Source of the DNA: Perkinsus marinus ATCC 50983
Taxonomy: Eukaryota; Perkinsozoa; Perkinsida; Perkinsidae
Direction of reading: 5' to 3'
Length of the DNA stretch: 64,000 nucleotides
Assembly (NCBI RefSeq): GCF_000006405.1
Contig: NW_003209454.1
Span: forward strand, 5,459-69,458
Shown here: piece by piece, positions 1-64,000 of the stretch
Layout of the letters: each line of letters begins with the position of its first letter
Position numbering within the stretch: position 1 is the stretch's first letter
The notes under the pieces: generated by a model
What the model was told of the DNA's origin: nothing
Databases searched by the model: none
Seen by the model: only the letters and a program-made list of their open reading frames with translations
Made by a program: the position numbers and the translations under genes

Positions 1-1390
1 GCCGAATATCGTAGCTACTGGGGATCTCCCAATCAACCCTCGGAGGTTTGGCCTGCATCCGAGCGTTACGTGAGATGCTTAATAATCGTCGTTATTACAT
101 GAGTCATTATGAAGTAGCAGTGGAATAGGAAATTATATTACTGCGCGCCACAAAACGGTAAACGCGCTGTTTATGAGCAGGTAAAATATCCCCAAATCGG
201 AACATTTATCACATCTATAATCGTCTGTGCATTTTCAGTGCTACAGCTGAAATGTAACTTCTTCCCTTTGTTATATTCATCATTCTCTCCAGTGATTCAT
301 CATCATTATTGCACCATAGACTACTGCCGGGGCAACCAGACGGTGTCACTAAAGTGGGTCTTCTAAATCACTAAAAGTCGCGCGCGCCCAGTGTTTTCAA
401 GCCTACAGAGCTTCTCAAGTTTTCTCTTACGACTGCACCTACCACTGTCACTTGTCAGTCTCTCGAGCACAACTCGACTTTCTCGGCCGCCACTACAAAA
501 ACTGTCGGGATGCTCAATAGACCTCTCCTGATGATCGAGATCGAGTTTTATCAATTCTGGAAACGTTCTTGAAGCTCAGAAGCGCCGCTCGTCAATTGAA
601 CACGCCACCTTTTAACCTGTCATCATTTCTGCCTTGTCCTCAGATTGCCCAAGTATCTATCGTACCGCACGCCCATGATGATAATGAAACGGCTGCTAAT
701 CAGTCATCAATAATTAATACTATTGAGATCTTCACCCAACTCTGGGGATTTGAGTTCTATAACACATGTCTACCCACGAAGATCAGCACAGCCTGTGTAC
801 GAGATTGTGATCTTTCCTCAGTAATTCCCCGTCTCGAAAATGTTAACCTCGATAATATATTGTATGCCGTTATTGTATGCCTCAGCCCTACACACCATCA
901 ACACCTACCCTCACGACGTAGGGATGTAGCATCATCCAAACTTATGTTCCGAGATGAGCACACTCGATAGTTGATAGAATAATGGAGTTTCACCCGTTTC
1001 ACGTGGAGTGGCGTAATACTCTATATTCGCGGTGATATGCTGTAGTCGTGAAAGATGTCCTACACTAGTGTTCTTCATATCACTAGGGTGATAACATAAT
1101 AAATAAGTTCGGTCCGAACTGATCTGAATCATTAAGAATATGGATATTCGAGCGACGATTAGCTGTTATCGAGTAACCTGCCTTTCACACTTTCTCCTGC
1201 TTCAGCGATCTCGCGGTATTTCCCTTCAACCCAATCGAATGTTTTATCTACCATATTTCGATTTAGAATACTAGTTTGCGGCACTCGTAGCACTTCAACT
1301 CTACATTTCATTGAATTGTAGGAATGTCATAAAAAGAATCGCGACTGGTCAGAATGCACTTCAATAACTCAGAATTATTTCCGTCTGCAG
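1..1390. other. no confident gene
   Basis: Only short open frames with non-ATG starts are visible on both strands. An upstream signal-peptide exon of the gene that begins at 1391 may lie here, by analogy with its paralogue at 4070, but I could not place it. Confidence 0.4.
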
Positions 1391-1738
1391 GTCCAGCCAG
1401 CCGGTGCCGAGGATGATGACGATGGAAGATGCCTTATTAATTATGGCAATACGGATATGACTATAAGTAAATATAGTGACACTGATGGTGGCGCTCCGAA
1501 GAATACAGCAGCTTTTGCCGAGGCTGTGATTGATGACCGCAAGACACACAGGGCGAGGGGCGCGTGCCTTTTTTGGAAAGAGGAAAACCCTTTCTGCAAG
1601 ATAATTTCCGATGTAGTTGATTCGCTCAGAAAGGAATCTGGATGCCGCCAAGTAGCAGTCTTTATTGATGGCAAACCATGGGGAAGTCCACTCCCTCAAG
1701 AGACCATTGACTTTATCAGAAGAATTAAAGTCGATTAG
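1391..1738 (+). CDS. small secreted-type protein, family member 1 (5' exon missing)
   Basis: The terminal exon follows a good acceptor (tctgcag, ending at 1390) and runs in phase 0 to a stop at 1738. It starts VQPAGAED and contains CLINYGN, then NPFCKIISDVV, a Cys and VFIDGKPW. The same order (IQPLAD, CLIKYEN, NPFMDIM, a Cys, TYIDQNPP) occurs in the gene at 4070-4889, and the intron phase before the QP motif is also the same, so I treat the two as paralogues. The start exon, expected to encode a signal peptide, was not found, so the model is partial. No known domain is recognised. The function is unknown; secretion is inferred only from the paralogue. Confidence 0.55.
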   Translation, partial: VQPAGAEDDDDGRCLINYGNTDMTISKYSDTDGGAPKNTAAFAEAVIDDRKTHRARGACLFWKEENPFCKIISDVVDSLRKESGCRQVAVFIDGKPWGSPLPQETIDFIRRIKVD

Positions 1739-2653
1739 GATCAGATGGTGTCAGGTGGAACTGAGGATTGGTGATGAACATTATTAGAATATTCATCAGA
1801 TTAATTTCATTGATGTTATATGACGTGATGTCCTCATGTATTGAATCCAAGATATAAATAATTGTGTTATGTCACCAAACCATCCGCATCCCGACTCCTC
1901 GAGGGTCCTCTTTCGTACTATGGCAAGTAGCCAGGGCCCCCCGGGGCTCGAGAAAAGGTATGATAGGTGTCGAAGGAGGACACTCTTAGAGCAGCCAAGA
2001 ACAGGAAGTCGGAATGTACCGTTACATGGGCCGCAGCCTGATACGAGAACATGTTGCATTAACTAGTTGAGGCTGCTACGGTATGTGACCCATCACATTC
2101 TGTCCCCTGTTGTTCAGGAAAAAGGGCGGTAATCCAAGGCCGCTCAACGAGTCATATGTGTAGAGATTATCCCTGTATCACAACTATTTGTCTTTGTATT
2201 AGCTGTGTCATTTTAGCGTGACGCTAGGGCACGATAAGGTTCTTGCTAAGTGAGGTGTACTCATAAACCTACTACTTTTATCCAAGTATACTACTTGAGT
2301 TCGGCTTGATTCACTACAATGTCACGATCATGGTTGGTACACGGTGATTGTCTGTGATGATTCAAATCACTGAATTGAGCATATCTCGTATCGCTCACCC
2401 TGCGGGAAGCCGCTGTATAACAATCATACAAACATAGGTGGAGCCCCCTTAAGTGATCAGGATTATACTATAACTCCGTTTACAGCGGATGACGCACTCG
2501 GCGAAGGATCCTTCCTGGTTCCAACTAGGTTGATTTCCAAATCAACGACGAAGATGCATCACACGAGCAAAACTTTCCTGAATTGCTACTATTCGCCAGG
2601 AAATTCCTAGTAGGAGTTCACTTGCCTTCAGCAAGTCCTTCGGGCACGTGTCT
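1739..2653. other. no gene seen
   Basis: AT-rich stretch with many stops on both strands and no splice-supported coding signal. Confidence 0.4.
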
Positions 2654-3865
2654 CCACTTTTGTACCAATCCACTTTTGAACCAAACGTTTTTGGTGGTGT
2701 AAAAAAACCCGAATTCGTGACAAGCTCACACACCGACGATTGTGTTGTACTAAATTTTATACTGGGGAATTTGTCCACTTCTGTACCAAATGGGCGAGCG
2801 CTTAACAACTATACCACTCGACACCGAACCTTCCTGACTTTGTAACACGAGGGGGTGTTCATCATTACCTTATCGTACTTGCACCTGACTCGCCTGACTG
2901 TGGTTATCCGTCCGAAGCCGCACTACTTAGTTTTACGGGTTCTCCAGCTTTTCGTACACACTCGTGGGGTTGTAACAACCCGGTTGTTCGTGCGATAATT
3001 GTGGAGCCCGTTGACTGCACAGCATCTTGCTCACGGCAGAATGGTGTGTCGGTTAGGCATGTGAGGCAAGTAACGCGAGGTTGTGGGGTCGATACCGGTA
3101 GAATACTATTTTGTACGAACTAACTTCGGACTCGGGACTCCATTTCTCCGTATCGCGTTTTGTATCTTACATTTAATACTCATCCCCTTAAAGCACTTCG
3201 GCTCAACAGTTGAGCCTCAACTCAACCCCACTATTTTTATATTTAAAAACATGTACAATACTCCAAGATAAAAAAAACCCACTTAAATTACTATCCTCCC
3301 TTCTGGCCCAAAGGCCATGCTAGGAGCCTCCTAGTAGGAGGGGCCGGGAATACTTCCGGGAAACGTAACACCCGACCGCTGGAGATGCACTGCGCAGCAT
3401 GGTAACGCATCCGGCTTTCTTCGAACACCGTGAGAGTGAACCACTGCCTATTCAGCACCACTTCGGTCAATCTAGCTACCGCGTGGAGTCCACAGGTATT
3501 GCTCCCGTATTCTTGTTGTTGCACTGCAACATTCAGGACTTCACGTGAGCCGTAGAGTTGACGCATAGCTTGTACGAAGAATCCATCGTGAGGGAATCCA
3601 TATTCGGGCCCCGTCAGATGTCCAAGCACCACGCGATTTATAATCTACATACGCCACATCAGCGTGCGACAGTCCTAAGTTCGGTCGATTCCCGAAGGAG
3701 TGGTACTTAACCCACTTTTCCCCACATTTGAGAGAAAATCTCCGAAATAGGGACGATTATGGTACGAAAGTGGTTCGCGGAGCGAAGCGCTTCCCGAAGG
3801 GAAGCTTTTTAGAGAGGGGCGGGCGCTACTTGGATTGGTTCAAAAATGGATTGGTACAAAAGTGG
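2654..3865. mobile_element. inverted-repeat-bounded segment with a protease remnant
   Basis: A 31-nt sequence at 2654-2684 (begins CCACTTTTGTACCAATCC) is the reverse complement of 3835-3865 with one mismatch. A weaker relative of the motif lies near 2775. The 1.2-kb interval carries a Ulp1-like protease fragment on the minus strand. Together these suggest a decayed DNA transposon or part of one. No transposase is seen and target-site duplications were not identified. Confidence 0.4.
3291..3632 (-). pseudogene. Ulp1/C48-like cysteine protease fragment
   Basis: The minus-strand frame contains VAVQQQEYGSNTCGLHAVAR. The Q(x)nNxCGxHA arrangement matches the oxyanion Gln and catalytic Cys region of Ulp1/adenain-like (C48) proteases, which are carried by several eukaryotic transposon groups. 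The upstream His/Trp/Asp half of the domain is not readable in this frame: a stop lies just before residue 1 and there is no ATG. I therefore read it as a truncated remnant inside the inverted-repeat segment 2654-3865. An exon of an active host SUMO-protease gene is possible but less likely given the surroundings. Confidence 0.45.
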
Positions 3866-4069
3866 CTGGATCTTCGGGCACGATCTGGTTTTCCGACTTG
3901 GCCCAAACTAAAACTTCCGAGCGGAGAAACAGTCTCTTATTGCACGAATGATACCACTCCTCCGATAACCTTCAGCCACATGATATGTGATACCCTCACA
4001 TATCTTGAATGGCGACTCGACGAAGCTTCTCCAATAGTTCAGGATTTCAACTTCTCCTCATCCTTCATC

Positions 4070-4889
4070 ATGCGCACCGCGATCATAGCTTGGATGTCAC
4101 TGTCAATCCCAGTGACAGCTCTCCGAACCATCGGGAGTGTGTCCCACCACGAGGTGAGACCCTATCTACTTTCCTCCTTCACAGAGGAGTATTGTTGGTT
4201 GTCAACTCCTCTAAGGATCCGCCTTGCAATTAGCATCGCATCCAGGGATTAGAATCAGTCGATCATGTGTAGTCACTACACATAATCATCGATCCTGCAC
4301 TGCGTTGTAGAGCATACTATGTATACATTATTTCCCGAGGTCCTCAGATTCAGCCTTTAGCCGATTCGATCAAGCAGGTGGGAGCAGTTGAGAGTATGCA
4401 GTGCCTCATCAAATACGAGAATGTCACCGTCACTACCGAAAAGTCCGAGGGAAACTCTCATTCTATCAAAGCAGCTGTCACTGATGATGATGGGAAAGAA
4501 TTCAGAGCTGAATATAAGTATCATGCCCTATATTGAACAATTCGATCGATTATATTCTCTTCAGGTTATACGGCGATGGAAGTTGGAGGTTTCGCCTTGG
4601 GCCTGACGCCGACGGTACGTATATTGACAGAGCGGACTCAGCCGAAAAGAGTGGGACGTACTTCACGATGGTTAACCCGTTCATGGACATCATGCCTGGT
4701 CTCGTATCATTGATTGACCAGAAGCCTACCTGCACCGAGATGGCTACCTATATCGATCAGAATCCTCCAGCTGATTATAAACCTAATACTCTATGGCTTG
4801 ACCAATTCTTCAACGACCGAAGATTTTTTATGGATCGCTTGCTAAAATACGCGCCAAAAGATTGGCTCAAGAGCTTCACTGAGGAGTAG
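4070..4889 (+). CDS. secreted protein, family member 2
   Basis: Three exons: 4070-4153, 4348-4517 and 4565-4889, giving 192 aa. Exon 1 encodes a clear signal peptide (MRTAIIAWMSLSIPVTA). Both introns are GT-AG (194 and 47 nt), and phase is kept across both joins. The mature part has CLIKYEN, a basic/aromatic patch (YGDGSWRFRLGP), NPFMDIM, a single Cys before YIDQNPP, and an amphipathic C-terminus ending LKSFTEE. The motif order is shared with the gene at 1391-1738. No catalytic motif is recognised. It is probably a lineage-specific secreted or parasitophorous protein; that role is inference. Confidence 0.7.
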
Positions 4890-5423
4890 AGTGGTATTCA
4901 GATTTCGTCTATCAAATGATTCTTAGTGATATCCTGTTGCAAGATGTTAAGTGTTGCCTCATCCAGATCATGTTGTTATTATGTGTTGATGGATTATCAC
5001 GATGTTCGATCATCGCGTTACAGGGCTAATGGAGATAACTGAAAATTGCATATTGGCCAATTCTCGGTTTGTGAATTGGATGAATCTACGAACAAGGATG
5101 ATCGGCGGCAAGGCCCGTGCTTCTCCAACACGAAGTTGGATTTGACTTGTTGATTCGCCGCTAGCACTACAAATCATTGAAGCCCTAAGTCAAGAAAACA
5201 TACGAGCCATGAATCTCGACGATGTACCGAACAAGAAGCCCCGCGAGTGAAATTTTCATATTGAAGACTCGCACAACAATCATGTCGGTCGTCATCACAA
5301 GTTCTTGAGCATGTCGCATATAGAAACGTGTGGGGACAGTGCTAAAGGATTCTGACGAAGGATATACGTAACGTCATTATTCATTATGTCATCCATGATC
5401 ATTCTCAAAAGCACGACTGTTAC
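4890..5423. other. no gene seen
   Basis: Intergenic, between the secreted protein gene and the convergent calmodulin-like gene. No coding signal. Confidence 0.4.
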
Positions 5424-6197
5424 TCACGTATTTATTATATGCTCGTAATTCACTAGACCGTCCTCATCAACGGCGAAGTCCTTAAAGAAGTTTTTCAGCT
5501 CCTCAGAACTTAACGGTTCTCCAACATGCATTAGGAGGTTCCTAGAAAGATTGATATCAATAATGAAGATGTTGGAGGAATCATCTCACCTCAGAGTTTT
5601 CGCAGATAATTTCCCATGCATCCCCGCACTTCCCAAAGATTTACCGAAACTAACCAAATCGGTCTGAGTAACCTCTGACATGGCGTCTCGACATCGGCAA
5701 CAATAGTCGAGAAATGTGCCGAACGACACGAGTCCACCAGCGTCGTCGATCTCTTTCTGAAATGTGCAGAGGTGACTCGAGATGTATACATCTAATATGT
5801 AACTTGTGCCATGATGATTTACTAACTTCGACAAAAGTAAAATACGCTATAGGTTTCACCTTATTGGTATTCAGGTAGGTATTAGGTATTCACCTTTCAC
5901 CGCATGGTCGATCAGACAGCATGAGTATGATAAAGAATAGAGAAAACGATGCATCGATCGGAGATTGGTGAGGAAGGGAGATCAACTCGGCCGACCAATT
6001 TTAATTTCGAGTTGACGGATTTTGATAAACATGCAAATGGAAACGGGGCGTATCGCTTCCCAGAATGAACTGAAGGTATTGAGCTCATTATGAAGACCCA
6101 CTTGATATAATGTCAACACTCTTTTGGAAGGTGCGAAGCCACAGCACCGCAGCAGTGATGGGATATCAGCTGCAGTGCATACCCCTTGCCGTTTACT
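5424..6197 (-). CDS. calmodulin / myosin-light-chain-like EF-hand protein
   Basis: Exons (minus): 6197-6102, 5756-5590 and 5541-5424, with phase-compatible introns of 345 and 48 nt. The protein shows the four-segment calmodulin layout with degenerate loops: GVCTAADIPSLLRCCGF, then EIDDAGGLVSFGTFL, GKLSAKTLRNLLMHVGEPLS, and FAVDEDGLVNYEHIIN before the stop. Most loops lack the full set of acidic calcium ligands, so it resembles an essential light chain or a divergent calmodulin rather than a canonical Ca2+ sensor. The first codons are not identified: the coding path is lost upstream of 6197, where a dispersed repeat begins (about 6296-6395). Confidence in the family is good; completeness is poor. 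Confidence 0.65.
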
Positions 6198-6845
6198 CTG
6201 AACAGGCCTGTCGTGACATCGAGAACACCATTGTGACAACCAGTGTGAGAATATATGCACATGGTCAAGACAATATGGGAATTTTGATGGAATTTCGGGA
6301 AATTCTTGTTGGTTTCTCCGCACTCCTATCTCTACAAGCTTCTACAATTAGGAACTCAGCTGAGGGAAGCGAACATAGTGTGTTCCTTCAGTGGCCAAGA
6401 CTCACCCGTCTGAAGAAGTGGGCTCTCATTAGATCGACCTCTGCCTCGTCAAAAGACTTGTTGATAACATTTGAGATGCCCTCGTCACGTTTCGGGGAAG
6501 TATACATCTTACTGGATAACCAACTCAAAGCGGTTCCTGTATTTACTGACCCCTGTGTTGAGCAAAGAGCGTAGTAACTTCCTCGCAATTCTTTCGGAAC
6601 AAAATTTGTTTAAAGAGAATGGTGAATACCAAACTATTCGCGACTTTTTCTTACAGGATTTCACCTGTGGAGGATTTACTCGTGACGATGAGTTACAACT
6701 TATATTTTCATCTGGAGTCTATGAGCCCAGTGGAGGATCTCCCTTCCTGGTTGCGCACGTTACGTATTTGTATGAGTATCTTCATCCACATCTTGCATGA
6801 ACCGTTTCATGTGGAACACACTCAATGAAGAATTGGATACGCCTC

Positions 6846-7059
6846 TCAAGGCCTATCCTGTTGGGTAGAGTAGGAATGCAGAACCGCCTTCCTTTTGTCG
6901 ATAAATGAACCATAAAATACTAGATACCTCCGACAGCACATGATCGGTATCGTGGAACACTTTGATACCCCCGACTAGCGAGTTAGCCGGGTTTCCTAAC
7001 ACATGGTTATCATGTCTATCGTCAGCAGTCAATTTCAATGTGTATATCAGGCAATCGAT
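6846..7059 (-). CDS. tentative 3' exons of an unknown gene
   Basis: An exon at 7059-6928 follows acceptor catcaccag, encodes 44 codons (IDCLIYTLKLTADDRHDNHV...) and joins after a 70-nt GT-AG intron to a four-codon last exon ending at 6846. The reading is coherent but matches nothing I recognise. Upstream exons may include the minus-strand frame near 7133-7378. Between there and 7821 no other gene is seen. Confidence 0.3.
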
Positions 7060-7821
7060 CTGGTGATGTCATATGAAAAGTTTGTGCATTTCGGTTGAGC
7101 TGGTTGGACTCGTCCACGCGAACCCACCGTTACTAGTTGTTTATCCTCTCAAAATCAATGATTACTATCAATGTAGTGCACCTAGGGGCCTTCCGGAAGT
7201 TACAAAACTCATACCATAATTCCGTACTACACGGGAAACTCGTAATTTTCCTGTTGAATAAGCTCATTCCTATGCTTGCCCGAGACAAGGGAGCATTCTC
7301 CCCTAACAGGACACTCCCTGCATGCCTTGTTGTCAATAACCAACCGTATTGCCTCCTAGCGTCAATAATCACTACCAAGGTATAACACCCACTTGTACGA
7401 CATACACAATGGTGTACAAATAGCTATACCTAAACTGATCTCAATTTCACTAATATAAAGAATTCATTATATAAATGATATCGATCAAAAATACATCATT
7501 TAAAAAGGGCTGATAATGATGTTGATTTCAATATTAATGCCAGATGGTATGCTACTCGGAAATCCATCATTTCCTGTCAACTCTACTCATTCACACGTTC
7601 TGATTGCCCGAGACACAGAATATTCTTGACTGGTGAAACAGCTCGACTCTATAAAGGCACACATGTTCAACACTACGGCGGCAACCTGAATTTCATCGCG
7701 CGCTCCCAAAGAAACTATGGTTGAAATTTCCCTCAAACATACTATGGTTTTCACTAAACACAACACGATGATAAATAGGCGTTCAACCGCACCGAGCCTT
7801 AATCATCATCCTAAACCCGCT

Positions 7822-8310
7822 TTAGGCCTCGACAGGCTTCTGTTGCTGCTGACCCCACTTGTTGCCACCCCAGTCACGACGGGGCTTACGCTCCTCATCG
7901 TCACCACCAATAGCACGAGTAGGGCGCTGCTTGGTCATGGTATCGGGGAAAGCGGTGGCCTGATCAGTAGTCAATTATGAAGGATAGAATAGTCACGTTA
8001 GTAGTACAGGGAAGGTGGAGGTATTGACGAAGATACTCGATGCCATCATCATTGAGGGTATAGTAATGCCACTGCCAGTTGAACTTCTCATCAACAAGAT
8101 CTCTGAAAAAGGATAAGGTAGAGAGATGATAAGTAATGTGAGGGGGTATTACCTGGAAGAGAGGGACTTCATGATCATCATGACATGAAGGTTGGCAACC
8201 TCCATCTGACGATGATGCTTCAAAGTGGGCTTCTTCTCAACAACGATGACGCCCTCCTTGAAGAGATGCTCATAGACAGTACGACGGTCCTCCTTTCTGA
8301 TTAGCACCAT
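7822..8310 (-). CDS. RPS10: 40S ribosomal protein S10 (eS10)
   Basis: Exon 1 (8310-8153) reads MVLIRKEDRRTVYEHLFKEG, then NLHVMMIMKSL, which matches the conserved N-terminal winged-helix domain of eS10. A 50-nt intron (8152-8103) follows. Exon 2 continues RDLVDEKFNWQWHYYTLNDD and GIEYLRQYLHLP. The last exon encodes FPDTMTKQRP and a charged Gly/Arg/Gln-rich tail ending KPVEA. The protein belongs to the 40S beak. The second intron boundary is uncertain: the only phase-correct GT donor gives a 37-nt intron (AAC|GTGACT), while the eS10 alignment would prefer a donor three codons earlier. A tRNA-like element lies about 110 nt upstream in the same orientation. Confidence 0.85.
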
Positions 8311-8400
8311 GATTAGGGCAATGTGGTAGTAGTAGCGGCCATTGGGAGGGGTGGATGGGAGAGAATAGAGCGCGCCCGCAGCGTGATCGATAAATTATAT

Positions 8401-8466
8401 GCAGAAAAATGTACCCTATGGGGTTCGAACCTGCGACCTAAGTTTAATCCATTAAAATGAAGAATT
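8401..8466 (-). repeat. tRNA-like element upstream of RPS10
   Basis: On the minus strand a B-box match (GGTTCGAACCC) is followed by a 3' end that can pair with a 5' end at about 8466 (GTACACT with AGGGTAC, one mismatch). The 66-nt length and missing D-arm argue against a working tRNA. It resembles the tRNA-like modules inside introns elsewhere in this window. Confidence 0.4.
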
Positions 8467-9423
8467 TGAGTGTACTAAGCGTTGATCTCGATGAGCCCTG
8501 GAAGATTGATATCGATATGCAGTTTGGAGAAGTACACGCATGATGAACCTCTTGTGTTGATGACCATGAGGAATTCCTGAGAGGATACTTGGAATCGTTT
8601 TTATACCATAAGTCGTGTGTGAATCTTCTTGATGCTACCCTTAGAAGCTAACCGGCTGAGCTGAGGCAACCAAACATACACTCCAACACTGTCGATTCGA
8701 CAACAGTACCGAAAGGCGCTGTCTTTTCTATTCTAACTTATGTTGTCGGTTGAACCGACTCGATTCTAACAACCCTATCTCACATAAAAAGGATGCTTTT
8801 GATATACTTGGTTTTCCCTCGATTATGCTATAAAGACTTCTTATAACATCATCTTTATTAAAGAGATGCCCGGAACCGTTCTCATTTAGTCTCATTACGC
8901 TGAAGTCAACGAGAGACGTTGTGAGTATCCAACTGAACACGATCAAAGCCGCCCTTATTCGTTTCCATCGACTCACAAGACTATCTCGTTCGTGCCACGC
9001 GAAATGAAGTACCAAAACTGTTACAGGTTCCTTCTCACGATGTCTATGGTATGAAAGCTCGATTTAGCACTGTTGGATTCACACTCAGTGGCAACACAAC
9101 TCAGTGCAAAGAACAATAGGATGATAATGAAAAGTGGTATTGAAATCCCAGGGTAGTTATGTGGAGGACTAACTGAATGATGTTATCATACTTCACACGC
9201 TGGAGCGTTGACCAATACGAAACCTTTCATATTGTCTAATCTTCATCAATGATACCGACTCACACCAGAACTGACCATGAGAATTCATAGTGGGATGACG
9301 GAAAAAATGAGAGTACTCGACTGAAATATCAACCACGGGAAGTGAACAACACATAATGCGGAAATAGCGCTAGTCAGGCACGAGGAGCTGTTCTGTGTCT
9401 TCCCTTAGCTGGTTGGATCGAAT
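8467..9423. other. no confident gene
   Basis: A minus-strand frame near 8728-9015 contains a loosely EF-hand-like run (LNENGSGHLF) but no complete model could be built. 8643-8705 carries a dispersed repeat motif (GAGCTGAGG ... CTCCAACACTGTC) that is also found in MATE introns. Confidence 0.35.
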
Positions 9424-9774
9424 CTAACTGCCACTGTAGAGCTTCGTAATCCCATCCTTATATTTGACGATGATAGAATTGGCGTTAGATAGCAGAATCA
9501 CATCATCAAAAGTGGAATCGTCGACCAAGTCGGGGAACTTCTGCTTCAAGTACTCGAGGTCCATTCTTCCAAGGGTTAAACTCACTTTCTGCTGATCCTG
9601 ATTGTAAGCAGCCTTCAGGGTGACCTGGGAGTCTCTGAGTGAGATGAGCACCGTCTTAGAGTTGGGCTCGAAGTTGAAAGTCTCGATAGGGTCGTTACGG
9701 AAGGACTCATAAGCACCCTCAAAACCGGCCACGAAGGAGAGGTAGCTACCGAGGAGGAGGGCAATGTACTTCAT
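9424..9774 (-). CDS. orphan secreted protein, 116 aa
   Basis: A single uninterrupted frame starts with an ATG and an N-terminal hydrophobic signal (MKYIALLLGSYLSFVAG). The rest is soluble, acidic and rich in beta-type residues (TFNFEPNSKTVLISL, VILLSNANSIIVKY) and has no cysteines. No domain is recognised. It is intronless among intron-rich neighbours. A spliced-leader relict on the same strand lies about 520 nt upstream, but the distance is too long to tie the two together firmly. Confidence 0.6.
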   Translation of the reverse strand: MKYIALLLGSYLSFVAGFEGAYESFRNDPIETFNFEPNSKTVLISLRDSQVTLKAAYNQDQQKVSLTLGRMDLEYLKQKFPDLVDDSTFDDVILLSNANSIIVKYKDGITKLYSGS

Positions 9775-10292
9775 CAGCGGTTAACAGAGGAAATCGGAAT
9801 CGGCAGAGAAAATTTTATGCACGCAGATTGCGCGGATAGCTAAAGCCGAGAGACAGTCACCCCGAGATGCGCGCAATAACATAATCAAGCCTCAATGAAC
9901 TGCTACAAAGATGGAGCTTTATCGTTCTACTAAACATCACAATGGGAGGGAACTGATGGTGAGCGTTCGGCTACAAACAGCACATTTTGGTTCAGAACGG
10001 ATCCTCAATCTGCAATCTTATAACTGGTCGTTCCACGCACGTTCACGCTCTCACCTGTCCTTCTATTTTAAGCTTACGCGCATGAATCACCCATCAGCCT
10101 CCTACTTCATAGATTGTCAGAGGTAGCCGTTCATCATAGAGTGAACTCCTTTTCTGTCCCTTCAAGTGTCCACTTACTTCATGTGTGTTCACTTCGGACA
10201 GGATCTCATTATCGATGGCGATGTGTTAGTTGAACCTCCCAGCACTGAGGAACGCGATACGGAGGGGAGAGTGGAGATTACAACAAAACGAA

Positions 10293-10312
10293 CTTGAGCC
10301 AGATGGCTACGG
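10293..10312 (-). other. spliced-leader sequence relict
   Basis: The minus strand reads CCGTAGCCATCTGGCTCAAG, preceded by G. This matches the dinoflagellate/Perkinsozoa spliced leader (DCCGTAGCCATTTTGGCTCAAG from memory), apart from one missing base and one T-to-C change. It is followed by TTCG rather than the GT donor an SL RNA gene needs, so I read it as a leader captured in a retroposed cDNA or a decayed SL gene. Flanking 9775-10613 holds no other supported feature. Confidence 0.6.
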
Positions 10313-10613
10313 CTCAACACGGACTCATGCGTGCACACTATCACTAACTCATCATTAATTGCTTATATACCACGCTACAGGAGTCCCAAAGATCATCAAA
10401 ACCAAACCAAATATCTGTCATCACCACTGGTTGACCAAGCGTTTCTGATTCAATGGGCGGTCGCTAACTTCCAGATCCGACCGAGCCCGGGATCTGGACA
10501 ATGCGCATGCGTGCAATATTTTGGGTCCTTGTGGAGGCCTAATCTGAATCTTCACGCGGGATGTTCCCCATTCGAATGATGTTCCGTGCTGTTTGGGAAT
10601 GAGTGGTATTTTT

Positions 10614-10838
10614 GGGTGGCATAGCTGCCCCACCCAGAGAGATTTATCGAACTAAGGGATATCTAGTATTGGTATAGCGGCCCCACTCGGAGTGATTGAT
10701 CTTCCATGCGCGACCTGCCGGGCAGGTCCTGCCGAGTTGAGTGACCAAATCATGGCATAGAGGCGCCACCCAGAGATATCGATCGTACTTAGGCATATCT
10801 AGTGTTGGCATAGCGGCCCCATCTGGAGTGAATTCATC
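10614..10838. repeat. two-copy direct repeat (GGCATAG-CGGCCCC type)
   Basis: Copy 1 (about 10614-10702) and copy 2 (about 10751-10838) share the order: GGCATAG(C/A)(T/G)G(C/G)CCC, CCCAGAGA, GATCG or TATCG, ATATCTAGT(A/G)TTGG, TATAGCGGCCCCA or CATAGCGGCCCCA, GGAGTGA. The core TGGCATAGCGGCCCC recurs at 14698 inside an intron of the P2 gene. 10839-11344 shows no gene. Confidence 0.5.
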
Positions 10839-11344
10839 AACTCTCACAGTGAGAAGAACACCTGCTCCCATGGCATGGAAGGGAATCTTAGACGGTGCAT
10901 CGGTGAGGAGACAGGGGTGGTCTCCGTAAGATGGCGGTGTACTGCCTTTTGGGAAGGCAGTCATTAACTACCAGTGGTAGTCTACCACTCAACGTCTATG
11001 ATATTAACTACAGAATTACGGCCGATTGGGCAGGTGGACCAAGTATGGGGAGATGCGAGGCACTTTGCCGCATAACCCTCGGGAACTAATGGCAGATGGT
11101 CAGGGCCCTTATTGCGCTATCTACTACAAATCTAACATAGCTACAATACAATCATGATCACTCTCCACTACTCTCCTCAAGGAAGGGTACACAGATGCTT
11201 ACCGTGACCAACTACTGTACAATACAACAAATGCAGAGAATGAAATAACAAGCATGAAGCTGAGTGGACAATCGCTGAGGAAAAAATCCAAATTTAAAAG
11301 ATGTTTCAATAGGCGCTACTTGAATCACATAAAATGGAGTACTG

Positions 11345-11915
11345 TTATTCGAAAATAGTGCCTCGCAGTTCGAATCCTTTCGAGAATTCCTCACGGCATA
11401 GCGGACAATGATCTTGCTTGTTTGCCCAGCTATCGATGCAGCTCGTATGGAATACGTGGCCACAGAGTAGACGCCGTCCACTGGCGTCCCCTTCCAAGTA
11501 GGACGATAAACAAATACAGCAACAAATGCTGTCCGCTACGAACCCCGCATCATTCATCTCGTGCAGAATCTCAACCATAGGGCGTTGAGGACTCGTAGTA
11601 TCCAGAAGTAACTACGTTTATTCTTACTACTTGCGAAGAACATCCCATCATTACTATATTAGATTCTCGTCTCGTCAGCCCAAATTGGCCACGCATCGAT
11701 TCACCGAAAGGCGCGCGGAGTGAAACCGAACCTGAAAGGACCCTCCTGAATGTCACCGTCACTGTTGTGCTACCATCAAGATCGGCTTGAGTAAAGATGG
11801 CGCCGTCGCCGCTCCGGGCCCATCTAGCCTGGTATAAAATTCCAATGATAATCCATATGGGCATCAGTAGGGCTAAGATAATCATGGGAACGGCTGCCAA
11901 GGCCAACCCTATTAT
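11345..11915 (-). CDS. membrane-anchored RING-H2 protein (putative E3 ubiquitin ligase), 5' end open
   Basis: The exon 11915-11655 starts after acceptor ttttgtag and encodes one strong transmembrane helix (IILALLMPIWIIIGILY), then a basic/polar linker. The exon 11569-11345 encodes a C3H2C3 RING: CCICLSSY, CGHVFHTSCIDSW and HCPLCREEF, followed by the C-terminus RGTIFE. The layout, one helix plus a C-terminal RING-H2, is typical of ATL/RNF-type ubiquitin ligases acting at endomembranes. The intron between the exons has two usable donors (11654 or about 11632), so a few linker residues are uncertain. The N-terminus is not found; a minus-strand frame at 11983-12309 could supply it. Confidence 0.65.
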
Positions 11916-11982
11916 CTACAAAAACACAGGGATAGGACCTCCACCTGCTCAGAACGCAGTGTTGGAACTTATGCTTGGTTCT

Positions 11983-12980
11983 CTATATTATGAGAGTAAA
12001 CCCACCATGCACCACCCAAGACAACCGGAATTCTCTAAAATGTCCTCTGAATATTTCACTTAGTATACGTAGTTCAGGAAAGGCATGTTCTACACTGTCC
12101 CCAGAACCACTACTACCACCAATAGTATGACGATTATCAACTGCAAGAGATGAAGAATCTTTGAATGTGTAAAGCAAGTGGTACAACTCCGACCAGACAT
12201 AACAGAAATGATCAAGGAATAAACCTGAGGTTATATACGTACACCCCTCGTGAAGTTGAACTCTGCAGTGACTGTAGCGGAAACAGCAGCATGCACGAGC
12301 TGGGGTCAAGATGAGGGACGATCACCAAGCATCATGGACGTACATCTTATAGGGAATACTCTTTTTCCCATCAGTACGCTGCTGCATATCTTTCCGGTAC
12401 TCCGACTGATTCATACCATCCATCACTGAAACCACCGCACTTAGCTTGATGGGATGCTGGAATGGCGCATAGGGCCCCTGGACTTGCTGAAAACGGTACA
12501 ATACAGAGGATATTTGTACGGGTTAAATGAGGGTTGAAATGCATATTTAGTTTGACAAAAAACACGCAAATATAATAAAAATATGAAAACATAATATGAA
12601 AACTTTCCTCAGTTGAGTTCCCTCGCTGCATCAAAGGAATCTATGCATAACTAAAGGGGGAGGGATACGCAGAAGCAGCGACAATTGGCCTTCCATTTAC
12701 TCTGAACTTCCTCTTGTCATCAACATGCATAGTTCCACAATGTATTAGATGTCATCAAACAACACTCGCCATATAACGAGCCAAAGGATGACCGGCGTAA
12801 GCTCGTTAAAACCCGATGTAAGGGGAAATCAAAAATGATCGGCAGAAATTCACTCTACCGTTCGTGGTGACTAGGACGTCCATATTAGATAAGGGGGGAT
12901 TACTCTAAGTATGCTGGCCACCCTAGTATACGACTCGTGCTCTGCTCCTTCACTTTGGATGACCCTTCGTCGAGGTATCT
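11983..12980. other. no confident gene
   Basis: It contains a possible upstream exon of the RING gene (11983-12309, minus). The rest shows no coding signal. Confidence 0.3.
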
Positions 12981-12983
12981 CCC

Positions 12984-13710
12984 TATAATGACAGTATCAC
13001 ACGAAACACACGTTCAGTCCACATCACCTTAGTTTCTGCCTGGAGCCTTTACTATCTAGGATCTGACCGAGATGAATCGGAGTATTGGAGTCGTATTGCA
13101 ATCGATGGCCAGGACGTATTCCCTGATCATACAGCAATAGAGGAGACCTCACCAATTACATCAACTATGCTATGTGCGAGTCTATGTTTGGGTTCTTCAG
13201 GTGAGCTCGAGAGCTTACCCATGAAAATTTACACACGACTCAAGAAGTGTACAAAAAGCAATGAAAAAACCATATGCATGTCGTTCCGTACTAGAAACGG
13301 ATGAGTTCGCATAAGTCATATATTGAGTCTGCGGATGAACACTACTTTTGAGGGTATTTTTACTTTTTACTAAAGTTAACCTACACCTTCCGATACAAGA
13401 GGTTGCATCCATCTCAGCGGAAAATAAGACTTCTCTATTTCCTTCACAGCACCAACGGCAGTAGCAATGCCTCGACAAAATACTCGGCCCTGGAAAATAC
13501 TAACGCCACCCTCGAGATCTTCCACGGCATACCATGGGCAAGCTCGATGTCGGTGCGGATAACTTCAACAGGGGATTGGACGAGAAAGTATTTCTAAAGA
13601 CTGATGTGAGCGGTGCAATCATCGAAGCTATAGGTCAGCTGAGGGCTCCAACGCAGACCTCTTACAAAAGCATAGAAACTAACATTAGGCTGAAGGCTGA
13701 GATGCAATAG
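12984..13710 (+). CDS. tentative multi-exon gene, unknown
   Basis: An exon from about 12984 reads VSPYNDSITRNTRSVHITLV and continues to a donor at about 13197 (TCTTCAG|GTGAGC). A second segment after acceptor ttcacag (13449) reads TNGSSNASTKYSALENTNAT and continues to a donor near 13594. A different frame at 13540-13710 (MGKLDVGADNFNRGLDEKVF) also looks protein-like, so either a frameshift or a wrong exon choice is present. Several N-glycosylation sequons suggest an extracellular protein. No family is assigned. Confidence 0.25.
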
Positions 13711-14151
13711 GTTCATCCAATGCATGTATGAGCGCGAGATTTCCACCTTCAATCTGCCCACGAACAAGTACGAGTGAGAAAGGGTCATAATAATAAGCTT
13801 TTAAAAGTGCGAGTTACTTTAACACTTTACGGCAGTACTTACTGACCAGCCGGCTGAACCCAACAGAGAGCAGCCTGCGCAAATCTAGCAAATCAACTCA
13901 CCCTTCCGATTATCAGAGAAAATGACAAGTGCGAGTCGTTGCCAGCCATAATTGCAAATAAATTAACCTACCCCAGCAAGATTCGATCTCGGGTCGATTG
14001 CTCGACCAATTGCAATCAACAACGAGCGCTGAATATAAGGTTTAATATTGTCCACACGGCTGATTGTAACAAGACTACCAACACAACAATAGAGATTCCG
14101 TTCCTGCAAGCTACTCCGTCTAGTGCCGACAATGGACTAGTTAGAAGAAAC

Positions 14152-14854
14152 TTAATCGAAGAGGTCGAAGCCCATGTCCTCTTCCTCTTCCTCCTCTTCC
14201 TCGACAGAAGCAGCGGCCTCCTCCTCGGTGGCAGCAGCGGCAGCACCAGAAGAAGCGCCTGAAATAATAACAATATAAGAATTGAAAAGGAACGGTATGA
14301 AATGGCACAGAAATGGATGACTCAGTATTAGCATGGAGTATTTGAGTCAGCACAGAGTGCTAAGCAATTGTATATTTTCCTCATCATTGTCATCGTCACC
14401 AAAGATCCGTCAGAATTAGCATGGTAATTGGTCCGCAGCCATATTGCTAGGACGAAGGTATATCTTTTTTCATCACTCGTACACTAAGCCTACATAAGAT
14501 GTTATTACCAGCAGCAGCGGGAGCGGCACCAGCACAAGAAGAGAGCTTCTCCTTGCCGTCCTTAATAAGAGCGGCGATGTCTTTACCATCAAGCTGGCTA
14601 ACGAGGGACTTGATCTGCTCCTCCTCGATGGGGGCACTCACGGACTCGAGAATCTTCTTAACCTGACGAAAAAATAAGTAATTCGGATGAGTGCATGGCA
14701 TAGCGGCCCCAGAAATGTTCCATTTGCGGACCTATTCCGTATCTTATACGCATGAACCTCAAGATACCCTTCCTAATATTACATCAGCCTCACTAGGAGA
14801 CTCCTGACCGGCCACATAGGCCATGCAATAGGCGGCAGCAACCTTCAAAGACAT
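14152..14854 (-). CDS. RPLP2: 60S acidic ribosomal protein P2
   Basis: Three exons (minus): 14854-14783, 14662-14509 and 14258-14152, giving 110 aa. The N-terminal helices read MSLKVAAAYCMAYVAGQESP, then VKKILESVSAPIEEEQIKSL. An Ala/Gly hinge (GAAPAAAGG) leads to an acidic tail ending DMGFDLFD, the conserved P-stalk C-terminus. P1/P2 dimers on uL10 recruit elongation-factor GTPases to the ribosome. All junctions are GT-AG and phase-correct. Intron 1 (14782-14663) is a composite of two dispersed repeats: the GTATCTTA...AAGATAC stem and the GGCATAGCGGCCCC core. P2 is preferred over P1 because of the SPSxxDVKKIL motif. Confidence 0.9.
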
Positions 14855-15479
14855 TGTTTGCAGAACGAACCTCAGATAGGGAGCTGTCCTCCACAACAGA
14901 GCGCGGCGAGTCGATCGATTATCATAACATTAGCTATGGCGCACATCATTCTCGATGCCTCAGGATGTTGGCAACCGACAGTACAGTTCCCGACCTAATG
15001 CGGCAGTTTCATCAGTATGTACGAGATCAACCTTTTTCGGCTGTTCCCATCACCATACATACCAGGTGCTCCACCTTGCTCCCAACTGCTATATCGTGAA
15101 CTCGCCTGAGTCGAAGCTCTATCGTTTATGTTTCACTACACTAATTCGAAAGTTGTATTGTGAGCTCTCGGAATCCGAGCAGTTCCACAAATTCAAAATA
15201 GGGCAGTAACATATTCCGGCTGGTTAAGAGGGTACTACCTTCTCTCCGGAGTACCAGTAAAGTAGGTAGTGTCTCTGAGTCCCTAGAGTACCAATAAAGT
15301 CATTCACTTTTTCCTTTAGCAGCACTCCTATCACCAGGCAGATAACCAGTATAGGAGTATGGCCTTGAACTCAGTACCTCCGATATGAACGGCTAAGCCC
15401 AGGTATATGCTCTGAAGCAATTCACTATTATTTCAATCATTAACGAGCATTCTATGACTTCTAGACTGTGAGAGAAAAG
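14855..15479. other. no gene seen
   Basis: 15236-15310 holds a short imperfect tandem motif (GTACCAGTAAAGTAGG and GTACCAATAAAGTC). No coding signal. Confidence 0.35.
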
Positions 15480-15890
15480 GGAGATATACTGTATATCAAC
15501 TCAAAGCCATTTGTACAACGTGAGTATAAACGTGAAGCTGGACGATTCTTTAATGGAACGATTTCACTCGGAAAGGGGAACGGATATCGCAACTGCTCAG
15601 ACAACATGCTCGGAAAATGTGCCCAGAAACTCCACCGAAAAGAGTACCACTCGGAGTTTGCTAAGACTCGGATCCAGAGTCTCCGAGGGCACTTGTACGA
15701 TGTTTTTGAAAGGTCCTTGTGCTTTCAATCATTTGCGATCGATGACCACGACGTATCAGTGAAACGGTGTTATCCGATAATGAATGCAATGGCAAATCGT
15801 ATTGATAGTGATGAGATCAAAGTCAGGCATCGTTTTCATGCTAATAAGATTCTCACTGTTTTTGAAAGTATTGTGGGCTGCATGGAATGA
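15480..15890 (+). CDS. tentative cysteine-containing orphan, 3' exon
   Basis: The open frame ends at 15890 and contains GNGYRNCSDNMLGKCAQK and CYPIMNAMANRID, and ends VFESIVGCME. No ATG occurs near its 5' end, so an upstream exon joined at about 15480 (after ctgtgag) is likely. A second open frame overlaps at 15511-15762. Spaced cysteines suggest an extracellular protein. No family is recognised. Confidence 0.35.
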   Translation, partial: GDILYINSKPFVQREYKREAGRFFNGTISLGKGNGYRNCSDNMLGKCAQKLHRKEYHSEFAKTRIQSLRGHLYDVFERSLCFQSFAIDDHDVSVKRCYPIMNAMANRIDSDEIKVRHRFHANKILTVFESIVGCME

Positions 15891-16084
15891 TCTTATCCGA
15901 CAACCTTTTTACTCATGGAAGCTTCGTCCTTCTGCTCAATTATGAAAGTATTTGTTCACTGATTGCCTTCTTTGAAAGTTGTCGAGTTCCCCATAAGAGA
16001 TAACGCATTCGCTCATTGATCATATTCCGACTGACTCATGAACGCAAGCGGCGCATATAAAAAGGAATGATAACCATAAAAGAA

Positions 16085-16816
16085 CTATGTTCCGCCTCTC
16101 AAAGACTCTGGTAATGCGAGATTGAGACCCGTGATGTTGAGTCGGGCCCGCTTGTGATGAATATGAATATCCCGATTCTCAACGCCAAGAAGACGTACAT
16201 TAACATAACCATCAAATTCGAGATCAGTAATTATACCATTCATAACTCTATCACGAAGCAGAGAATACACGGCCAGCGAAGCGATAGGCCAAAACTGTCT
16301 CAAGGTTATCTGAGTAGTAGAATGAGCAGGTAGATATACTTCGGGTAAATACGCCCGCCCAAGTTCATGTCGGGCCATGAGTTGATTTAACGCCAATCGA
16401 CCATGTACTTCCATGGACAAACTCGAGCCCATAATAGATAGACCGACGAAGGCATTGTTAGTGATGTCCAAATCCATCACGGCGTGCATACATAATTCGG
16501 CCCATTCATGAAGACTGCAATCGGTCTTGTTGGCGACCTCTAAACGCCTGACGAACCATCTGGTCTCATTGATGGCATTTCTAGTTATGCTTGGTGACAA
16601 TACAAAGATGAATGAATAAACAGATATGAGAAGTATGAGAATAACTGTACATATAATAATTGATTTACGGCTTTGATGATCAGTCGACTCAGCAGCAACA
16701 CGTACTCGTTTGTAGACCTCTTGTGTTGATGCCTTGAAGGCTCCCGGTAAGGCCGATACGTCTGCCTTAACTTTCTCAATACCATCCAGAAGATTCAGGC
16801 TTTCCAACTCTACCAT
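16085..16816 (-). CDS. single-pass membrane protein with LEA2-like domain, 243 aa
   Basis: The first in-frame ATG is at 16816. Residues 1-60 are soluble. A strong helix follows at about 62-84 (IIICTVILILLISVYSFIFVL) and then a lumenal or extracellular domain. That part has the LEA14/NDR1-type pattern: a D-I-T-N-N-A-F motif (compare the NPN of LEA2), then VHGRLALNQLM, LGRAYLPEVYLPAHSTT and a second short unit near DGYVNVRLLGVENRD. LEA2 domains form beta-sandwiches in membrane-anchored proteins of plants and protists. Assignment is by pattern only. The gene is intronless as modelled. 16817-17212 holds nothing else. Confidence 0.55.
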   Translation of the reverse strand: MVELESLNLLDGIEKVKADVSALPGAFKASTQEVYKRVRVAAESTDHQSRKSIIICTVILILLISVYSFIFVLSPSITRNAINETRWFVRRLEVANKTDCSLHEWAELCMHAVMDLDITNNAFVGLSIMGSSLSMEVHGRLALNQLMARHELGRAYLPEVYLPAHSTTQITLRQFWPIASLAVYSLLRDRVMNGIITDLEFDGYVNVRLLGVENRDIHIHHKRARLNITGLNLALPESLRGGT

Positions 16817-17212
16817 ACTTGAAAATATACTAGAGACAAAACTCGGATGAAGGTCCTCATCATTGCCAGATCGTCTCTCAAGATTCCCTATGTAACATGA
16901 CGCCAAGAAGACTATGTAGCTCAAAACTCCTCGACCATAACTGTCTCAATACCCTTGACGAGTGGTCACGAAATGAAAATGCGCACGCCATTCTGATCGA
17001 TATGCTCTCGGAATTGGGCTGCTAATGAGGTTAGCTGGGAAAGATTATTATTCTATTGTTGTCATGTGGATATAGACAGTCACAAGATGGCAGGGCGATT
17101 AGTCAAGGGTTTTTTGATGATGGCCAGGAGGATCCAATCGGACCTATTTTGTATCTTTCTTGGGGAACCTCAAGATATCTCCCGCCTTAGTTTGACGACT
17201 GAGATAGTTCCA

Positions 17213-19585
17213 ATGACCGCATCTGGTGAAAGCCGTCTCGAGAAGGCGAACAAGAAGTCCCCCTTCGTGCAGATAATGCAGTTGGCCATTCCCAACATGA
17301 TCAGCTTCCTCGTTATGTACGATTTGGGGGATATTCGTGTGATTTGGGGGAGGAGTGGTATGGAATTTCCGGGAACAGGTACTCTATATTCGTTATCACT
17401 ATCTTCTTTGTATCGGCCACTAATGATTCCAATATGCTTGGCGCCATTGGTCTCGGATCGGTCATCCAGAACGTGTTCGGATTCAGTATTGGAGTCGGTC
17501 TCATGTCGGTAAGTGGTTGAATGGTTAGCCTCCTCATCTTGCCACCAACCAACTCTGGTTCGAATCCTGGTAGATCCATATCGTACCATAATGGATGGTC
17601 GTAGGTCCTTGACACTCTAGTCAGCCAGGCAGTCGGCGCCGGCAACCCCCACCTCGGCCTCATCTACTTCAATCGTGCACGTATTGTCGGCACCATTGCC
17701 TTCGTTCCTTGCTTCATAGTCATGTAATACACCTATTCCTCCGTCACGCGCCACGAGATTACCTATCCCAGGTTCTACACTGAGCCCATCCTCCTCTGGA
17801 TGAACCAGGACCCCCTCACGTCTAAGCTGGCCGCTGAGTAAAGCTTACGACTCACTCAATCCCATCACTTCTAGTATTACTCAGTTACGTACGCGGTATG
17901 AACTGGGGTCTCTGGCCATTCTTCATGTACAATGCTATGTGCAGTTTCTTGAGGTAATGCATAACTACGTGTATGTTCTATAATATTGGCGATCCCTCGA
18001 CAGGTCCCATAGGCTACCAGAAGCCCCTCTATATGTCAACGCCATCACAGGCTGTGGCCATGCCCTTTTCTGTTGGCTCTTCTTATTCAAGTACTCCTCC
18101 TCGTCCTCTACCTCCCTTGATTCATCAACAGGTCGGCTCAGGTTCCACTTCGGCGCCTATGGTGTTGGTATTGCCATGACCTGTACCCAATGGGGTCGAT
18201 TCATCCTCCTTGAGCTCTACGCTGCCGTATTGCATCCCGAGACCCATGCCCATGGTTGGACCCCAGAGAGCCTCCACAACTTGTGGGAGTTTGTGGCTCT
18301 CGCTATCCCCTCTGCCCTCCTTATGTGGAGCGAATGGTGGGCTTATGAAGTTCAGGTAAGACGCCTTTGGCTTCACTCATGCACAGTGAACTCCTTTAGT
18401 CGGTATTCGCGGGTTGGGTTGGCCCGATGTCTTTGGCAGCTCACGTGGCCGCCTCTAACATCGTCTCCATCATCTATATGGGCCCGTGTGGTATTAGCCA
18501 GAGTGCCAGCGCTCTCGTTGGTAAGCTATCAGTGGTATCTCTCAGCACTTGTATAAAATTCATGAACTCTGATACAATGTGTACGAGCATACGAACGGCT
18601 TATTTTCAGGCAATTCTCTTGGCGCTGGTGATGTCCGTACGGCTCATCTGTTCAACCATAAGATCATCAGAGGAACTCTCGTCTGCTTTATTGTGGTTGC
18701 TATTCTCATGTGCAACTTCCGTTACTACGTTGCATACCTCTATAGCCGCGATCCAGCGGTAAGACGATAGGTATACCATCCCCTTCACTTTACTACTACT
18801 ACCCCTTCAGGTCCTCTCTATCCTATGTCCGGCACTACTAGCCGTCTCTGTATTCTGCATATTTGACGCCATGCAAGCCTGCCAAGAAGGTGTCCTCAGA
18901 GGATGTGCTCTCCAGGTATGTGTGTATCACAGTATGTGTTGGTCATTACTGTCATTCAGGGACGAGCCTCGACCTATAAGCTGCTCGCTATGCTCTTGAT
19001 TCGACTTCCTCTGGGGTAAGTTCTTTCCACTATGTTCATCAGTGACGAAATTCTCGTTTACTGTTTTACGCCTGAGCTCAGGAGCTGAGTAAACTGAACG
19101 CATATTCCAACACTGTCGTTTATTCAGTTATCTCTTCGCGTTCGGTTGGGGAGCTCTGCCGGCCATGGGTGTCCCCGGCATCTGGTGGGCCTCTGTTGTT
19201 GGTATGGCCATCACCTGTTCAGCGTAAGTCATTATTACCATTGCCCAGTTACTGTTGATGGATGAACTTGTCAGTTACGGTGCGATTATCTATCGTTGTG
19301 ATTTCACCAAATGTGCTCAGGAGGCCCTCACAAGGCACGAGAAGGAGGAAAAGTGAGTTACATTTATAGTGTGGGAAAATATGCACTACGTAGTTTTGGG
19401 AAATTCTTGTTGGTTTTTATAATTGGTGAGAAAACTCCAGAGCTCAGCTGTGGGAAGCGAACATACATTCCTACTCCAACACTGTTAATTCTAGCGCGAG
19501 AGTATGATTTTTGTTCAGATTGAAGGCGGCTCGCAGTCCCCTACTTGATGAAGAGGAGGCCGCTGGTGCCGGTGCTGCTGTATAA
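17213..19585 (+). CDS. MATE-family multidrug/toxin extrusion transporter, 486 aa
   Basis: Fourteen exons: 17213-17316, 17379-17508, 17605-17723, 17772-17837, 17885-17953, 18004-18090, 18142-18355, 18400-18520, 18610-18758, 18811-18915, 18960-19015, 19128-19223, 19275-19352 and 19519-19585. Every junction is GT-AG and in phase. MATE signatures are GAIGLGSVIQNVFGFS, VSQAVGAGNPHLG, LAAHVAASNIVSIIYM, SQSASALVGNSLGAGD, QEGVLRGCALQG and LGYLFAFG. About twelve membrane segments fit cation-coupled export of organic cations and drugs. The start ATG is the first that gives the usual short N-terminus; an in-frame extension to 17087 is possible. Intron 2 is a tRNA-like module, and introns 11 and 13 carry a shared dispersed repeat. 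Confidence 0.9.
17509..17604 (+). repeat. MATE intron 2: tRNA-like module filling the intron
   Basis: The 96-nt intron begins GTAAGTGGTTGAATGGTTAG (A-box-like GGTTGAATGGTTAG) and has a perfect B-box GGTTCGAATCC at 17557-17567, 55 nt downstream. That spacing fits a tRNA. The module is in the same orientation as the gene, and its first bases are the splice donor. Confidence 0.55.
19353..19518 (+). repeat. MATE intron 13: dispersed repeat family A
   Basis: It contains GGGAAATTCTTGTTGGTTTT and, about 40 nt later, GAGCTCAGCTGTGGGAAGCG, then CTCCAACACTGT. The same order occurs at 6296-6395. Partial copies lie at 8643-8705 and in MATE intron 11 (19063-19118). Confidence 0.55.
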
Positions 19586-20669
19586 GTACATCATCATACG
19601 TGCAACTTTCCTCACCAACGTTATAATCTATGCGCTTCTACGTTCTACCACTGTCTCTTCATCTCATACCTGTTGGGTTCAACATTTACAGTTAGTTCGA
19701 GCATTAGTGCTGAGCTTAATCTGAGAACAATTACTAATAGCGTAATCATGATCTGAATTGGTGAAAGAATTTGTGATTGATGCTCTCATTATTGTGGCCA
19801 CATCGTTCGCTAGAGGTATGTCGGCAAACAATCGTACACTGGAGCATTCATTACACCTCGGAATGATCGATCAGCAATAGCTTCTTACCGTATTCACCAA
19901 CCAGCGCCTCCTGTGAGGGTGGCAGTCAGAGCCATAGATGTAATCTGCCAGCGTAGCTCACGCGAATCAACACCGCGTTACTGTCGTCCTGTATGGCACA
20001 AAACTACGCTACATAACGCACAATCTAAGGAGCGCAATTTTCCTTTCTTTTATTATACCGCACAGCGAAGATTTTCTAAATATCTTACCTAACTTGGCTA
20101 TTCCTTCTACCACAATAGTACAGCGACTGCCATTAGTAGCCGAGATCATACGCGAGCGGACATGCAATGACGAGAGACCGACTGATGAGGACCTAACGGT
20201 TTAAGTGATACAAATGGAGTTTAGTAGGATGGTCAGCCGTCAAGAACAACCCGGGAATGAACACCCACTCGGGCGAACAGTGTATATACGTCCACCCTCC
20301 TCAGCTGACTCGGCGAGTTCCCTCACTGACCATTTAATATCCTAACGAGTTCGGGTAGGACTGTACAAGAAGCAATAAGAATTTTATCATAATTTTTGAT
20401 ATTGTCACCAACACACGTGGTTGGCCATGTGCACGATTCCTCACACTGCGAGCGAAGCTCACGAGTAGCTTCCTTGAGCCAATCCGATTCCCATAGAGAG
20501 GACACTAATGAGCAGTTGTTTGCATTGAGAGTGAAAACCCAATAAAACATCCTATTTTGAAACGTTGTTGACGTACAGTGCAGCCTCTACCTTGCCACTA
20601 CTACAACCCTAGTAGTGCTGAAAATCTTCCGAGTGCGATCAGAAGATATCTCCCCTATAGTTAGCGTCA
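19586..20669. other. no gene; contains a dispersed repeat (20298-20441)
   Basis: 20298-20441 (CTCAGCTGACTCGGCGAG ... AATAAGAATTTTATC ... TATTGTCACCAACACACGTGG) is a diverged copy of 22789-22936, which lies inside an intron of the EDC4-like gene. Nothing else is seen. Confidence 0.45.
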
Positions 20670-21273
20670 CTAATAATAATCTTCGCTGTGCGCTGGTCGC
20701 TTGGTTGAAGCCGAAACATACGTTTCGGATCCTCTGGTGACCTCAGCCAACCCTAAGCTTCTGATCAAACGTCGTCTCTGGCCGACCAGCCGTCTACGGT
20801 CTACGACCCTTCTCAAACCACTTCTTCGCTGTGCGTGATGGGTATCTTCTTCTTCACACAGTGGAGGCAAGAATAGCTCGGGGACGTCAGACAGGCTTTC
20901 ACTGAGATAACTTAGGCGTGGACTTTCTGGTATGAAGGAGTTCTCCAAAGGGAGCAACTCGACACCTTGTATGTAATCGTAGTCGTTGGAGTATCCGAGT
21001 CGTTGGTGCTTGGTTGGTCGTTGGTCAATAGTGTCCACGAAGATTAGGGAAGAGGGGACTGATGACGGCAGGCGGTCACTCTCTGAGACGGAAAAATTCA
21101 AATAAGGCGGAATGAGGTAGTCTATTACCATCATATTCAATCTTAGCTTCTTGGTCGTCTTGATGTCCAAGGAGGAGCGCTCGGAAGATCTTAGATTCTT
21201 GCATGATGTCGTAGAGAGTATCATCATCGTCATCGACAGCAAAGGTCGTAGTGGGGGAAGGTTGAGGTGACAT
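20670..21273 (-). CDS. orphan protein, 185 aa
   Basis: Two exons (minus): 21273-21129 and 21082-20670, with a 46-nt GT-AG intron. The joined frame avoids a stop present in the unspliced frame. The sequence is acidic at the N-terminus (DDDDDTLYDIM) and Pro/Ser-rich in the middle, with a basic Arg-rich stretch near residue 145 (RRVVDRRRLVGQRRRLIRSL) that could be a nuclear signal. No family is recognised. It may be a nuclear protein, on composition alone. Confidence 0.5.
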
Positions 21274-22427
21274 GTCGCAACTCGTTGATAAAACAAGCTG
21301 ATTAGAGTCCTTGTGTTGGAAATGTAATGGATTTAGCGACGCAAGCTAAGGAGAGGACAGCTAGCCTGTGAGACGAGATGACACTTTACGTTATGTCGAA
21401 TTGCGCTATCTAAAATGTTACTCATTCGTACCTGCTTTGTATCTTACCATCTCAACCTCAAGATACCCATGAAACCGCAACATACACCGCAGTATAAGAT
21501 ATTGCGCTGAAGCCATTAATAATGGCGAAGGATCGTCTCCACGTCGAAATTATTTCCCCGACTTAATCACATTGCTTACAGTATACTCTCTGATACCATC
21601 CCTCATCCAACTGACGATATTTCAAACCTACTACTCTCATATAATATCATACGATCGTTGCCACCAATGTGTGGAGAAAGGGTACGGTCGATGCAACGTG
21701 GAACGCGCGCGCCCATGTAATCGATCACGCGGATGATTTCCTTGATGGGCAGAGTCTGCAGATCTCAAAGATGAATTCGCTGCCTGTGTGGAGATAGTTC
21801 TATATGTTGTAAAACTGTCAAAAAACGGAAAGTTCGTTGTTGATTGTAGGCCTTTAGAAACGACCGAAGATGCGCTTTATGATGTTAGTAACAACATCAT
21901 GACGTAGTAGTAGTAGTAGTAGTAGCAGGCGATGACGACGACGACGGTTACACAGTTCCGAACTGTGATTATTACTAATCGTTACAGTTCGACACTCTAA
22001 CTTGAGGAATCATGTCAGCCTGATATGGTTACCTATTGGCTGATGATGAATTAAATAAGGATGGCTGTCAACGGGCTTATCAGAGAAATAAAGTTCATTC
22101 GAATAGCAACGGAACAAACCAGGTCGATGACACGATGAATCCGCTCTACACGAGTTCTGTGCATTAACTCCATTGAAGAGCCGCAATAGAGCATCACCTC
22201 GCGTCGTGGGGGAATATTCGCTGCCATAGTGAGGTGGGCTGAGCTCTGTTGATTGAATACTCAACAGCTGTTCCTGGGTTGTGGGATTAGCCCGGCAAAA
22301 TACAAGCCGCTGGGATCGAACCCAGATGTCCCCGGTCCTTTTAGAGGCTGGGGATGTTGGTAAACTTATTATTCGTGATTTGCATACTATGATTTCTTCC
22401 ACAAAATATTTTCAAGTTGTATATCGT
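21274..22427. other. intergenic; microsatellite and tRNA-like trace
   Basis: A (GTA)n run lies at 21906-21926. A copy of the GTATCTTAC...AAGATACC stem lies at 21434-21470. 22300-22345 holds a tRNA T-arm-like sequence on the minus strand (GGGTTCGATCCCAGC). No gene. Confidence 0.4.
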
Positions 22428-25149
22428 ATGATAATGTCCAGTATAAAAGCCGAAGCAGCATTGAAGTCAGAGTCAGAGCATCATTCACATGGTCATCATC
22501 ATAAAAAGTTGGGTGCTGCAAACCCGACATTCAAGAAGCTCTTTAACGATGGTCGACCGGCAAATCTGGCTGATGAGGATACACTTAGTTATGATACCTT
22601 GAAACTTTATGGACCTGGTAATACGGGAACTTTCTCATGGTGTGGTATCCATAACATTTATTCCATGTTTATGGCGTACAGCGATAAGAGTTGCCCTACA
22701 GAATGATATCCAAACGAAGATGCTACCGGAGATCATTGGAAAGGATTCATCTGAGGTGACGGTGTCGGAGGAATACTGTTCGCTTCCGCTCAGCTGAGCT
22801 CAGGAGTTCTCTCACTAGTTAGAGGAGTTTATATGCGAATTTGGGTAGAAGTGTATAGACACCAATAAGAATTTGCCAAAAAAATTTTATTGTCACCAAC
22901 GCACGTAGTTGACCATGTTTATATTCCCCCTTCACAGTGTGGATGTGTACGCGCTGTTCTTCTTATTGTTTTTCAGGCGATTGAACATCTATCTGAACTT
23001 GTTGGTGATATGAAAGCTACCATTTATCGGTCTGTAGCGCATATGGTCATGAATGAGACCTTTGTTGAGAAGATGGCAAGTGTTATGGACAAGGGCACTT
23101 CTGAGGCTGTTACCAGTGGACAGGTAGTAGCACTGAAATCGGCAGGGTAATGTACATCTCTGATTGTAGAACTATTAGCAACTACTCTAGTGCGGAGTCT
23201 ATTATTGGCATTTATTCGAGGAATGCGAATATTACATCTATCACAGCTTTTGTAATTTGTTATAGCCTACAGAGCTCCGAGTAGTCTCCTCCCAAGAGTA
23301 ACAGAGTAGTATTGGCAGGCCAATACTACTCTGTTACTCTTGGGAAGCTGAGTTGATGGTGTTCGCCTGAATTCAGTTTGTATATTTTTATTCCTCGATG
23401 ACGCTCATTCCCCCTCAGTTCCTCGGTTCAGGTGAAGAGTGCATTAGAGAGCGCGATCGACACCGAATTGGAAAAGTCCCTTTCGAGCGAGATCAAACAT
23501 CGTTTGGTTCCGGCCATGCTCGATTGTGTGGATTCTCTCACGTAAACAGTTGTTTCTCCGACCTAGTTCGTATCTTACCCGTCGGATGTTAAGATTCCTT
23601 TCGTCGGTTTTCAGATTGAAGGCTTCTGCGGATCAGACGGCTCAAGTGGAGGAACTCCGTCAAGCATTGGATTCTGCTCGCCAGACGGTAGTGACAAATT
23701 TGAGTGTCGAATTTTATGCAACTCTCACGGCTTCTTTTAGATTTCGTTGTTGTCTAACAAATGCAAGAGTTTGGAAAGTCGAGTCCGGGGCTTGGCGCAG
23801 TAGTACTTTATAATTTATATACGTTTTGAATCGGAATGCACTCACAATTTCAGGAAGCAACAATTCGCGAGTAGTGAAATTAATGTGAAGTTAGCGGAAG
23901 CGGTTAAGGAGTTGCGAGCCCTTGGCAAGGTGTCGAAATCGGCGCAAGTTCGATCCCGGCAGGAGGCGTTTTACTCAGGACGAGGATTTTGCGAGGCAAT
24001 TTGACACACGCGCTCTAACGCCCAACCTTCCCAGTCGATCCGAGGCTGAGATTACTGAGCAGGTAGTACATACCGCAACTCGTTGGAATCATGATATGGA
24101 TGATGAAGGTACTCGAGCAAGTGAGAGGGCAGGTCATAAGGCCGATGCTCGCTCAGATGAGGGACCTTCAAGAGGTGGGTTAATATCTGTGGTGATTTGG
24201 TGTCACGGTATTGGTTTGCACTATCACACCGGTGGTCGCTGGGTCGAATCATTGTACCGGCATTTTAGGTGATTAGAGTTAAGAGTGTATGTAATGGTCG
24301 AGAGGATAGCGCACCCTCGAGCCCTACATTGGCAGGTAAGGGACCCGGGTTCAATACTTGGGTGAGCATTTTTCAGGTTCAACCGATGCGGTGCGACGAC
24401 AGATGAAGGGACTGATTGATGAAGGGAAATGGGACGAGGCTTTCCAGGCGGTTGTTGCTTATACTTTACAAGTAGATATGGTATTGGTTCACGTGCACGC
24501 ATGTACAAGTCGTGTGCATGCGTGCAGAGCGCTACTTGTTGATTAACTCTTCTGTTTTTGATATATGATGTAGGTCGATGAGCAGAATAGTGATGATGTC
24601 TTGCAAGAGTTGTTGGAGAAAACCTCCTCACAGCCTGAGATGTGGTTGAGTCATACTTTACCCGGTACGACAAACGTCCCACTTTCCACACGACCTCTTA
24701 TCAAAGTGGATCTGAGTGAGTCAGACAAGGACAGTAGTCAGGCAGTGACAAATGATATTCAGTTGATGCGTTGGTGTTGCAATTGAAGGCCCCTAGGAGT
24801 GATATAAGTGTCGCTGTGGTCGACTCCAAATTGGATTGGTTACGCGAGCTGGCCCTTTCCATGAACACTTCCTCTATTCGTGGTGATACCACTCCTTTGC
24901 TACTTCTGTTACTAATCGTATCAGGTACGCCCGAGCTGATAGAACGGCTAAGTAGAATAGTACAACAGATGAAGGGCTTGGGGGAGGCTCCTGACAGCTT
25001 TGTAGCAGTTCAGAATATTCGAGACTCTGACACGACGGTGAGTATTGATGAATGCACTCTCACCTTGAGCGTCATATTTACAGGCGCAAAAGTTGTTATT
25101 GTCGAAGCTTGGTTTGGTTATACGATGTATGGAGGCTCTTATAAGATGA
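22428..25149 (+). CDS. EDC4: EDC4 / Ge-1 / Varicose-like mRNA decapping scaffold (C-terminal part)
   Basis: Fourteen exons (22428-22617, 22682-22755, 22977-23123, 23432-23541, 23615-23687, 23741-23799, 23854-23929, 23979-24062, 24109-24178, 24377-24471, 24574-24715, 24763-24882, 24925-25037 and 25084-25149) give 472 aa. All introns are GT-AG (42-308 nt). The protein has a His-rich N-terminus, a helical region (VALQNDIQTKMLPEIIGK, VKSALESAIDTELEKSL), a coiled coil (AQVEELRQALDSARQT) and the diagnostic end: MKGLIDEGKWDEAFQ, then KLDWLRELALSMN and AQKLLLSKLGLVIRCMEALI, matching the alpha-helical C-terminal domain of EDC4/Varicose. That domain oligomerises and binds decapping factors in P-bodies. 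The N-terminal WD40 propeller of animal and plant proteins is absent here; it is lost or encoded elsewhere. Confidence 0.8.
22789..22936 (+). repeat. intron 2 of EDC4-like gene: dispersed repeat copy
   Basis: Homologous to 20298-20441. Shared blocks are CTCAGCTGA, CAATAAGAATTT, ATTGTCACCAAC and CACGTAGTTGACCATGT. It fills most of the 221-nt intron. Confidence 0.5.
23291..23344. repeat. perfect 25-bp hairpin in EDC4-like intron 3
   Basis: 23291-23315 (begins CCCAAGAGTAACAGAG) is the exact reverse complement of 23320-23344, with a 4-nt loop (CAGG). Its GC content is close to that of the surroundings. It could be a recent short palindromic insertion or a small-RNA precursor. Confidence 0.85.
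24179..24376 (+). repeat. EDC4-like intron 9: two tRNA-like modules
   Basis: The first half reads TGGTGTCACGGTATTGG (A-box-like) followed by CTGGGTCGAATCATT. The second half reads GGTCGAGAGGATAGCGC followed by CCCGGGTTCAATACTTGGG (24345-24363). Both are in the gene's orientation. Intron 7 (23930-23978, 49 nt) carries a third B-box, AGTTCGATCCC. Confidence 0.5.
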
Positions 25150-25653
25150 TAGTTCATTAGTTTATTCGTGTTTCTTATACTCTCCCTGGTTGTGTTGGTC
25201 ACCTGGTCATGGTGGTAATTCTCAAAAAGGATTACATCACTAGATATGTATACGCGAATTGTCCGCGCATACATCTCACTCGCACGCATACAGTTTAGAG
25301 GCATTCAACTGCTGTTAGTAGTAACACTCACACGGGTTGACTGACAGCGCCTGAGTGTAGGACAGAATGGGAAGTTAGGGAGCCTCAGCTAAGCCGTTTC
25401 GGGCAAAAAAATTTTGGGCAGGCGAGATTTACACTGTACGAATAACCGTGTTAGTACGTACTAGTACTGTTATTAGGTTGCTGCCTCTATTCGGTGAACG
25501 GCTTTCATTTCTGCCCCGACTCGTATTGCCTTTTACTAGTGTGATAGTAAAGTCGTATTCAGAAACAGAGGCTTAGGGTCATCTTCATGTGGTGTATGGT
25601 GGGAGCAATTTTGTTTTTATTGCAGTTCTTCTTAGCCTTCCGGTGGTGGGACT
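25150..25653. other. intergenic / 5' leader of PiT gene
   Basis: A polypyrimidine-AG acceptor (ttttattgcag, ending at 25625) lies 28 nt before the ATG of the phosphate transporter. It could serve spliced-leader trans-splicing or close a 5'-UTR intron. The rest is empty. Confidence 0.4.
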
Positions 25654-27654
25654 ATGTTGAGAGTTATTCTCTGCACAGCGTCACTTCTCCCAGTCGTCGT
25701 GGTGGTTCAAGGTGTTGCCAACCCAGCCGGTAACGCGAGCGACCTCTCAGTCTTCCAGAGTGAATTCCTATGGTTGGTGGTCATGGGCTTTATCGTGGGC
25801 TTTATCATGGCGTATGGTATCGGTGCTAATGATGTTGCTAATTCCTTCTCTGCATCGGTTGGTGCCAAGTCTATTACTCTCAAGCAAGCGGTGTTGTTGG
25901 CTGCGGTCTGCGAGATGGTTGGCGTTATTGGTATGGGAGCTTCTGTGACTGACACTGTACGTAAGGACATTCTTAACCCGGATTACTTTTTGTACAACCC
26001 CGATTTATTAATGTTGGCTATGTTCTCGGCTCTTACGGGTGCTGGTGCGTGGCTCATTCTTGCGACAGTCATGTCGTTTCCTGTATCGACTACGCATTCC
26101 ATCATAGGAGGACTGATCGGTGTTGGTATGTCCGTGAGTTATGACGCTGTTGATTGGTTCTCGATCTTGATGGTTGTTGTATCGTGGATAACATCACCAT
26201 TCTTAGCAGCAGTTGTTGGTGGCTTCTGGTTCTTGTTAATCAGAACTTTTATATTACGCAAGGGTGAGAAGGCTGCCAAATATTCCTACCGTTTTTACCC
26301 GCTACTCCTCCTCATCGTCTTCATCAGCGTGTGTATGTTCATTATGTTCAAGAACTCTCAAAAACAGCTGAAATCATTTGTGTCTGACCACCCAGTGTTC
26401 GCGGCATTGATCGCTGTTGGTATTGGCGTTATTCTGGCCTTCGTAACGTACATCGCGACCTATCGTTTGGTCAAACGTCGGATTAGATCCGCGCCGGAAA
26501 TTGCTGAGTTACCATTACCGGCTACCGCCCCGACTACTCGTGAGGGCACTGCGTCGGGTAGTGAAGAAGAAGGTGTGGTTTCTACAGAGAGTGTGGTACA
26601 GACGAAAAAGTTTGGTTATAATAGAGATCTACATTCTGAGGCACGCGACGGTGATGATAATGTTGCTGTTATACACGACAATGCGGAGGTGTTCCCACCG
26701 AAGGCTGAGGAGACTTTCAATATCCTACAAGTTGTTAGTGCCTCCTTTGCCTCGGTGAGCCATGGTGCTAATGATGTTGCCAACGCTATCGGTCCTATTG
26801 CTTCTATATGGGGTACTTGGCAAACTGCTGATGTCGTTTCCAAGGTTGACATTCCTTTTTGGATCCTCTTATTTGGTGGTGCTGGTATTGTCATCGGACT
26901 GTTAACGTATGGTTATAATGTTATCAGAACTGTTGGTTGTTGTCTTATTAAGGTAAGTCCAGCTAGAGGAGCTTGTATTGAGCTTGGCTCGGCTTGGGTC
27001 ATTCTTGTTGGCTCTAACCTTGGTATACCATTGTCAACAACTCATTGTATGGTCGGCTCCACTATTGGTGTTGGACTATGTGAGAAGAATGGTCGAGAGA
27101 GTGTCAATTGGGGCCTTTTTGGTAAGATAATTGTCGCTTGGATTTTCACTCTAATCTTTGCTGCTCTCACATCGAGTGCATTATTTGGATTTATGTCAAC
27201 GATCTACCATCCGATACTGAGCGATGTGATTTGTTCGTCGGGCCAGAATCTGGTTGATGTTTACACTGGTATCCCCGACGTTTTCCCACAGTACACTACT
27301 GCTGGTCTATCTAATGTATTCAAATCCGTTGATACCAATAATGATGGTTTTCTCTCATTGGAAGAGTTGGAAACTGCTGGTATGGGTCTTACGGCATCAG
27401 GGAAGAGTCCGATTGATGCTTATGGTGATGATGATGTTGACTATTTGACCATGGATGAATGGTTATCGTGGCGATGTGTTGGTAAGACTGAATTGACGAC
27501 TCTCTCGGATCGATCTTGTGAGCCGCTGTGCGCCACTGGATTCTCGTTATCTGAGCCTCTCCAGTGCTCTTTAGTCAAGGGAGAGACCCTCACTGGTGGC
27601 TATTCACAGTCGGCCTTGTTATCGATCCCCTCATGTCAGCCTGTTGGTCGATAA
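25654..27654 (+). CDS. PiT/Pho4 (SLC20-type) phosphate transporter with C-terminal EF-hands, 666 aa
   Basis: One uninterrupted frame. An N-terminal signal-like stretch is followed by the two inverted PiT signature repeats: GANDVANSFSASVGAKS near residue 59 and GANDVANAIGPIASIW near residue 370. About ten to twelve membrane helices are visible, with PVSTTHSIIGG and PLSTTHCMVGS as the paired substrate loops. A hydrophilic cytosolic loop (residues about 280-360) separates the halves. After the last helix a lumenal or cytosolic tail carries a good EF-hand (DTNNDGFLSLEE, near residue 559) and a second acidic loop (DDDVDYLTMDEW). Na+- or H+-coupled phosphate import is the family role. Calcium control through the tail is inference. 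A donor-like AAGGTAAGT at 26950 is read through. Confidence 0.92.
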   Translation: MLRVILCTASLLPVVVVVQGVANPAGNASDLSVFQSEFLWLVVMGFIVGFIMAYGIGANDVANSFSASVGAKSITLKQAVLLAAVCEMVGVIGMGASVTDTVRKDILNPDYFLYNPDLLMLAMFSALTGAGAWLILATVMSFPVSTTHSIIGGLIGVGMSVSYDAVDWFSILMVVVSWITSPFLAAVVGGFWFLLIRTFILRKGEKAAKYSYRFYPLLLLIVFISVCMFIMFKNSQKQLKSFVSDHPVFAALIAVGIGVILAFVTYIATYRLVKRRIRSAPEIAELPLPATAPTTREGTASGSEEEGVVSTESVVQTKKFGYNRDLHSEARDGDDNVAVIHDNAEVFPPKAEETFNILQVVSASFASVSHGANDVANAIGPIASIWGTWQTADVVSKVDIPFWILLFGGAGIVIGLLTYGYNVIRTVGCCLIKVSPARGACIELGSAWVILVGSNLGIPLSTTHCMVGSTIGVGLCEKNGRESVNWGLFGKIIVAWIFTLIFAALTSSALFGFMSTIYHPILSDVICSSGQNLVDVYTGIPDVFPQYTTAGLSNVFKSVDTNNDGFLSLEELETAGMGLTASGKSPIDAYGDDDVDYLTMDEWLSWRCVGKTELTTLSDRSCEPLCATGFSLSEPLQCSLVKGETLTGGYSQSALLSIPSCQPVGR

Positions 27655-28667
27655 ATTGATTTGCTCTCACTTTTTATCCTTGTCGCATCAATTAGTTTTT
27701 TGAATTGGCGTGCCACGTCGCCGTCGTAGAGTGTATTGATCATGATTCAGTGTGATACGACCGTACTGTATTCCATGCGTTGGTAGACCTAAACCGTAGT
27801 AGTTGTAATGCCCAGCGGGCCTCATGATAGTTACACACGTTGTAACACGTTCGTGCTCGTGCTTATTCAAGTCTTGGGTTCGACGTCCCTAGTTACCGTA
27901 GGTAGTGTTGTAGTCGGAGCGGACAGTGTCATTGGTTCTGAAAATTCAAAACGGGAAGATGTTGTAACTCAAGTAACTTAAGGATGGGGAGTTTGGAACT
28001 TCGAATATTATGAGTTCTAAGCATAAGAGAAATACCAATATGTATTAGCAAAATCGACCACGAACCGTTACACAATTATACTGAATTATAGGTGACCCGC
28101 TATATAAAACCGTCAGTCCAAGTTTACTCACATCATACTTGGGCCTCGGCAAGATTGTAACAGAGAAATAACGTTAATGCTTCGTCAAGCTGCTGGCAGA
28201 GTGAAATTCCGGGAAAGAGCTGCCGATGTGAGCCGATCTGAGCATACTCATCTAACGTAAACCATCGCTACTTGCGTCCAAAATGAAACTAAAAAAATCC
28301 GTTGCAGAGCGTGAGAGGTCTTTGAGGTGGGTTATGTCAAAGGACCCTCTAGGATCATATACCCATCGAGGATGCCTTTTGCATGTAAGTCCTCTCAAGT
28401 AGTACGAGCAGTTCCAAGAGTGCTTCGGGATGTGCTCTAGATGGGGAGAAGAGTAGGAATATGTCTGACGCCTCTTGTTCCGGCATATGGGACAGAGAGC
28501 AGGGTCGGTGCGAACTTACACAGTGAAGTAATTCCTTCTTGCATGATGATCTAATGGTGACTTAGGCGATATCAATGACGTACCGAAGGAGACCGAGATA
28601 TACAAGGTCATGAGACCATACGATACGAGTATGCGATAGTTCAGCAATAGACATGACGAAAAACTAA
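27655..28667. other. intergenic
   Basis: A tRNA T-arm-like sequence (GGGTTCGACGTCC) lies near 27870 on the plus strand. No gene is seen. Confidence 0.35.
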
Positions 28668-28740
28668 CGATCTCGGTGGGACTCGAACCCACAATCTTTG
28701 GTTCCGAAGACCAACGCCTTATCCATTAGGCCACGAGACC
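28668..28740 (-). tRNA. trnR-UCG: tRNA-Arg (anticodon TCG)
   Basis: A complete 73-nt cloverleaf. The acceptor stem pairs GGTCTCG with CGAGATC (one G-T pair). The D-arm contains GGCCTAATGGATAAGGC. The anticodon stem is TTGGT/ACCAA with loop CTTCGGA, giving TCG. The T-arm is GTGGGTTCGAGTCCCAC. It is intronless, with a TTTTT run a few bases downstream on the same strand as a Pol III terminator. This is the only intact tRNA in the window. Confidence 0.93.
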
Positions 28741-29182
28741 ATGTTGCACTCGTTTCATACTATCTTCCAGATGTCCTGAGGGAGAATGAATTGGCGGGTC
28801 AAATGAAGAAGACCCCTCCGACAGCTTGGAAACTGGCCTTATCCTCCGATATGCGTTGCGGATTCAATTCAAATCTTACTCACTGAACAATTATGATATT
28901 TGCCGTAGTCATGTAGGATTTCAGTTTGTAACTCTCATTCATCACTGAGTTAACACCTTCTACAGTATTCCCTCATCTGAATGAAGGCTCCCAAACCGCA
29001 TGAAGATGTACCCCTTCATTCAAAGTTTTACCGACAGATAGTGCTCTGCGTTTTATCCCTAAATGTACGAACGCAATCCAATCGACCTCAGAAACGTGTT
29101 GCTCGCACACATGATATCTCAGAAGCACTCAGAGCGTCTAAAACGTCTAAAGTTGGCAGGCAGTTGATATCCACTTGACGAG
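28741..29182. other. no gene seen
   Basis: Short frames only, on both strands. Confidence 0.35.
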
Positions 29183-30368
29183 TCAACAAGTCGGAAATTC
29201 TTTTCCGTTGGAATAACGTAACATGTCGGTGCCAGTAACTAACAAAATAACACACGTACTATAACAAGTCTGAACGTAAAGACTCCGAACCGGGAATCTT
29301 CGGCTCATCATCAAAGGACGAGCTGATTTGGTGATGGCAAGTTCGCATTTCGAAAGACGTTGTTGAGGGAACTTAACCTTCGTCATATACCGGTTTATAA
29401 CGTCCTCTCTCGGCCGTTGGAGCTCCCAACTGATCATTCAGATGAGAGAGTCATAGAGAACCCAACTCTTTGGAGAGCTAACCTGAGATATATCCAGGGG
29501 TCACCGAAATTGATATCATAAACCTCCGCCAACTCGACGAGCTTCTTATCGTCTTCTTCCGTCCAGGGCTTCCCTTCATTTTCCAACGGAGTTCCCTAAT
29601 AGGTCGAAAACACGTGGATCGGAGGACGCTGTCGTTTGCCAACCTTGAACCGCTCCTGATATTCTTCAATTGGCCAAACACCATGGTTGAATTTGCGTAA
29701 ATACACGAGTAGTTTCCTGCGCTGCTCCGGGGCCATCTCCTACGAGAGGGAACAGACTGATAGAACAGGATATGATAAGAACTCACCACACGTTGGACAT
29801 CCTCATAATCGGAAGATATGAAGTCCGACCAATCTTCGAAACATGAGGCAACCTCCTCGGCATTCTCACCAAATTCCATCTCTTGTAGGAATCTGCAGCG
29901 GTAAGAGCACATATCATACTGCTCGGAAAATCTCATCGGATCATTTGCGTCAAATATCAGCAATGGTTCCATGTTATACACCCCAAACTGATATGATTCC
30001 AACCAAGCATTATTCCACACCTTAGAACGTCCCAGTCATCGCTGGGTGGTGGCTTCGCATAAACTCGTTTGATTATTCTTTTCTCGGCTCGACCCATGGT
30101 TTGTTTCTTATGCTTTAACATATTTCGGAATGTTTTGAAATCAAAGTACTGCTTGGGATGCTTCAGGTGATAAGGTGGACGACTTCCCTGAGAGGTACAA
30201 TAATTCAGACAATCGATCGCGTGATCGATTTACAGGGTTTTGCCAAACTTTATGTTCCGACTGTGGGAGATTAGGATAGTAGTCGCTCTTGTAATGCATG
30301 ATGCGCTCCATTCGGTCGAGTAGTGGCCGACTAACCCTCATCACTGTTGCACTTCGATGAAGGGACAT
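29183..30368 (-). CDS. SANT/Myb-domain protein, about 287 aa
   Basis: Six exons (minus): 30368-30234, 30187-30021, 29892-29787, 29739-29644, 29595-29483 and 29429-29183. All are GT-AG and phase-correct. The N-terminal half is basic and helical (HLKHPKQYFDFKTFRNMLKH). A tract LRFLQEMEFGENAEEVASCF precedes EQRRKLLVYLRKFNHGVWP. A SANT repeat follows, KPWTEEDDKKLVELAEVYD with GDPWIYLSWELQRPREDVI, and then KCELAITKSARP. The residue pattern of Trp, acidic and Leu positions fits a DNA- or histone-binding SANT domain. A chromatin or transcription role is likely. The last 25 codons after RSLYVQ are less certain and may contain another junction. Confidence 0.65.
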
Positions 30369-30559
30369 TGAGTATGCCAGAGACTGAGAAGCGAGAGATC
30401 CCTGGTTCGCTCCCTGCCTGCCCCCATTGAGTATTTAATAATAACATCATATAATTCGCGTAGGAGACCGCTAATGATACAACAATAGGAGACAATCGCT
30501 ATCCCATCATCGTGTGTTTTCGAGAAACCAATGCCTGAGAGAATTATTCATCAAATCGA

Positions 30560-33500
30560 TCAACTGGGCGAGCGCTTTCTCACAGGATGATTGCAAATAG
30601 CTGCATGACTAGGCTTGCACTGAATGTGCGCTTCACCATCAGACCAGGTTTTAAGTGTCAGTCCTGAACAATAGACACTACTAATCAATCGGACGGCCGA
30701 GCGCGGTTGATAGAAGATTGTACTTACCATGTTCAATCAGCCAAGTAGAAGCATCTTTCACATCTGTGAAGTCAAGTACTTCAACAAGATGGCCGACAGG
30801 ATATGTTTGGTATCTGTTAAGAAAACCTTCGCTGTGCGTAAGATACGCTTTAATGAGCTCACGCTTTGGTGATTGTACGTAATGCCTTCAGACGCAAACG
30901 TTGTAGGAAGAGCCTCAATAGGTGGTAGGCATGAGTCGGGGCCGCCCTTGTTGGTATTGAACGTGGTGTGGAATCTTCCCCATCTTCCTCATCATCATGA
31001 TCAACCTCAGATGATTCACGACGAGCTATCCTCACTAGCCTAATCACCACGAAGACCACTACTCCACAATCAGACCATATTCCAGACAATTCCAGCAGGG
31101 ATGGAACATGATGAAAGAAGAGCATCACAACTCGCGAGAAATAGAGAGGCACTTCCTGTATCAGTGTTTAGTCCAAGCCTCTAATGTTAGCTACTGATGA
31201 TGACCATATTCGATGAACAGTGAATGATGAGCAACAGATGAATATGGCGACCAGAATGGGAAGAAGATGTCGTTCGCATACGCTGATATGCATAGTCCTA
31301 CCGAAAACATGCTTTATAATCATTGGTTGCCATAGCTTGTCGAATCCTCTTCGCGAACACAACGTAGGGATGATGACGCTGCTCCGAAGTTAGCATCCTA
31401 AGGAACTTCATTTCATCCGCTCGCAGAGACTGCAAGGAATAGTATCTGTCACGCGCCACGAAATTGATAACATATCTGCGAATAGTGCTCATTCACTCAC
31501 AGAAGTCGATAACAGAGGAATTCACAAGTGACGTTGTCATCATTCGCTCCTTCCGCAGCATAAAGATATCTAGAAAGAGATATGAAATAGAATGCTCATG
31601 CTGCTGCTGCTGGTTATCATGAGTACTTCAGCTGAGTTTGACATTGATTGAACTGTCCCAAGTCCTCTGCCTCCAAGGCCCATCTAGCGTTTGCCTCATA
31701 AACCGATCGAGTAAACTCGTCCTTCATATTCTGCACTGTTAAATCCTGTCGAACCGCCCTGAGACAAACATGATTCATTAATCGATGATAGTTGACCCCT
31801 ATCAATNNNNNNNNNNNNNNNNNNNNNNNNNNNNNNNNNNNNNNNNNNNNNNNNNNNNNNNNNNNNNNNNNNNNNNNNNNNNNNNNNNNNNNNNNNNNNN
31901 NNNNNNGATGAAGATAGAGGAAACGACGCCAAACTACCTTAAGCTGTTCTCCAATGTACTCCCAGTCACGAGATTTGCTTCGATGGAACTCCCTTAGATG
32001 CTCCATCCACTTCTTTAGGACCGCTGGGGGCCGCACCTGATTAATGGATTAATTTGCAACATGCCGGGATCGAACTCGGGTGGCGTTATGCATACTATTA
32101 ATGATCATCACTACAATTCCCTATACCTTGAATGTTGACCGGACCTCAACTTACCAGACTTGGATCGGGTTGGCTCGTCAAACGGAGGTAGCTTTTCTCC
32201 ATTTTCTGGCAAGTGCCCACAACCACAAAGTCGACGGTCTGGTCAAACACTTCCGACTCATCAACTCCGAAGGAGAAGTTGACGTCCAGCGGAGCGATGC
32301 GGGGTGCTGCCGATCTGACAATAGAATTGATACACAACTCATGGCAGCAATCGCCGCTTACCCGTTGGCATCATCAGTCCAAAGCCCTCCAACAACTGAG
32401 GAACTCGATGCAGCTTCATCTGCCTCTGCAATAAAGGCAACTTTCGAATTACGTCATACAGCAATGATTTCCAGAATGACTATTGTACGAGACCCTTGCA
32501 TGGTTTTCATCAATGACTTCTCAATGAAACCTCATCCCTCTGATGTGTAGAAGGACCCTTGCTTACTAAATCGTTCCATCCTCTGTTGTCGTCGCCTTAG
32601 CTCCTCCTGTGTAGTCGCCCCTTGCATCATTGATATGGCACCCTATGAAGATAGCTTCGTTGGGACAAGTGTGGTATGGTAATCATCACCTTCTTCGCCT
32701 TAGCTTGTAGCTTCCCTTTCCGCTTGTTCGCCTGTCCTTTCTTATTGACCCCTGGAGTTAACGTTACACTATAGGAACCTGTTTTTGTTGTTGCTGCTGC
32801 AAGCCCATCACTCAACGGTATGAAATCTCTATTACCATCTGAAAGGGGAGAGTTGCATTCAACATCTAAGAGTATGCAGGGATCGGTGCATTCCGATCGA
32901 ATAATGGGCGATTCGCACAGGTTTACAAGACTAAATAAGTGTAGCTCACCAGACAAGCGTCTAGAAGGGGACTTCTTCTTTGGGCTACCTCCTCGACGAG
33001 ATCTCTTAGGTGAGGGGACCATTAGGGATGTTGCTTCCTGTAACAACAGCATTCAAGGAGTTGACGGCTTGTAGTGTATACCTGTTCCCACAACTTCGGA
33101 TCGACTCTAGCATCTATATCCCTTTCTGGTGGTACCGGATAATGGTTCCAGTCAGTCGTCCAGTATGTGCCTACTCATACACGCATTAATTCATCAAAAC
33201 TTCCCCACATAGAGCACTCCCGCCCAGATCTAGCCATTCAGAGTTGGAATACTATGTATCACTTAAACAATTCACTAAGAGTCTACATCTCAGTCCCCAT
33301 CACAAAGATCTACTACGATTATCAATAAGCCTCATAGACCAGGGTTTCCGTCACCTTCGGCTTTTAACTTGTTGGTGATCTCCTTCACGACAGTATCTGC
33401 TGCCGATAATCGAGCAGTTCTGAGCTCCTGACTCATGCTGGGTCTGCCTCCGAGGGAAGCATACAATCGCTGCACCCACTGCAGCATACCAGGGGGATGT

Positions 33501-34383
33501 TGACTGGCTGCCGCCTGAGCATCGGAAGGTCCCCGGATCTACCCCACCACCAGTCATATTTTACTTTATTCTTCATAGCATTTTGAATCACCGCGGCCGC
33601 ACCAGGTTGATTATAATGCCCCGCAGGACCCCCCACAGCACTCCTCTGTTGATTATACCACGCCTGAGTGAGTATACCCTCTACCACAAGTTCGATCCCT
33701 GCACCTGTTGATAAGCCATAGCTGCTTGCTGCTGCTGTTGCTGTTGATACATCATATACATAGCTGCTTGTTGTTGTTGCTGTCTGTAAAGGAAGCATAT
33801 GTACCGAATAGTATACCCAACTTACTGAGGCTGGTAGACAGACTGTGGTGTTGACTGTTGAGGGCTACTACTCGTTGAGGCCACCACCGCCGCTTGTTGT
33901 TGTGGGGCTGCTGGAGGGGGCGAGGCCCGGGGCGGTCGAACTTGTTTCTGTTCCACTGCATGCTCATATAGGTGATATACCATAGTCTTCCAGAACTGAT
34001 ACCTATGCCGTGCCGTGATAGCGAACGGGTATTCCCATCTATCCCTATTACAAAGCAATGCCCTTCTTAGTCGAGTTAGGCTGTTGTTTATTCAACGTTT
34101 TAGCATACTCCTGAACATGTTGTCGGACCTGAACTGCAAAATGTCCTCTCACTGTATACTCCCACATCCCTTCTATCATCCTATCCTAATAGCCGCGACT
34201 TATCCACCTGGTATCCATATCCCGAGTGAAGTATGATACTACCTGTTCCTGTTGGGCTGCCGGTAAGACGTTAAACATCCCACATACTCTCTGTTTTTCA
34301 ACAGGACTCTCTGTCGAGCTATCCAAGGACACTCCACACGAGGCTTCTACAAACCTTCCTCCTGGAGTAGATGAACTCGACAT
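30560..34383 (-). CDS. LENG8/THP3-like SAC3-GANP domain protein
   Basis: At least eighteen exons run from ATG at 34383 to a stop at 30560; a 100-N gap falls in the intron region after 31938. The N-terminal part is Gln/Pro-rich, with poly-Q tracts around 33783-33705. It then carries LWEQ-type and Lys-rich nuclear sequences ([19 protein letters not shown]) and the family core: [61 protein letters not shown], the [20 protein letters not shown] segment and a C-terminal winged-helix-like end ([14 protein letters not shown]). SAC3/GANP proteins of this group act in nuclear mRNA processing and export. Several introns have alternative donors; those giving 46-60 nt introns and the best family fit were chosen. 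One intron (32154-32037) holds a tRNA-like T-arm. Confidence 0.8.
31807..31906. other. assembly gap (100 N)
   Basis: A run of 100 N inside the LENG8-like gene, between coding segments ending at 31938 and resuming at 31758. The reading phase across it does not fit directly, so a short exon is probably hidden here. Confidence 0.99.
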
Positions 34384-34605
34384 GAGTGGAATGGTCGGAC
34401 GCCAATCTAACCAACTTCGTATCTTACCATGCCAACCTCAAGATTCACATCCAAATAGGCTCTCCAGAATGCAATAGACTGTACTAGTGCGACTATCCTA
34501 ACCTCTTTATCAGAGTTCCACTTTTCCTACCCTTCACTCCAACACAACACTGTCCCAAAATGAACACTATAGAGACCAAGCATTCGGCAACATGCTGCTG
34601 TTCTC

Positions 34606-37600
34606 CTATCGGCCCCAGCCATAGTGCCAATGCCGAATACCACACTTCTTCAAGTCCTTCTCATAACCACCATACTTGAAGTCAACTCTACCATTCCAAT
34701 GCTCACCCCCGTCTTGTGGCAATACTCGTACTGATATCTGACGAGCTACCACATAAACATGTATGGTAAAAGTAATAAGTGGTAGATTTGAACCTCACAC
34801 CTCCAATACACAGTTCAAGCCAACACCACTATGCTATTACTCCATCATTCGTCTTATATTCCATACCAGCATGCAAACTAGCTACTCCCACCGCTTTCTT
34901 CACGGTTCTATCCATCAACTCCATCGACACAAACTCGTCAATTCTCTTAGGAATGCCCCGACCCTCCTGAACCATACACGTACAGTGGAAGAGAGCCCCG
35001 ACCATCGATCGATACTACATCATGGGAAAGTATCTTTTCAATTGCTGTCTCGAAGAGCTCCCTAAGTATAGGGTTCCGTGGGGATGCGGCAAACCCCCAT
35101 TGGGAGACCTACGGCAAATTAGAGTACTACACACGGCAGTTGACCATCACCTGTTGTGTAGGCATATTACCAAAACTAAAGACCAGGTCATCACTAGGGC
35201 GGAGGAGGTCCTCTATGCTCTCCTTACATCGTGTATCGATATCAAAATATACACCACCTAATAAGGGAACCCATATGGAAGGGAGCGGTCATAATATCAG
35301 GATGGATTGCACATGACAAGAGTCGCTGTAGCCTGAGCAGCCCCACGCCCGATGCGGGCGGCCCGATCAGTAACTACAACCTAGTTCTACGGCATTATGC
35401 TAAGTTTAGCTCAGTGCTGGAGAATGTGCACATCTTGCTGACAATATTAATACTCTCAGCTCAGCCGAGGGAAAATGAACCTATATTTCAATCCTGGTGT
35501 AGAAACCAAAAGCGTTGCCAATCCCAAGCGAGCGGAATATACCACCCATGAGTGCCTCTCCCCACAGTATGACCATTGAGGTATATGACACTGTATCGGA
35601 ACAGCTCCGATAGGACGACACCCAGGAGCTGTAGACCGCCGACTTCATCCATTCTAACTAACTTATACAGAGCATCTCTTATGTTCGAACCTGATGCATT
35701 CCAACCCAATTGAGGACATACAGGATGATCGAGAACAAATGGCCCCACCCCCGTAATTTCTCAACGCATGCGAATATCAGCCACCATCTCAAGGCACTTG
35801 GGTAGCTCTTTCCAATGGTGTTGATTACTTCCATACTCTCACCACTCGCCGAGTTATACCCCCAAAACGAAGAAAACGTGTAGAGAGGGAAGTGCTGGCA
35901 GAATCCATTTTGCAGTATTTGCATCTATCCATGATCCAACTTCCTGCAGTGTTCGCAAAGATGGCATAGGCGTCCCAACCAGGTTTACCGCTCCAATGCC
36001 AAATGATGAAATATCGTTGCATATCGCCAAGTTGAACGCACGATGGCATAGGCGCCCCAACCAGGTTTACCGTTCCAATGCCAAATGATGAAATATCGTT
36101 GCATATCGCCAAGTTGAACGCACGATGGCATAGGCGCCCCAACCAGGTTTACCGTTCCAATGCCAAATGATGAAATATCGTTGCATATCGCCAAGTTGAA
36201 CGCACGATGGCATAGGCGCCCCAACCAGGTTTACCGTTCCAATGCCAAATGATGAAATATCGTTGCATATCGCCAAGTTGAACGCACGATGGCATAGGCG
36301 CCCCAACCAGGTTTACCGTTCCAATGCCAAATGATGAAATATCGTTGCATATCGCCAAGTTGAACGCACGATGGCATAGGCGCCCCAACCAGGTTTACCG
36401 TTCCAATGCCAAATGATGAAATATCGTTGCATATCGCCAAGTTGAACGCACGATGGCATAGGCGCCCCAACCAGGTTTACCGTTCCAATGCCAAATGATG
36501 AAATATCGTTGCATATCGCCAAGTTGAACGCACGATGGCATAGGCGCCCCAACCAGGTTTACCGTTCCAATGCCAAATGATGAAATATCGTTGCATATCG
36601 CCAAGTTGAACGCACGATGGCATAGGCGCCCCAACCAGGTTTACCGTTCCAATGCCAAATGATGAAATATCGTTGCATATCGCCAAGTTGAACGCACGAT
36701 GGCATAGGCGCCCCAACCAGGTTTACCGTTCCAATGCCAAATGATGAAATATCGCTGCATATCGCCAAGTTGAACGCACGATGGCATAGGCGCCCCAACC
36801 AGGTTTACCGTTCCAATGCCAAATGATGAAATATCGTTGCATATCGCCAAGTTGAACGCACGATGGCATAGGCGCCCCAACCAGGTTTACCGTTCCAATG
36901 CCAAATGATGAAATATCGTTGCATATTGCTAAGTTGGACCATCGATAGACCACGGAAACACCGCAGAAATGAAATCTGCCAGCACTTCCCCCTCCTTTAT
37001 CCATATCGTCATACCTTGTCGAGTTACTCGACAAGTAAGACACTCGACTCGAGTATGAAGAGTCTGGAATTGATTCAGCTACCACTGGAGAGACCTCGTC
37101 GAGCTCTCTCCAATGGTACCTGAGTTTGTCTGAGATTCACATACGCTGGAAGATTTCGAGAGGTGGGCCCGTTCTTTCGATCATCCTGCAGTACTGTCGA
37201 GACTACCACTGATTCGGTTGAAAAGTTTGCCCGTTGTCCCTTCCGCCTTGTCCGCGAGAGACATGAGGAAGCTCCATCGATCATTAGCATCAAAGAATGT
37301 ATACTCCCATGATGGATGGAGAGATGACCATCTCGAGACGACCTTAGTAACTGATCCCCACACTTGACAACAATGGAGATTACTTGTGCCATCCTAAGAG
37401 GCATCACTGCTGACTCCATAGTCTGGTAGATAGCCTGAGGTATGCGCAGGCGAAGCTGTTGATTCTTATCATTATCAGATGGGATATAAACTGGAGGTAT
37501 GCTGAACGTGGTGGTGGTCTTATCGACTAGGCATAATGGAGATACCTTACTGTTTGCTGAGGATAGCTGTTGATATTCTACATGTTATGTTCAAGGGCAT

Positions 37601-38050
37601 CGACCCTCTAAGCTCGCTACCCCCAATCTGAGTACTCCACTTACGACCATCACCATTGAACAGAGTATCAACCTGTCCTTGTTCCGCTATTGAGTTTGCA
37701 GCATGATCCTCTCTAAATGTGAACGGTAGACTAGGAGGAGGGCACCTCCTCTCCTGTATAGTGCCATACCAGTACCTACGACCGCCCCCTCACTACTGCA
37801 TCTCAAGGTACTACTACCCGGTAGAAAGGAGCGCCCCGAGCATACATGATGATAGAGTGAGGATGAACGTCCGACGGACAGAAGTGGAAGGTGGCTTCTT
37901 CGTGCCCATCAAGTTTAGATTACCACTGCAGCATCGCAACATGAAGCGCTGACCCCCTTTCCAGAACAACCCACAACCCATACGTCTTGGCTGAGGGTCA
38001 GAGTTGTCCATATCCAGACCCAACCGGAGCGACCGCCATACTACAATCAT
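34606..38050 (-). CDS. GT32-like glycosyltransferase, type II membrane protein
   Basis: The model starts at 38050 with a signal anchor (RRTFILTLSSCMLGALL). Next come an N-glycosylated stem, then RIPQAIYQT (compare the IP-xx-HQ motif of GT32) and VVSRWSSLHPSWEYTFFDAN. The exon 36975-36891 reads MQRYFIIWHWN and joins in phase to 35257-35151, GGVYFDIDTRC, the DXD sugar-nucleotide motif. Then come WGFAASPRNPILRELFETA (35108-35019) and the last exon 34737-34606 (FKYGGYEKDLKKCGIRHWHY). A Golgi mannosyl- or galactosyltransferase role is typical of the family; the exact sugar is unknown. The exon between 35018 and 34738 is unresolved. The 1.6-kb central intron contains a 12-copy array and a second, broken GT32 piece. 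Confidence 0.65.
35560..35958 (-). pseudogene. broken second GT32-like fragment inside the GT32 intron
   Basis: Minus-strand frames read NQHHWKELPKCLEMVADIRM, then a TGA, then EITGVGPFVLDHP in the same frame; downstream is YSVIYLNGH. These correspond to the C-terminal (TGP-type) part of GT32 enzymes, which is poorly represented in the main model. The in-frame TGA and lack of a DXD exon suggest a decayed tandem copy. A tRNA-like T-arm (CAGGTTCGAAC) lies in it near 35690. Confidence 0.4.
35960..36943. repeat. 82-bp tandem array, 12 copies
   Basis: The marker CCAGGTTTACCG(T/C)TCCAATG occurs every 82 bp from 35979 to 36881 (12 copies). Inner units are nearly identical; the first (35979) and last diverge. 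On the minus strand each unit carries CATTTGGCATTGGAACG followed by GTAAACCTGG, so it repeats the end of the glycosyltransferase exon 36975-36891 and its splice donor. There are no unique spacers, so it is not a CRISPR array. Confidence 0.95.
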
Positions 38051-38405
38051 ACCCTCGTGAAGAGCCCGTTAATATGATCTGATAAGGGTCTGGTACCCGG
38101 AACCCCGCCTACGGTCAAAGTCTCTAGTATGCCGGTCGGTCAGACCGATGGGATACTACGGGATACTCATCAAGACATCAATCCGCCTCAACCTAACCAA
38201 CTGTCGAGTTCATGTCGACGATAGCATGCGAGGTCATTCCATCGGCGAGGAACCTATCCAGACTGCTGACTATGTAAGAAAGAAACACTCAACTCAAACC
38301 ACCTTCAATGAAGAGGAATTTCACTCTGAAATGGTGAATCTGAATCACATAATCTGCTATAATGTGAATGATAAGAAACTAAAAGAAACCAAAACATCAG
38401 CTGAT

Positions 38406-38877
38406 CTAATGCTTAGACATAGGTCCCCAAGGTGCTAGAGTAACAATCTCCTCACCAGCAGTAGGATGTATAGCAACAGTACGATCAAGATCAGCCTTAG
38501 TGGCACCCATCCTCATGGCTACTGCAAAGCCTTGTAAAAGCTCATCAGCACCCATACCGATGACATGAAGACCAACAACCTTCTCCTCTGGACCGGTACA
38601 GATTACTTTTACCAAAGTCTTTGGCTTATCAGAGGGCTCTACTTGGAATATACCATAATAGAGATTCACAAACCTTGAACGATAGATCTGAATAGTGATG
38701 ATGATGATAGAGTAACTATGATGAGAGGAGAGTTTAATAAATTACCTTAAGATTATCCTTACCATACTTCTCAACGGCTTGAGCTTCTGTGAGACCACAA
38801 GTACCAATCGGCGGATGGGCAAAAACCACAGTAGGAATAGTCTCATAGTCTATGTACAGGTTACTTGTATCCTATTC

Positions 38878-38911
<34 letters not shown>

Positions 38912-40654
38912 TGAGTGAATAGTAGGACATTCGAATACTCCTCACCTTGAAGGGTCCAAATAACCGGTCTGATAAAGTTCTACCAGCAGCAATAGCGACC
39001 GGAGTGAGCTCAAAGTTGCCAACAGCATCTCCAACAGCGTATACCCGTGGCATGGAGGTGTTCTGATACTTATCAACCTACTCAAAGTAGTGGTAATCAT
39101 CAATCTAGAGGTTGGACATACAGAAGCATTACCTTGATGTACCCCTTAGGAGTGAGGTCCATAATACCCTTACATCCGATAGCTTCGACATTGGGCTTAA
39201 CACTTCTACCAGCAGCCATAACAATACATTCCGCAGAGATCTCAGCCCCCGACTCGGCAACAAGAGTGAGGATACCAGTAGATTCATCCTTAGTAACCTT
39301 CTTGGGGACAAACTGTGTCACCACCCTAAAGCATGAGGGGTTATACTCTAATACCGATATGAGGATATCACTTCATTCCGGACTTCTTCATCTGTACCAT
39401 CAATTCATCGGATATATCTTCATCGAAGGTACGTAAAGCCTAATGATAATAGCAATAGTGATAAACGTGTATTATAAGTAGGTAGTTCCAACCTTATGAC
39501 GTCTAACAGTAAGTGTGGTATCGGCACCAAAGGCATTAAAAATGCCGGCCAACTCTACAGCGATATAACCAGCACCAGCTACTACAACACTCTTAGGTAT
39601 CTTCTCCAATTGGAAGAAACCTGAACAATATCATCATACCTTCATATGTTTGAGACTGCAGTCATGCAACTACTCACCATCAGAATCAATCACAAACTCC
39701 TTCCCTTCGATATCAGGGGTTTCGGGTTGACCTCCACAAGCGATAAGGACGTGACCAGCAGTAAGCTTCTTACCATCATCGAGCTAATGACAATACCACC
39801 TCACTAATAATAATGGTAAGGATACCACCTACCTGGATGGTCACCTTATCGTTATCACTCTCATTACCAACAATACGACCAGCGGAACGGATCAAGTCAA
39901 CCTGAATGATAAGAGAGATCCAAAGTGTCTAAGATATTAATACCCCAACGATCCTACCCCAGCTTCCTTGAGTAGATTTTGATAGAAAGTCCGCCGACCA
40001 GCAAGGTACTCATCCCTTCTAGCTTTGAACGTGCTGTAATCGATCACAGGAGCGTTACGGCCGCCTTCCGCAGTTTGGAAACCGTAATGACCAGCGTCTC
40101 GATGGAAGATCTCATTCATAGTAGCAGCATGCCAAGTTAGCTAAGGGGAGGCAATTACGATCCGATGCATAAAACCATACTTAGGACTACCTTCTTAGGC
40201 ACGCAACCGACATTGACACATGTTCCAGCGAGCATATGGTCAACATCCCTTTCGATAAGACCCACTTTAAGAGGATTCTCGGGTGTACGATATCCAGCAG
40301 CCCGACGAGAGGATGACATACCTTCATATAGTAGGTTATAATAGAAAGGTTGAATAGTCACGATGAAGACTACTTACCTCCACTACCACCACCTATCACA
40401 AGGTAATCGTAATCCAAATCTTTATGGGATGAGGATGATACTGCGCGGGCTGCTGCTGCTGTTGATGATGATGACATACTTCTTTTTAAGACTAGTGGCG
40501 AAGCCCCAAAACTACCACCACCACCATTACCATTCATATCGTTCTTAACAAGAGGGGATGTAATACACAATAATCTAGTAGTAGTAGTAATAGCATACCG
40601 CACTGCTGAGTTGTCGATGATGATATTAGCGTGAGCAGTAGTAGTAGATAGCAT
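38406..40654 (-). CDS. GSR: glutathione reductase, copy 1
   Basis: About eleven exons on the minus strand. The N-terminal extension is Ser/Ala-rich and hydrophobic and could be a mitochondrial or plastid presequence. Then come the FAD site (VIGGGSGG), the redox disulfide ([12 protein letters not shown]), the NADPH-binding fold ([14 protein letters not shown]), the second FAD motif ([20 protein letters not shown]) and the active-site HPTAGEE near the C-terminus, ending GPMSKH. The enzyme reduces glutathione disulfide with NADPH and supports antioxidant defence. The start ATG at 40654 follows a non-ATG in-frame extension. An intron holds a (CAA)n microsatellite (38877-38910). The neighbouring gene upstream is a near-identical copy. 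Confidence 0.92.
38877..38910. repeat. (CAA)n microsatellite, long allele
   Basis: 34 nt of CAA repeats in an intron of glutathione reductase copy 1. The matching intron of copy 2 (41430-41445) has only 16 nt. Confidence 0.95.
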
Positions 40655-40958
40655 CAACAATCACAACAAGTAATGGATAATTCTATCTACTATGGAACTG
40701 ATTCCTCCACTTCCTACGTATAACATAGTAGAACTCTATAACCCAATAGGCTCGGTAACTGCATGATCCTACCTATGATGCCACACAGGATAGACCCACA
40801 CTAGACTAGATCCATGGGGAGAACACAAATCGACACTATTAAACAGGAAGCTCATTCTTTCGCTGGCGACTTTTAATCACTTTATCCGCTATAGTTTGAT
40901 GATTGACAAGCTCCCGTACACTTTAAAACATAGTACTACTACTACGAGGTGTGTTGAT

Positions 40959-43184
40959 CTAATGCTTAGACATAGGTCCCCAAGGTGCTAGAGTAACAAT
41001 CTCCTCACCAGCAGTAGGATGTATAGCAACAGTACGATCAAGATCAGCCTTAGTGGCACCCATCCTCATAGCTACTGCAAAGCCTTGTAAAAGCTCATCA
41101 GCAGCCATACCGATGACATGAAGACCAACAACCTTCTCCTCTGGACCGGTACAGATTACTTTTACCAAAGTCTTTGGCTTATCAGAGGGCTCTACTTGGA
41201 ATATACCATAATAGAGATTCACAAACCTTGAACGATAGATCTGAATAGTGATGATGATGATAGAGTAACTATGATGAGAAAAGAGTTTAATAAATTACCT
41301 TCAGATTATCCTTACCATACTTCTCAACGGCTTGAGCTTCTGTGAGACCACAAGTACCAATCGGTGGATGGGCAAAAACCACAGTAGGAATAGTCTCATA
41401 GTCTATGTACAGGTTACTTGTATCCTATTCAACAACAACAACAACATGAGTGAATAGTAGGACATTCGAATACTCCTCACCTTGAAGGGTCCAAATAACC
41501 GGTCTGATAAAGTTCTACCAGCAGCAATAGCGACCGGAGTGAGCTCAAAGTTGCCAACAGCATCCCCAACAGCGTATACCCGTGGCATGGAGGTGTTCTG
41601 ATACTTATCAACCTACTCAAAGTAGTGGTAATCATCAATCTAGAGGTTGGACATACAGGAGCATTACCTTGATATACCCCTTAGGAGTGAGGTCCATAAT
41701 ACCCTTACATCCGATAGCTTCGACATTAGGCTTAACACTTCTACCAGCGGCCATAACAATACATTCCGCAGAGATCTCGGCCCCCGACTCGGCAACAAGA
41801 GTGAGGATACCCGTAGATTCATCCTTAGTAACCTTCTTGGGGACAAACTGTGTCACCACCCTAAAGCATGAGGGGTTATACTCTAATACCGATATGAGGA
41901 TATCACTTCATTCCGGACTTCTTCATCTGTACCATCAATTCATCGGATATATCTTCATCGAAGGTACGTAAAGCCTAATGATAATAGCAATAGTGATAGA
42001 CGTGTATTATAAGTAGGTAGTTCCAACCTTATGACGTCTAACAGTAAGTGTGGTATCGGCACCAAAGGCATTAAAGATGCCGGCCAACTCTACAGCGATA
42101 TAACCAGCACCAGCTACTACAACACTCTTAGGTATCTTCTCCAATTGGAAGAAACCTGAACGGTATCATCATACCTTCATATGTTTGAGACTGCAGTCAT
42201 GCAACTACTTACCATCAGAGTCTATAGTAAACTCTTTCCCTTCAATATCAGGGGTTTCAGGCTGGCCTCCACAAGCGATAAGGACGTGACCAGCAGTAAG
42301 CTTCTTACCATCATCGAGCTAATGACAATACCACCTCACTAGTAATAATGGTAAGGATACCACCTACCTGGATGGTCACCTTATCGTTATCACTCTCATT
42401 ACCAACAATACGACCAGCGGAACGGATCAAGTCAACCTGAACAACGGACACTTGTGAGTATGTTCGCAGTAATGATATCCCAATGGTCCTACGTCAGCAT
42501 TCTTCAAGTTATTTTGGTATATACCACGCAGTCTGGCGAGATACTTGTCCCTTCTAGCTTTGAAAGTAGTGTAATCCATTGCTGGTGCATTACGACCCTC
42601 ATCGGTCTGGAAACCATAATGGCAGGCATCATGAAGGAAGGTCTCATTCATAGTAGCTGCGCTCCAGGTCAACTAAGGAAGAATGATGGGGGAGATAACA
42701 AGTCAAATGATGACTACTACCTTCTTAGGCACACATCCAACATTGACACATGTTCCGCCAATCATATGGTCAACATCCCTTTCGATAAGGCCAACCTTAA
42801 GAGGATTCTCGGGTGTACGATATCCAGCAGCCCGACGAGAGGATGACATACCTTCATATAGCAGGACATAATAGAAAGGTTGAATAGTCACGATGAAGAC
42901 TACTTACCTCCACTACCACCACCTATCACAAGGTAATCGTAATCCAAATCTTTATGGGATGAGGATGATACTGCGCGGGCTGCTGCTGCTGTTGATGATG
43001 ATGACATACTTCTTTTTAAGACTAGTGGCGAAGCCCCAAAACTACCACCACCACCATTACCATTCATATTGTTCTTAACAAGAGGGGATGTAATACACAA
43101 TAATCTAGTAGTAGTAGTAATGGCATACCGCACTGCTGAGTTGTTGATGATGATATTAGCGTGAGCAGTAGTAGTAGATAGCAT
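40959..43184 (-). CDS. GSR: glutathione reductase, copy 2
   Basis: Same exon order and motifs as copy 1 ([39 protein letters not shown]). Most exons and introns differ by only a few bases; examples are IGMAADEL in place of IGMGADEL and HMIGGTC in place of HMLAGTC. One block is far more diverged: the exon near 42427-42672 reads [20 protein letters not shown] where copy 1 has [20 protein letters not shown], and the adjoining intron is also different. Similarity stops sharply just outside the start and stop codons. Both copies appear intact, so the cell may express both. No targeting difference is visible, because the presequences are almost the same. Confidence 0.9.
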
Positions 43185-43510
43185 CAACAATCACAATAAA
43201 TAACTCGATTACTAAGCCCTACAGCTGATAAGACAGTTCCTCGAGGAAGCTAAAAACCTAACGCAATACTTCCTACTGCGTCACCAATCACACTCGCTTG
43301 GGCCGCACGCGTACACAAAATACGTGAAAAAAGCAAACATCCTCTAGTACGATGAGCTGCAGGGAATCAACATGAGACTAGCGACAATAGATATGAGCAT
43401 CACAGTCTATATGAACACCTCACACAAGGAGCTGTCTCGTGGTCCTGGACCGACACAAAAACTGTCTCCTTTCTATATGGCTGCTGCTACTGCTACTGCT
43501 GCATCATTCA

Positions 43511-45178
43511 TTACTGATAACCATCGTCGTGTTCCGAAGCTCCGAAGCTTAGCATTCTGAAAGCTGATACAGTAGCCTCCTGAGAAACACAGTAAGAAGC
43601 AATACCCAGTTTATTAAGACACTCATATAACACTATCATTCTTCTTAAGGACAGGATAAAATCATTAAGCAGAATTGATAGGCGGAGAACCCATTCCCGG
43701 ACCTTAAGATCTGGACGGGGCTCAATCCTCACAGTGATGTACTTAACTGTACTCAACAATACTAATGAAGTATGATGTCTATGCTTCTAACCAACTCTGA
43801 TGGATACGATGGTACTACTACTCCTCCTGTACCTTATAAAGGGTATACTCTGAGCAATGATAACGACAAGTTGTTGTTACCTCCAATCACAGTCAAAATA
43901 CTCCTAATCATCCACGACAACGACGATGACGACGAAGACGCCCTTGCACAAGAAGAAGCTCCTCGAGTCGGTAGTATAAGTGGAAAGCAATCCCGCCGGA
44001 GTCGACGCTGTCTCCGTAGTAGCCCTCTCGTGGCAATACCCGTAAGATGGTATACCACAAGGCAACCCATAAATGCTGCAGCTACAGGATGCCTACCATA
44101 AATGCATGGTGATAGGATCGAACCTGCGATATAATTCTCAACTCACTACTTCCGGCACAAGGATAAGAGTGAACTCATTGTTGAGGTATTAGTGAACCCC
44201 TCAATGTCATTAATATCGACCACTGATGCCGCGGCAGATAACTGAAGGGTTGTTGCATGACCCAAACGTGAGGATGACGTCTATCATCATCATCAGCTCC
44301 TACCGTAGATGTTGATGCTACTACCGCTACTCCACTACAGCATCCCATATCACGTAGGACCATGCATACTAGTTCATCCAAGGATGAACATTTACTACTG
44401 CTCCCTGCATCTGATAGTAATAATGATCAGCAGTTGCAGCACCAAACAATAACATCCCTACTTGAAGCCTTCTCTGAGGTCTCCTCATCCTCCTTCTCCT
44501 CAGATGATGATGATGATATCACAACACTATCTTCTGTGACCAAGTCTGATAGATTAATACCCCCACCCCCACCACCATTTACACTACCCTCACCATGATG
44601 AGACCTACAAACAGCAGTCTGTACTATAAGTATAACTATTCCTACTGTAATGTGGTGAGTAAGCTCCCACGTGTGTGCCGCCGCCAGTCTACAGTACCAC
44701 TACTGGGTGGTGTACGTAACAAGTCTTCAACGGTTGCTGCCCATGTGTGGTCTGTGATGGGACCTCACTCCTCGAGTAGCAATACTGCTTACCAGGTAGT
44801 CTCTCTCTGAGCATGAGGGCCAACCTTCTTTGCCTCTCCTCGTGGATGGTAGTATCCTTAGCTGAATTGAGGATATCATGACCCCCCGAGGTAAGATAAC
44901 CCTCGTCATCATCATTATAATCATCATCTTCATTATCTACTCTATCATCAACCATCTGAAGGAGTACTATGATGATGGTAAGGGAAGGGGCGTCTTACCG
45001 TCCATGACTTGTTAGAGACCAATGATGGTGTGAGCTCATCGTTATCACAGAGAATAGCTCCATCATAGCTACTATGTGATGATGATGATGAACAGGCATA
45101 TTCACTAAGTCCAGTGATGAATGTGTCCCTTTCCTTCTCCTCCTCTTCATCATCTATACATGGTATATGGAACATCAT
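43511..45178 (-). CDS. orphan acidic/Ser-rich protein with helical C-terminal part
   Basis: ATG at 45178 (MMFHIPCIDDEEEEKERD). Joined exons give an acidic N-terminus (DNEDDDYNDDDEGYLTSG), a helix (HEERQRRLALMLRERLP), a hydrophobic stretch (GIVILIVQTAVC) and poly-Ser/Glu. The helical region includes SSLDELVCMVLRDM, SVVDINDIEGF and SLLSLCRKHPVAAAFMGC. A likely last part lies at 43759-43511 (DLKVREWVLRLSILLNDF). The pattern is faintly armadillo-like, but I do not claim the family. An intron at 44099-44155 is a tRNA-like T-arm in the gene's orientation (GGTTCGATCC). The 3' end is uncertain. Confidence 0.4.
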
Positions 45179-45263
45179 AATTCCTATCACAAGTACACCC
45201 AATTACAGCAACCAAACACTCAACATCCATAAGAGGATAAGAGACATTGACAGGAAAATCATT

Positions 45264-46684
45264 TCAATACCCAGAGGATACGTTGACTTGGTTCGGTAGG
45301 TCCTTTGCTGGAGTACCACTGCTGAATGCATTGAGGAGTTTGTTGAACATATCGACGGTAAGAGGCAGATAATCATCGGTGAAGTCAGCACAGTGGGAGC
45401 TCATCAAGAACCTACATAATAATGGAGGTAGTGGGAATCGAACCTGGGTCGAAGACTATCATCTCCTACATATCAGGTCCTAGACTCCACAGCTTAGAGT
45501 CTTCCCTGAGGGGTTCGGATTCGAAAACATCCAATGCCGCTGATGCTGGACCACGATGAGGAGTGCTCAGGCTTTGTACAGTGCCGCCTCATCTACACAT
45601 ACTCCCCTACCGATTGATATGAATACTGATGTTGGACACATTAATGCAAATTCCTAAAATGCCACATGCCGGGATTGAACCCGAGTCGTGAATCACTTAC
45701 GTGAGAACCACAAAAGTGTCAGTACTCGGCGTACCACGGAGGGAGCATATGACAAAGTCCGATTCACGGAACAACTAATAAGGTAACATCACCCCATGAT
45801 GATCATTAGTCTGCTGATTACCTTGTTCTTCTGTTCAAGTACTCCACTATTGAGTACCTCATCTGCTAAATCGCTACCAGGGCCATCATCTATACGACTA
45901 CGTAATGCAAGGATCCTCATCCCTGGAAGATAGAACATGATGATGTGTCCATTATTACAGAGGACTTACCAAGGGGTCTGCACACTTTAGCAGTCTCTTG
46001 TGCTATACTGCCGAAACCAACGAATCCAACAGTCTTCCCTCTTAAAACGGGCATTCTAAATTTACGCCATACCTTATCTTTCTGAAGTCTTTGTAGCATA
46101 GGAACTTTCTTATTGAAATGCAACATACACATGAGAGAGTATCTACCATAATCATCATCATCATTAGTTTACTGCTATCCTCGCCTTACTCAGCCAAGCT
46201 CTTAGAGAAAGCACCTCGGGCGTTTGTGAGAGTTATCTTATCTGCAAGATTATTGGACACGAGAACAGGGACGAGGCTGTCGACACCAGCTGAGAGGGAG
46301 TGAACCCAGGACAGCTTATCCATACCATAATGTTGGAAAAGACTCTGAGGTAGCAGGAATTGAACTCACGACCATACGATTGAGAGAGAAGCCTAAATAC
46401 CACTTGACTATTCCTCCCGACTTACAGCCACGACACGAGGATCTCCCGCTGCCCATAGGACCATACACCTGTTGTGAGCAGGTAACTGAGGCATCTGCCT
46501 CGTGAAGTCCTCCAACCTATGTCCGTATCTGTTAATGAGACATTGAAGAAAGGCATCATTAAAGCAGCTACATTAAGGTAGCTTTTTGTGGTAGTAGTTT
46601 GTGTAGAGTAGGGGAGATCTCCTCTCCATACTTATCAACTTCTGACTCTACGACAAATACTACCACATTATCATCAGAAGACAT
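45264..46684 (-). CDS. D-2-hydroxyacid dehydrogenase family protein (one apparent frameshift)
   Basis: Exons from ATG 46684: 46684-46572, 46528-46426, 46314-46190, 46142-45970 and later ones to a stop at 45264. Core motifs are LSWVHSLSAGVDSLV, LRGKTVGFVGFGSIAQETA (NAD-binding GxGxxA), SDFVICSLRGTPSTD, VFISIGRGVCVDEAALYK, ALDVFESEPLREDSKLW and MSSHCADFT, giving the family's Arg, Glu and His active-site residues. It is probably a glyoxylate/hydroxypyruvate- or phosphoglycerate-type reductase. At about 45570 one base is missing relative to the expected frame, so the gene is either a recent pseudogene or the assembly has an error. Three introns contain tRNA-like modules in the gene's orientation. 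Confidence 0.8.
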
Positions 46685-46892
46685 CTTTTAGTGATCAAGG
46701 AATAGATGGAGAATACACTGAGATGATCATAGTATTAGAATAACCCAACACTGTATAATGATGATGAGGTAGAGTACTATAAACCCAGAGGGCGAATCGT
46801 ACAAAAGCATAAGCGTTGATCAGTAAAGGGTGGTATATGTACGACCATGTCTGAGTATAAGGCATTAGAAGATAATACAAGTAATATTAATA

Positions 46893-48376
46893 TTACCTTT
46901 CGCTACTGGTATCATTATCCATCCTCCTATAAATATCAAACTCATCATTATCATCATCATAGTCATCCTCATCACCTGTACCATGCAAATGCTCCTTCTT
47001 AATACCACCCGTGAGCAATGCTTTCAAGCCAAATCGATAATCATGTAACATAACAACAATAGCACAGACATTATCCACAGTGCCTCTAGCCAATGCTTGC
47101 TTTACCAACGTATACGCTGCTGATCCTGGTGTAGATCTCCTACCTAGTAGATGTAATCGTACCTACTAGGATCAATGAACCATCATAACACACCATTATT
47201 ATAGTCTTCATGCTTACCGTCTCTACCGCAGTCTGTGGATCCATAACTTCGAATATACCATCACTGGCTATGATTAGGAACCTATCTACTGGTTCTACGT
47301 CTACCTCTACAACCTCTGGTATGCTCAGCAATCCCTCATTCTTTTCACCTGTCGCCACTACCAAGTCACCGAGTGATCGTGTGACCTAATGATCATGAGA
47401 GTAGCATGAAGAGTAGTAATAATAGACACGTTAGTAGTACGGCTATCCCAAAGAGATAGTCTCCCAAAACCCCATTATTGAAGTAAGGCATCACTCGTTC
47501 CCTCTCCTCTGGTAATGGGTCTTTAAGATTATGACAGTTTGTCAAACATATCGCCTACATGTATTAGATCATTACTATATGCAGTTGTAGTATATTAGTA
47601 CTACCTTGCCCCCTCTATTCAATACTGCTTTACAATCACCAAGATTGGCTACAGTTAATGTAGCAGGTTTCCGAGAGGCATCCAACATACATACACATGC
47701 AGTAGTACCAGAGGATAACACTGGATAATCCTTATCCTAAAAACGTTTGATGTTGTACAGCACTCTTACAGAGACATACCAGTTCCTCATAATTATCATC
47801 AATATCATATTTAGCCTTGAGTATAGGGAATTCATCTTCTTTTAAATACTGTGACAATGCTTCCTCGGTCCTCTTATACCTAATATCATGTACTACCACT
47901 TAGTAAGTGTAGTAGTACCCATCAATAAAGGCATCAACTCGATCCTCTTCTTTTTCTAGTCCATTTATTATGAACTTATATATATTATCCCTTGCAAAAT
48001 AAGCAGCTCCTGGCCCACCATGTCCATCAAAAACACCAAATATACCTTAACAACAATATCATCATCACTTACCCGAAGAGTAGCATATTACCCCCAGTAT
48101 GGTCCTGGAATTCATGTAACATAGGAGCATCCTCCATCCTATCCTTAGGACCTATATCCTCATAATGACCATAAAAGGTATGAGGGAAGTCCATCGATAA
48201 ATGATTATCAGGTGATGGTAGACCTAATATTATGCTTAGAATAAGCCCCCTCCCATATTGTTATTACTATCACCCATACTTGCTGCTCTCATTCTCCTTC
48301 CGCCTGTTTCTCTTGTACCAGTACTCCAAGTGCTGTGATGGAACAGCATATCAGACGTTGGTAATTGCCGATTCAT
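46893..48376 (-). CDS. PP2C-family protein phosphatase (PPM)
   Basis: Multi-exon gene starting at ATG 48376 (MNRQLPTSDMLFHH). PP2C motifs appear in order: GPKDRMEDAP, IFGVFDGHGGPGAAYFA, SSGTTACVCMLD, VANLGDCKAVLNRGGK, DRFLIIASDGIFEVMDP and DNVCAIVVML. These include the Asp residues that bind the metal pair. An acidic tail (GDEDDYDDDNDEFD) ends at 46893. It dephosphorylates Ser/Thr residues using Mg2+/Mn2+. The first catalytic junction is resolved by a GT donor inside GGGG|GTAATATG, which restores the FGVFDGHGG frame. No transmembrane segment is seen. Confidence 0.85.
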
Positions 48377-48607
48377 AGCTCTTCGGAACTACTGCCTTTC
48401 CCGAGCCTTGCGCTGTATTTGAGCGTCGCTCCGCTGCCATACCCGATATAACGTTTGCCGCGGAGGTTCGACTCCCAGCTAGAACATCTCGGTCATTGTG
48501 CGTCTCCCGCGTGGTGATAATCCTGCTAGCATACTAAAGGGAATGTATACCGTGTCACGTTGGCTGTAGTGCAATGGGGTATACCCCTACACTAGGGTTA
48601 ATCATCA

Positions 48608-50647
48608 ATGTTATTTATTGTTAGTTTATGCATCATAATGGTATTCTACGAGGTATTTGGTCTCGGTGGTAGTAAGTATACCTACAGAGGCTTCTTGATC
48701 CTTATTACGTCTACTATGATAGCATGTAGTCTACTATTAAGCATTTTATCCTACTCTGCTATATACTTTGTTAATCGTCGCTACGTCTTGGAAACCGCAC
48801 CACCACTTCCTAAAGACCAACTTGGACCCAATCGATCGAAATATTATTGGGCATGGTCAGCATTAGTGGTAGTTATCAATGCTTGGTTATGTCTTGTGAT
48901 ACTAGTAGCATATGTTCTACTTGGTGCATTCATCTTCGGTGATTTGCATGCATGGATTTTCTATGTTGTCGCTCTAGTAGTATACATTATCTACACATTA
49001 TTGATAATCTTGATCCGTAATAAAGCATCATCTTGTTGTAGATGGTCTCTTGGTGTATTGGGGTATTTAGTAGCACTACAATGTTGGTATACTATACAAA
49101 TCCCTACGATGTGGAGTTATACTAAACTTGTATGGTTGGTTGGTATAGCAGCATCAGTACCATTAATGATTAAGGTTGCCCATACCTTTGGAAGACGATC
49201 TATTCGTAGTTTGTTCAGGAATTATAAGTTCTATGTAGCGGAGATATTAACTCTTGGTATTGGAATATTGCTAACCTATCTATCAGCTGGTTCCTGTGTT
49301 GCTGTGTATAATCCACAAGCACCTGGTTGGTGGATACCTCTTGAAGGGACATTATTCTGGTCATCGAGACTATTCCGTTCTTTTGGTCGTAGACCATGTC
49401 CAAATGGTCAACGAACTCCTTGTCATGTCTATCTTACCGCTGCTCAAAACTTGTCTAATAGTATGTTCGTCAACGTCCACACATCAACAAGTATCAAGTC
49501 CATTTATGTTAAGTATAGCTCACATAAAGATGATAATACTATTGGGGGAGTGATTGGCGCTGATAACTTTGAAGTACCACATTTAGATGAGCATGATCAA
49601 AGGCATGTCTTTGCCGCCTACCTACCAGATCTCTTGCCTGATGCTGTGGTAAGCTTCAATCTGATGGCTGATGGTGACCTGTGGCCTCAGAACTATACCT
49701 TTAGAACATCTCCCTTAAATGGGGAAGTTAAGTTTGTTATTGGTGGTGATACTGGTACATCAGATGTTGTTGAAGACATCAATAGTCATATAGGCCCTCA
49801 ATCACCATTATTTGCAGTAAATGGTGGGGATGTTGCCTATGATAATGGTATGTTCCCTTGTGCATGTACTTGGGATTTATATTTATGGCAATGGTCTAAG
49901 GTTAAGACCTCAGATGGTCATATGATACCACTTATATTTGCTATTGGTAATCATGATATCGGTGCAAATCATGATAATCATGGGGCTATTAATAGTTTCA
50001 TCGACCCTAATCGTTGTGACAATACCAAGAGGGAGAGTGCTAGACCTTTATTCATAGCATATTTCCCTTTTGAAGCAGTTGATGGTAAAGCCCCGGAAAT
50101 ATGTGATAGGAAAGTGAATCATGTTCACACCGCGGGTACTGCTGTTACTATCTGGTCGTTGGATTCTTTGTATGCTGGTGGCCCTTTAAATGCAGTCCAT
50201 TTCGTAGAGGATAATATGCCCAATATGAAGGACCAGGTTAATCACTTTGGTGTCTATCATGTACCGATGTACAGTAGCTATAAGGAGGATGATAACAGGA
50301 ATGAACCCATGAAGCGTTATTGGCCTTCAATGATGTTTGATAAGTATTATTTCAAAGTATGTTATGAGCATCATGCTCATACTTTCAAAAGGACCATGCC
50401 AATGATTAATAACAGTATAGCTACTAATGGAGTTATCTATGTTGGAGACGGTAAATGGGGTACTTCAGGTCCCATATTACCAACTGTGGACTCCTTAGTG
50501 ACAAGTGATCATCTCGTCAAGTCAGGAATAGACCATCACGTATGGTATACTATAGCTGATAGTAATGGTAAAATTAGTCTTACGGCTGTTGACCATAATA
50601 ATAATGTCATCGATCATGTCGAAAGCCTTAACAGTACCTGGCGATGA
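48608..50647 (+). CDS. multi-pass membrane protein with calcineurin-like phosphoesterase domain, 679 aa
   Basis: Single open frame. Residues 1-240 contain about seven or eight hydrophobic helices (for example VSLCIIMVFYEVFGLGG, WSALVVVINAWLCLVILVAY, LGIGILLTYLSAGS). The remainder is a purple-acid-phosphatase-like metallophosphoesterase: GGDTGTSD near 377, NGGDVAYDNG near 405, IGNHDIG near 447, GVYHVPMY near 548 and EHHAHTFKRT near 587, which together make the five metal-binding blocks. A fibronectin-like segment (SIYVKYSSHKDD) precedes it. The catalytic part is probably extracellular or lumenal. It is intronless, with codon use biased to A/T compared with the MATE gene. A tRNA T-arm-like sequence lies upstream near 48462. 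Confidence 0.88.
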   Translation: MLFIVSLCIIMVFYEVFGLGGSKYTYRGFLILITSTMIACSLLLSILSYSAIYFVNRRYVLETAPPLPKDQLGPNRSKYYWAWSALVVVINAWLCLVILVAYVLLGAFIFGDLHAWIFYVVALVVYIIYTLLIILIRNKASSCCRWSLGVLGYLVALQCWYTIQIPTMWSYTKLVWLVGIAASVPLMIKVAHTFGRRSIRSLFRNYKFYVAEILTLGIGILLTYLSAGSCVAVYNPQAPGWWIPLEGTLFWSSRLFRSFGRRPCPNGQRTPCHVYLTAAQNLSNSMFVNVHTSTSIKSIYVKYSSHKDDNTIGGVIGADNFEVPHLDEHDQRHVFAAYLPDLLPDAVVSFNLMADGDLWPQNYTFRTSPLNGEVKFVIGGDTGTSDVVEDINSHIGPQSPLFAVNGGDVAYDNGMFPCACTWDLYLWQWSKVKTSDGHMIPLIFAIGNHDIGANHDNHGAINSFIDPNRCDNTKRESARPLFIAYFPFEAVDGKAPEICDRKVNHVHTAGTAVTIWSLDSLYAGGPLNAVHFVEDNMPNMKDQVNHFGVYHVPMYSSYKEDDNRNEPMKRYWPSMMFDKYYFKVCYEHHAHTFKRTMPMINNSIATNGVIYVGDGKWGTSGPILPTVDSLVTSDHLVKSGIDHHVWYTIADSNGKISLTAVDHNNNVIDHVESLNSTWR

Positions 50648-52296
50648 GTTTTCCGTCTCCATTCTATCAATTTGGATCACACTACGATCCAGTCGTTGTT
50701 TTCCGTCTCAAGCTTACCAGAACTCAATTCACGTCTAATAGTGATGTTGTCGTTGATAGTAACAACACAAATGAAGGAACATCACCAAGTCGATATTAAC
50801 TCATGTATGCAACTGGGAGTGTCCATACTACTCAAAATCATGCTCTTGACTTGAAGGTCTCGAATCCCTCAAGAATCTTACTACATCTTACTATTACATC
50901 TTACATCTTACAACGAACATCTTACTATTCCTTACCTCTGATTGATTATCATTTACCACATCATTACCATGACTGACATGGAAGGGCGTATGGTCTCCCA
51001 TATCGAGTAACAGTAGCACGTACCTTCCAAGTGCATTCTGTAGTGTACAGTCGGCTTCAGCACGTGAACACCTTATGCATACCATTATATAATGAAGAGG
51101 TCGACCTCCATGACCGATTGTTGTGTCAACATTTATCGAATGAGGAGAATATCACCCACCCTTATGTACTAGGGAGTAGTTCAGGATTAACGAAATCATC
51201 GTTACCTAGATCACCCTCTCCTCTGATCCTCTACCCCACACACTCTGTGGTGCTGATCCCGGTCTCACTCGATGTGTCATCACCAATTACCAAGTACATC
51301 AGTTGTGTTACAATAGGCTAGTTCATCTACTCTAAAGCGTCTTTCCAATGACTAGAAGGTGAGCAAATACAATAAATACAAAGAGCGTAATAACTATAAC
51401 AGTAAACATATTGATCAATCTTCTGACCGTAAGAGTATACCTTACAAGTACGGCTGCCAAGGTGATCACTATATATTTATTATAGGCTCCACAATACCAT
51501 CAATACTACAAGGATGGACCCAATAGTGATCATTGAGGAAGCCTGATCGGAATACTGTAGACCTTTGATGAACTCTATGACGTACCAGTGAAAGCCTTAC
51601 TACCAGCACACAGTAGAGTAAAGGTCAATGGATATAGACCACGTATCTGGCCGACAGAGATGCCTTCAACTCTGTCAGACTTATGAATGGTCATACTCAA
51701 TGGATTTGCTCAGAGATAAACTTATAAGACTGATAGATATTTGTACCACAAAAGAGTTGTTCACCCAACACCATATATCTGCACGCATACACAACCCCTA
51801 GCTCATAATACAACTACTGTAGTAGTGCTGCTAATCTTGAATAACTACGTGTTGGTGCTGTTAATCAAATGAGAGTATCAAATGATGACTGGGTGAAGTA
51901 TCGACGTTAATATTCCGTTCAGTGTGCATTTTACCAACATAATTCTGTCTATCCATATTCATCATGATCATCGTCATCGTCGTCGAATGTTGATTGTTCC
52001 TCCGCAACAAGTAGTGGTAGTAGTACGATAATAGTCCGCACACTACATTCCTCAGTCTTATCACCCCACCAAGACACTGATGCCTCCTTATGGTGATGTA
52101 GCGGGCGATCACTACTACCAAAGTAGAGCCAAACTATTATCTGTAGAGGATGATGCTGTGTAGGATGAATGTAGCCGCAAGAACCATGATCACGATGATG
52201 AGGAGGACAGGCACTGAGGTATGGTGGCGGTGGTGGTCGTGGTTGGGTGTAAATACTCCAACACAACTAAACAATGATCAAGTGCCATCATTAAGG
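50648..52296. other. no confident gene
   Basis: Short frames on both strands. Nothing could be assembled with splice support. Confidence 0.35.
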
Positions 52297-54538
52297 TCAT
52301 GTAATGCTGTTCTTGTCGACATCCCCTTTATGCTGCTGTTGCTGCTTTCTATCTATCTCCCTAGCATAGTCTCGTTCATGTTTAAGGGCGCTTAACCATG
52401 GTGATGATTCTTCAAAGGGAAGTCCACGACTCGATGATGATGATGATGGCATGCCTTGCTCTACAGGTGGCGTAATACTCTAATAATAATAACATACAAC
52501 CTCATGACCATAGACGACTGACCCTTACTACTACTACCTCCTCGGTAGTAGCAGCAGCAGCAGTCCAGTTTGTCCTGAAAGCCCTCTCTCGCTGGCTAGT
52601 TTCGGTGTGCATTATATCCAAAGTTGATGCTAACTTGCCGTATTTACTCCCCTCCTCCTCTTCTTCCTCCTCTTCTTCACCCTCACCCAATAGTACTGCC
52701 CAGAATAGCATCTTAGCCGTGAACTCCTCAAAGTACTACAATTGAATAAAACTACATACCTCCTCATCATAGTAGGTGTAACAATACCTGAGTTTGCCCT
52801 CCCATAATGTCCATCGACAAAAGCTCTCTCTCACGCTTTACTAAATCTAATGATTCTTTCTGTGATGATGATGTGGGTAGACGGATAACCTCAATATCTA
52901 CCAATCGTATGGCTATCATACCAATATCCCTAGGAGTATTGGATAGTAGTCGTTCATCCCTATCAAAGTAGAAGGCAATGCTTCATAGATCCAATAATAA
53001 CACTACTACTATCATCATACCTGATCATTAGGCATAAGGCCAGATCCTCTAGTGTATGATAATCTTCGGGTAACTTCAATTCAAAGGTATTCATCCATTT
53101 ACCATAACGATTGACGCCACTACGACAGAGTGCAAGGGCCTGACCAGCGTCAAGGGTTTCTCGTGCCTGTAGCACATAGTGGGAATAGTACTCCGAAATA
53201 GTACTACTACTATTACCATCTCACACGTAATACCTCCTATAGATGGACATTTCATGACAAAGACTTCAACAAAAGGATGAACAGATAGTGGTTGCCAGAA
53301 TGTTGCCAAGTCCAGTATTGCTGATTGGGTAGGTAACCCCAGAGCTGATGCAATATGTACCCATAGGGTGAAGGGCCGTCGAGGGGGTACCTATGAGGAA
53401 TAGTCATGATGAGGAGGAGTTATGGTATTGATGATGATGACCTTTAATAAATGATCATTCATGATAAACTCATCGGGTGATGGACGGGATTTATTATTAT
53501 TCTTTCTCTTCTTCATGGCATTGATTATCCTATCCGAAGTAGCCTTGGAAGGAGACCTTACCCCAGTATAGGGGCTACTGCCCACCCAGTTGTAACTGAT
53601 GTGTGATATCGATAACCCCTATCCCTAATATGCTTATACCCTCGGAATAATGGACTAAGAGGTGTATCGGCCTCCCCTTGTGTGATAGAAGGATGATCTG
53701 ATGTGAGTTCAGGAGAGCAGCCGAATAATCTGTTAAAGGTAGAGTCTGTATGCTTCCTCCTTTCCTCAGCTCTATCCTGGTCGATCAGCTCTCGAGCTTT
53801 CCGAGCAGCCGCCACCTTGACCTGATCATCTTTAATCCCTCTCTCCCGGCATGCATTCTTCCAAGCCATATCCGCCTCTGGGTCCAATAATTCAACCTAG
53901 TACTATACCGTGATAATGTATTGAAAGGAGGTCCACCTACCGTTAACCTCAGTGGTCGTTGTTGCATAGCTCTCACGAAGGCATATGGGTCGTCGAAATG
54001 AGCCACATGAATGCCATTAACCTATGAATGGTATTACCTAGCAGCAGCAGCAGCCTACAACCATTATATCAGCTTTACATGAGTTATCCTATCCCCAGCC
54101 TGTAGTCCAGTATTAGCAGCCCAGGTACCACGTGATACGAATCCTATCTGAGTAGTAGTAATAGGATGTAATGAGTATGACTACCTCAATGCCTTCTTCT
54201 TCTTCTCTTCCCTGTGGTAATGGTGGTAGTATATTAGGTCTAATACCGAGTACACTGGGTGCGGTACCACAATCTGCAGTTAACTGGACCACACTCAAAG
54301 GTGATGATGATGAGTGTGAACAGGAGGTGGAGGACAAGGAAGTAGTCAATTAAGAATACAGAAGGAGGAGGAGGAATTAAGAAAAGCAGATCAGCGAAGA
54401 TAGGCGATAATTTGACGAATCTCCGCGGATCCGAAGAACAACCGCGCTCGCCTTTCCATTGACAAATAGTTGCACTGTTTGGGTTTCCTCGGGCCTATTA
54501 TGACTACCAGGCTTGGACTGCTCTTCAGTTGTTGACAT
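52297..54538 (-). CDS. PDZ-domain protein
   Basis: The gene probably starts at ATG 54538 (MSTTEEQSKPGSHNRPEE). A PDZ core is assembled from three exons: SVLGIRPNILPPLPQGRE, IGFVSRGTWAANTGLQAGDR and VNGIHVAHFDDPYAFVRAMQ. A basic coiled region follows (KVAAARKARELIDQDRAEER). Further exons read HPFVEVFVMKCPSIGG, LDAGQALALCRSGVNRYGKW, DIGMIAIRLVDIEVIRLP and GGQTQMLFWAVLLGEGEEEE, and the last is Ser/Gln-rich, stopping at 52297. The FVEVF, DIGMIAIRLVD and LFWAVLL units are loosely C2-like, but I leave that open. It is likely a scaffold near membranes. The join between the first exon and the PDZ start is unresolved. Its start is only 57 nt from the divergent YbjQ gene. Confidence 0.6.
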
Positions 54539-54595
54539 AACGCCTATATGGTATTCTATGGTGGGGGGCGTGTCCTCCTTAATGACGTCCTTGTA

Positions 54596-55050
54596 ATGAG
54601 CACATCGTCAACAATACCAGGGTATAGGATAATGAAAAGTATCGGTCTAGTGAGTGGAAGTAGGTCTAGACAGGGGTATGTCGAACATTGATAATGGTAG
54701 TAGGTACAGTGAGAACACGTGATGCCATTAAAGATATACGTTCGGGCCTCCAAAGCCTATTTGGTGGGGAATTGGACCAATACACAACATTGATGCATGA
54801 GAGTCGTCTAGAGGCAATAGACAGAATGAAAGAGGTAGTCCAACAACTACAAGCGTCTTAGGATGTATACAGCTCAACATAGGAACTACCCTTTCAGGCG
54901 ACACTCTCCAAAGGAGGGAACGCTGTGGTCGGTGTAAGATTCAATTCATCTAATATTGCAGCCAACGCATGTGAGGTTATGGTTTATGGCACTGCAGTGG
55001 CTGTCGAGGAGGGGACGACTGAGAAGAGACATAAGGACATGGACAAATGA
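54596..55050 (+). CDS. YbjQ/UPF0145 family protein, 115 aa
   Basis: Three exons: 54596-54659, 54704-54834 and 54898-55050. Canonical GT-AG introns of 44 and 63 nt give a protein whose length and spacing match bacterial YbjQ: GYRIMKSIGLVSGS, then DIRSGLQSLFGGELDQY, RMKE and GGNAVVGVRFNSSNIAANAC, and VMVYGTAVAVEE. YbjQ proteins form beta-rich pentamers suggested to bind heavy metals; the role in eukaryotes is not established. Bacterial proteins are the best-known relatives, so an old transfer is possible, but the two introns show long residence. It is divergent from the PDZ gene across a 57-nt gap, which implies a shared promoter. Confidence 0.85.
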
Positions 55051-55521
55051 ATTTAACGTTGTTGATGAATCGTTTCGGCTCATCGCATTGGTTCTGTTGC
55101 ATTCGAGGGAGTGTATTAATGATGTGTATTTTCCTGGGTACTGTTATTGTCGTGTTAGTTCTTAGGGAAGTTGTCTATTGGTATCTCCACACTCTAAGTG
55201 GTATGTCCAGATAGTTCTTTCACCTTTATTATCGAGCGATGATGTCATATTCGGAAACCCCGGTTCAACTCCAGTTGTCCCTGACTCTATACTACGAACT
55301 CATTAAAGTTGATATTAGGTGGCGGAAACAGAGTCCTACATCACATGACAGATACCCTCGGGAATTACTTGAGATTTCAACAACAGAGTTGGCCAACAGG
55401 CTTTATGGTTAGATCAAATAGTAGCGATCAATCTAGTAATGATAAAAGGAAGAAGAAGAAGAACACCTGTTCTTGCGTCGAACTCGGCAGAGTTCTGCAA
55501 GAGAAGTGTTGTGTCGTCCAA
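55051..55521. other. no gene seen
   Basis: A tRNA T-arm-like trace (CCGGTTCAACTCCAG) lies near 55260. Otherwise nothing. Confidence 0.35.
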
Positions 55522-56900
55522 TCAAGATTGACGGATAGTCTGTGTGGGTATATCAACCACCTTTATCGACTCGGTATCAACGTCTTCATCCACCTCTATA
55601 CCTCTGTCATTGGAGATATCCTCTTCATCTGGTTCTCTTCGCTTAGCAAATTTCAAATAGGCAATTTCCAAAAGAACAGTAGCCGTTGCTATAATGGGGA
55701 ATATGAAACCGGCAAAACCTCCTATGAGTGCAAGAACCTAAACGAATAACTTGCCAGTAACAAGAGCCACTTCAATGTGTACATCCGATATAGATAACGC
55801 CAGTCCGGTAGTCACAACCGTTGCAAACTGTGAAGTAGTGAAGTGTAGGTCAGCTGAACCTACTATGATGATGATGACAGGGATACCACAAGAGAAGGAC
55901 AGTAGTCATACCTCCAGAGGTATCCGATAGGTTACTCCTACCACTATATGAGACTCCATCTAATCGTGGTAGCTGCAGAGATATGTTCAAAGGACTACTA
56001 CTAGTATCGGGTATCACCTCAGCTGTAGTTCCATCACTGCCTTTATCCTTCCTAACAGTAAGACCCACCGTTACAAACTTGGAATGGCCGAATTGAATCT
56101 ACTACACATGAAGAGGGGAACGAGCATGATGTATTGGTACTAACCTCAACCCAAGAGATCTCTCCCGCTGGATGACCATCTTTATCGGGAGTTTGTAGAC
56201 CAATAAATGCTCGTCCCGGCTGATGAGAGTATTAATAAGAACAGTTCCTTGTGATGGATAGTACCTCTCCACCATTCTCAGAGCTACTATCAATCCAATT
56301 GATCCTAACAAATGCACCTAAGCAGCATACACAGTGTAGACGACGACACGAAGCTGGTACTGCTGTTTCTTATTATTACCATTAGGGCTGATAGGTGAGT
56401 TAATGGTAGGGCATACCTTGAGAGTACCATTAACAGGATTAAGGTAACGTATTGAAGGAGGATACACAGTAGCACAATTTGGAAAACTATATGATAGGAA
56501 GTATATTAACTTACCTCAAAGTTGCATATTACCGTTTAATATCATAATTCCAATAAACCTCCCATGGGCCAACACATCCATCACTCCTATCACATTGGAA
56601 GTAAACGAATATATCCATTGGCCGAAACTTGGCTATATCCTCCAAAGATACTTCCTCTTGTGGTACCTATTCAACAATATCATCATCACCACCATTTACA
56701 TACCAACGACGACGACACTGTCCTACTATTACTACTACCTGTCTAGCAAACCTTATGAAAGTAATAGTACTGTATAGAGCTATGGCTGCTATGAAGATTA
56801 CTAGAGCTAGTATATGTGCAGAGGGACACTTGACATCCTCCTCTACTGCAGCTTTAAACGGAGAGTATGTATTAACATGTTCTTTGAGTAGGACCATGAA
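55522..56900 (-). CDS. type I membrane glycoprotein, unknown family
   Basis: Coherent minus-strand exons, read 5' to 3', give EDIAKFRPMDIFVYFQCD with SDGCVGPWEVYWNYD, then NCATVYPPSIRYLNPVNG, AFVRINWIDSSSENGGEPGR, AFIGLQTPDKDGHPAGEISW, VTVGLTVRKDKGSDGTTAEV and LNISLQLPRLDGVSYS. A transmembrane helix (GFIFPIIATATVLLEIAYL) and an acidic tail follow, ending VVDIPTQTIRQS at 55522. The ectodomain looks beta-rich. An upstream segment near 56897-56750 encodes another hydrophobic stretch (HILALVIFIAAIALYSTI). The 5' end and any link to the frame at 57291-57938 are unresolved. I recognise no known domain. Confidence 0.5.
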
Positions 56901-57290
56901 GGGTTATGTATACTACACCATCATAACTTATGGTAATAATAACACAAAGCATCGGATAGATTAGGATAGAGCTCCTAGCCTGTAGTAGTAGTAGATTAAT
57001 AATACCAATAGTCCTTAGGATCAGGAATCGGAATACTCCCATGTTGTACTCACTACTGTATGGCTCACACTGTAGGGTTCAGGTGCTGACTGAGTTAGTA
57101 GCACTATCATCATGAGTAGGATAAAAAGGCATAATCTATAATTGCTCAACTAATCTACAATTGGGTGATGATCCCAAAAATAAAATGATACTCCAAAATC
57201 TGAGGAAGCTACTGCTGCTGCTGCTGCTGCTGTTCGGTGTTGTTGTTGTTGTTGTTGTTCATAAGCCTACCAAGAGTAACTAGAGTGATA

Positions 57291-57938
57291 CTAGTGAAGT
57301 ATTCGTGTTAGTATTATTATTAAACCCCAAGTCTTATATAGAGATATCCTCCTTGGTGGATCATCCTTGTAATACTTCATCTCGATAACATCACGACTGA
57401 ACCTCACTGGAGTCATACTGGTACTTCTTCTTCTTGATGATGATGATGATGATAGAGGCGATGATTCTACACTAGTCGATGATGATGATGAACATATCGT
57501 AGCAACACTCTTGTGATCATACTCTTCTATACCATTATGATAGTAATAATGATGAGAGCAGTTAGGATGATGAGTATACCTCCTCATAGACATTATGGTT
57601 GTAGTTAAGAAACACTCTAACAACAACAACAACACGGTTATCACAACAACAACAACACCAATCGGAATAATAGAGGTGAGGGAATTGGTGGATATCGTGA
57701 ACATTGTCGTGAACATTGTCGTGAACATTGTCGTGAACATGATGAAACAGATGTCTAAAGTTAGGTAGTAACGAAGGGATTCTAATCTGATTATTCGACC
57801 ATGAGCTAGTGACTCAATGATGATGATAAGAGGATGTGTGTTATGAACCGCTTTAGTGCTTATGAGGCATGTCTTTAGATTAAGATGTGATTCGGCAAGT
57901 GGGAGTGGTAGTAGTAGTAACGCAGATAAAGTAGTCAT
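57291..57938 (-). CDS. orphan membrane protein, 215 aa, with 12-bp repeat
   Basis: A single frame begins with an N-terminal signal (MTTLSALLLLPLPLAES). It then carries a four-fold MFTT repeat (12-bp unit at 57700-57745), a strong helix (IIPIGVVVVVITVLLLLLE), a His/Tyr-rich segment and a poly-Ser, basic tail. It could be a stand-alone single-pass protein or the first exon of the glycoprotein gene downstream. No family is recognised. Confidence 0.4.
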   Translation of the reverse strand: MTTLSALLLLPLPLAESHLNLKTCLISTKAVHNTHPLIIIIESLAHGRIIRLESLRYYLTLDICFIMFTTMFTTMFTTMFTISTNSLTSIIPIGVVVVVITVLLLLLECFLTTTIMSMRRYTHHPNCSHHYYYHNGIEEYDHKSVATICSSSSSTSVESSPLSSSSSSRRRSTSMTPVRFSRDVIEMKYYKDDPPRRISLYKTWGLIIILTRILH

Positions 57939-58891
57939 TAATAACCCTTCTTAATACCATACCATCATAATCACTGTCTATACCCTACTACTACTACTCC
58001 ATACCCTGTCTTATACCAGTATTTACCTGTATAGTAATCATTACTGTATTGGGGGTGGGTTAGAGGTTTCATATATCCATCTAACCTCATCACTAACAGT
58101 CTCTGATATAGTCCCAATCTTTTCTTCAAAGGTTACCATAACGATAGGTTACCTCTCACCTGTAGTAGGCATCCTCATCATAGGGTTTGATCCACCACAT
58201 ATGTGTTTGCCACATGAGTAGATGGTCAGCTGGGCCCCCTGCCCTAGTGTTGACACTCTTTATATACCCCCAAAGCAGCCCTTCCCATCCCTCTGTAAGG
58301 TCGTTAGTCCCGGCATACATCCTGTATAGTACATCCTAGTAAGGACCATAATGGATTGGTTTAGTATGATCATAGATTAGTACCTCTGTATATACATCCA
58401 AACCCCCGATGATACTTACCTTTTGTTAGAAATAGAATTATACATGTTTAACATGGTAGATTATACGAGTCACAAGTGAAACGTAGTTCATCATCAACAG
58501 CAGCCTTAATAACCAGTGAAACAAATAAACAGATCCCCCCACAGAGATACGGGCGGAACAATACCTGATACTACCTCTAAACAGCTTCAATTCAATAATA
58601 ATACTCAGGTTCAATAGACCGCCTCTCCTGAGTTCTATGCAAGGGCTCCCAGGATCGCGGTGTTGTTCATCGGCATATTTCTTGCACGATTGCACGAAAC
58701 TATGGAATCATCACTGCTACTGGGAATATTGGTAGTATGGGCTCCATAGGTGGAGGACGTTGAAAAGTTGACAATGTAAACCGCATACTACGGTAGGAGT
58801 AGACGTAGTAGTAGACGTATGTAACACACGTTCACGAGTGATGTGGTCTTATTGGTACTACATGTGGCTATTGTGATGAGTGGGAGGGCAT

Positions 58892-58927
<36 letters not shown>

Positions 58928-59023
58928 GTTTACCACTATTATTATAGATGTTCATCATGATTATAGTTCTCAATAGGGTCGTATTTCTTAGTCATTAGTT
59001 TTTCCTTTGTAGACCCTTCCCGT
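57939..59023. other. possible unresolved minus-strand exons; microsatellite
   Basis: 58438-58730 (minus) has protein-like readings (QSCKKYADEQHRDPGSPC, ELKLFRGSIRYCSARIS) but no complete model. A (CAA)n run lies at 58892-58926. Confidence 0.3.
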
Positions 59024-59584
59024 ATGGTATACTTCGAGGATTGGGATGATTTCCAGAGTGCAGCAAGGCAAGTATTTATACAACAACCTAATAAGGTTAT
59101 ATAGGAACCTCCTACTATTTAATACACATCTACTTTAGACACGATATCAACTTAAACGGAAGCGAGCTAATGATTCCCTTGTCATCAAAGTGACTGATGA
59201 TGTTGTCGTACGTTGTTGTCATAATCCTCTATCATAACCTGTATATCCTCCTCCTGCTGTTCAGTGCGTTAAGTATCGTGGTCCAAAAGCATCGAGTACT
59301 GCAGCAGGTCGATTCATACAGCGAGTGGATGAACTAACACGTTGGTTTATTAGTCGGAGCTTCATGACCTCTGAGGAATTGAAGTTAGAAGGGGAAACCT
59401 TTCCATCCTTGGAGTTAGCTGTGAATGGTAATATGGTATATAACATTATGATCATACAGGATTGGGGGTAGATACTGTTAAAGGCTCTGCTAATGCTGCT
59501 GCTGGTGGTGGTGGTGGTAACATTAATAATAATGTTAGTGAGGGTGGTAGGCAACACATTGGGAAGAAGAGGGTGCTTGGTTGA
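59024..59584 (+). CDS. SRP9: signal recognition particle 9 kDa protein, 142 aa
   Basis: Four exons: 59024-59095, 59139-59207, 59265-59427 and 59460-59584. MVYFEDWDDFQSAARQVFIQ, TRYQLKRKRANDSLVIKVTD and DDVVCVKYRGPKASSTAAGR match the SRP9 fold (start W-D-F, KVTDD, C-K-Y, then a helix with FIQRVDELTRWF). SRP9 pairs with SRP14 on the Alu domain of SRP RNA and slows elongation during targeting to the ER. About 45 residues after the core are a low-complexity Gly/Asn extension (GGGGGNINNNVSEGG). The PSMD9 gene follows head-to-tail after 101 nt. Confidence 0.85.
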
Positions 59585-59685
59585 ACATCAACAATAACAT
59601 CAACAGATGGTTTCTTCTTCGTAGTGACTAGGACTTGTGTTAATACTAGCTTAATACGTTTGGTATTAGGGTATTCATCAGTTTA

Positions 59686-60726
59686 ATGATGACGGTATCT
59701 AGTGATGATGAAGCTATGGCTGAGATAAGACACCTAATGGTAAGGAAGGATGCCATAGAGAAGGAGATAGATCAGATTTGGGCAGTATTCAATTCATCAT
59801 CTGCCTACCAACAGGTCTGTAGTAGAGCATATATCTGTGTATATTAGTGAATGATAGGTTGGTCGTAATGGTAGCCTCCTTGACAGTGAAGGCTTCCCGA
59901 GGGGTGATATAGACCATTACCTCATAACCTCTAGTACTAACATCATAGTCATCATCATCATGATGCTGCTGCTGCCGGTCACTATACATAGCTGTATTAG
60001 GTCGTCAGAGATTAACACGACTCGAGAATGACCTAAAGGAGGTGATGAATTCATTGGAGAAGGGACTAGAAAGCCTTCACCAGATAGCTCGGTAATCAGT
60101 ACCATAGTCTTATGTTGGTGCAGCATAACGCCTTATCGTATATTGTATAGAGATACTGGAACTATCACCAAGGGGGAGCGGTCAAACAATACTTCGAATG
60201 GTGTATCCTCTTCCCGAAGGCATATCAATGTACCAAATGATGGAGTGATAATGACATCAGATCATCCTTTTGCATGTGTTAGCGAGGTAGTAGTATTGAG
60301 CATGCTAATCGCGTGTAATAGCAGTGATAGATAGCGCCCTATGGTCGTACGGAACATAGAACATGTTCGTACGGGTATCCCCGATATCTGTGTTGCTGTT
60401 ATCATTATTATTTTCATCACGTTTAGGTGGCTCCAGGATCACCAGCAGCTGAGGCAGGCCTTCTAGATGGTGATCGAATAGTCGACTTCGGTGGTGCTAA
60501 GAGGCTTGGTGACCTCCCTTCTAGAGTTCAAACAGCAGTAAGTATATTCAGTGATGACCTGAGTCTATAGCATTCTATCGGTTCTTATCAGGCTTCTTCG
60601 GACTCATCATTATTCGTGGAGATACAGCGTCCTACATTGGATGGTTTTAGAATTGTTAAAGTGGAGTTAAGACCACGTGAATGGTCAGGTCGTGGTTTAC
60701 TTGGCTGTTTGGTTACTCCATTATAG
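59686..60726 (+). CDS. PSMD9: 26S proteasome assembly chaperone PSMD9/Nas2, 225 aa
   Basis: Six exons: 59686-59814, 59858-59933, 60001-60091, 60151-60286, 60427-60537 and 60592-60726. An N-terminal coiled coil (AMAEIRHLMVRKDAIEKEID) leads to LLDSEGFPRGDIDHYLI, the Nas2 signature. RLTRLENDLKEVMNSLEKGL follows, then the PDZ domain HPFACVSEVAPGSPAAEAGL with GDRIVDFGGAKRLGDLP, and the end LRPREWSGRGLLGCLVTPL. Nas2/p27 binds Rpt5 and controls assembly of the proteasome base. The length equals that of human PSMD9. All junctions are canonical. Confidence 0.93.
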
Positions 60727-60855
60727 ACCATATTATTATTCTTAATATCCTCAGAGTTACTTCCCGCCTCTCTATGTAGTGTTCAAGTGATATCCTATAA
60801 GGCATTACCTATCTGATTCACTCTTCCAAGTAGGGCACACCCTCAATACCAGTAA

Positions 60856-61941
60856 CTACACCTTTTCCCGTGCAAGTTTGACAAGTGAGCAGACGAGAAT
60901 GACAATGTTACCATCAAGAGTGACAATGAGAATCCAAGTTTGCCACAATCTAAATTTGTTGCAATCAAGATTGACAATGAGAATCCAAATTTGCCACTTT
61001 TCTATTTTGTAACAACCAAGATTGACAATGAAAATCCAAGTTTTTCAAAGTTCAATTATGTTACAATCAAGATTGACAGTGAGAATTCATGTTTGACAAC
61101 GGCAGAATATATCACAATCAAGAATGACAATAGACCATACAAGTCTGACAATACGCACACAAGTTTGACAATACGCATCCAAGTTTGACACTTCAACTTG
61201 ACATGTTGACATACGGTTCAAACTGATTGCTCACTTAAAAAATCACACGCATTACATAGTAAGGAGGCTCCCGAGTCATCGAGAGCTCTACGTAAACTTG
61301 GGATGACATCGAAAGAATTCAAAAAGCGACCCCTTGATTCCCTTTGTTTACCCAAGTATCCGATAGCCTATACATGTCTCTTATCTTGTCAGTGGTAAGC
61401 TTTTGCAATATCGTCACACATTCCTCGCAGCATATCTTCCCGGTCCGGGTATAAGAGCATTTGTTGCTCTTCAGCTCTCTGCCTATCTGTTATGGGGTCC
61501 CTCTCACTCAACTTCTCCTTGATATAGGCTTTGATCACAAAGAAACCCTCTTCAATGTCAAACTTGGATGCGTATTGTCAAACTTGTGTGCGTATTGTCA
61601 AACTTGTATGGTTTATTGTCATTCTTGATTTTGACATATTCTGCCGGTGTCAAACATGAATTCTCACTGTCAAACTTGGTTGTAACTGAGGAAACAAGTG
61701 TCAAACATGGATTCTCACTGTCAATCTTGATTGTAACATAATTGAACTTTGACAAACTTGGATTTTCATTGTCAATCTTGATGGTAACATATCCCGATTG
61801 TGACATACTTGAATTCTCAAAGTCAAACTTGATTGTAACAGAACTTAATTGTGACAAACTTGGATTCTCATTGTCACTCTTGATGGTAACATTGTCATTC
61901 TTGTCTGCTCACTTGTCAAACTTGCACGGGAAATGGTGTAG
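60856..61941. mobile_element. foldback / long-inverted-repeat element
   Basis: The ends CTACACC(T/A)TTTCCCGTGC (from 60856) and its reverse complement (to 61941) start arms of about 340-375 bp that are inverted copies: left 60856-61198, right 61555-61941. Each arm is itself built of degenerate units of about 57-60 bp (CAATCAAGATTGACAATGAG type; translated TIKIDNENPSL). The 355-bp centre holds a coding fragment. No transposase is seen, so it is probably non-autonomous. Confidence 0.75.
61389..61548 (-). pseudogene. coding fragment enclosed by the foldback arms
   Basis: The minus-strand frame reads EEGFFVIKAYIKEKLSERDP, then TDRQRAEEQQMLLYPDRED and MCDDIAKAYH before a stop. It looks like genuine charged helical protein, not repeat, and has no start. 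It may be a captured host exon or a domain of the element's lost protein. Family not recognised. Confidence 0.4.
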
Positions 61942-61954
61942 ATAAATTTAATTT

Positions 61955-62002
61955 CAACAATTCAGCGCAGTGGACCCGCGCAGGTTCGAGTCCCACGGAG
62001 GA
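61955..62002 (+). repeat. internally deleted tRNA-like sequence
   Basis: An A-box-like AGCGCAGTGGA is followed directly by a T-arm CGCAGGTTCGAGTCCCACG and an acceptor-like end, then a TTTTT run. The anticodon arm is missing. It abuts the foldback element. Confidence 0.45.
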
Positions 62003-62640
62003 TATTTTTCCGTCAAGAAAAAGCCGCTTGTTTTCTGCTACCCTTTTTTCAAGGCCGTCGTGCGGTACGATAGAAGCTCGGGCGATCTGAGGACACTGTC
62101 ATTTCAGAGATGGCTACTACCATGAGCCTTCTCTGAGATGTGGCCGTCGGATACTCAACCAGAGTGTCCATCGAGGGAGTCGTCACCATAGCCAGCCTTG
62201 TACTCCGACATAATAACACAACTCCTCCAAAACTTCAAACAGAACCACACATAAGAACTTTATCATCTTTCGCCGAACAAGGGACAACCGTTTTGGTTGA
62301 CAACGGCACAATGCAGAAGAAATACTGCGAAAATCTAACAAGTGTATGATTCTGTTTCCACCCAAAAACTGCCAACATGATCACTGGAGTTTCACCCTAG
62401 TGGTATGAAAAACACTAGTGAGGAGTATATTTCACGACTACTGCATATCGGGTTTTTCACGAAGTACCATTTCACGTAAACGGGGCGAAATTCCACTGCT
62501 CATCACGGAAGCAATTTCCATGTTCTTAGTTTATCAGTTTTATGGCACCATCCCGACCGAAAAAGAAGGGTAGCGGTAGTCATCATAAAAAAGGAGAAAA
62601 AAGTCAACAAGGGTAATACCTGGTGCAAGCCTCGTACCGA
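62003..62640. other. no confident gene
   Basis: A plus-strand frame at 62140-62349 (VAVGYSTRVSIEGVVTIASL) might be an exon. Nothing else is supported. Confidence 0.3.
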
Positions 62641-62740
62641 NNNNNNNNNNNNNNNNNNNNNNNNNNNNNNNNNNNNNNNNNNNNNNNNNNNNNNNNNNNN
62701 NNNNNNNNNNNNNNNNNNNNNNNNNNNNNNNNNNNNNNNN
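62641..62740. other. assembly gap (100 N)
   Basis: A run of 100 N. After it, a plus-strand frame (LAIVTYRQPLHVYMFIDETV) could be an exon end with donor GTAGGT at 62803. Confidence 0.99.
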
Positions 62741-62912
62741 TGGCGCTCGCCATTGTGACATATAGACAACCGTTACATGTGTACATGTTCATTGATGAAA
62801 CTGTCCGTAGGTATCGTTTGATGAATACTGGTTCAGGATGAGCTATAACTTGTACTGCGTAGGGTGTGAATATGTGAGTAGTTGTTACGTTTATTCGTCC
62901 CTCTAATTGACT

Positions 62913-63137
62913 ATGTCCTCCATCATCTTGGTCATTACCATCATCAGCATCCTCGTCCATTCCATCCAAGCCTCAAGTTCGGCCTTTGTTATCGCTGAGA
63001 AGCTCCTTCGTGGAAGTGGCGATCATTGTCAAACTATTTGTGATGAGCGTCCCGATTGCATCTTCAGCTATTGCGGTGATGATCATATATGTCATAATCT
63101 CCACGAGATTGTTTCCAATGCCGATATCCCTTGTTAA
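62913..63137 (+). CDS. small cysteine-rich secreted protein, 74 aa
   Basis: ATG at 62913, then a signal peptide (MSSIILVITIISILVHSIQA). The mature part has six cysteines in a compact pattern (HCQTIC, DCIFSYC, HICHN, IPC at the end) and acidic residues between them, and it stops at 63137. The spacing fits three disulfides, as in small secreted protease inhibitors or effector-like proteins, but I do not recognise a family. It is intronless. Secretion is well supported; the role is unknown. Confidence 0.6.
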   Translation: MSSIILVITIISILVHSIQASSSAFVIAEKLLRGSGDHCQTICDERPDCIFSYCGDDHICHNLHEIVSNADIPC

Positions 63138-63863
63138 TAATGAGGTTCAATCCTTGCAACTCGATCGAGTCTCAGTCATTAGTTTTTTATGTTGTAGTGT
63201 CTGAACTTGTTCACGCATTGTTATGTGGATAGTATTGAATTATTAAGTCTAAAGTATGATATGTGCGTTTTAATTCTCAGTAACTAAGTCCAAGGTTGTG
63301 TTCTCATATTCATTGCTTCTACGTGGTCGAGTGATGGTAAGGTTCTGTCATCGGTTACACTATTAAGAGTTTAGGTACTTTTTGAGTTCCCTATGCGTAT
63401 CATGTCTTTCGAAGTGAGTTTAGACGTATCAGAGTGGTAAGTGTTGAAGTGTCTCTATTTAATTGACAGATAGTAGGCTACATCAACATTTGATTACAGG
63501 CATCTCAGTGAGTGTGTATTCAATTCATTCGGGTTCGTCACGTGTGAATTATCTAGTTGAATTAGACTAGTTCATCGTGACTAGTTTCTTGGATTCCCGA
63601 GTATCTTCAGCCCCCATGAAGTGATAACTTTTCTTACTGGAAGTCGCAAGTTCACAAACATCTATGCGTGGGTGAGGATGGGTTCATTCAGAACTGATAT
63701 TGCTAGTTTGTGTATGTGTATTGATTCAGCAATATGATGATGGTAAGTTAGATTTGAGTTTATACCATGCTCGAGTCCTTGTTCGTATTCTATAAACTGT
63801 GATCGGAGTAGCCAACGGCCTATCACATTTTGGCTGTCACTCGGTGTTGTCTTGGGTTAACAG
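63138..63863. other. no confident gene
   Basis: T/G-rich on the plus strand, possibly introns and upstream exons of the gene entering at 63864. Confidence 0.3.
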
Positions 63864-63971
63864 TACTACAACTAATACTGATATCATTGTTATGACTTTT
63901 ACTGTGAACATGATGTTGGAAGAGTGTCATGCTGTGGATGAGGAATCGAGGCGTAGACTGGAGGCTAACAG
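63864..63971 (+). CDS. internal exon of a gene leaving the window
   Basis: Bounded by acceptor ggttaacag and donor AACAG|GTGAGC. It encodes DIIVMTFTVNMMLEECHAVD and ends ESRRRLEAN. Too short to identify. Confidence 0.4.
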
Positions 63972-64000
63972 GTGAGCTATCTGATGCTGTCGCTGTGCGT

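Follow-up and report, generated by a model that had tools for sequence, protein, structure and literature searches.

In Perkinsus marinus, a conserved block of about 34 nt, similar to a tRNA gene in its 3' third, is abundant in the genome and lies, in both orientations, within introns that are barely longer than the block itself. On balance, we favor the explanation that these modules are dispersed, tRNA-derived elements of ~34 nt, many of them acting as introner-like elements, and that they are perhaps retroposed 3' fragments. The modules were studied in a 64-kb stretch of DNA (hereafter the window, meaning the whole stretch analyzed) and in the 54.5-Mb genome.

A tRNA-like module recurs across the genome

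A typical module comprises the variable loop, the T-arm, seven mostly variable bases, C-A and a T-run, the C72-A73-TTTT sitting at the distance found in a tRNA. The exact motif GGTTCGANTCC occurs 976 times in the genome, compared with 132 times for its reverse, and a longer signature with fixed spacing matched 91 places, compared with none for its reverse. Among 104 exact contexts, mostly the first-listed 100 of the 976 genome places and thus a non-random sample, 73 were classed as non-tRNA by ARAGORN. Columns -8 to +26 are common to these 73 copies, four of which lie inside the window, and they were used to train a weight matrix of 34 positions. Further counts refer to 87 listed copies, that is, 92 modules minus four copies of a ~310-bp repeat and one near-duplicate locus (L024).

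In the first 81 alignment rows, similarity between loci was mostly confined to about -15 to +28, the exceptions being a separate family of repeats, loci that are near-duplicates and a handful of pairs alike to about +47; family-wide similarity from end to end was not found in these rows. Only about 31 positions are common to the copies, with a variable stretch inside. The dinucleotide at 63-64 was CA in 32, TG in 22, CG in 13 and TA in none of the 87 listed copies, a pattern such as CpG decay would leave. A separate repeat of ~310 bp carries the module in its head, and a 103-nt query retrieved 27 near-full and three partial copies of it. As an independent observation, a spliced-leader exon pattern that allows either C or T at the relevant place, with reference sequences from PMC9399869, had 34 matches, and all 34 are of the TCTT type.

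Modules in the 64-kb window

Sixteen places in the window scored at least 14 bits, namely 15 non-tRNA modules and, as a contrast case, a genuine tRNA-Arg(TCG) gene (28667..28741, minus strand, matched at 28679-; ARAGORN, Rfam tRNA 69.4 bits). No place reached this score in the reversed window, and the mean was 0.1 in 10 Markov simulations. The exact motif GGTTCGANTCC is present five times, once within the tRNA gene, against 0.12 expected. Allowing up to two mismatches gave 61 places against 42.1 ± 6.5, a modest excess that 0 of 100 shuffles reached.

The sequence-only reading had placed tRNA-like modules within introns of unrelated genes, and its B-box sites at 17557+, 23947+, 24241+, 24348+, 32066-, 44114-, 45434-, 45671- and 46356- scored 15.3-33.3 bits. 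On the plus strand, a MATE gene has a 96-nt intron (17509..17604) in which an A-box-like part accompanies the B box (module 17549-17582); Pfam MatE spans the junction, the spliced peptide scoring 29.8 bits and a longer peptide 34.9, against a cut-off of 24.9. In the gene that the same reading named EDC4-like, a 49-nt candidate intron (23930..23978; GT..AG and frame by eye) is mostly occupied by its module (23939-23972; 19.2 bits). Further along this strand, 24179..24376 is one candidate intron or two abutting ones with AG/GT between them (modules 24233-24266 and 24340-24373; 25.3 and 16.4 bits; frames by eye).

On the minus strand, a LENG8/THP3-like gene carries a sense module (32051-32084) in a 118-nt intron (32037..32154). 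Its spliced peptide matched LENG8 chains and, with an alignment that is gapless over the junction, THP3 (51.1 bits); a Pfam search with it gave no match. A 54-nt candidate intron (44093..44146; GTGAGT..TAG) contains a sense module at 44099-44132 (16.7 bits). Three introns belong to a 2-hydroxyacid dehydrogenase-like gene, for which no paralogs were found. The first is 58 nt long (45412..45469; module 45419-45452, 33.3 bits), and the Pfam 2-Hacid_dh_C match crosses its junction but stays below the cut-off (20.5 against 25.1 bits). The second, a 47-nt candidate (45654..45700; module 45656-45689), reads GTAAGT..TTTTAG, and with these splice sites the frame across it is, by eye, off by one nucleotide. 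The third, of 81 nt (46345..46425), has A-box-like (score 10.1) and B-box parts and rejoins in phase 0 by eye; the last four positions of its module (46341-46374), which is devoid of the T-run, fall in the exon.

Two proposed modules did not rise above the noise of the matrix, which gave 14 places of at least 6 bits in the reversed window: that in the intron which the reading assigned to a GT32 gene (34784-, 6.6 bits, with an A-box-like stretch upstream by eye) and the single opposite case at 33664-33704 (33689+, 6.8 bits). A better antisense case is 33535+ (module 33527-33560, plus strand, 14.0 bits), in a 95-nt candidate intron of the minus strand (33470..33564) proposed by the splice caller and devoid of homology support.

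Five modules were missing from the earlier list. One (8421-; 8406..8439, minus strand, 31.3 bits) lies ~100 nt upstream of the start codon of a ribosomal protein S10-like gene, whose 30-aa start falls just below the Pfam S10_plectin cut-off (25.4 against 26.9). Another (22312-; 22297..22330, minus strand, 17.4 bits) is, by eye, upstream of a minus-strand reading frame. The remaining three are on the plus strand: 30404+ (30396..30429, 17.2 bits) between copies of the 10-nt direct repeat CATTGAGTAT at -38 and +21, 48465+ (48457..48490, 20.7 bits) ahead of an open frame of 681 codons (48602-50647), and 61983+ (61975..62008, 26.8 bits) adjoining a 51-nt repeat array.

Module introns supported by protein matches

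Eleven module introns have a protein match across the junction, one of them, that of the dehydrogenase (2-HADH), below the family cut-off. The introns are those of MATE (96 nt), PP2C (79 nt), 2-HADH (58 nt), DEAD-box (47 nt), DIM1 (50 nt), Sec23 (48 nt), an rRNA dimethylase (48 nt), an amino-acid transporter (53 nt; 25.7 bits against a cut-off of 25.6), two introns of Brr2 (53 and 52 nt) and LENG8/THP3 (118 nt). The spliced DIM1 and DEAD-box peptides aligned without gaps to solved DIM1 and DDX17. Similar sequence therefore lies within introns of unrelated genes: MATE, DIM1, Brr2, PP2C, DEAD-box, Sec23, dimethylase, transporter and LENG8/THP3. As 8 of the 11 introns measure 47-58 nt, the 34-nt module fills most of the intron, and in these eight it reaches nearly to donor and acceptor.

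Other loci stayed outside the 11: the antisense RPF1 (L079), with a weak match of 22 bits gapped at the junction; FNTA (L065), with prenyltransferase repeats beside the junction; cytochrome b5 (L053), with a Pfam match upstream of it; and L175, which we take by eye to be Exportin-7 and for which the matching protein search gave no match. Pfam searches on single best exons placed two families above cut-off per strand, and the signal of codon-usage windows was too weak to indicate the coding strand.

Orientation and splice sites

The sequence-only reading held that nearly all modules share the direction of their host gene. In the window this was so, with nine sense and one antisense among the intronic modules (binomial test: p 0.02 counting each module, 0.22 when grouped as five genes to one). 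In contrast, for 72 modules outside it, an ORF-based intron caller that also yields false positives gave 26 sense and 27 antisense candidates, five modules being entered in both columns; a second count by this caller gave 16 and 9, two of the nine being near-duplicates (L149, L151). The module is also antisense in 4 of the 11 supported introns (DEAD-box, Sec23, dimethylase and transporter). An earlier splice-caller run over all 87 listed modules, the window included, favored the sense direction for 43 and the antisense direction for 38, with 15 and 10 at a score of at least 6. The sense bias is local to the window.

In the sense introns inspected, YAG usually follows the T-run; in antisense introns a GTAAGAA-like donor is often supplied by the complement of the end of the T-run. 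Of the proposal that introner-like elements bring their own splice sites, the introner-like part agrees with 8 of 11 introns being barely longer than the module; one fixed splice-site pair carried by the element is unsupported because introns form in both orientations.

Intron creation or insertion into existing introns

The main rival explanation is that tRNA-derived retroposons or tRNA pseudogene fragments landed in pre-existing introns and intergenic DNA, so that no intron was made. We consider this unlikely, albeit with some points in its favor. Modules seem, by eye, to lie outside introns too (8421, 48465 and 61983), and some module introns are long (79, 96 and 118 nt supported, 81 nt by eye). 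The L105 transporter has a tandem paralog (L133) with a 54-nt intron at the same place and no module, so there the intron may predate the module. A MATE paralog retains the same intron, its module decayed. As to presence or absence of such introns, four more distant paralogs of L105 are devoid of the intron, and in Brr2 the N-terminal helicase cassette reads through the two module-intron sites with no stop.

Intron length argues against insertion into existing introns. Six module-free MATE introns, with boundaries taken from the paralog alignment of this one gene, measure 41, 44, 47, 48, 50 and 89 nt. Since most of these are 41-50 nt, a 34-nt insertion should give at least 75 nt; the supported module introns are mostly 47-58 nt, which favors intron creation.

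Flanking repeats were also scored. Direct repeats in register over the splice junctions averaged 2.3 nt in 15 introns, not above the AG/GT consensus, and no target-site duplication spanning the junctions was seen in these 15. Direct repeats of at least 8 nt surround 10 of the 87 listed copies against 2.8 in shuffles (z 4.6); eight control window pairs gave z from -0.1 to 2.5, with counts of 2 to 7, one of these pairs thus showing a mild excess too (7 against 2.8). Narrow flanks (-60..-8 with 18..45) showed no excess, and the upstream parts of four direct-repeat copies had no second copy in the genome. The out-of-register direct repeats around modules are suggestive.

tRNA character of the modules

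A second alternative is a bipartite functional DNA site, such as a putative TFIIIC-only (ETC-like) site, held by selection in non-coding DNA with no history of insertion. Most modules have a B box and no A box, as befits such a site. The A box, said earlier to lie often upstream, is confined to a minority: a score of at least 10 was reached in 5.7% of the 87 listed copies against 1.4% of 348 control stretches, and of at least 7 in 12.6% against 6.9%. tRNA-like sequence recurs in introns, but a complete tRNA module carrying both boxes is not supported as the rule. The DNA-site reading also fits modules on both strands, a variable stretch whose length is fixed, the sparse similarity of the flanks in the first 81 rows, and neither RNA pairing nor covariation. 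We nonetheless regard it as improbable. Four pairs of related loci, few data as these are, show the module diverging at roughly the rate of the sequence around it (5/170 against 266/6565); the putative CpG decay speaks against it; the motif would need to arise by substitution in many 50-nt introns; and TFIIIC is not known to require a T-run at a fixed distance.

Far less probable still are intron-encoded tRNA-like RNAs, excised and processed by RNase P/Z. The tRNA-like distance of C72-A73-TTTT would suit them, but 27 of the 53 candidate introns, roughly half, are antisense, and the acceptor 3' strand had no 7/7 complement within 150 nt upstream in any of 73 copies (2.5 in shuffles). Within 290 nt, 3 of 73 copies had one (5.2 in shuffles), and no pairing partner for the acceptor bases was found upstream or downstream of modules. 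Covariation of the outer T-stem pairs was likewise not detected. Lacking both this covariation and acceptor pairing is unusual for recent copies of real tRNAs, a point against the favored explanation too. Separately, the cloverleaf of a tRNA gene is not seen in the modules, with 73 of 104 listed contexts uncalled by ARAGORN and no acceptor pairing. Finally, chance matches to a short motif would suit the only ~1.4-fold excess at two mismatches, but are virtually without probability and are ruled out for the high-scoring set by the exact counts (976 vs 132, 91 vs 0, 5 vs 0.12) and the matrix controls (16 places vs 0 reversed).

Discussion

Under the favored explanation, that of tRNA-derived, introner-like elements, the source would be tRNA genes, specifically their 3' part from position 44 to 73 together with the T-run. 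An element that lands in or at an AG/GT-like site of an exon, whichever its orientation, would yield a ~50-nt segment removed by the spliceosome. In a sense insertion the T-run would serve as the pyrimidine tract ahead of YAG, and in an antisense insertion its end would be read as the donor. A minority of the introns are longer (79-118 nt), some of them with an A box retained. The likely origin would be a Pol III RNA with a terminal U-run that was retroposed and truncated at its 5' end. We infer that module insertion made the intron, and an RNA intermediate was probably used in the spread. The excess of flanking direct repeats and the CpG-decay pattern speak for this explanation; the missing in-register duplication at the junctions, the lack of acceptor pairing and of T-stem covariation, the short span of shared sequence and the tandem paralog of L105 with its module-free intron speak against it. 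More tentatively, and with less confidence than for the elements as such, retroposed 3' tRNA-like fragments could have created hundreds to thousands of introns in both orientations; the short introns typical of this genome may then simply have the length of such inserts, and module-free introns would be older and decayed.

tRNA-derived SINEs and tRNA retropseudogenes have a B box, a pre-tRNA-like 3' end with a T-run and, in some cases, flanking direct repeats. The modules share the first two features, and the suggestive out-of-register repeats may correspond to the third; unlike SINEs and retropseudogenes, they mostly have no A box, no shared body was found, and the introns are barely longer than the copies; the A box plus B box promoter pair of Pol III expected of a tRNA-derived SINE is present in a minority only.

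Introners, known from Micromonas, Symbiodinium, Polarella, Amoebophrya and others, are repeated sequences that form introns in unrelated genes, with family medians of 30-654 nt, so that very short ones exist; in some families both splice sites come from the site of insertion, and some have no TSDs (PMC9860276, main text). The Perkinsus modules likewise are short and recur in introns of unrelated genes. In contrast to introners, they share only about 31 positions with a variable stretch inside, and their sequence is that of the tRNA 3' third; the words tRNA, SINE and Perkinsus are absent from the main text of PMC9860276. Amoebophrya introner elements resemble the modules as invading introns of an alveolate lineage near Perkinsus; they carry inverted repeats of 8-20 nt, and direct repeats of 3-5 nt span their boundaries (PMC7789003). 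At the Perkinsus junctions, direct repeats were not seen, and a scan for pairing gave no partner.

The source of new introns is an old question, and many described introner families bear marks of DNA transposons (TSDs in 49/130 and TIRs in 72/177 assessable; PMC9860276, main text). If the favored explanation is true, a short element built from a tRNA 3' third and spliced out whichever way it points would be a different and very small source of introns. Introners are known from the dinoflagellates and Amoebophrya, both close to Perkinsus, and our results suggest that new introns can arise from pieces of tRNA.

A tRNA 3′-third-like module recurs in the genome

We found five exact copies of GGTTCGANTCC in the window, against 0.12 expected, and 976 across the 54.5 Mb, 347-contig genome to which the window belongs, where the reversed pattern occurs 132 times. 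ARAGORN assigned 31 of 104 such contexts to tRNA genes and left 73 as non-tRNA copies. When these 73 were aligned, the B box was preceded by a conserved block, A-G-G-T-C-[CG]-C-[GA], and followed by YRG, a stretch of weak conservation, and then C, A and a T-run. In tRNA numbering this spans positions 44-73 and the Pol III terminator; no column from -60 to -9 exceeded 0.21 bits. A weight matrix built from the 73 copies, four of which come from the window itself, identified 16 window places at 14 bits or more (one being the tRNA gene) and none in the reversed window. The fixed-spacing pattern GGTTCGAWTCC-N9-CATTTT was found 91 times in the genome (42 forward, 49 reverse), with no match for the reversed control. 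The module is real.

The window holds 15 modules in 64 kb, or 234 per Mb, compared with 6 in 81 kb of sequence flanking tRNA loci (74 per Mb; two near-duplicate pairs included) and 2 in 21 kb flanking another repeat (97 per Mb). Because the window exceeds both flank sets, a genome-wide copy number in the thousands is an extrapolation.

Other repeats were also observed. A separate repeat of ~310 bp, which begins ACTAGGCC and carries a module in its head (loci L119-L126, L001, L044, L078 and L087), has 27 near-full copies with 95-100% identity to a 103-nt query. The window contains an 82-nt tandem array at 35878-37079 (99% identity for most copies), a ~2.5-kb tandem duplication at 38402-43015 (several pieces 96-99% identical, others ~70-75%), 51-nt units forming a large inverted repeat at 60853-61944, which a module directly adjoins, two inverted-repeat pairs ~61 kb apart at 635-1091 and 62059-62449 (37 and 58 nt; 89% and 84%), and a 27-bp perfect hairpin with a 2-nt loop at 23290-23345.

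The module is not a working tRNA

A full complement to the seven acceptor bases lay within 150 nt upstream in 0 of 73 copies (2.5 in shuffles) and within 290 nt in 3 of 73 (5.2 in shuffles). A pairing scan that varied word length, place and side (768 combinations) gave nothing above z 3, and the outer T-stem pairing rates (0.51, 0.48 and 0.45) showed no excess over permuted columns (0.49, 0.51 and 0.52). The module is not a working tRNA. Bases 63-64 read CA in 32, TG in 22, CG in 13 and TA in none of 87 copies (92 modules minus four of the ~310-bp repeat and the near-duplicate L024), the trace expected from CpG decay. Only a minority of modules have an A box, examples being those in the introns at 46345-46425 (81 nt) and 17509-17604 (96 nt).

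Modules form small introns in both orientations

The sequence-only reading had placed tRNA-like modules in introns of unrelated genes, nearly all in the sense direction. The first part is borne out by 11 module introns whose spliced peptide matches a known protein across the junction. In sense orientation are those of DIM1 (50 nt; Pfam, 88 bits, with a gapless alignment to a solved DIM1), Brr2 (53 and 52 nt; U5 200-kDa helicase, 98.7 bits in two stretches, the better spanning both junctions with a gap at neither), MATE (96 nt), LENG8/THP3 (118 nt; 51 bits, gap-free), PP2C (79 nt) and a dehydrogenase (45412-45469, 58 nt; below the family cut-off). Antisense are those of a DDX5/17-like DEAD-box helicase (47 nt; gapless alignment to DDX17), the Sec23 trunk (48 nt), an rRNA adenine dimethylase (48 nt) and an amino-acid transporter (53 nt; match at the family cut-off).

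Eight of the 11 introns measure 47-58 nt, and the six other MATE-gene introns 41, 44, 47, 48, 50 and 89 nt. Since a 34-nt element inside an intron of the 41-50-nt type would give at least 75 nt, the most straightforward explanation is that the intron consists of the element and its immediate flanks. At 24179-24376, two successive modules are separated by CATTTTAG/GTGATT, perhaps two introns abutting without an exon between them.

The claim of near-universal sense orientation was wrong. Intronic modules in the window are nine sense to one antisense candidate, but counted by gene this is 5 to 1 (p 0.22), two genes holding three modules each, and a symmetric splice caller applied to 72 modules elsewhere returned 26 sense and 27 antisense candidates. 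Selecting 32 intact modules from the 91 by sequence alone gave 16 sense, 9 antisense and 7 neither, and 4 of the 11 protein-supported introns are antisense. Sense bias does not characterise the module family.

By eye, the modules at 8406-8439, 22297-22330 and 48457-48490 precede reading frames by ~50-150 nt, in sense, and might belong to 5′ introns or trans-splice acceptor regions. In a pattern search of the genome for the spliced-leader exon, all 34 matches read CCGTAGCCATCTTGGCTCAAG, as has been reported in Perkinsus marinus (PMC9399869), which gives good grounds for the assignment to Perkinsus in the sequence-only reading. These exon copies are often paired, with ~5-6.3 kb between members.

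Splice sites, flanking repeats and history

In sense introns, a YAG mostly occurs no more than about 20 bases after the T-run; where the module is antisense, the complemented end of the T-run often reads GTAAGAA, GTAATAA or GTGAGAA. In-register direct repeats across the junctions averaged 2.3 nt in 15 introns, that is, AG/GT only. Out-of-register repeats of at least 8 nt flanked 10 of the 87 copies versus 2.8 when shuffled (z 4.6; eight control window pairs, -0.1 to 2.5), an excess that was absent with a narrow window and that hints at target-site duplications in a subset of copies.

The MATE intron is also present in a paralog, where its module has decayed. Four related-locus pairs (93-99% identical) differ at 5 of 170 module positions and 266 of 6,565 others, which gives no sign of strong constraint, although the data are few. 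For the transporter module intron (L105), a tandem paralog (L133, C40:535670-535828) has a 54-nt intron at the same place without the module, and four more distant paralogs lack an intron there; the shared position speaks against simple intron creation. The other Brr2 helicase cassette is open and stop-free through both intron sites.

Discussion

A rice catalase intron was reportedly made by a SINE. Gozashti et al. 2022 described 548 introner families with median lengths of 30-654 nt, some of which lack target-site duplications and some of which draw both splice sites from the site of insertion; nowhere does the main text use the words tRNA, SINE or Perkinsus (PMC9860276). Full-text searches, covering a minority of subscription journals, found no tRNA-derived introner, a result that is no proof of absence. 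The module family, whose insertion route is unproven, is best read as introner-like and derived from a tRNA 3′ fragment.
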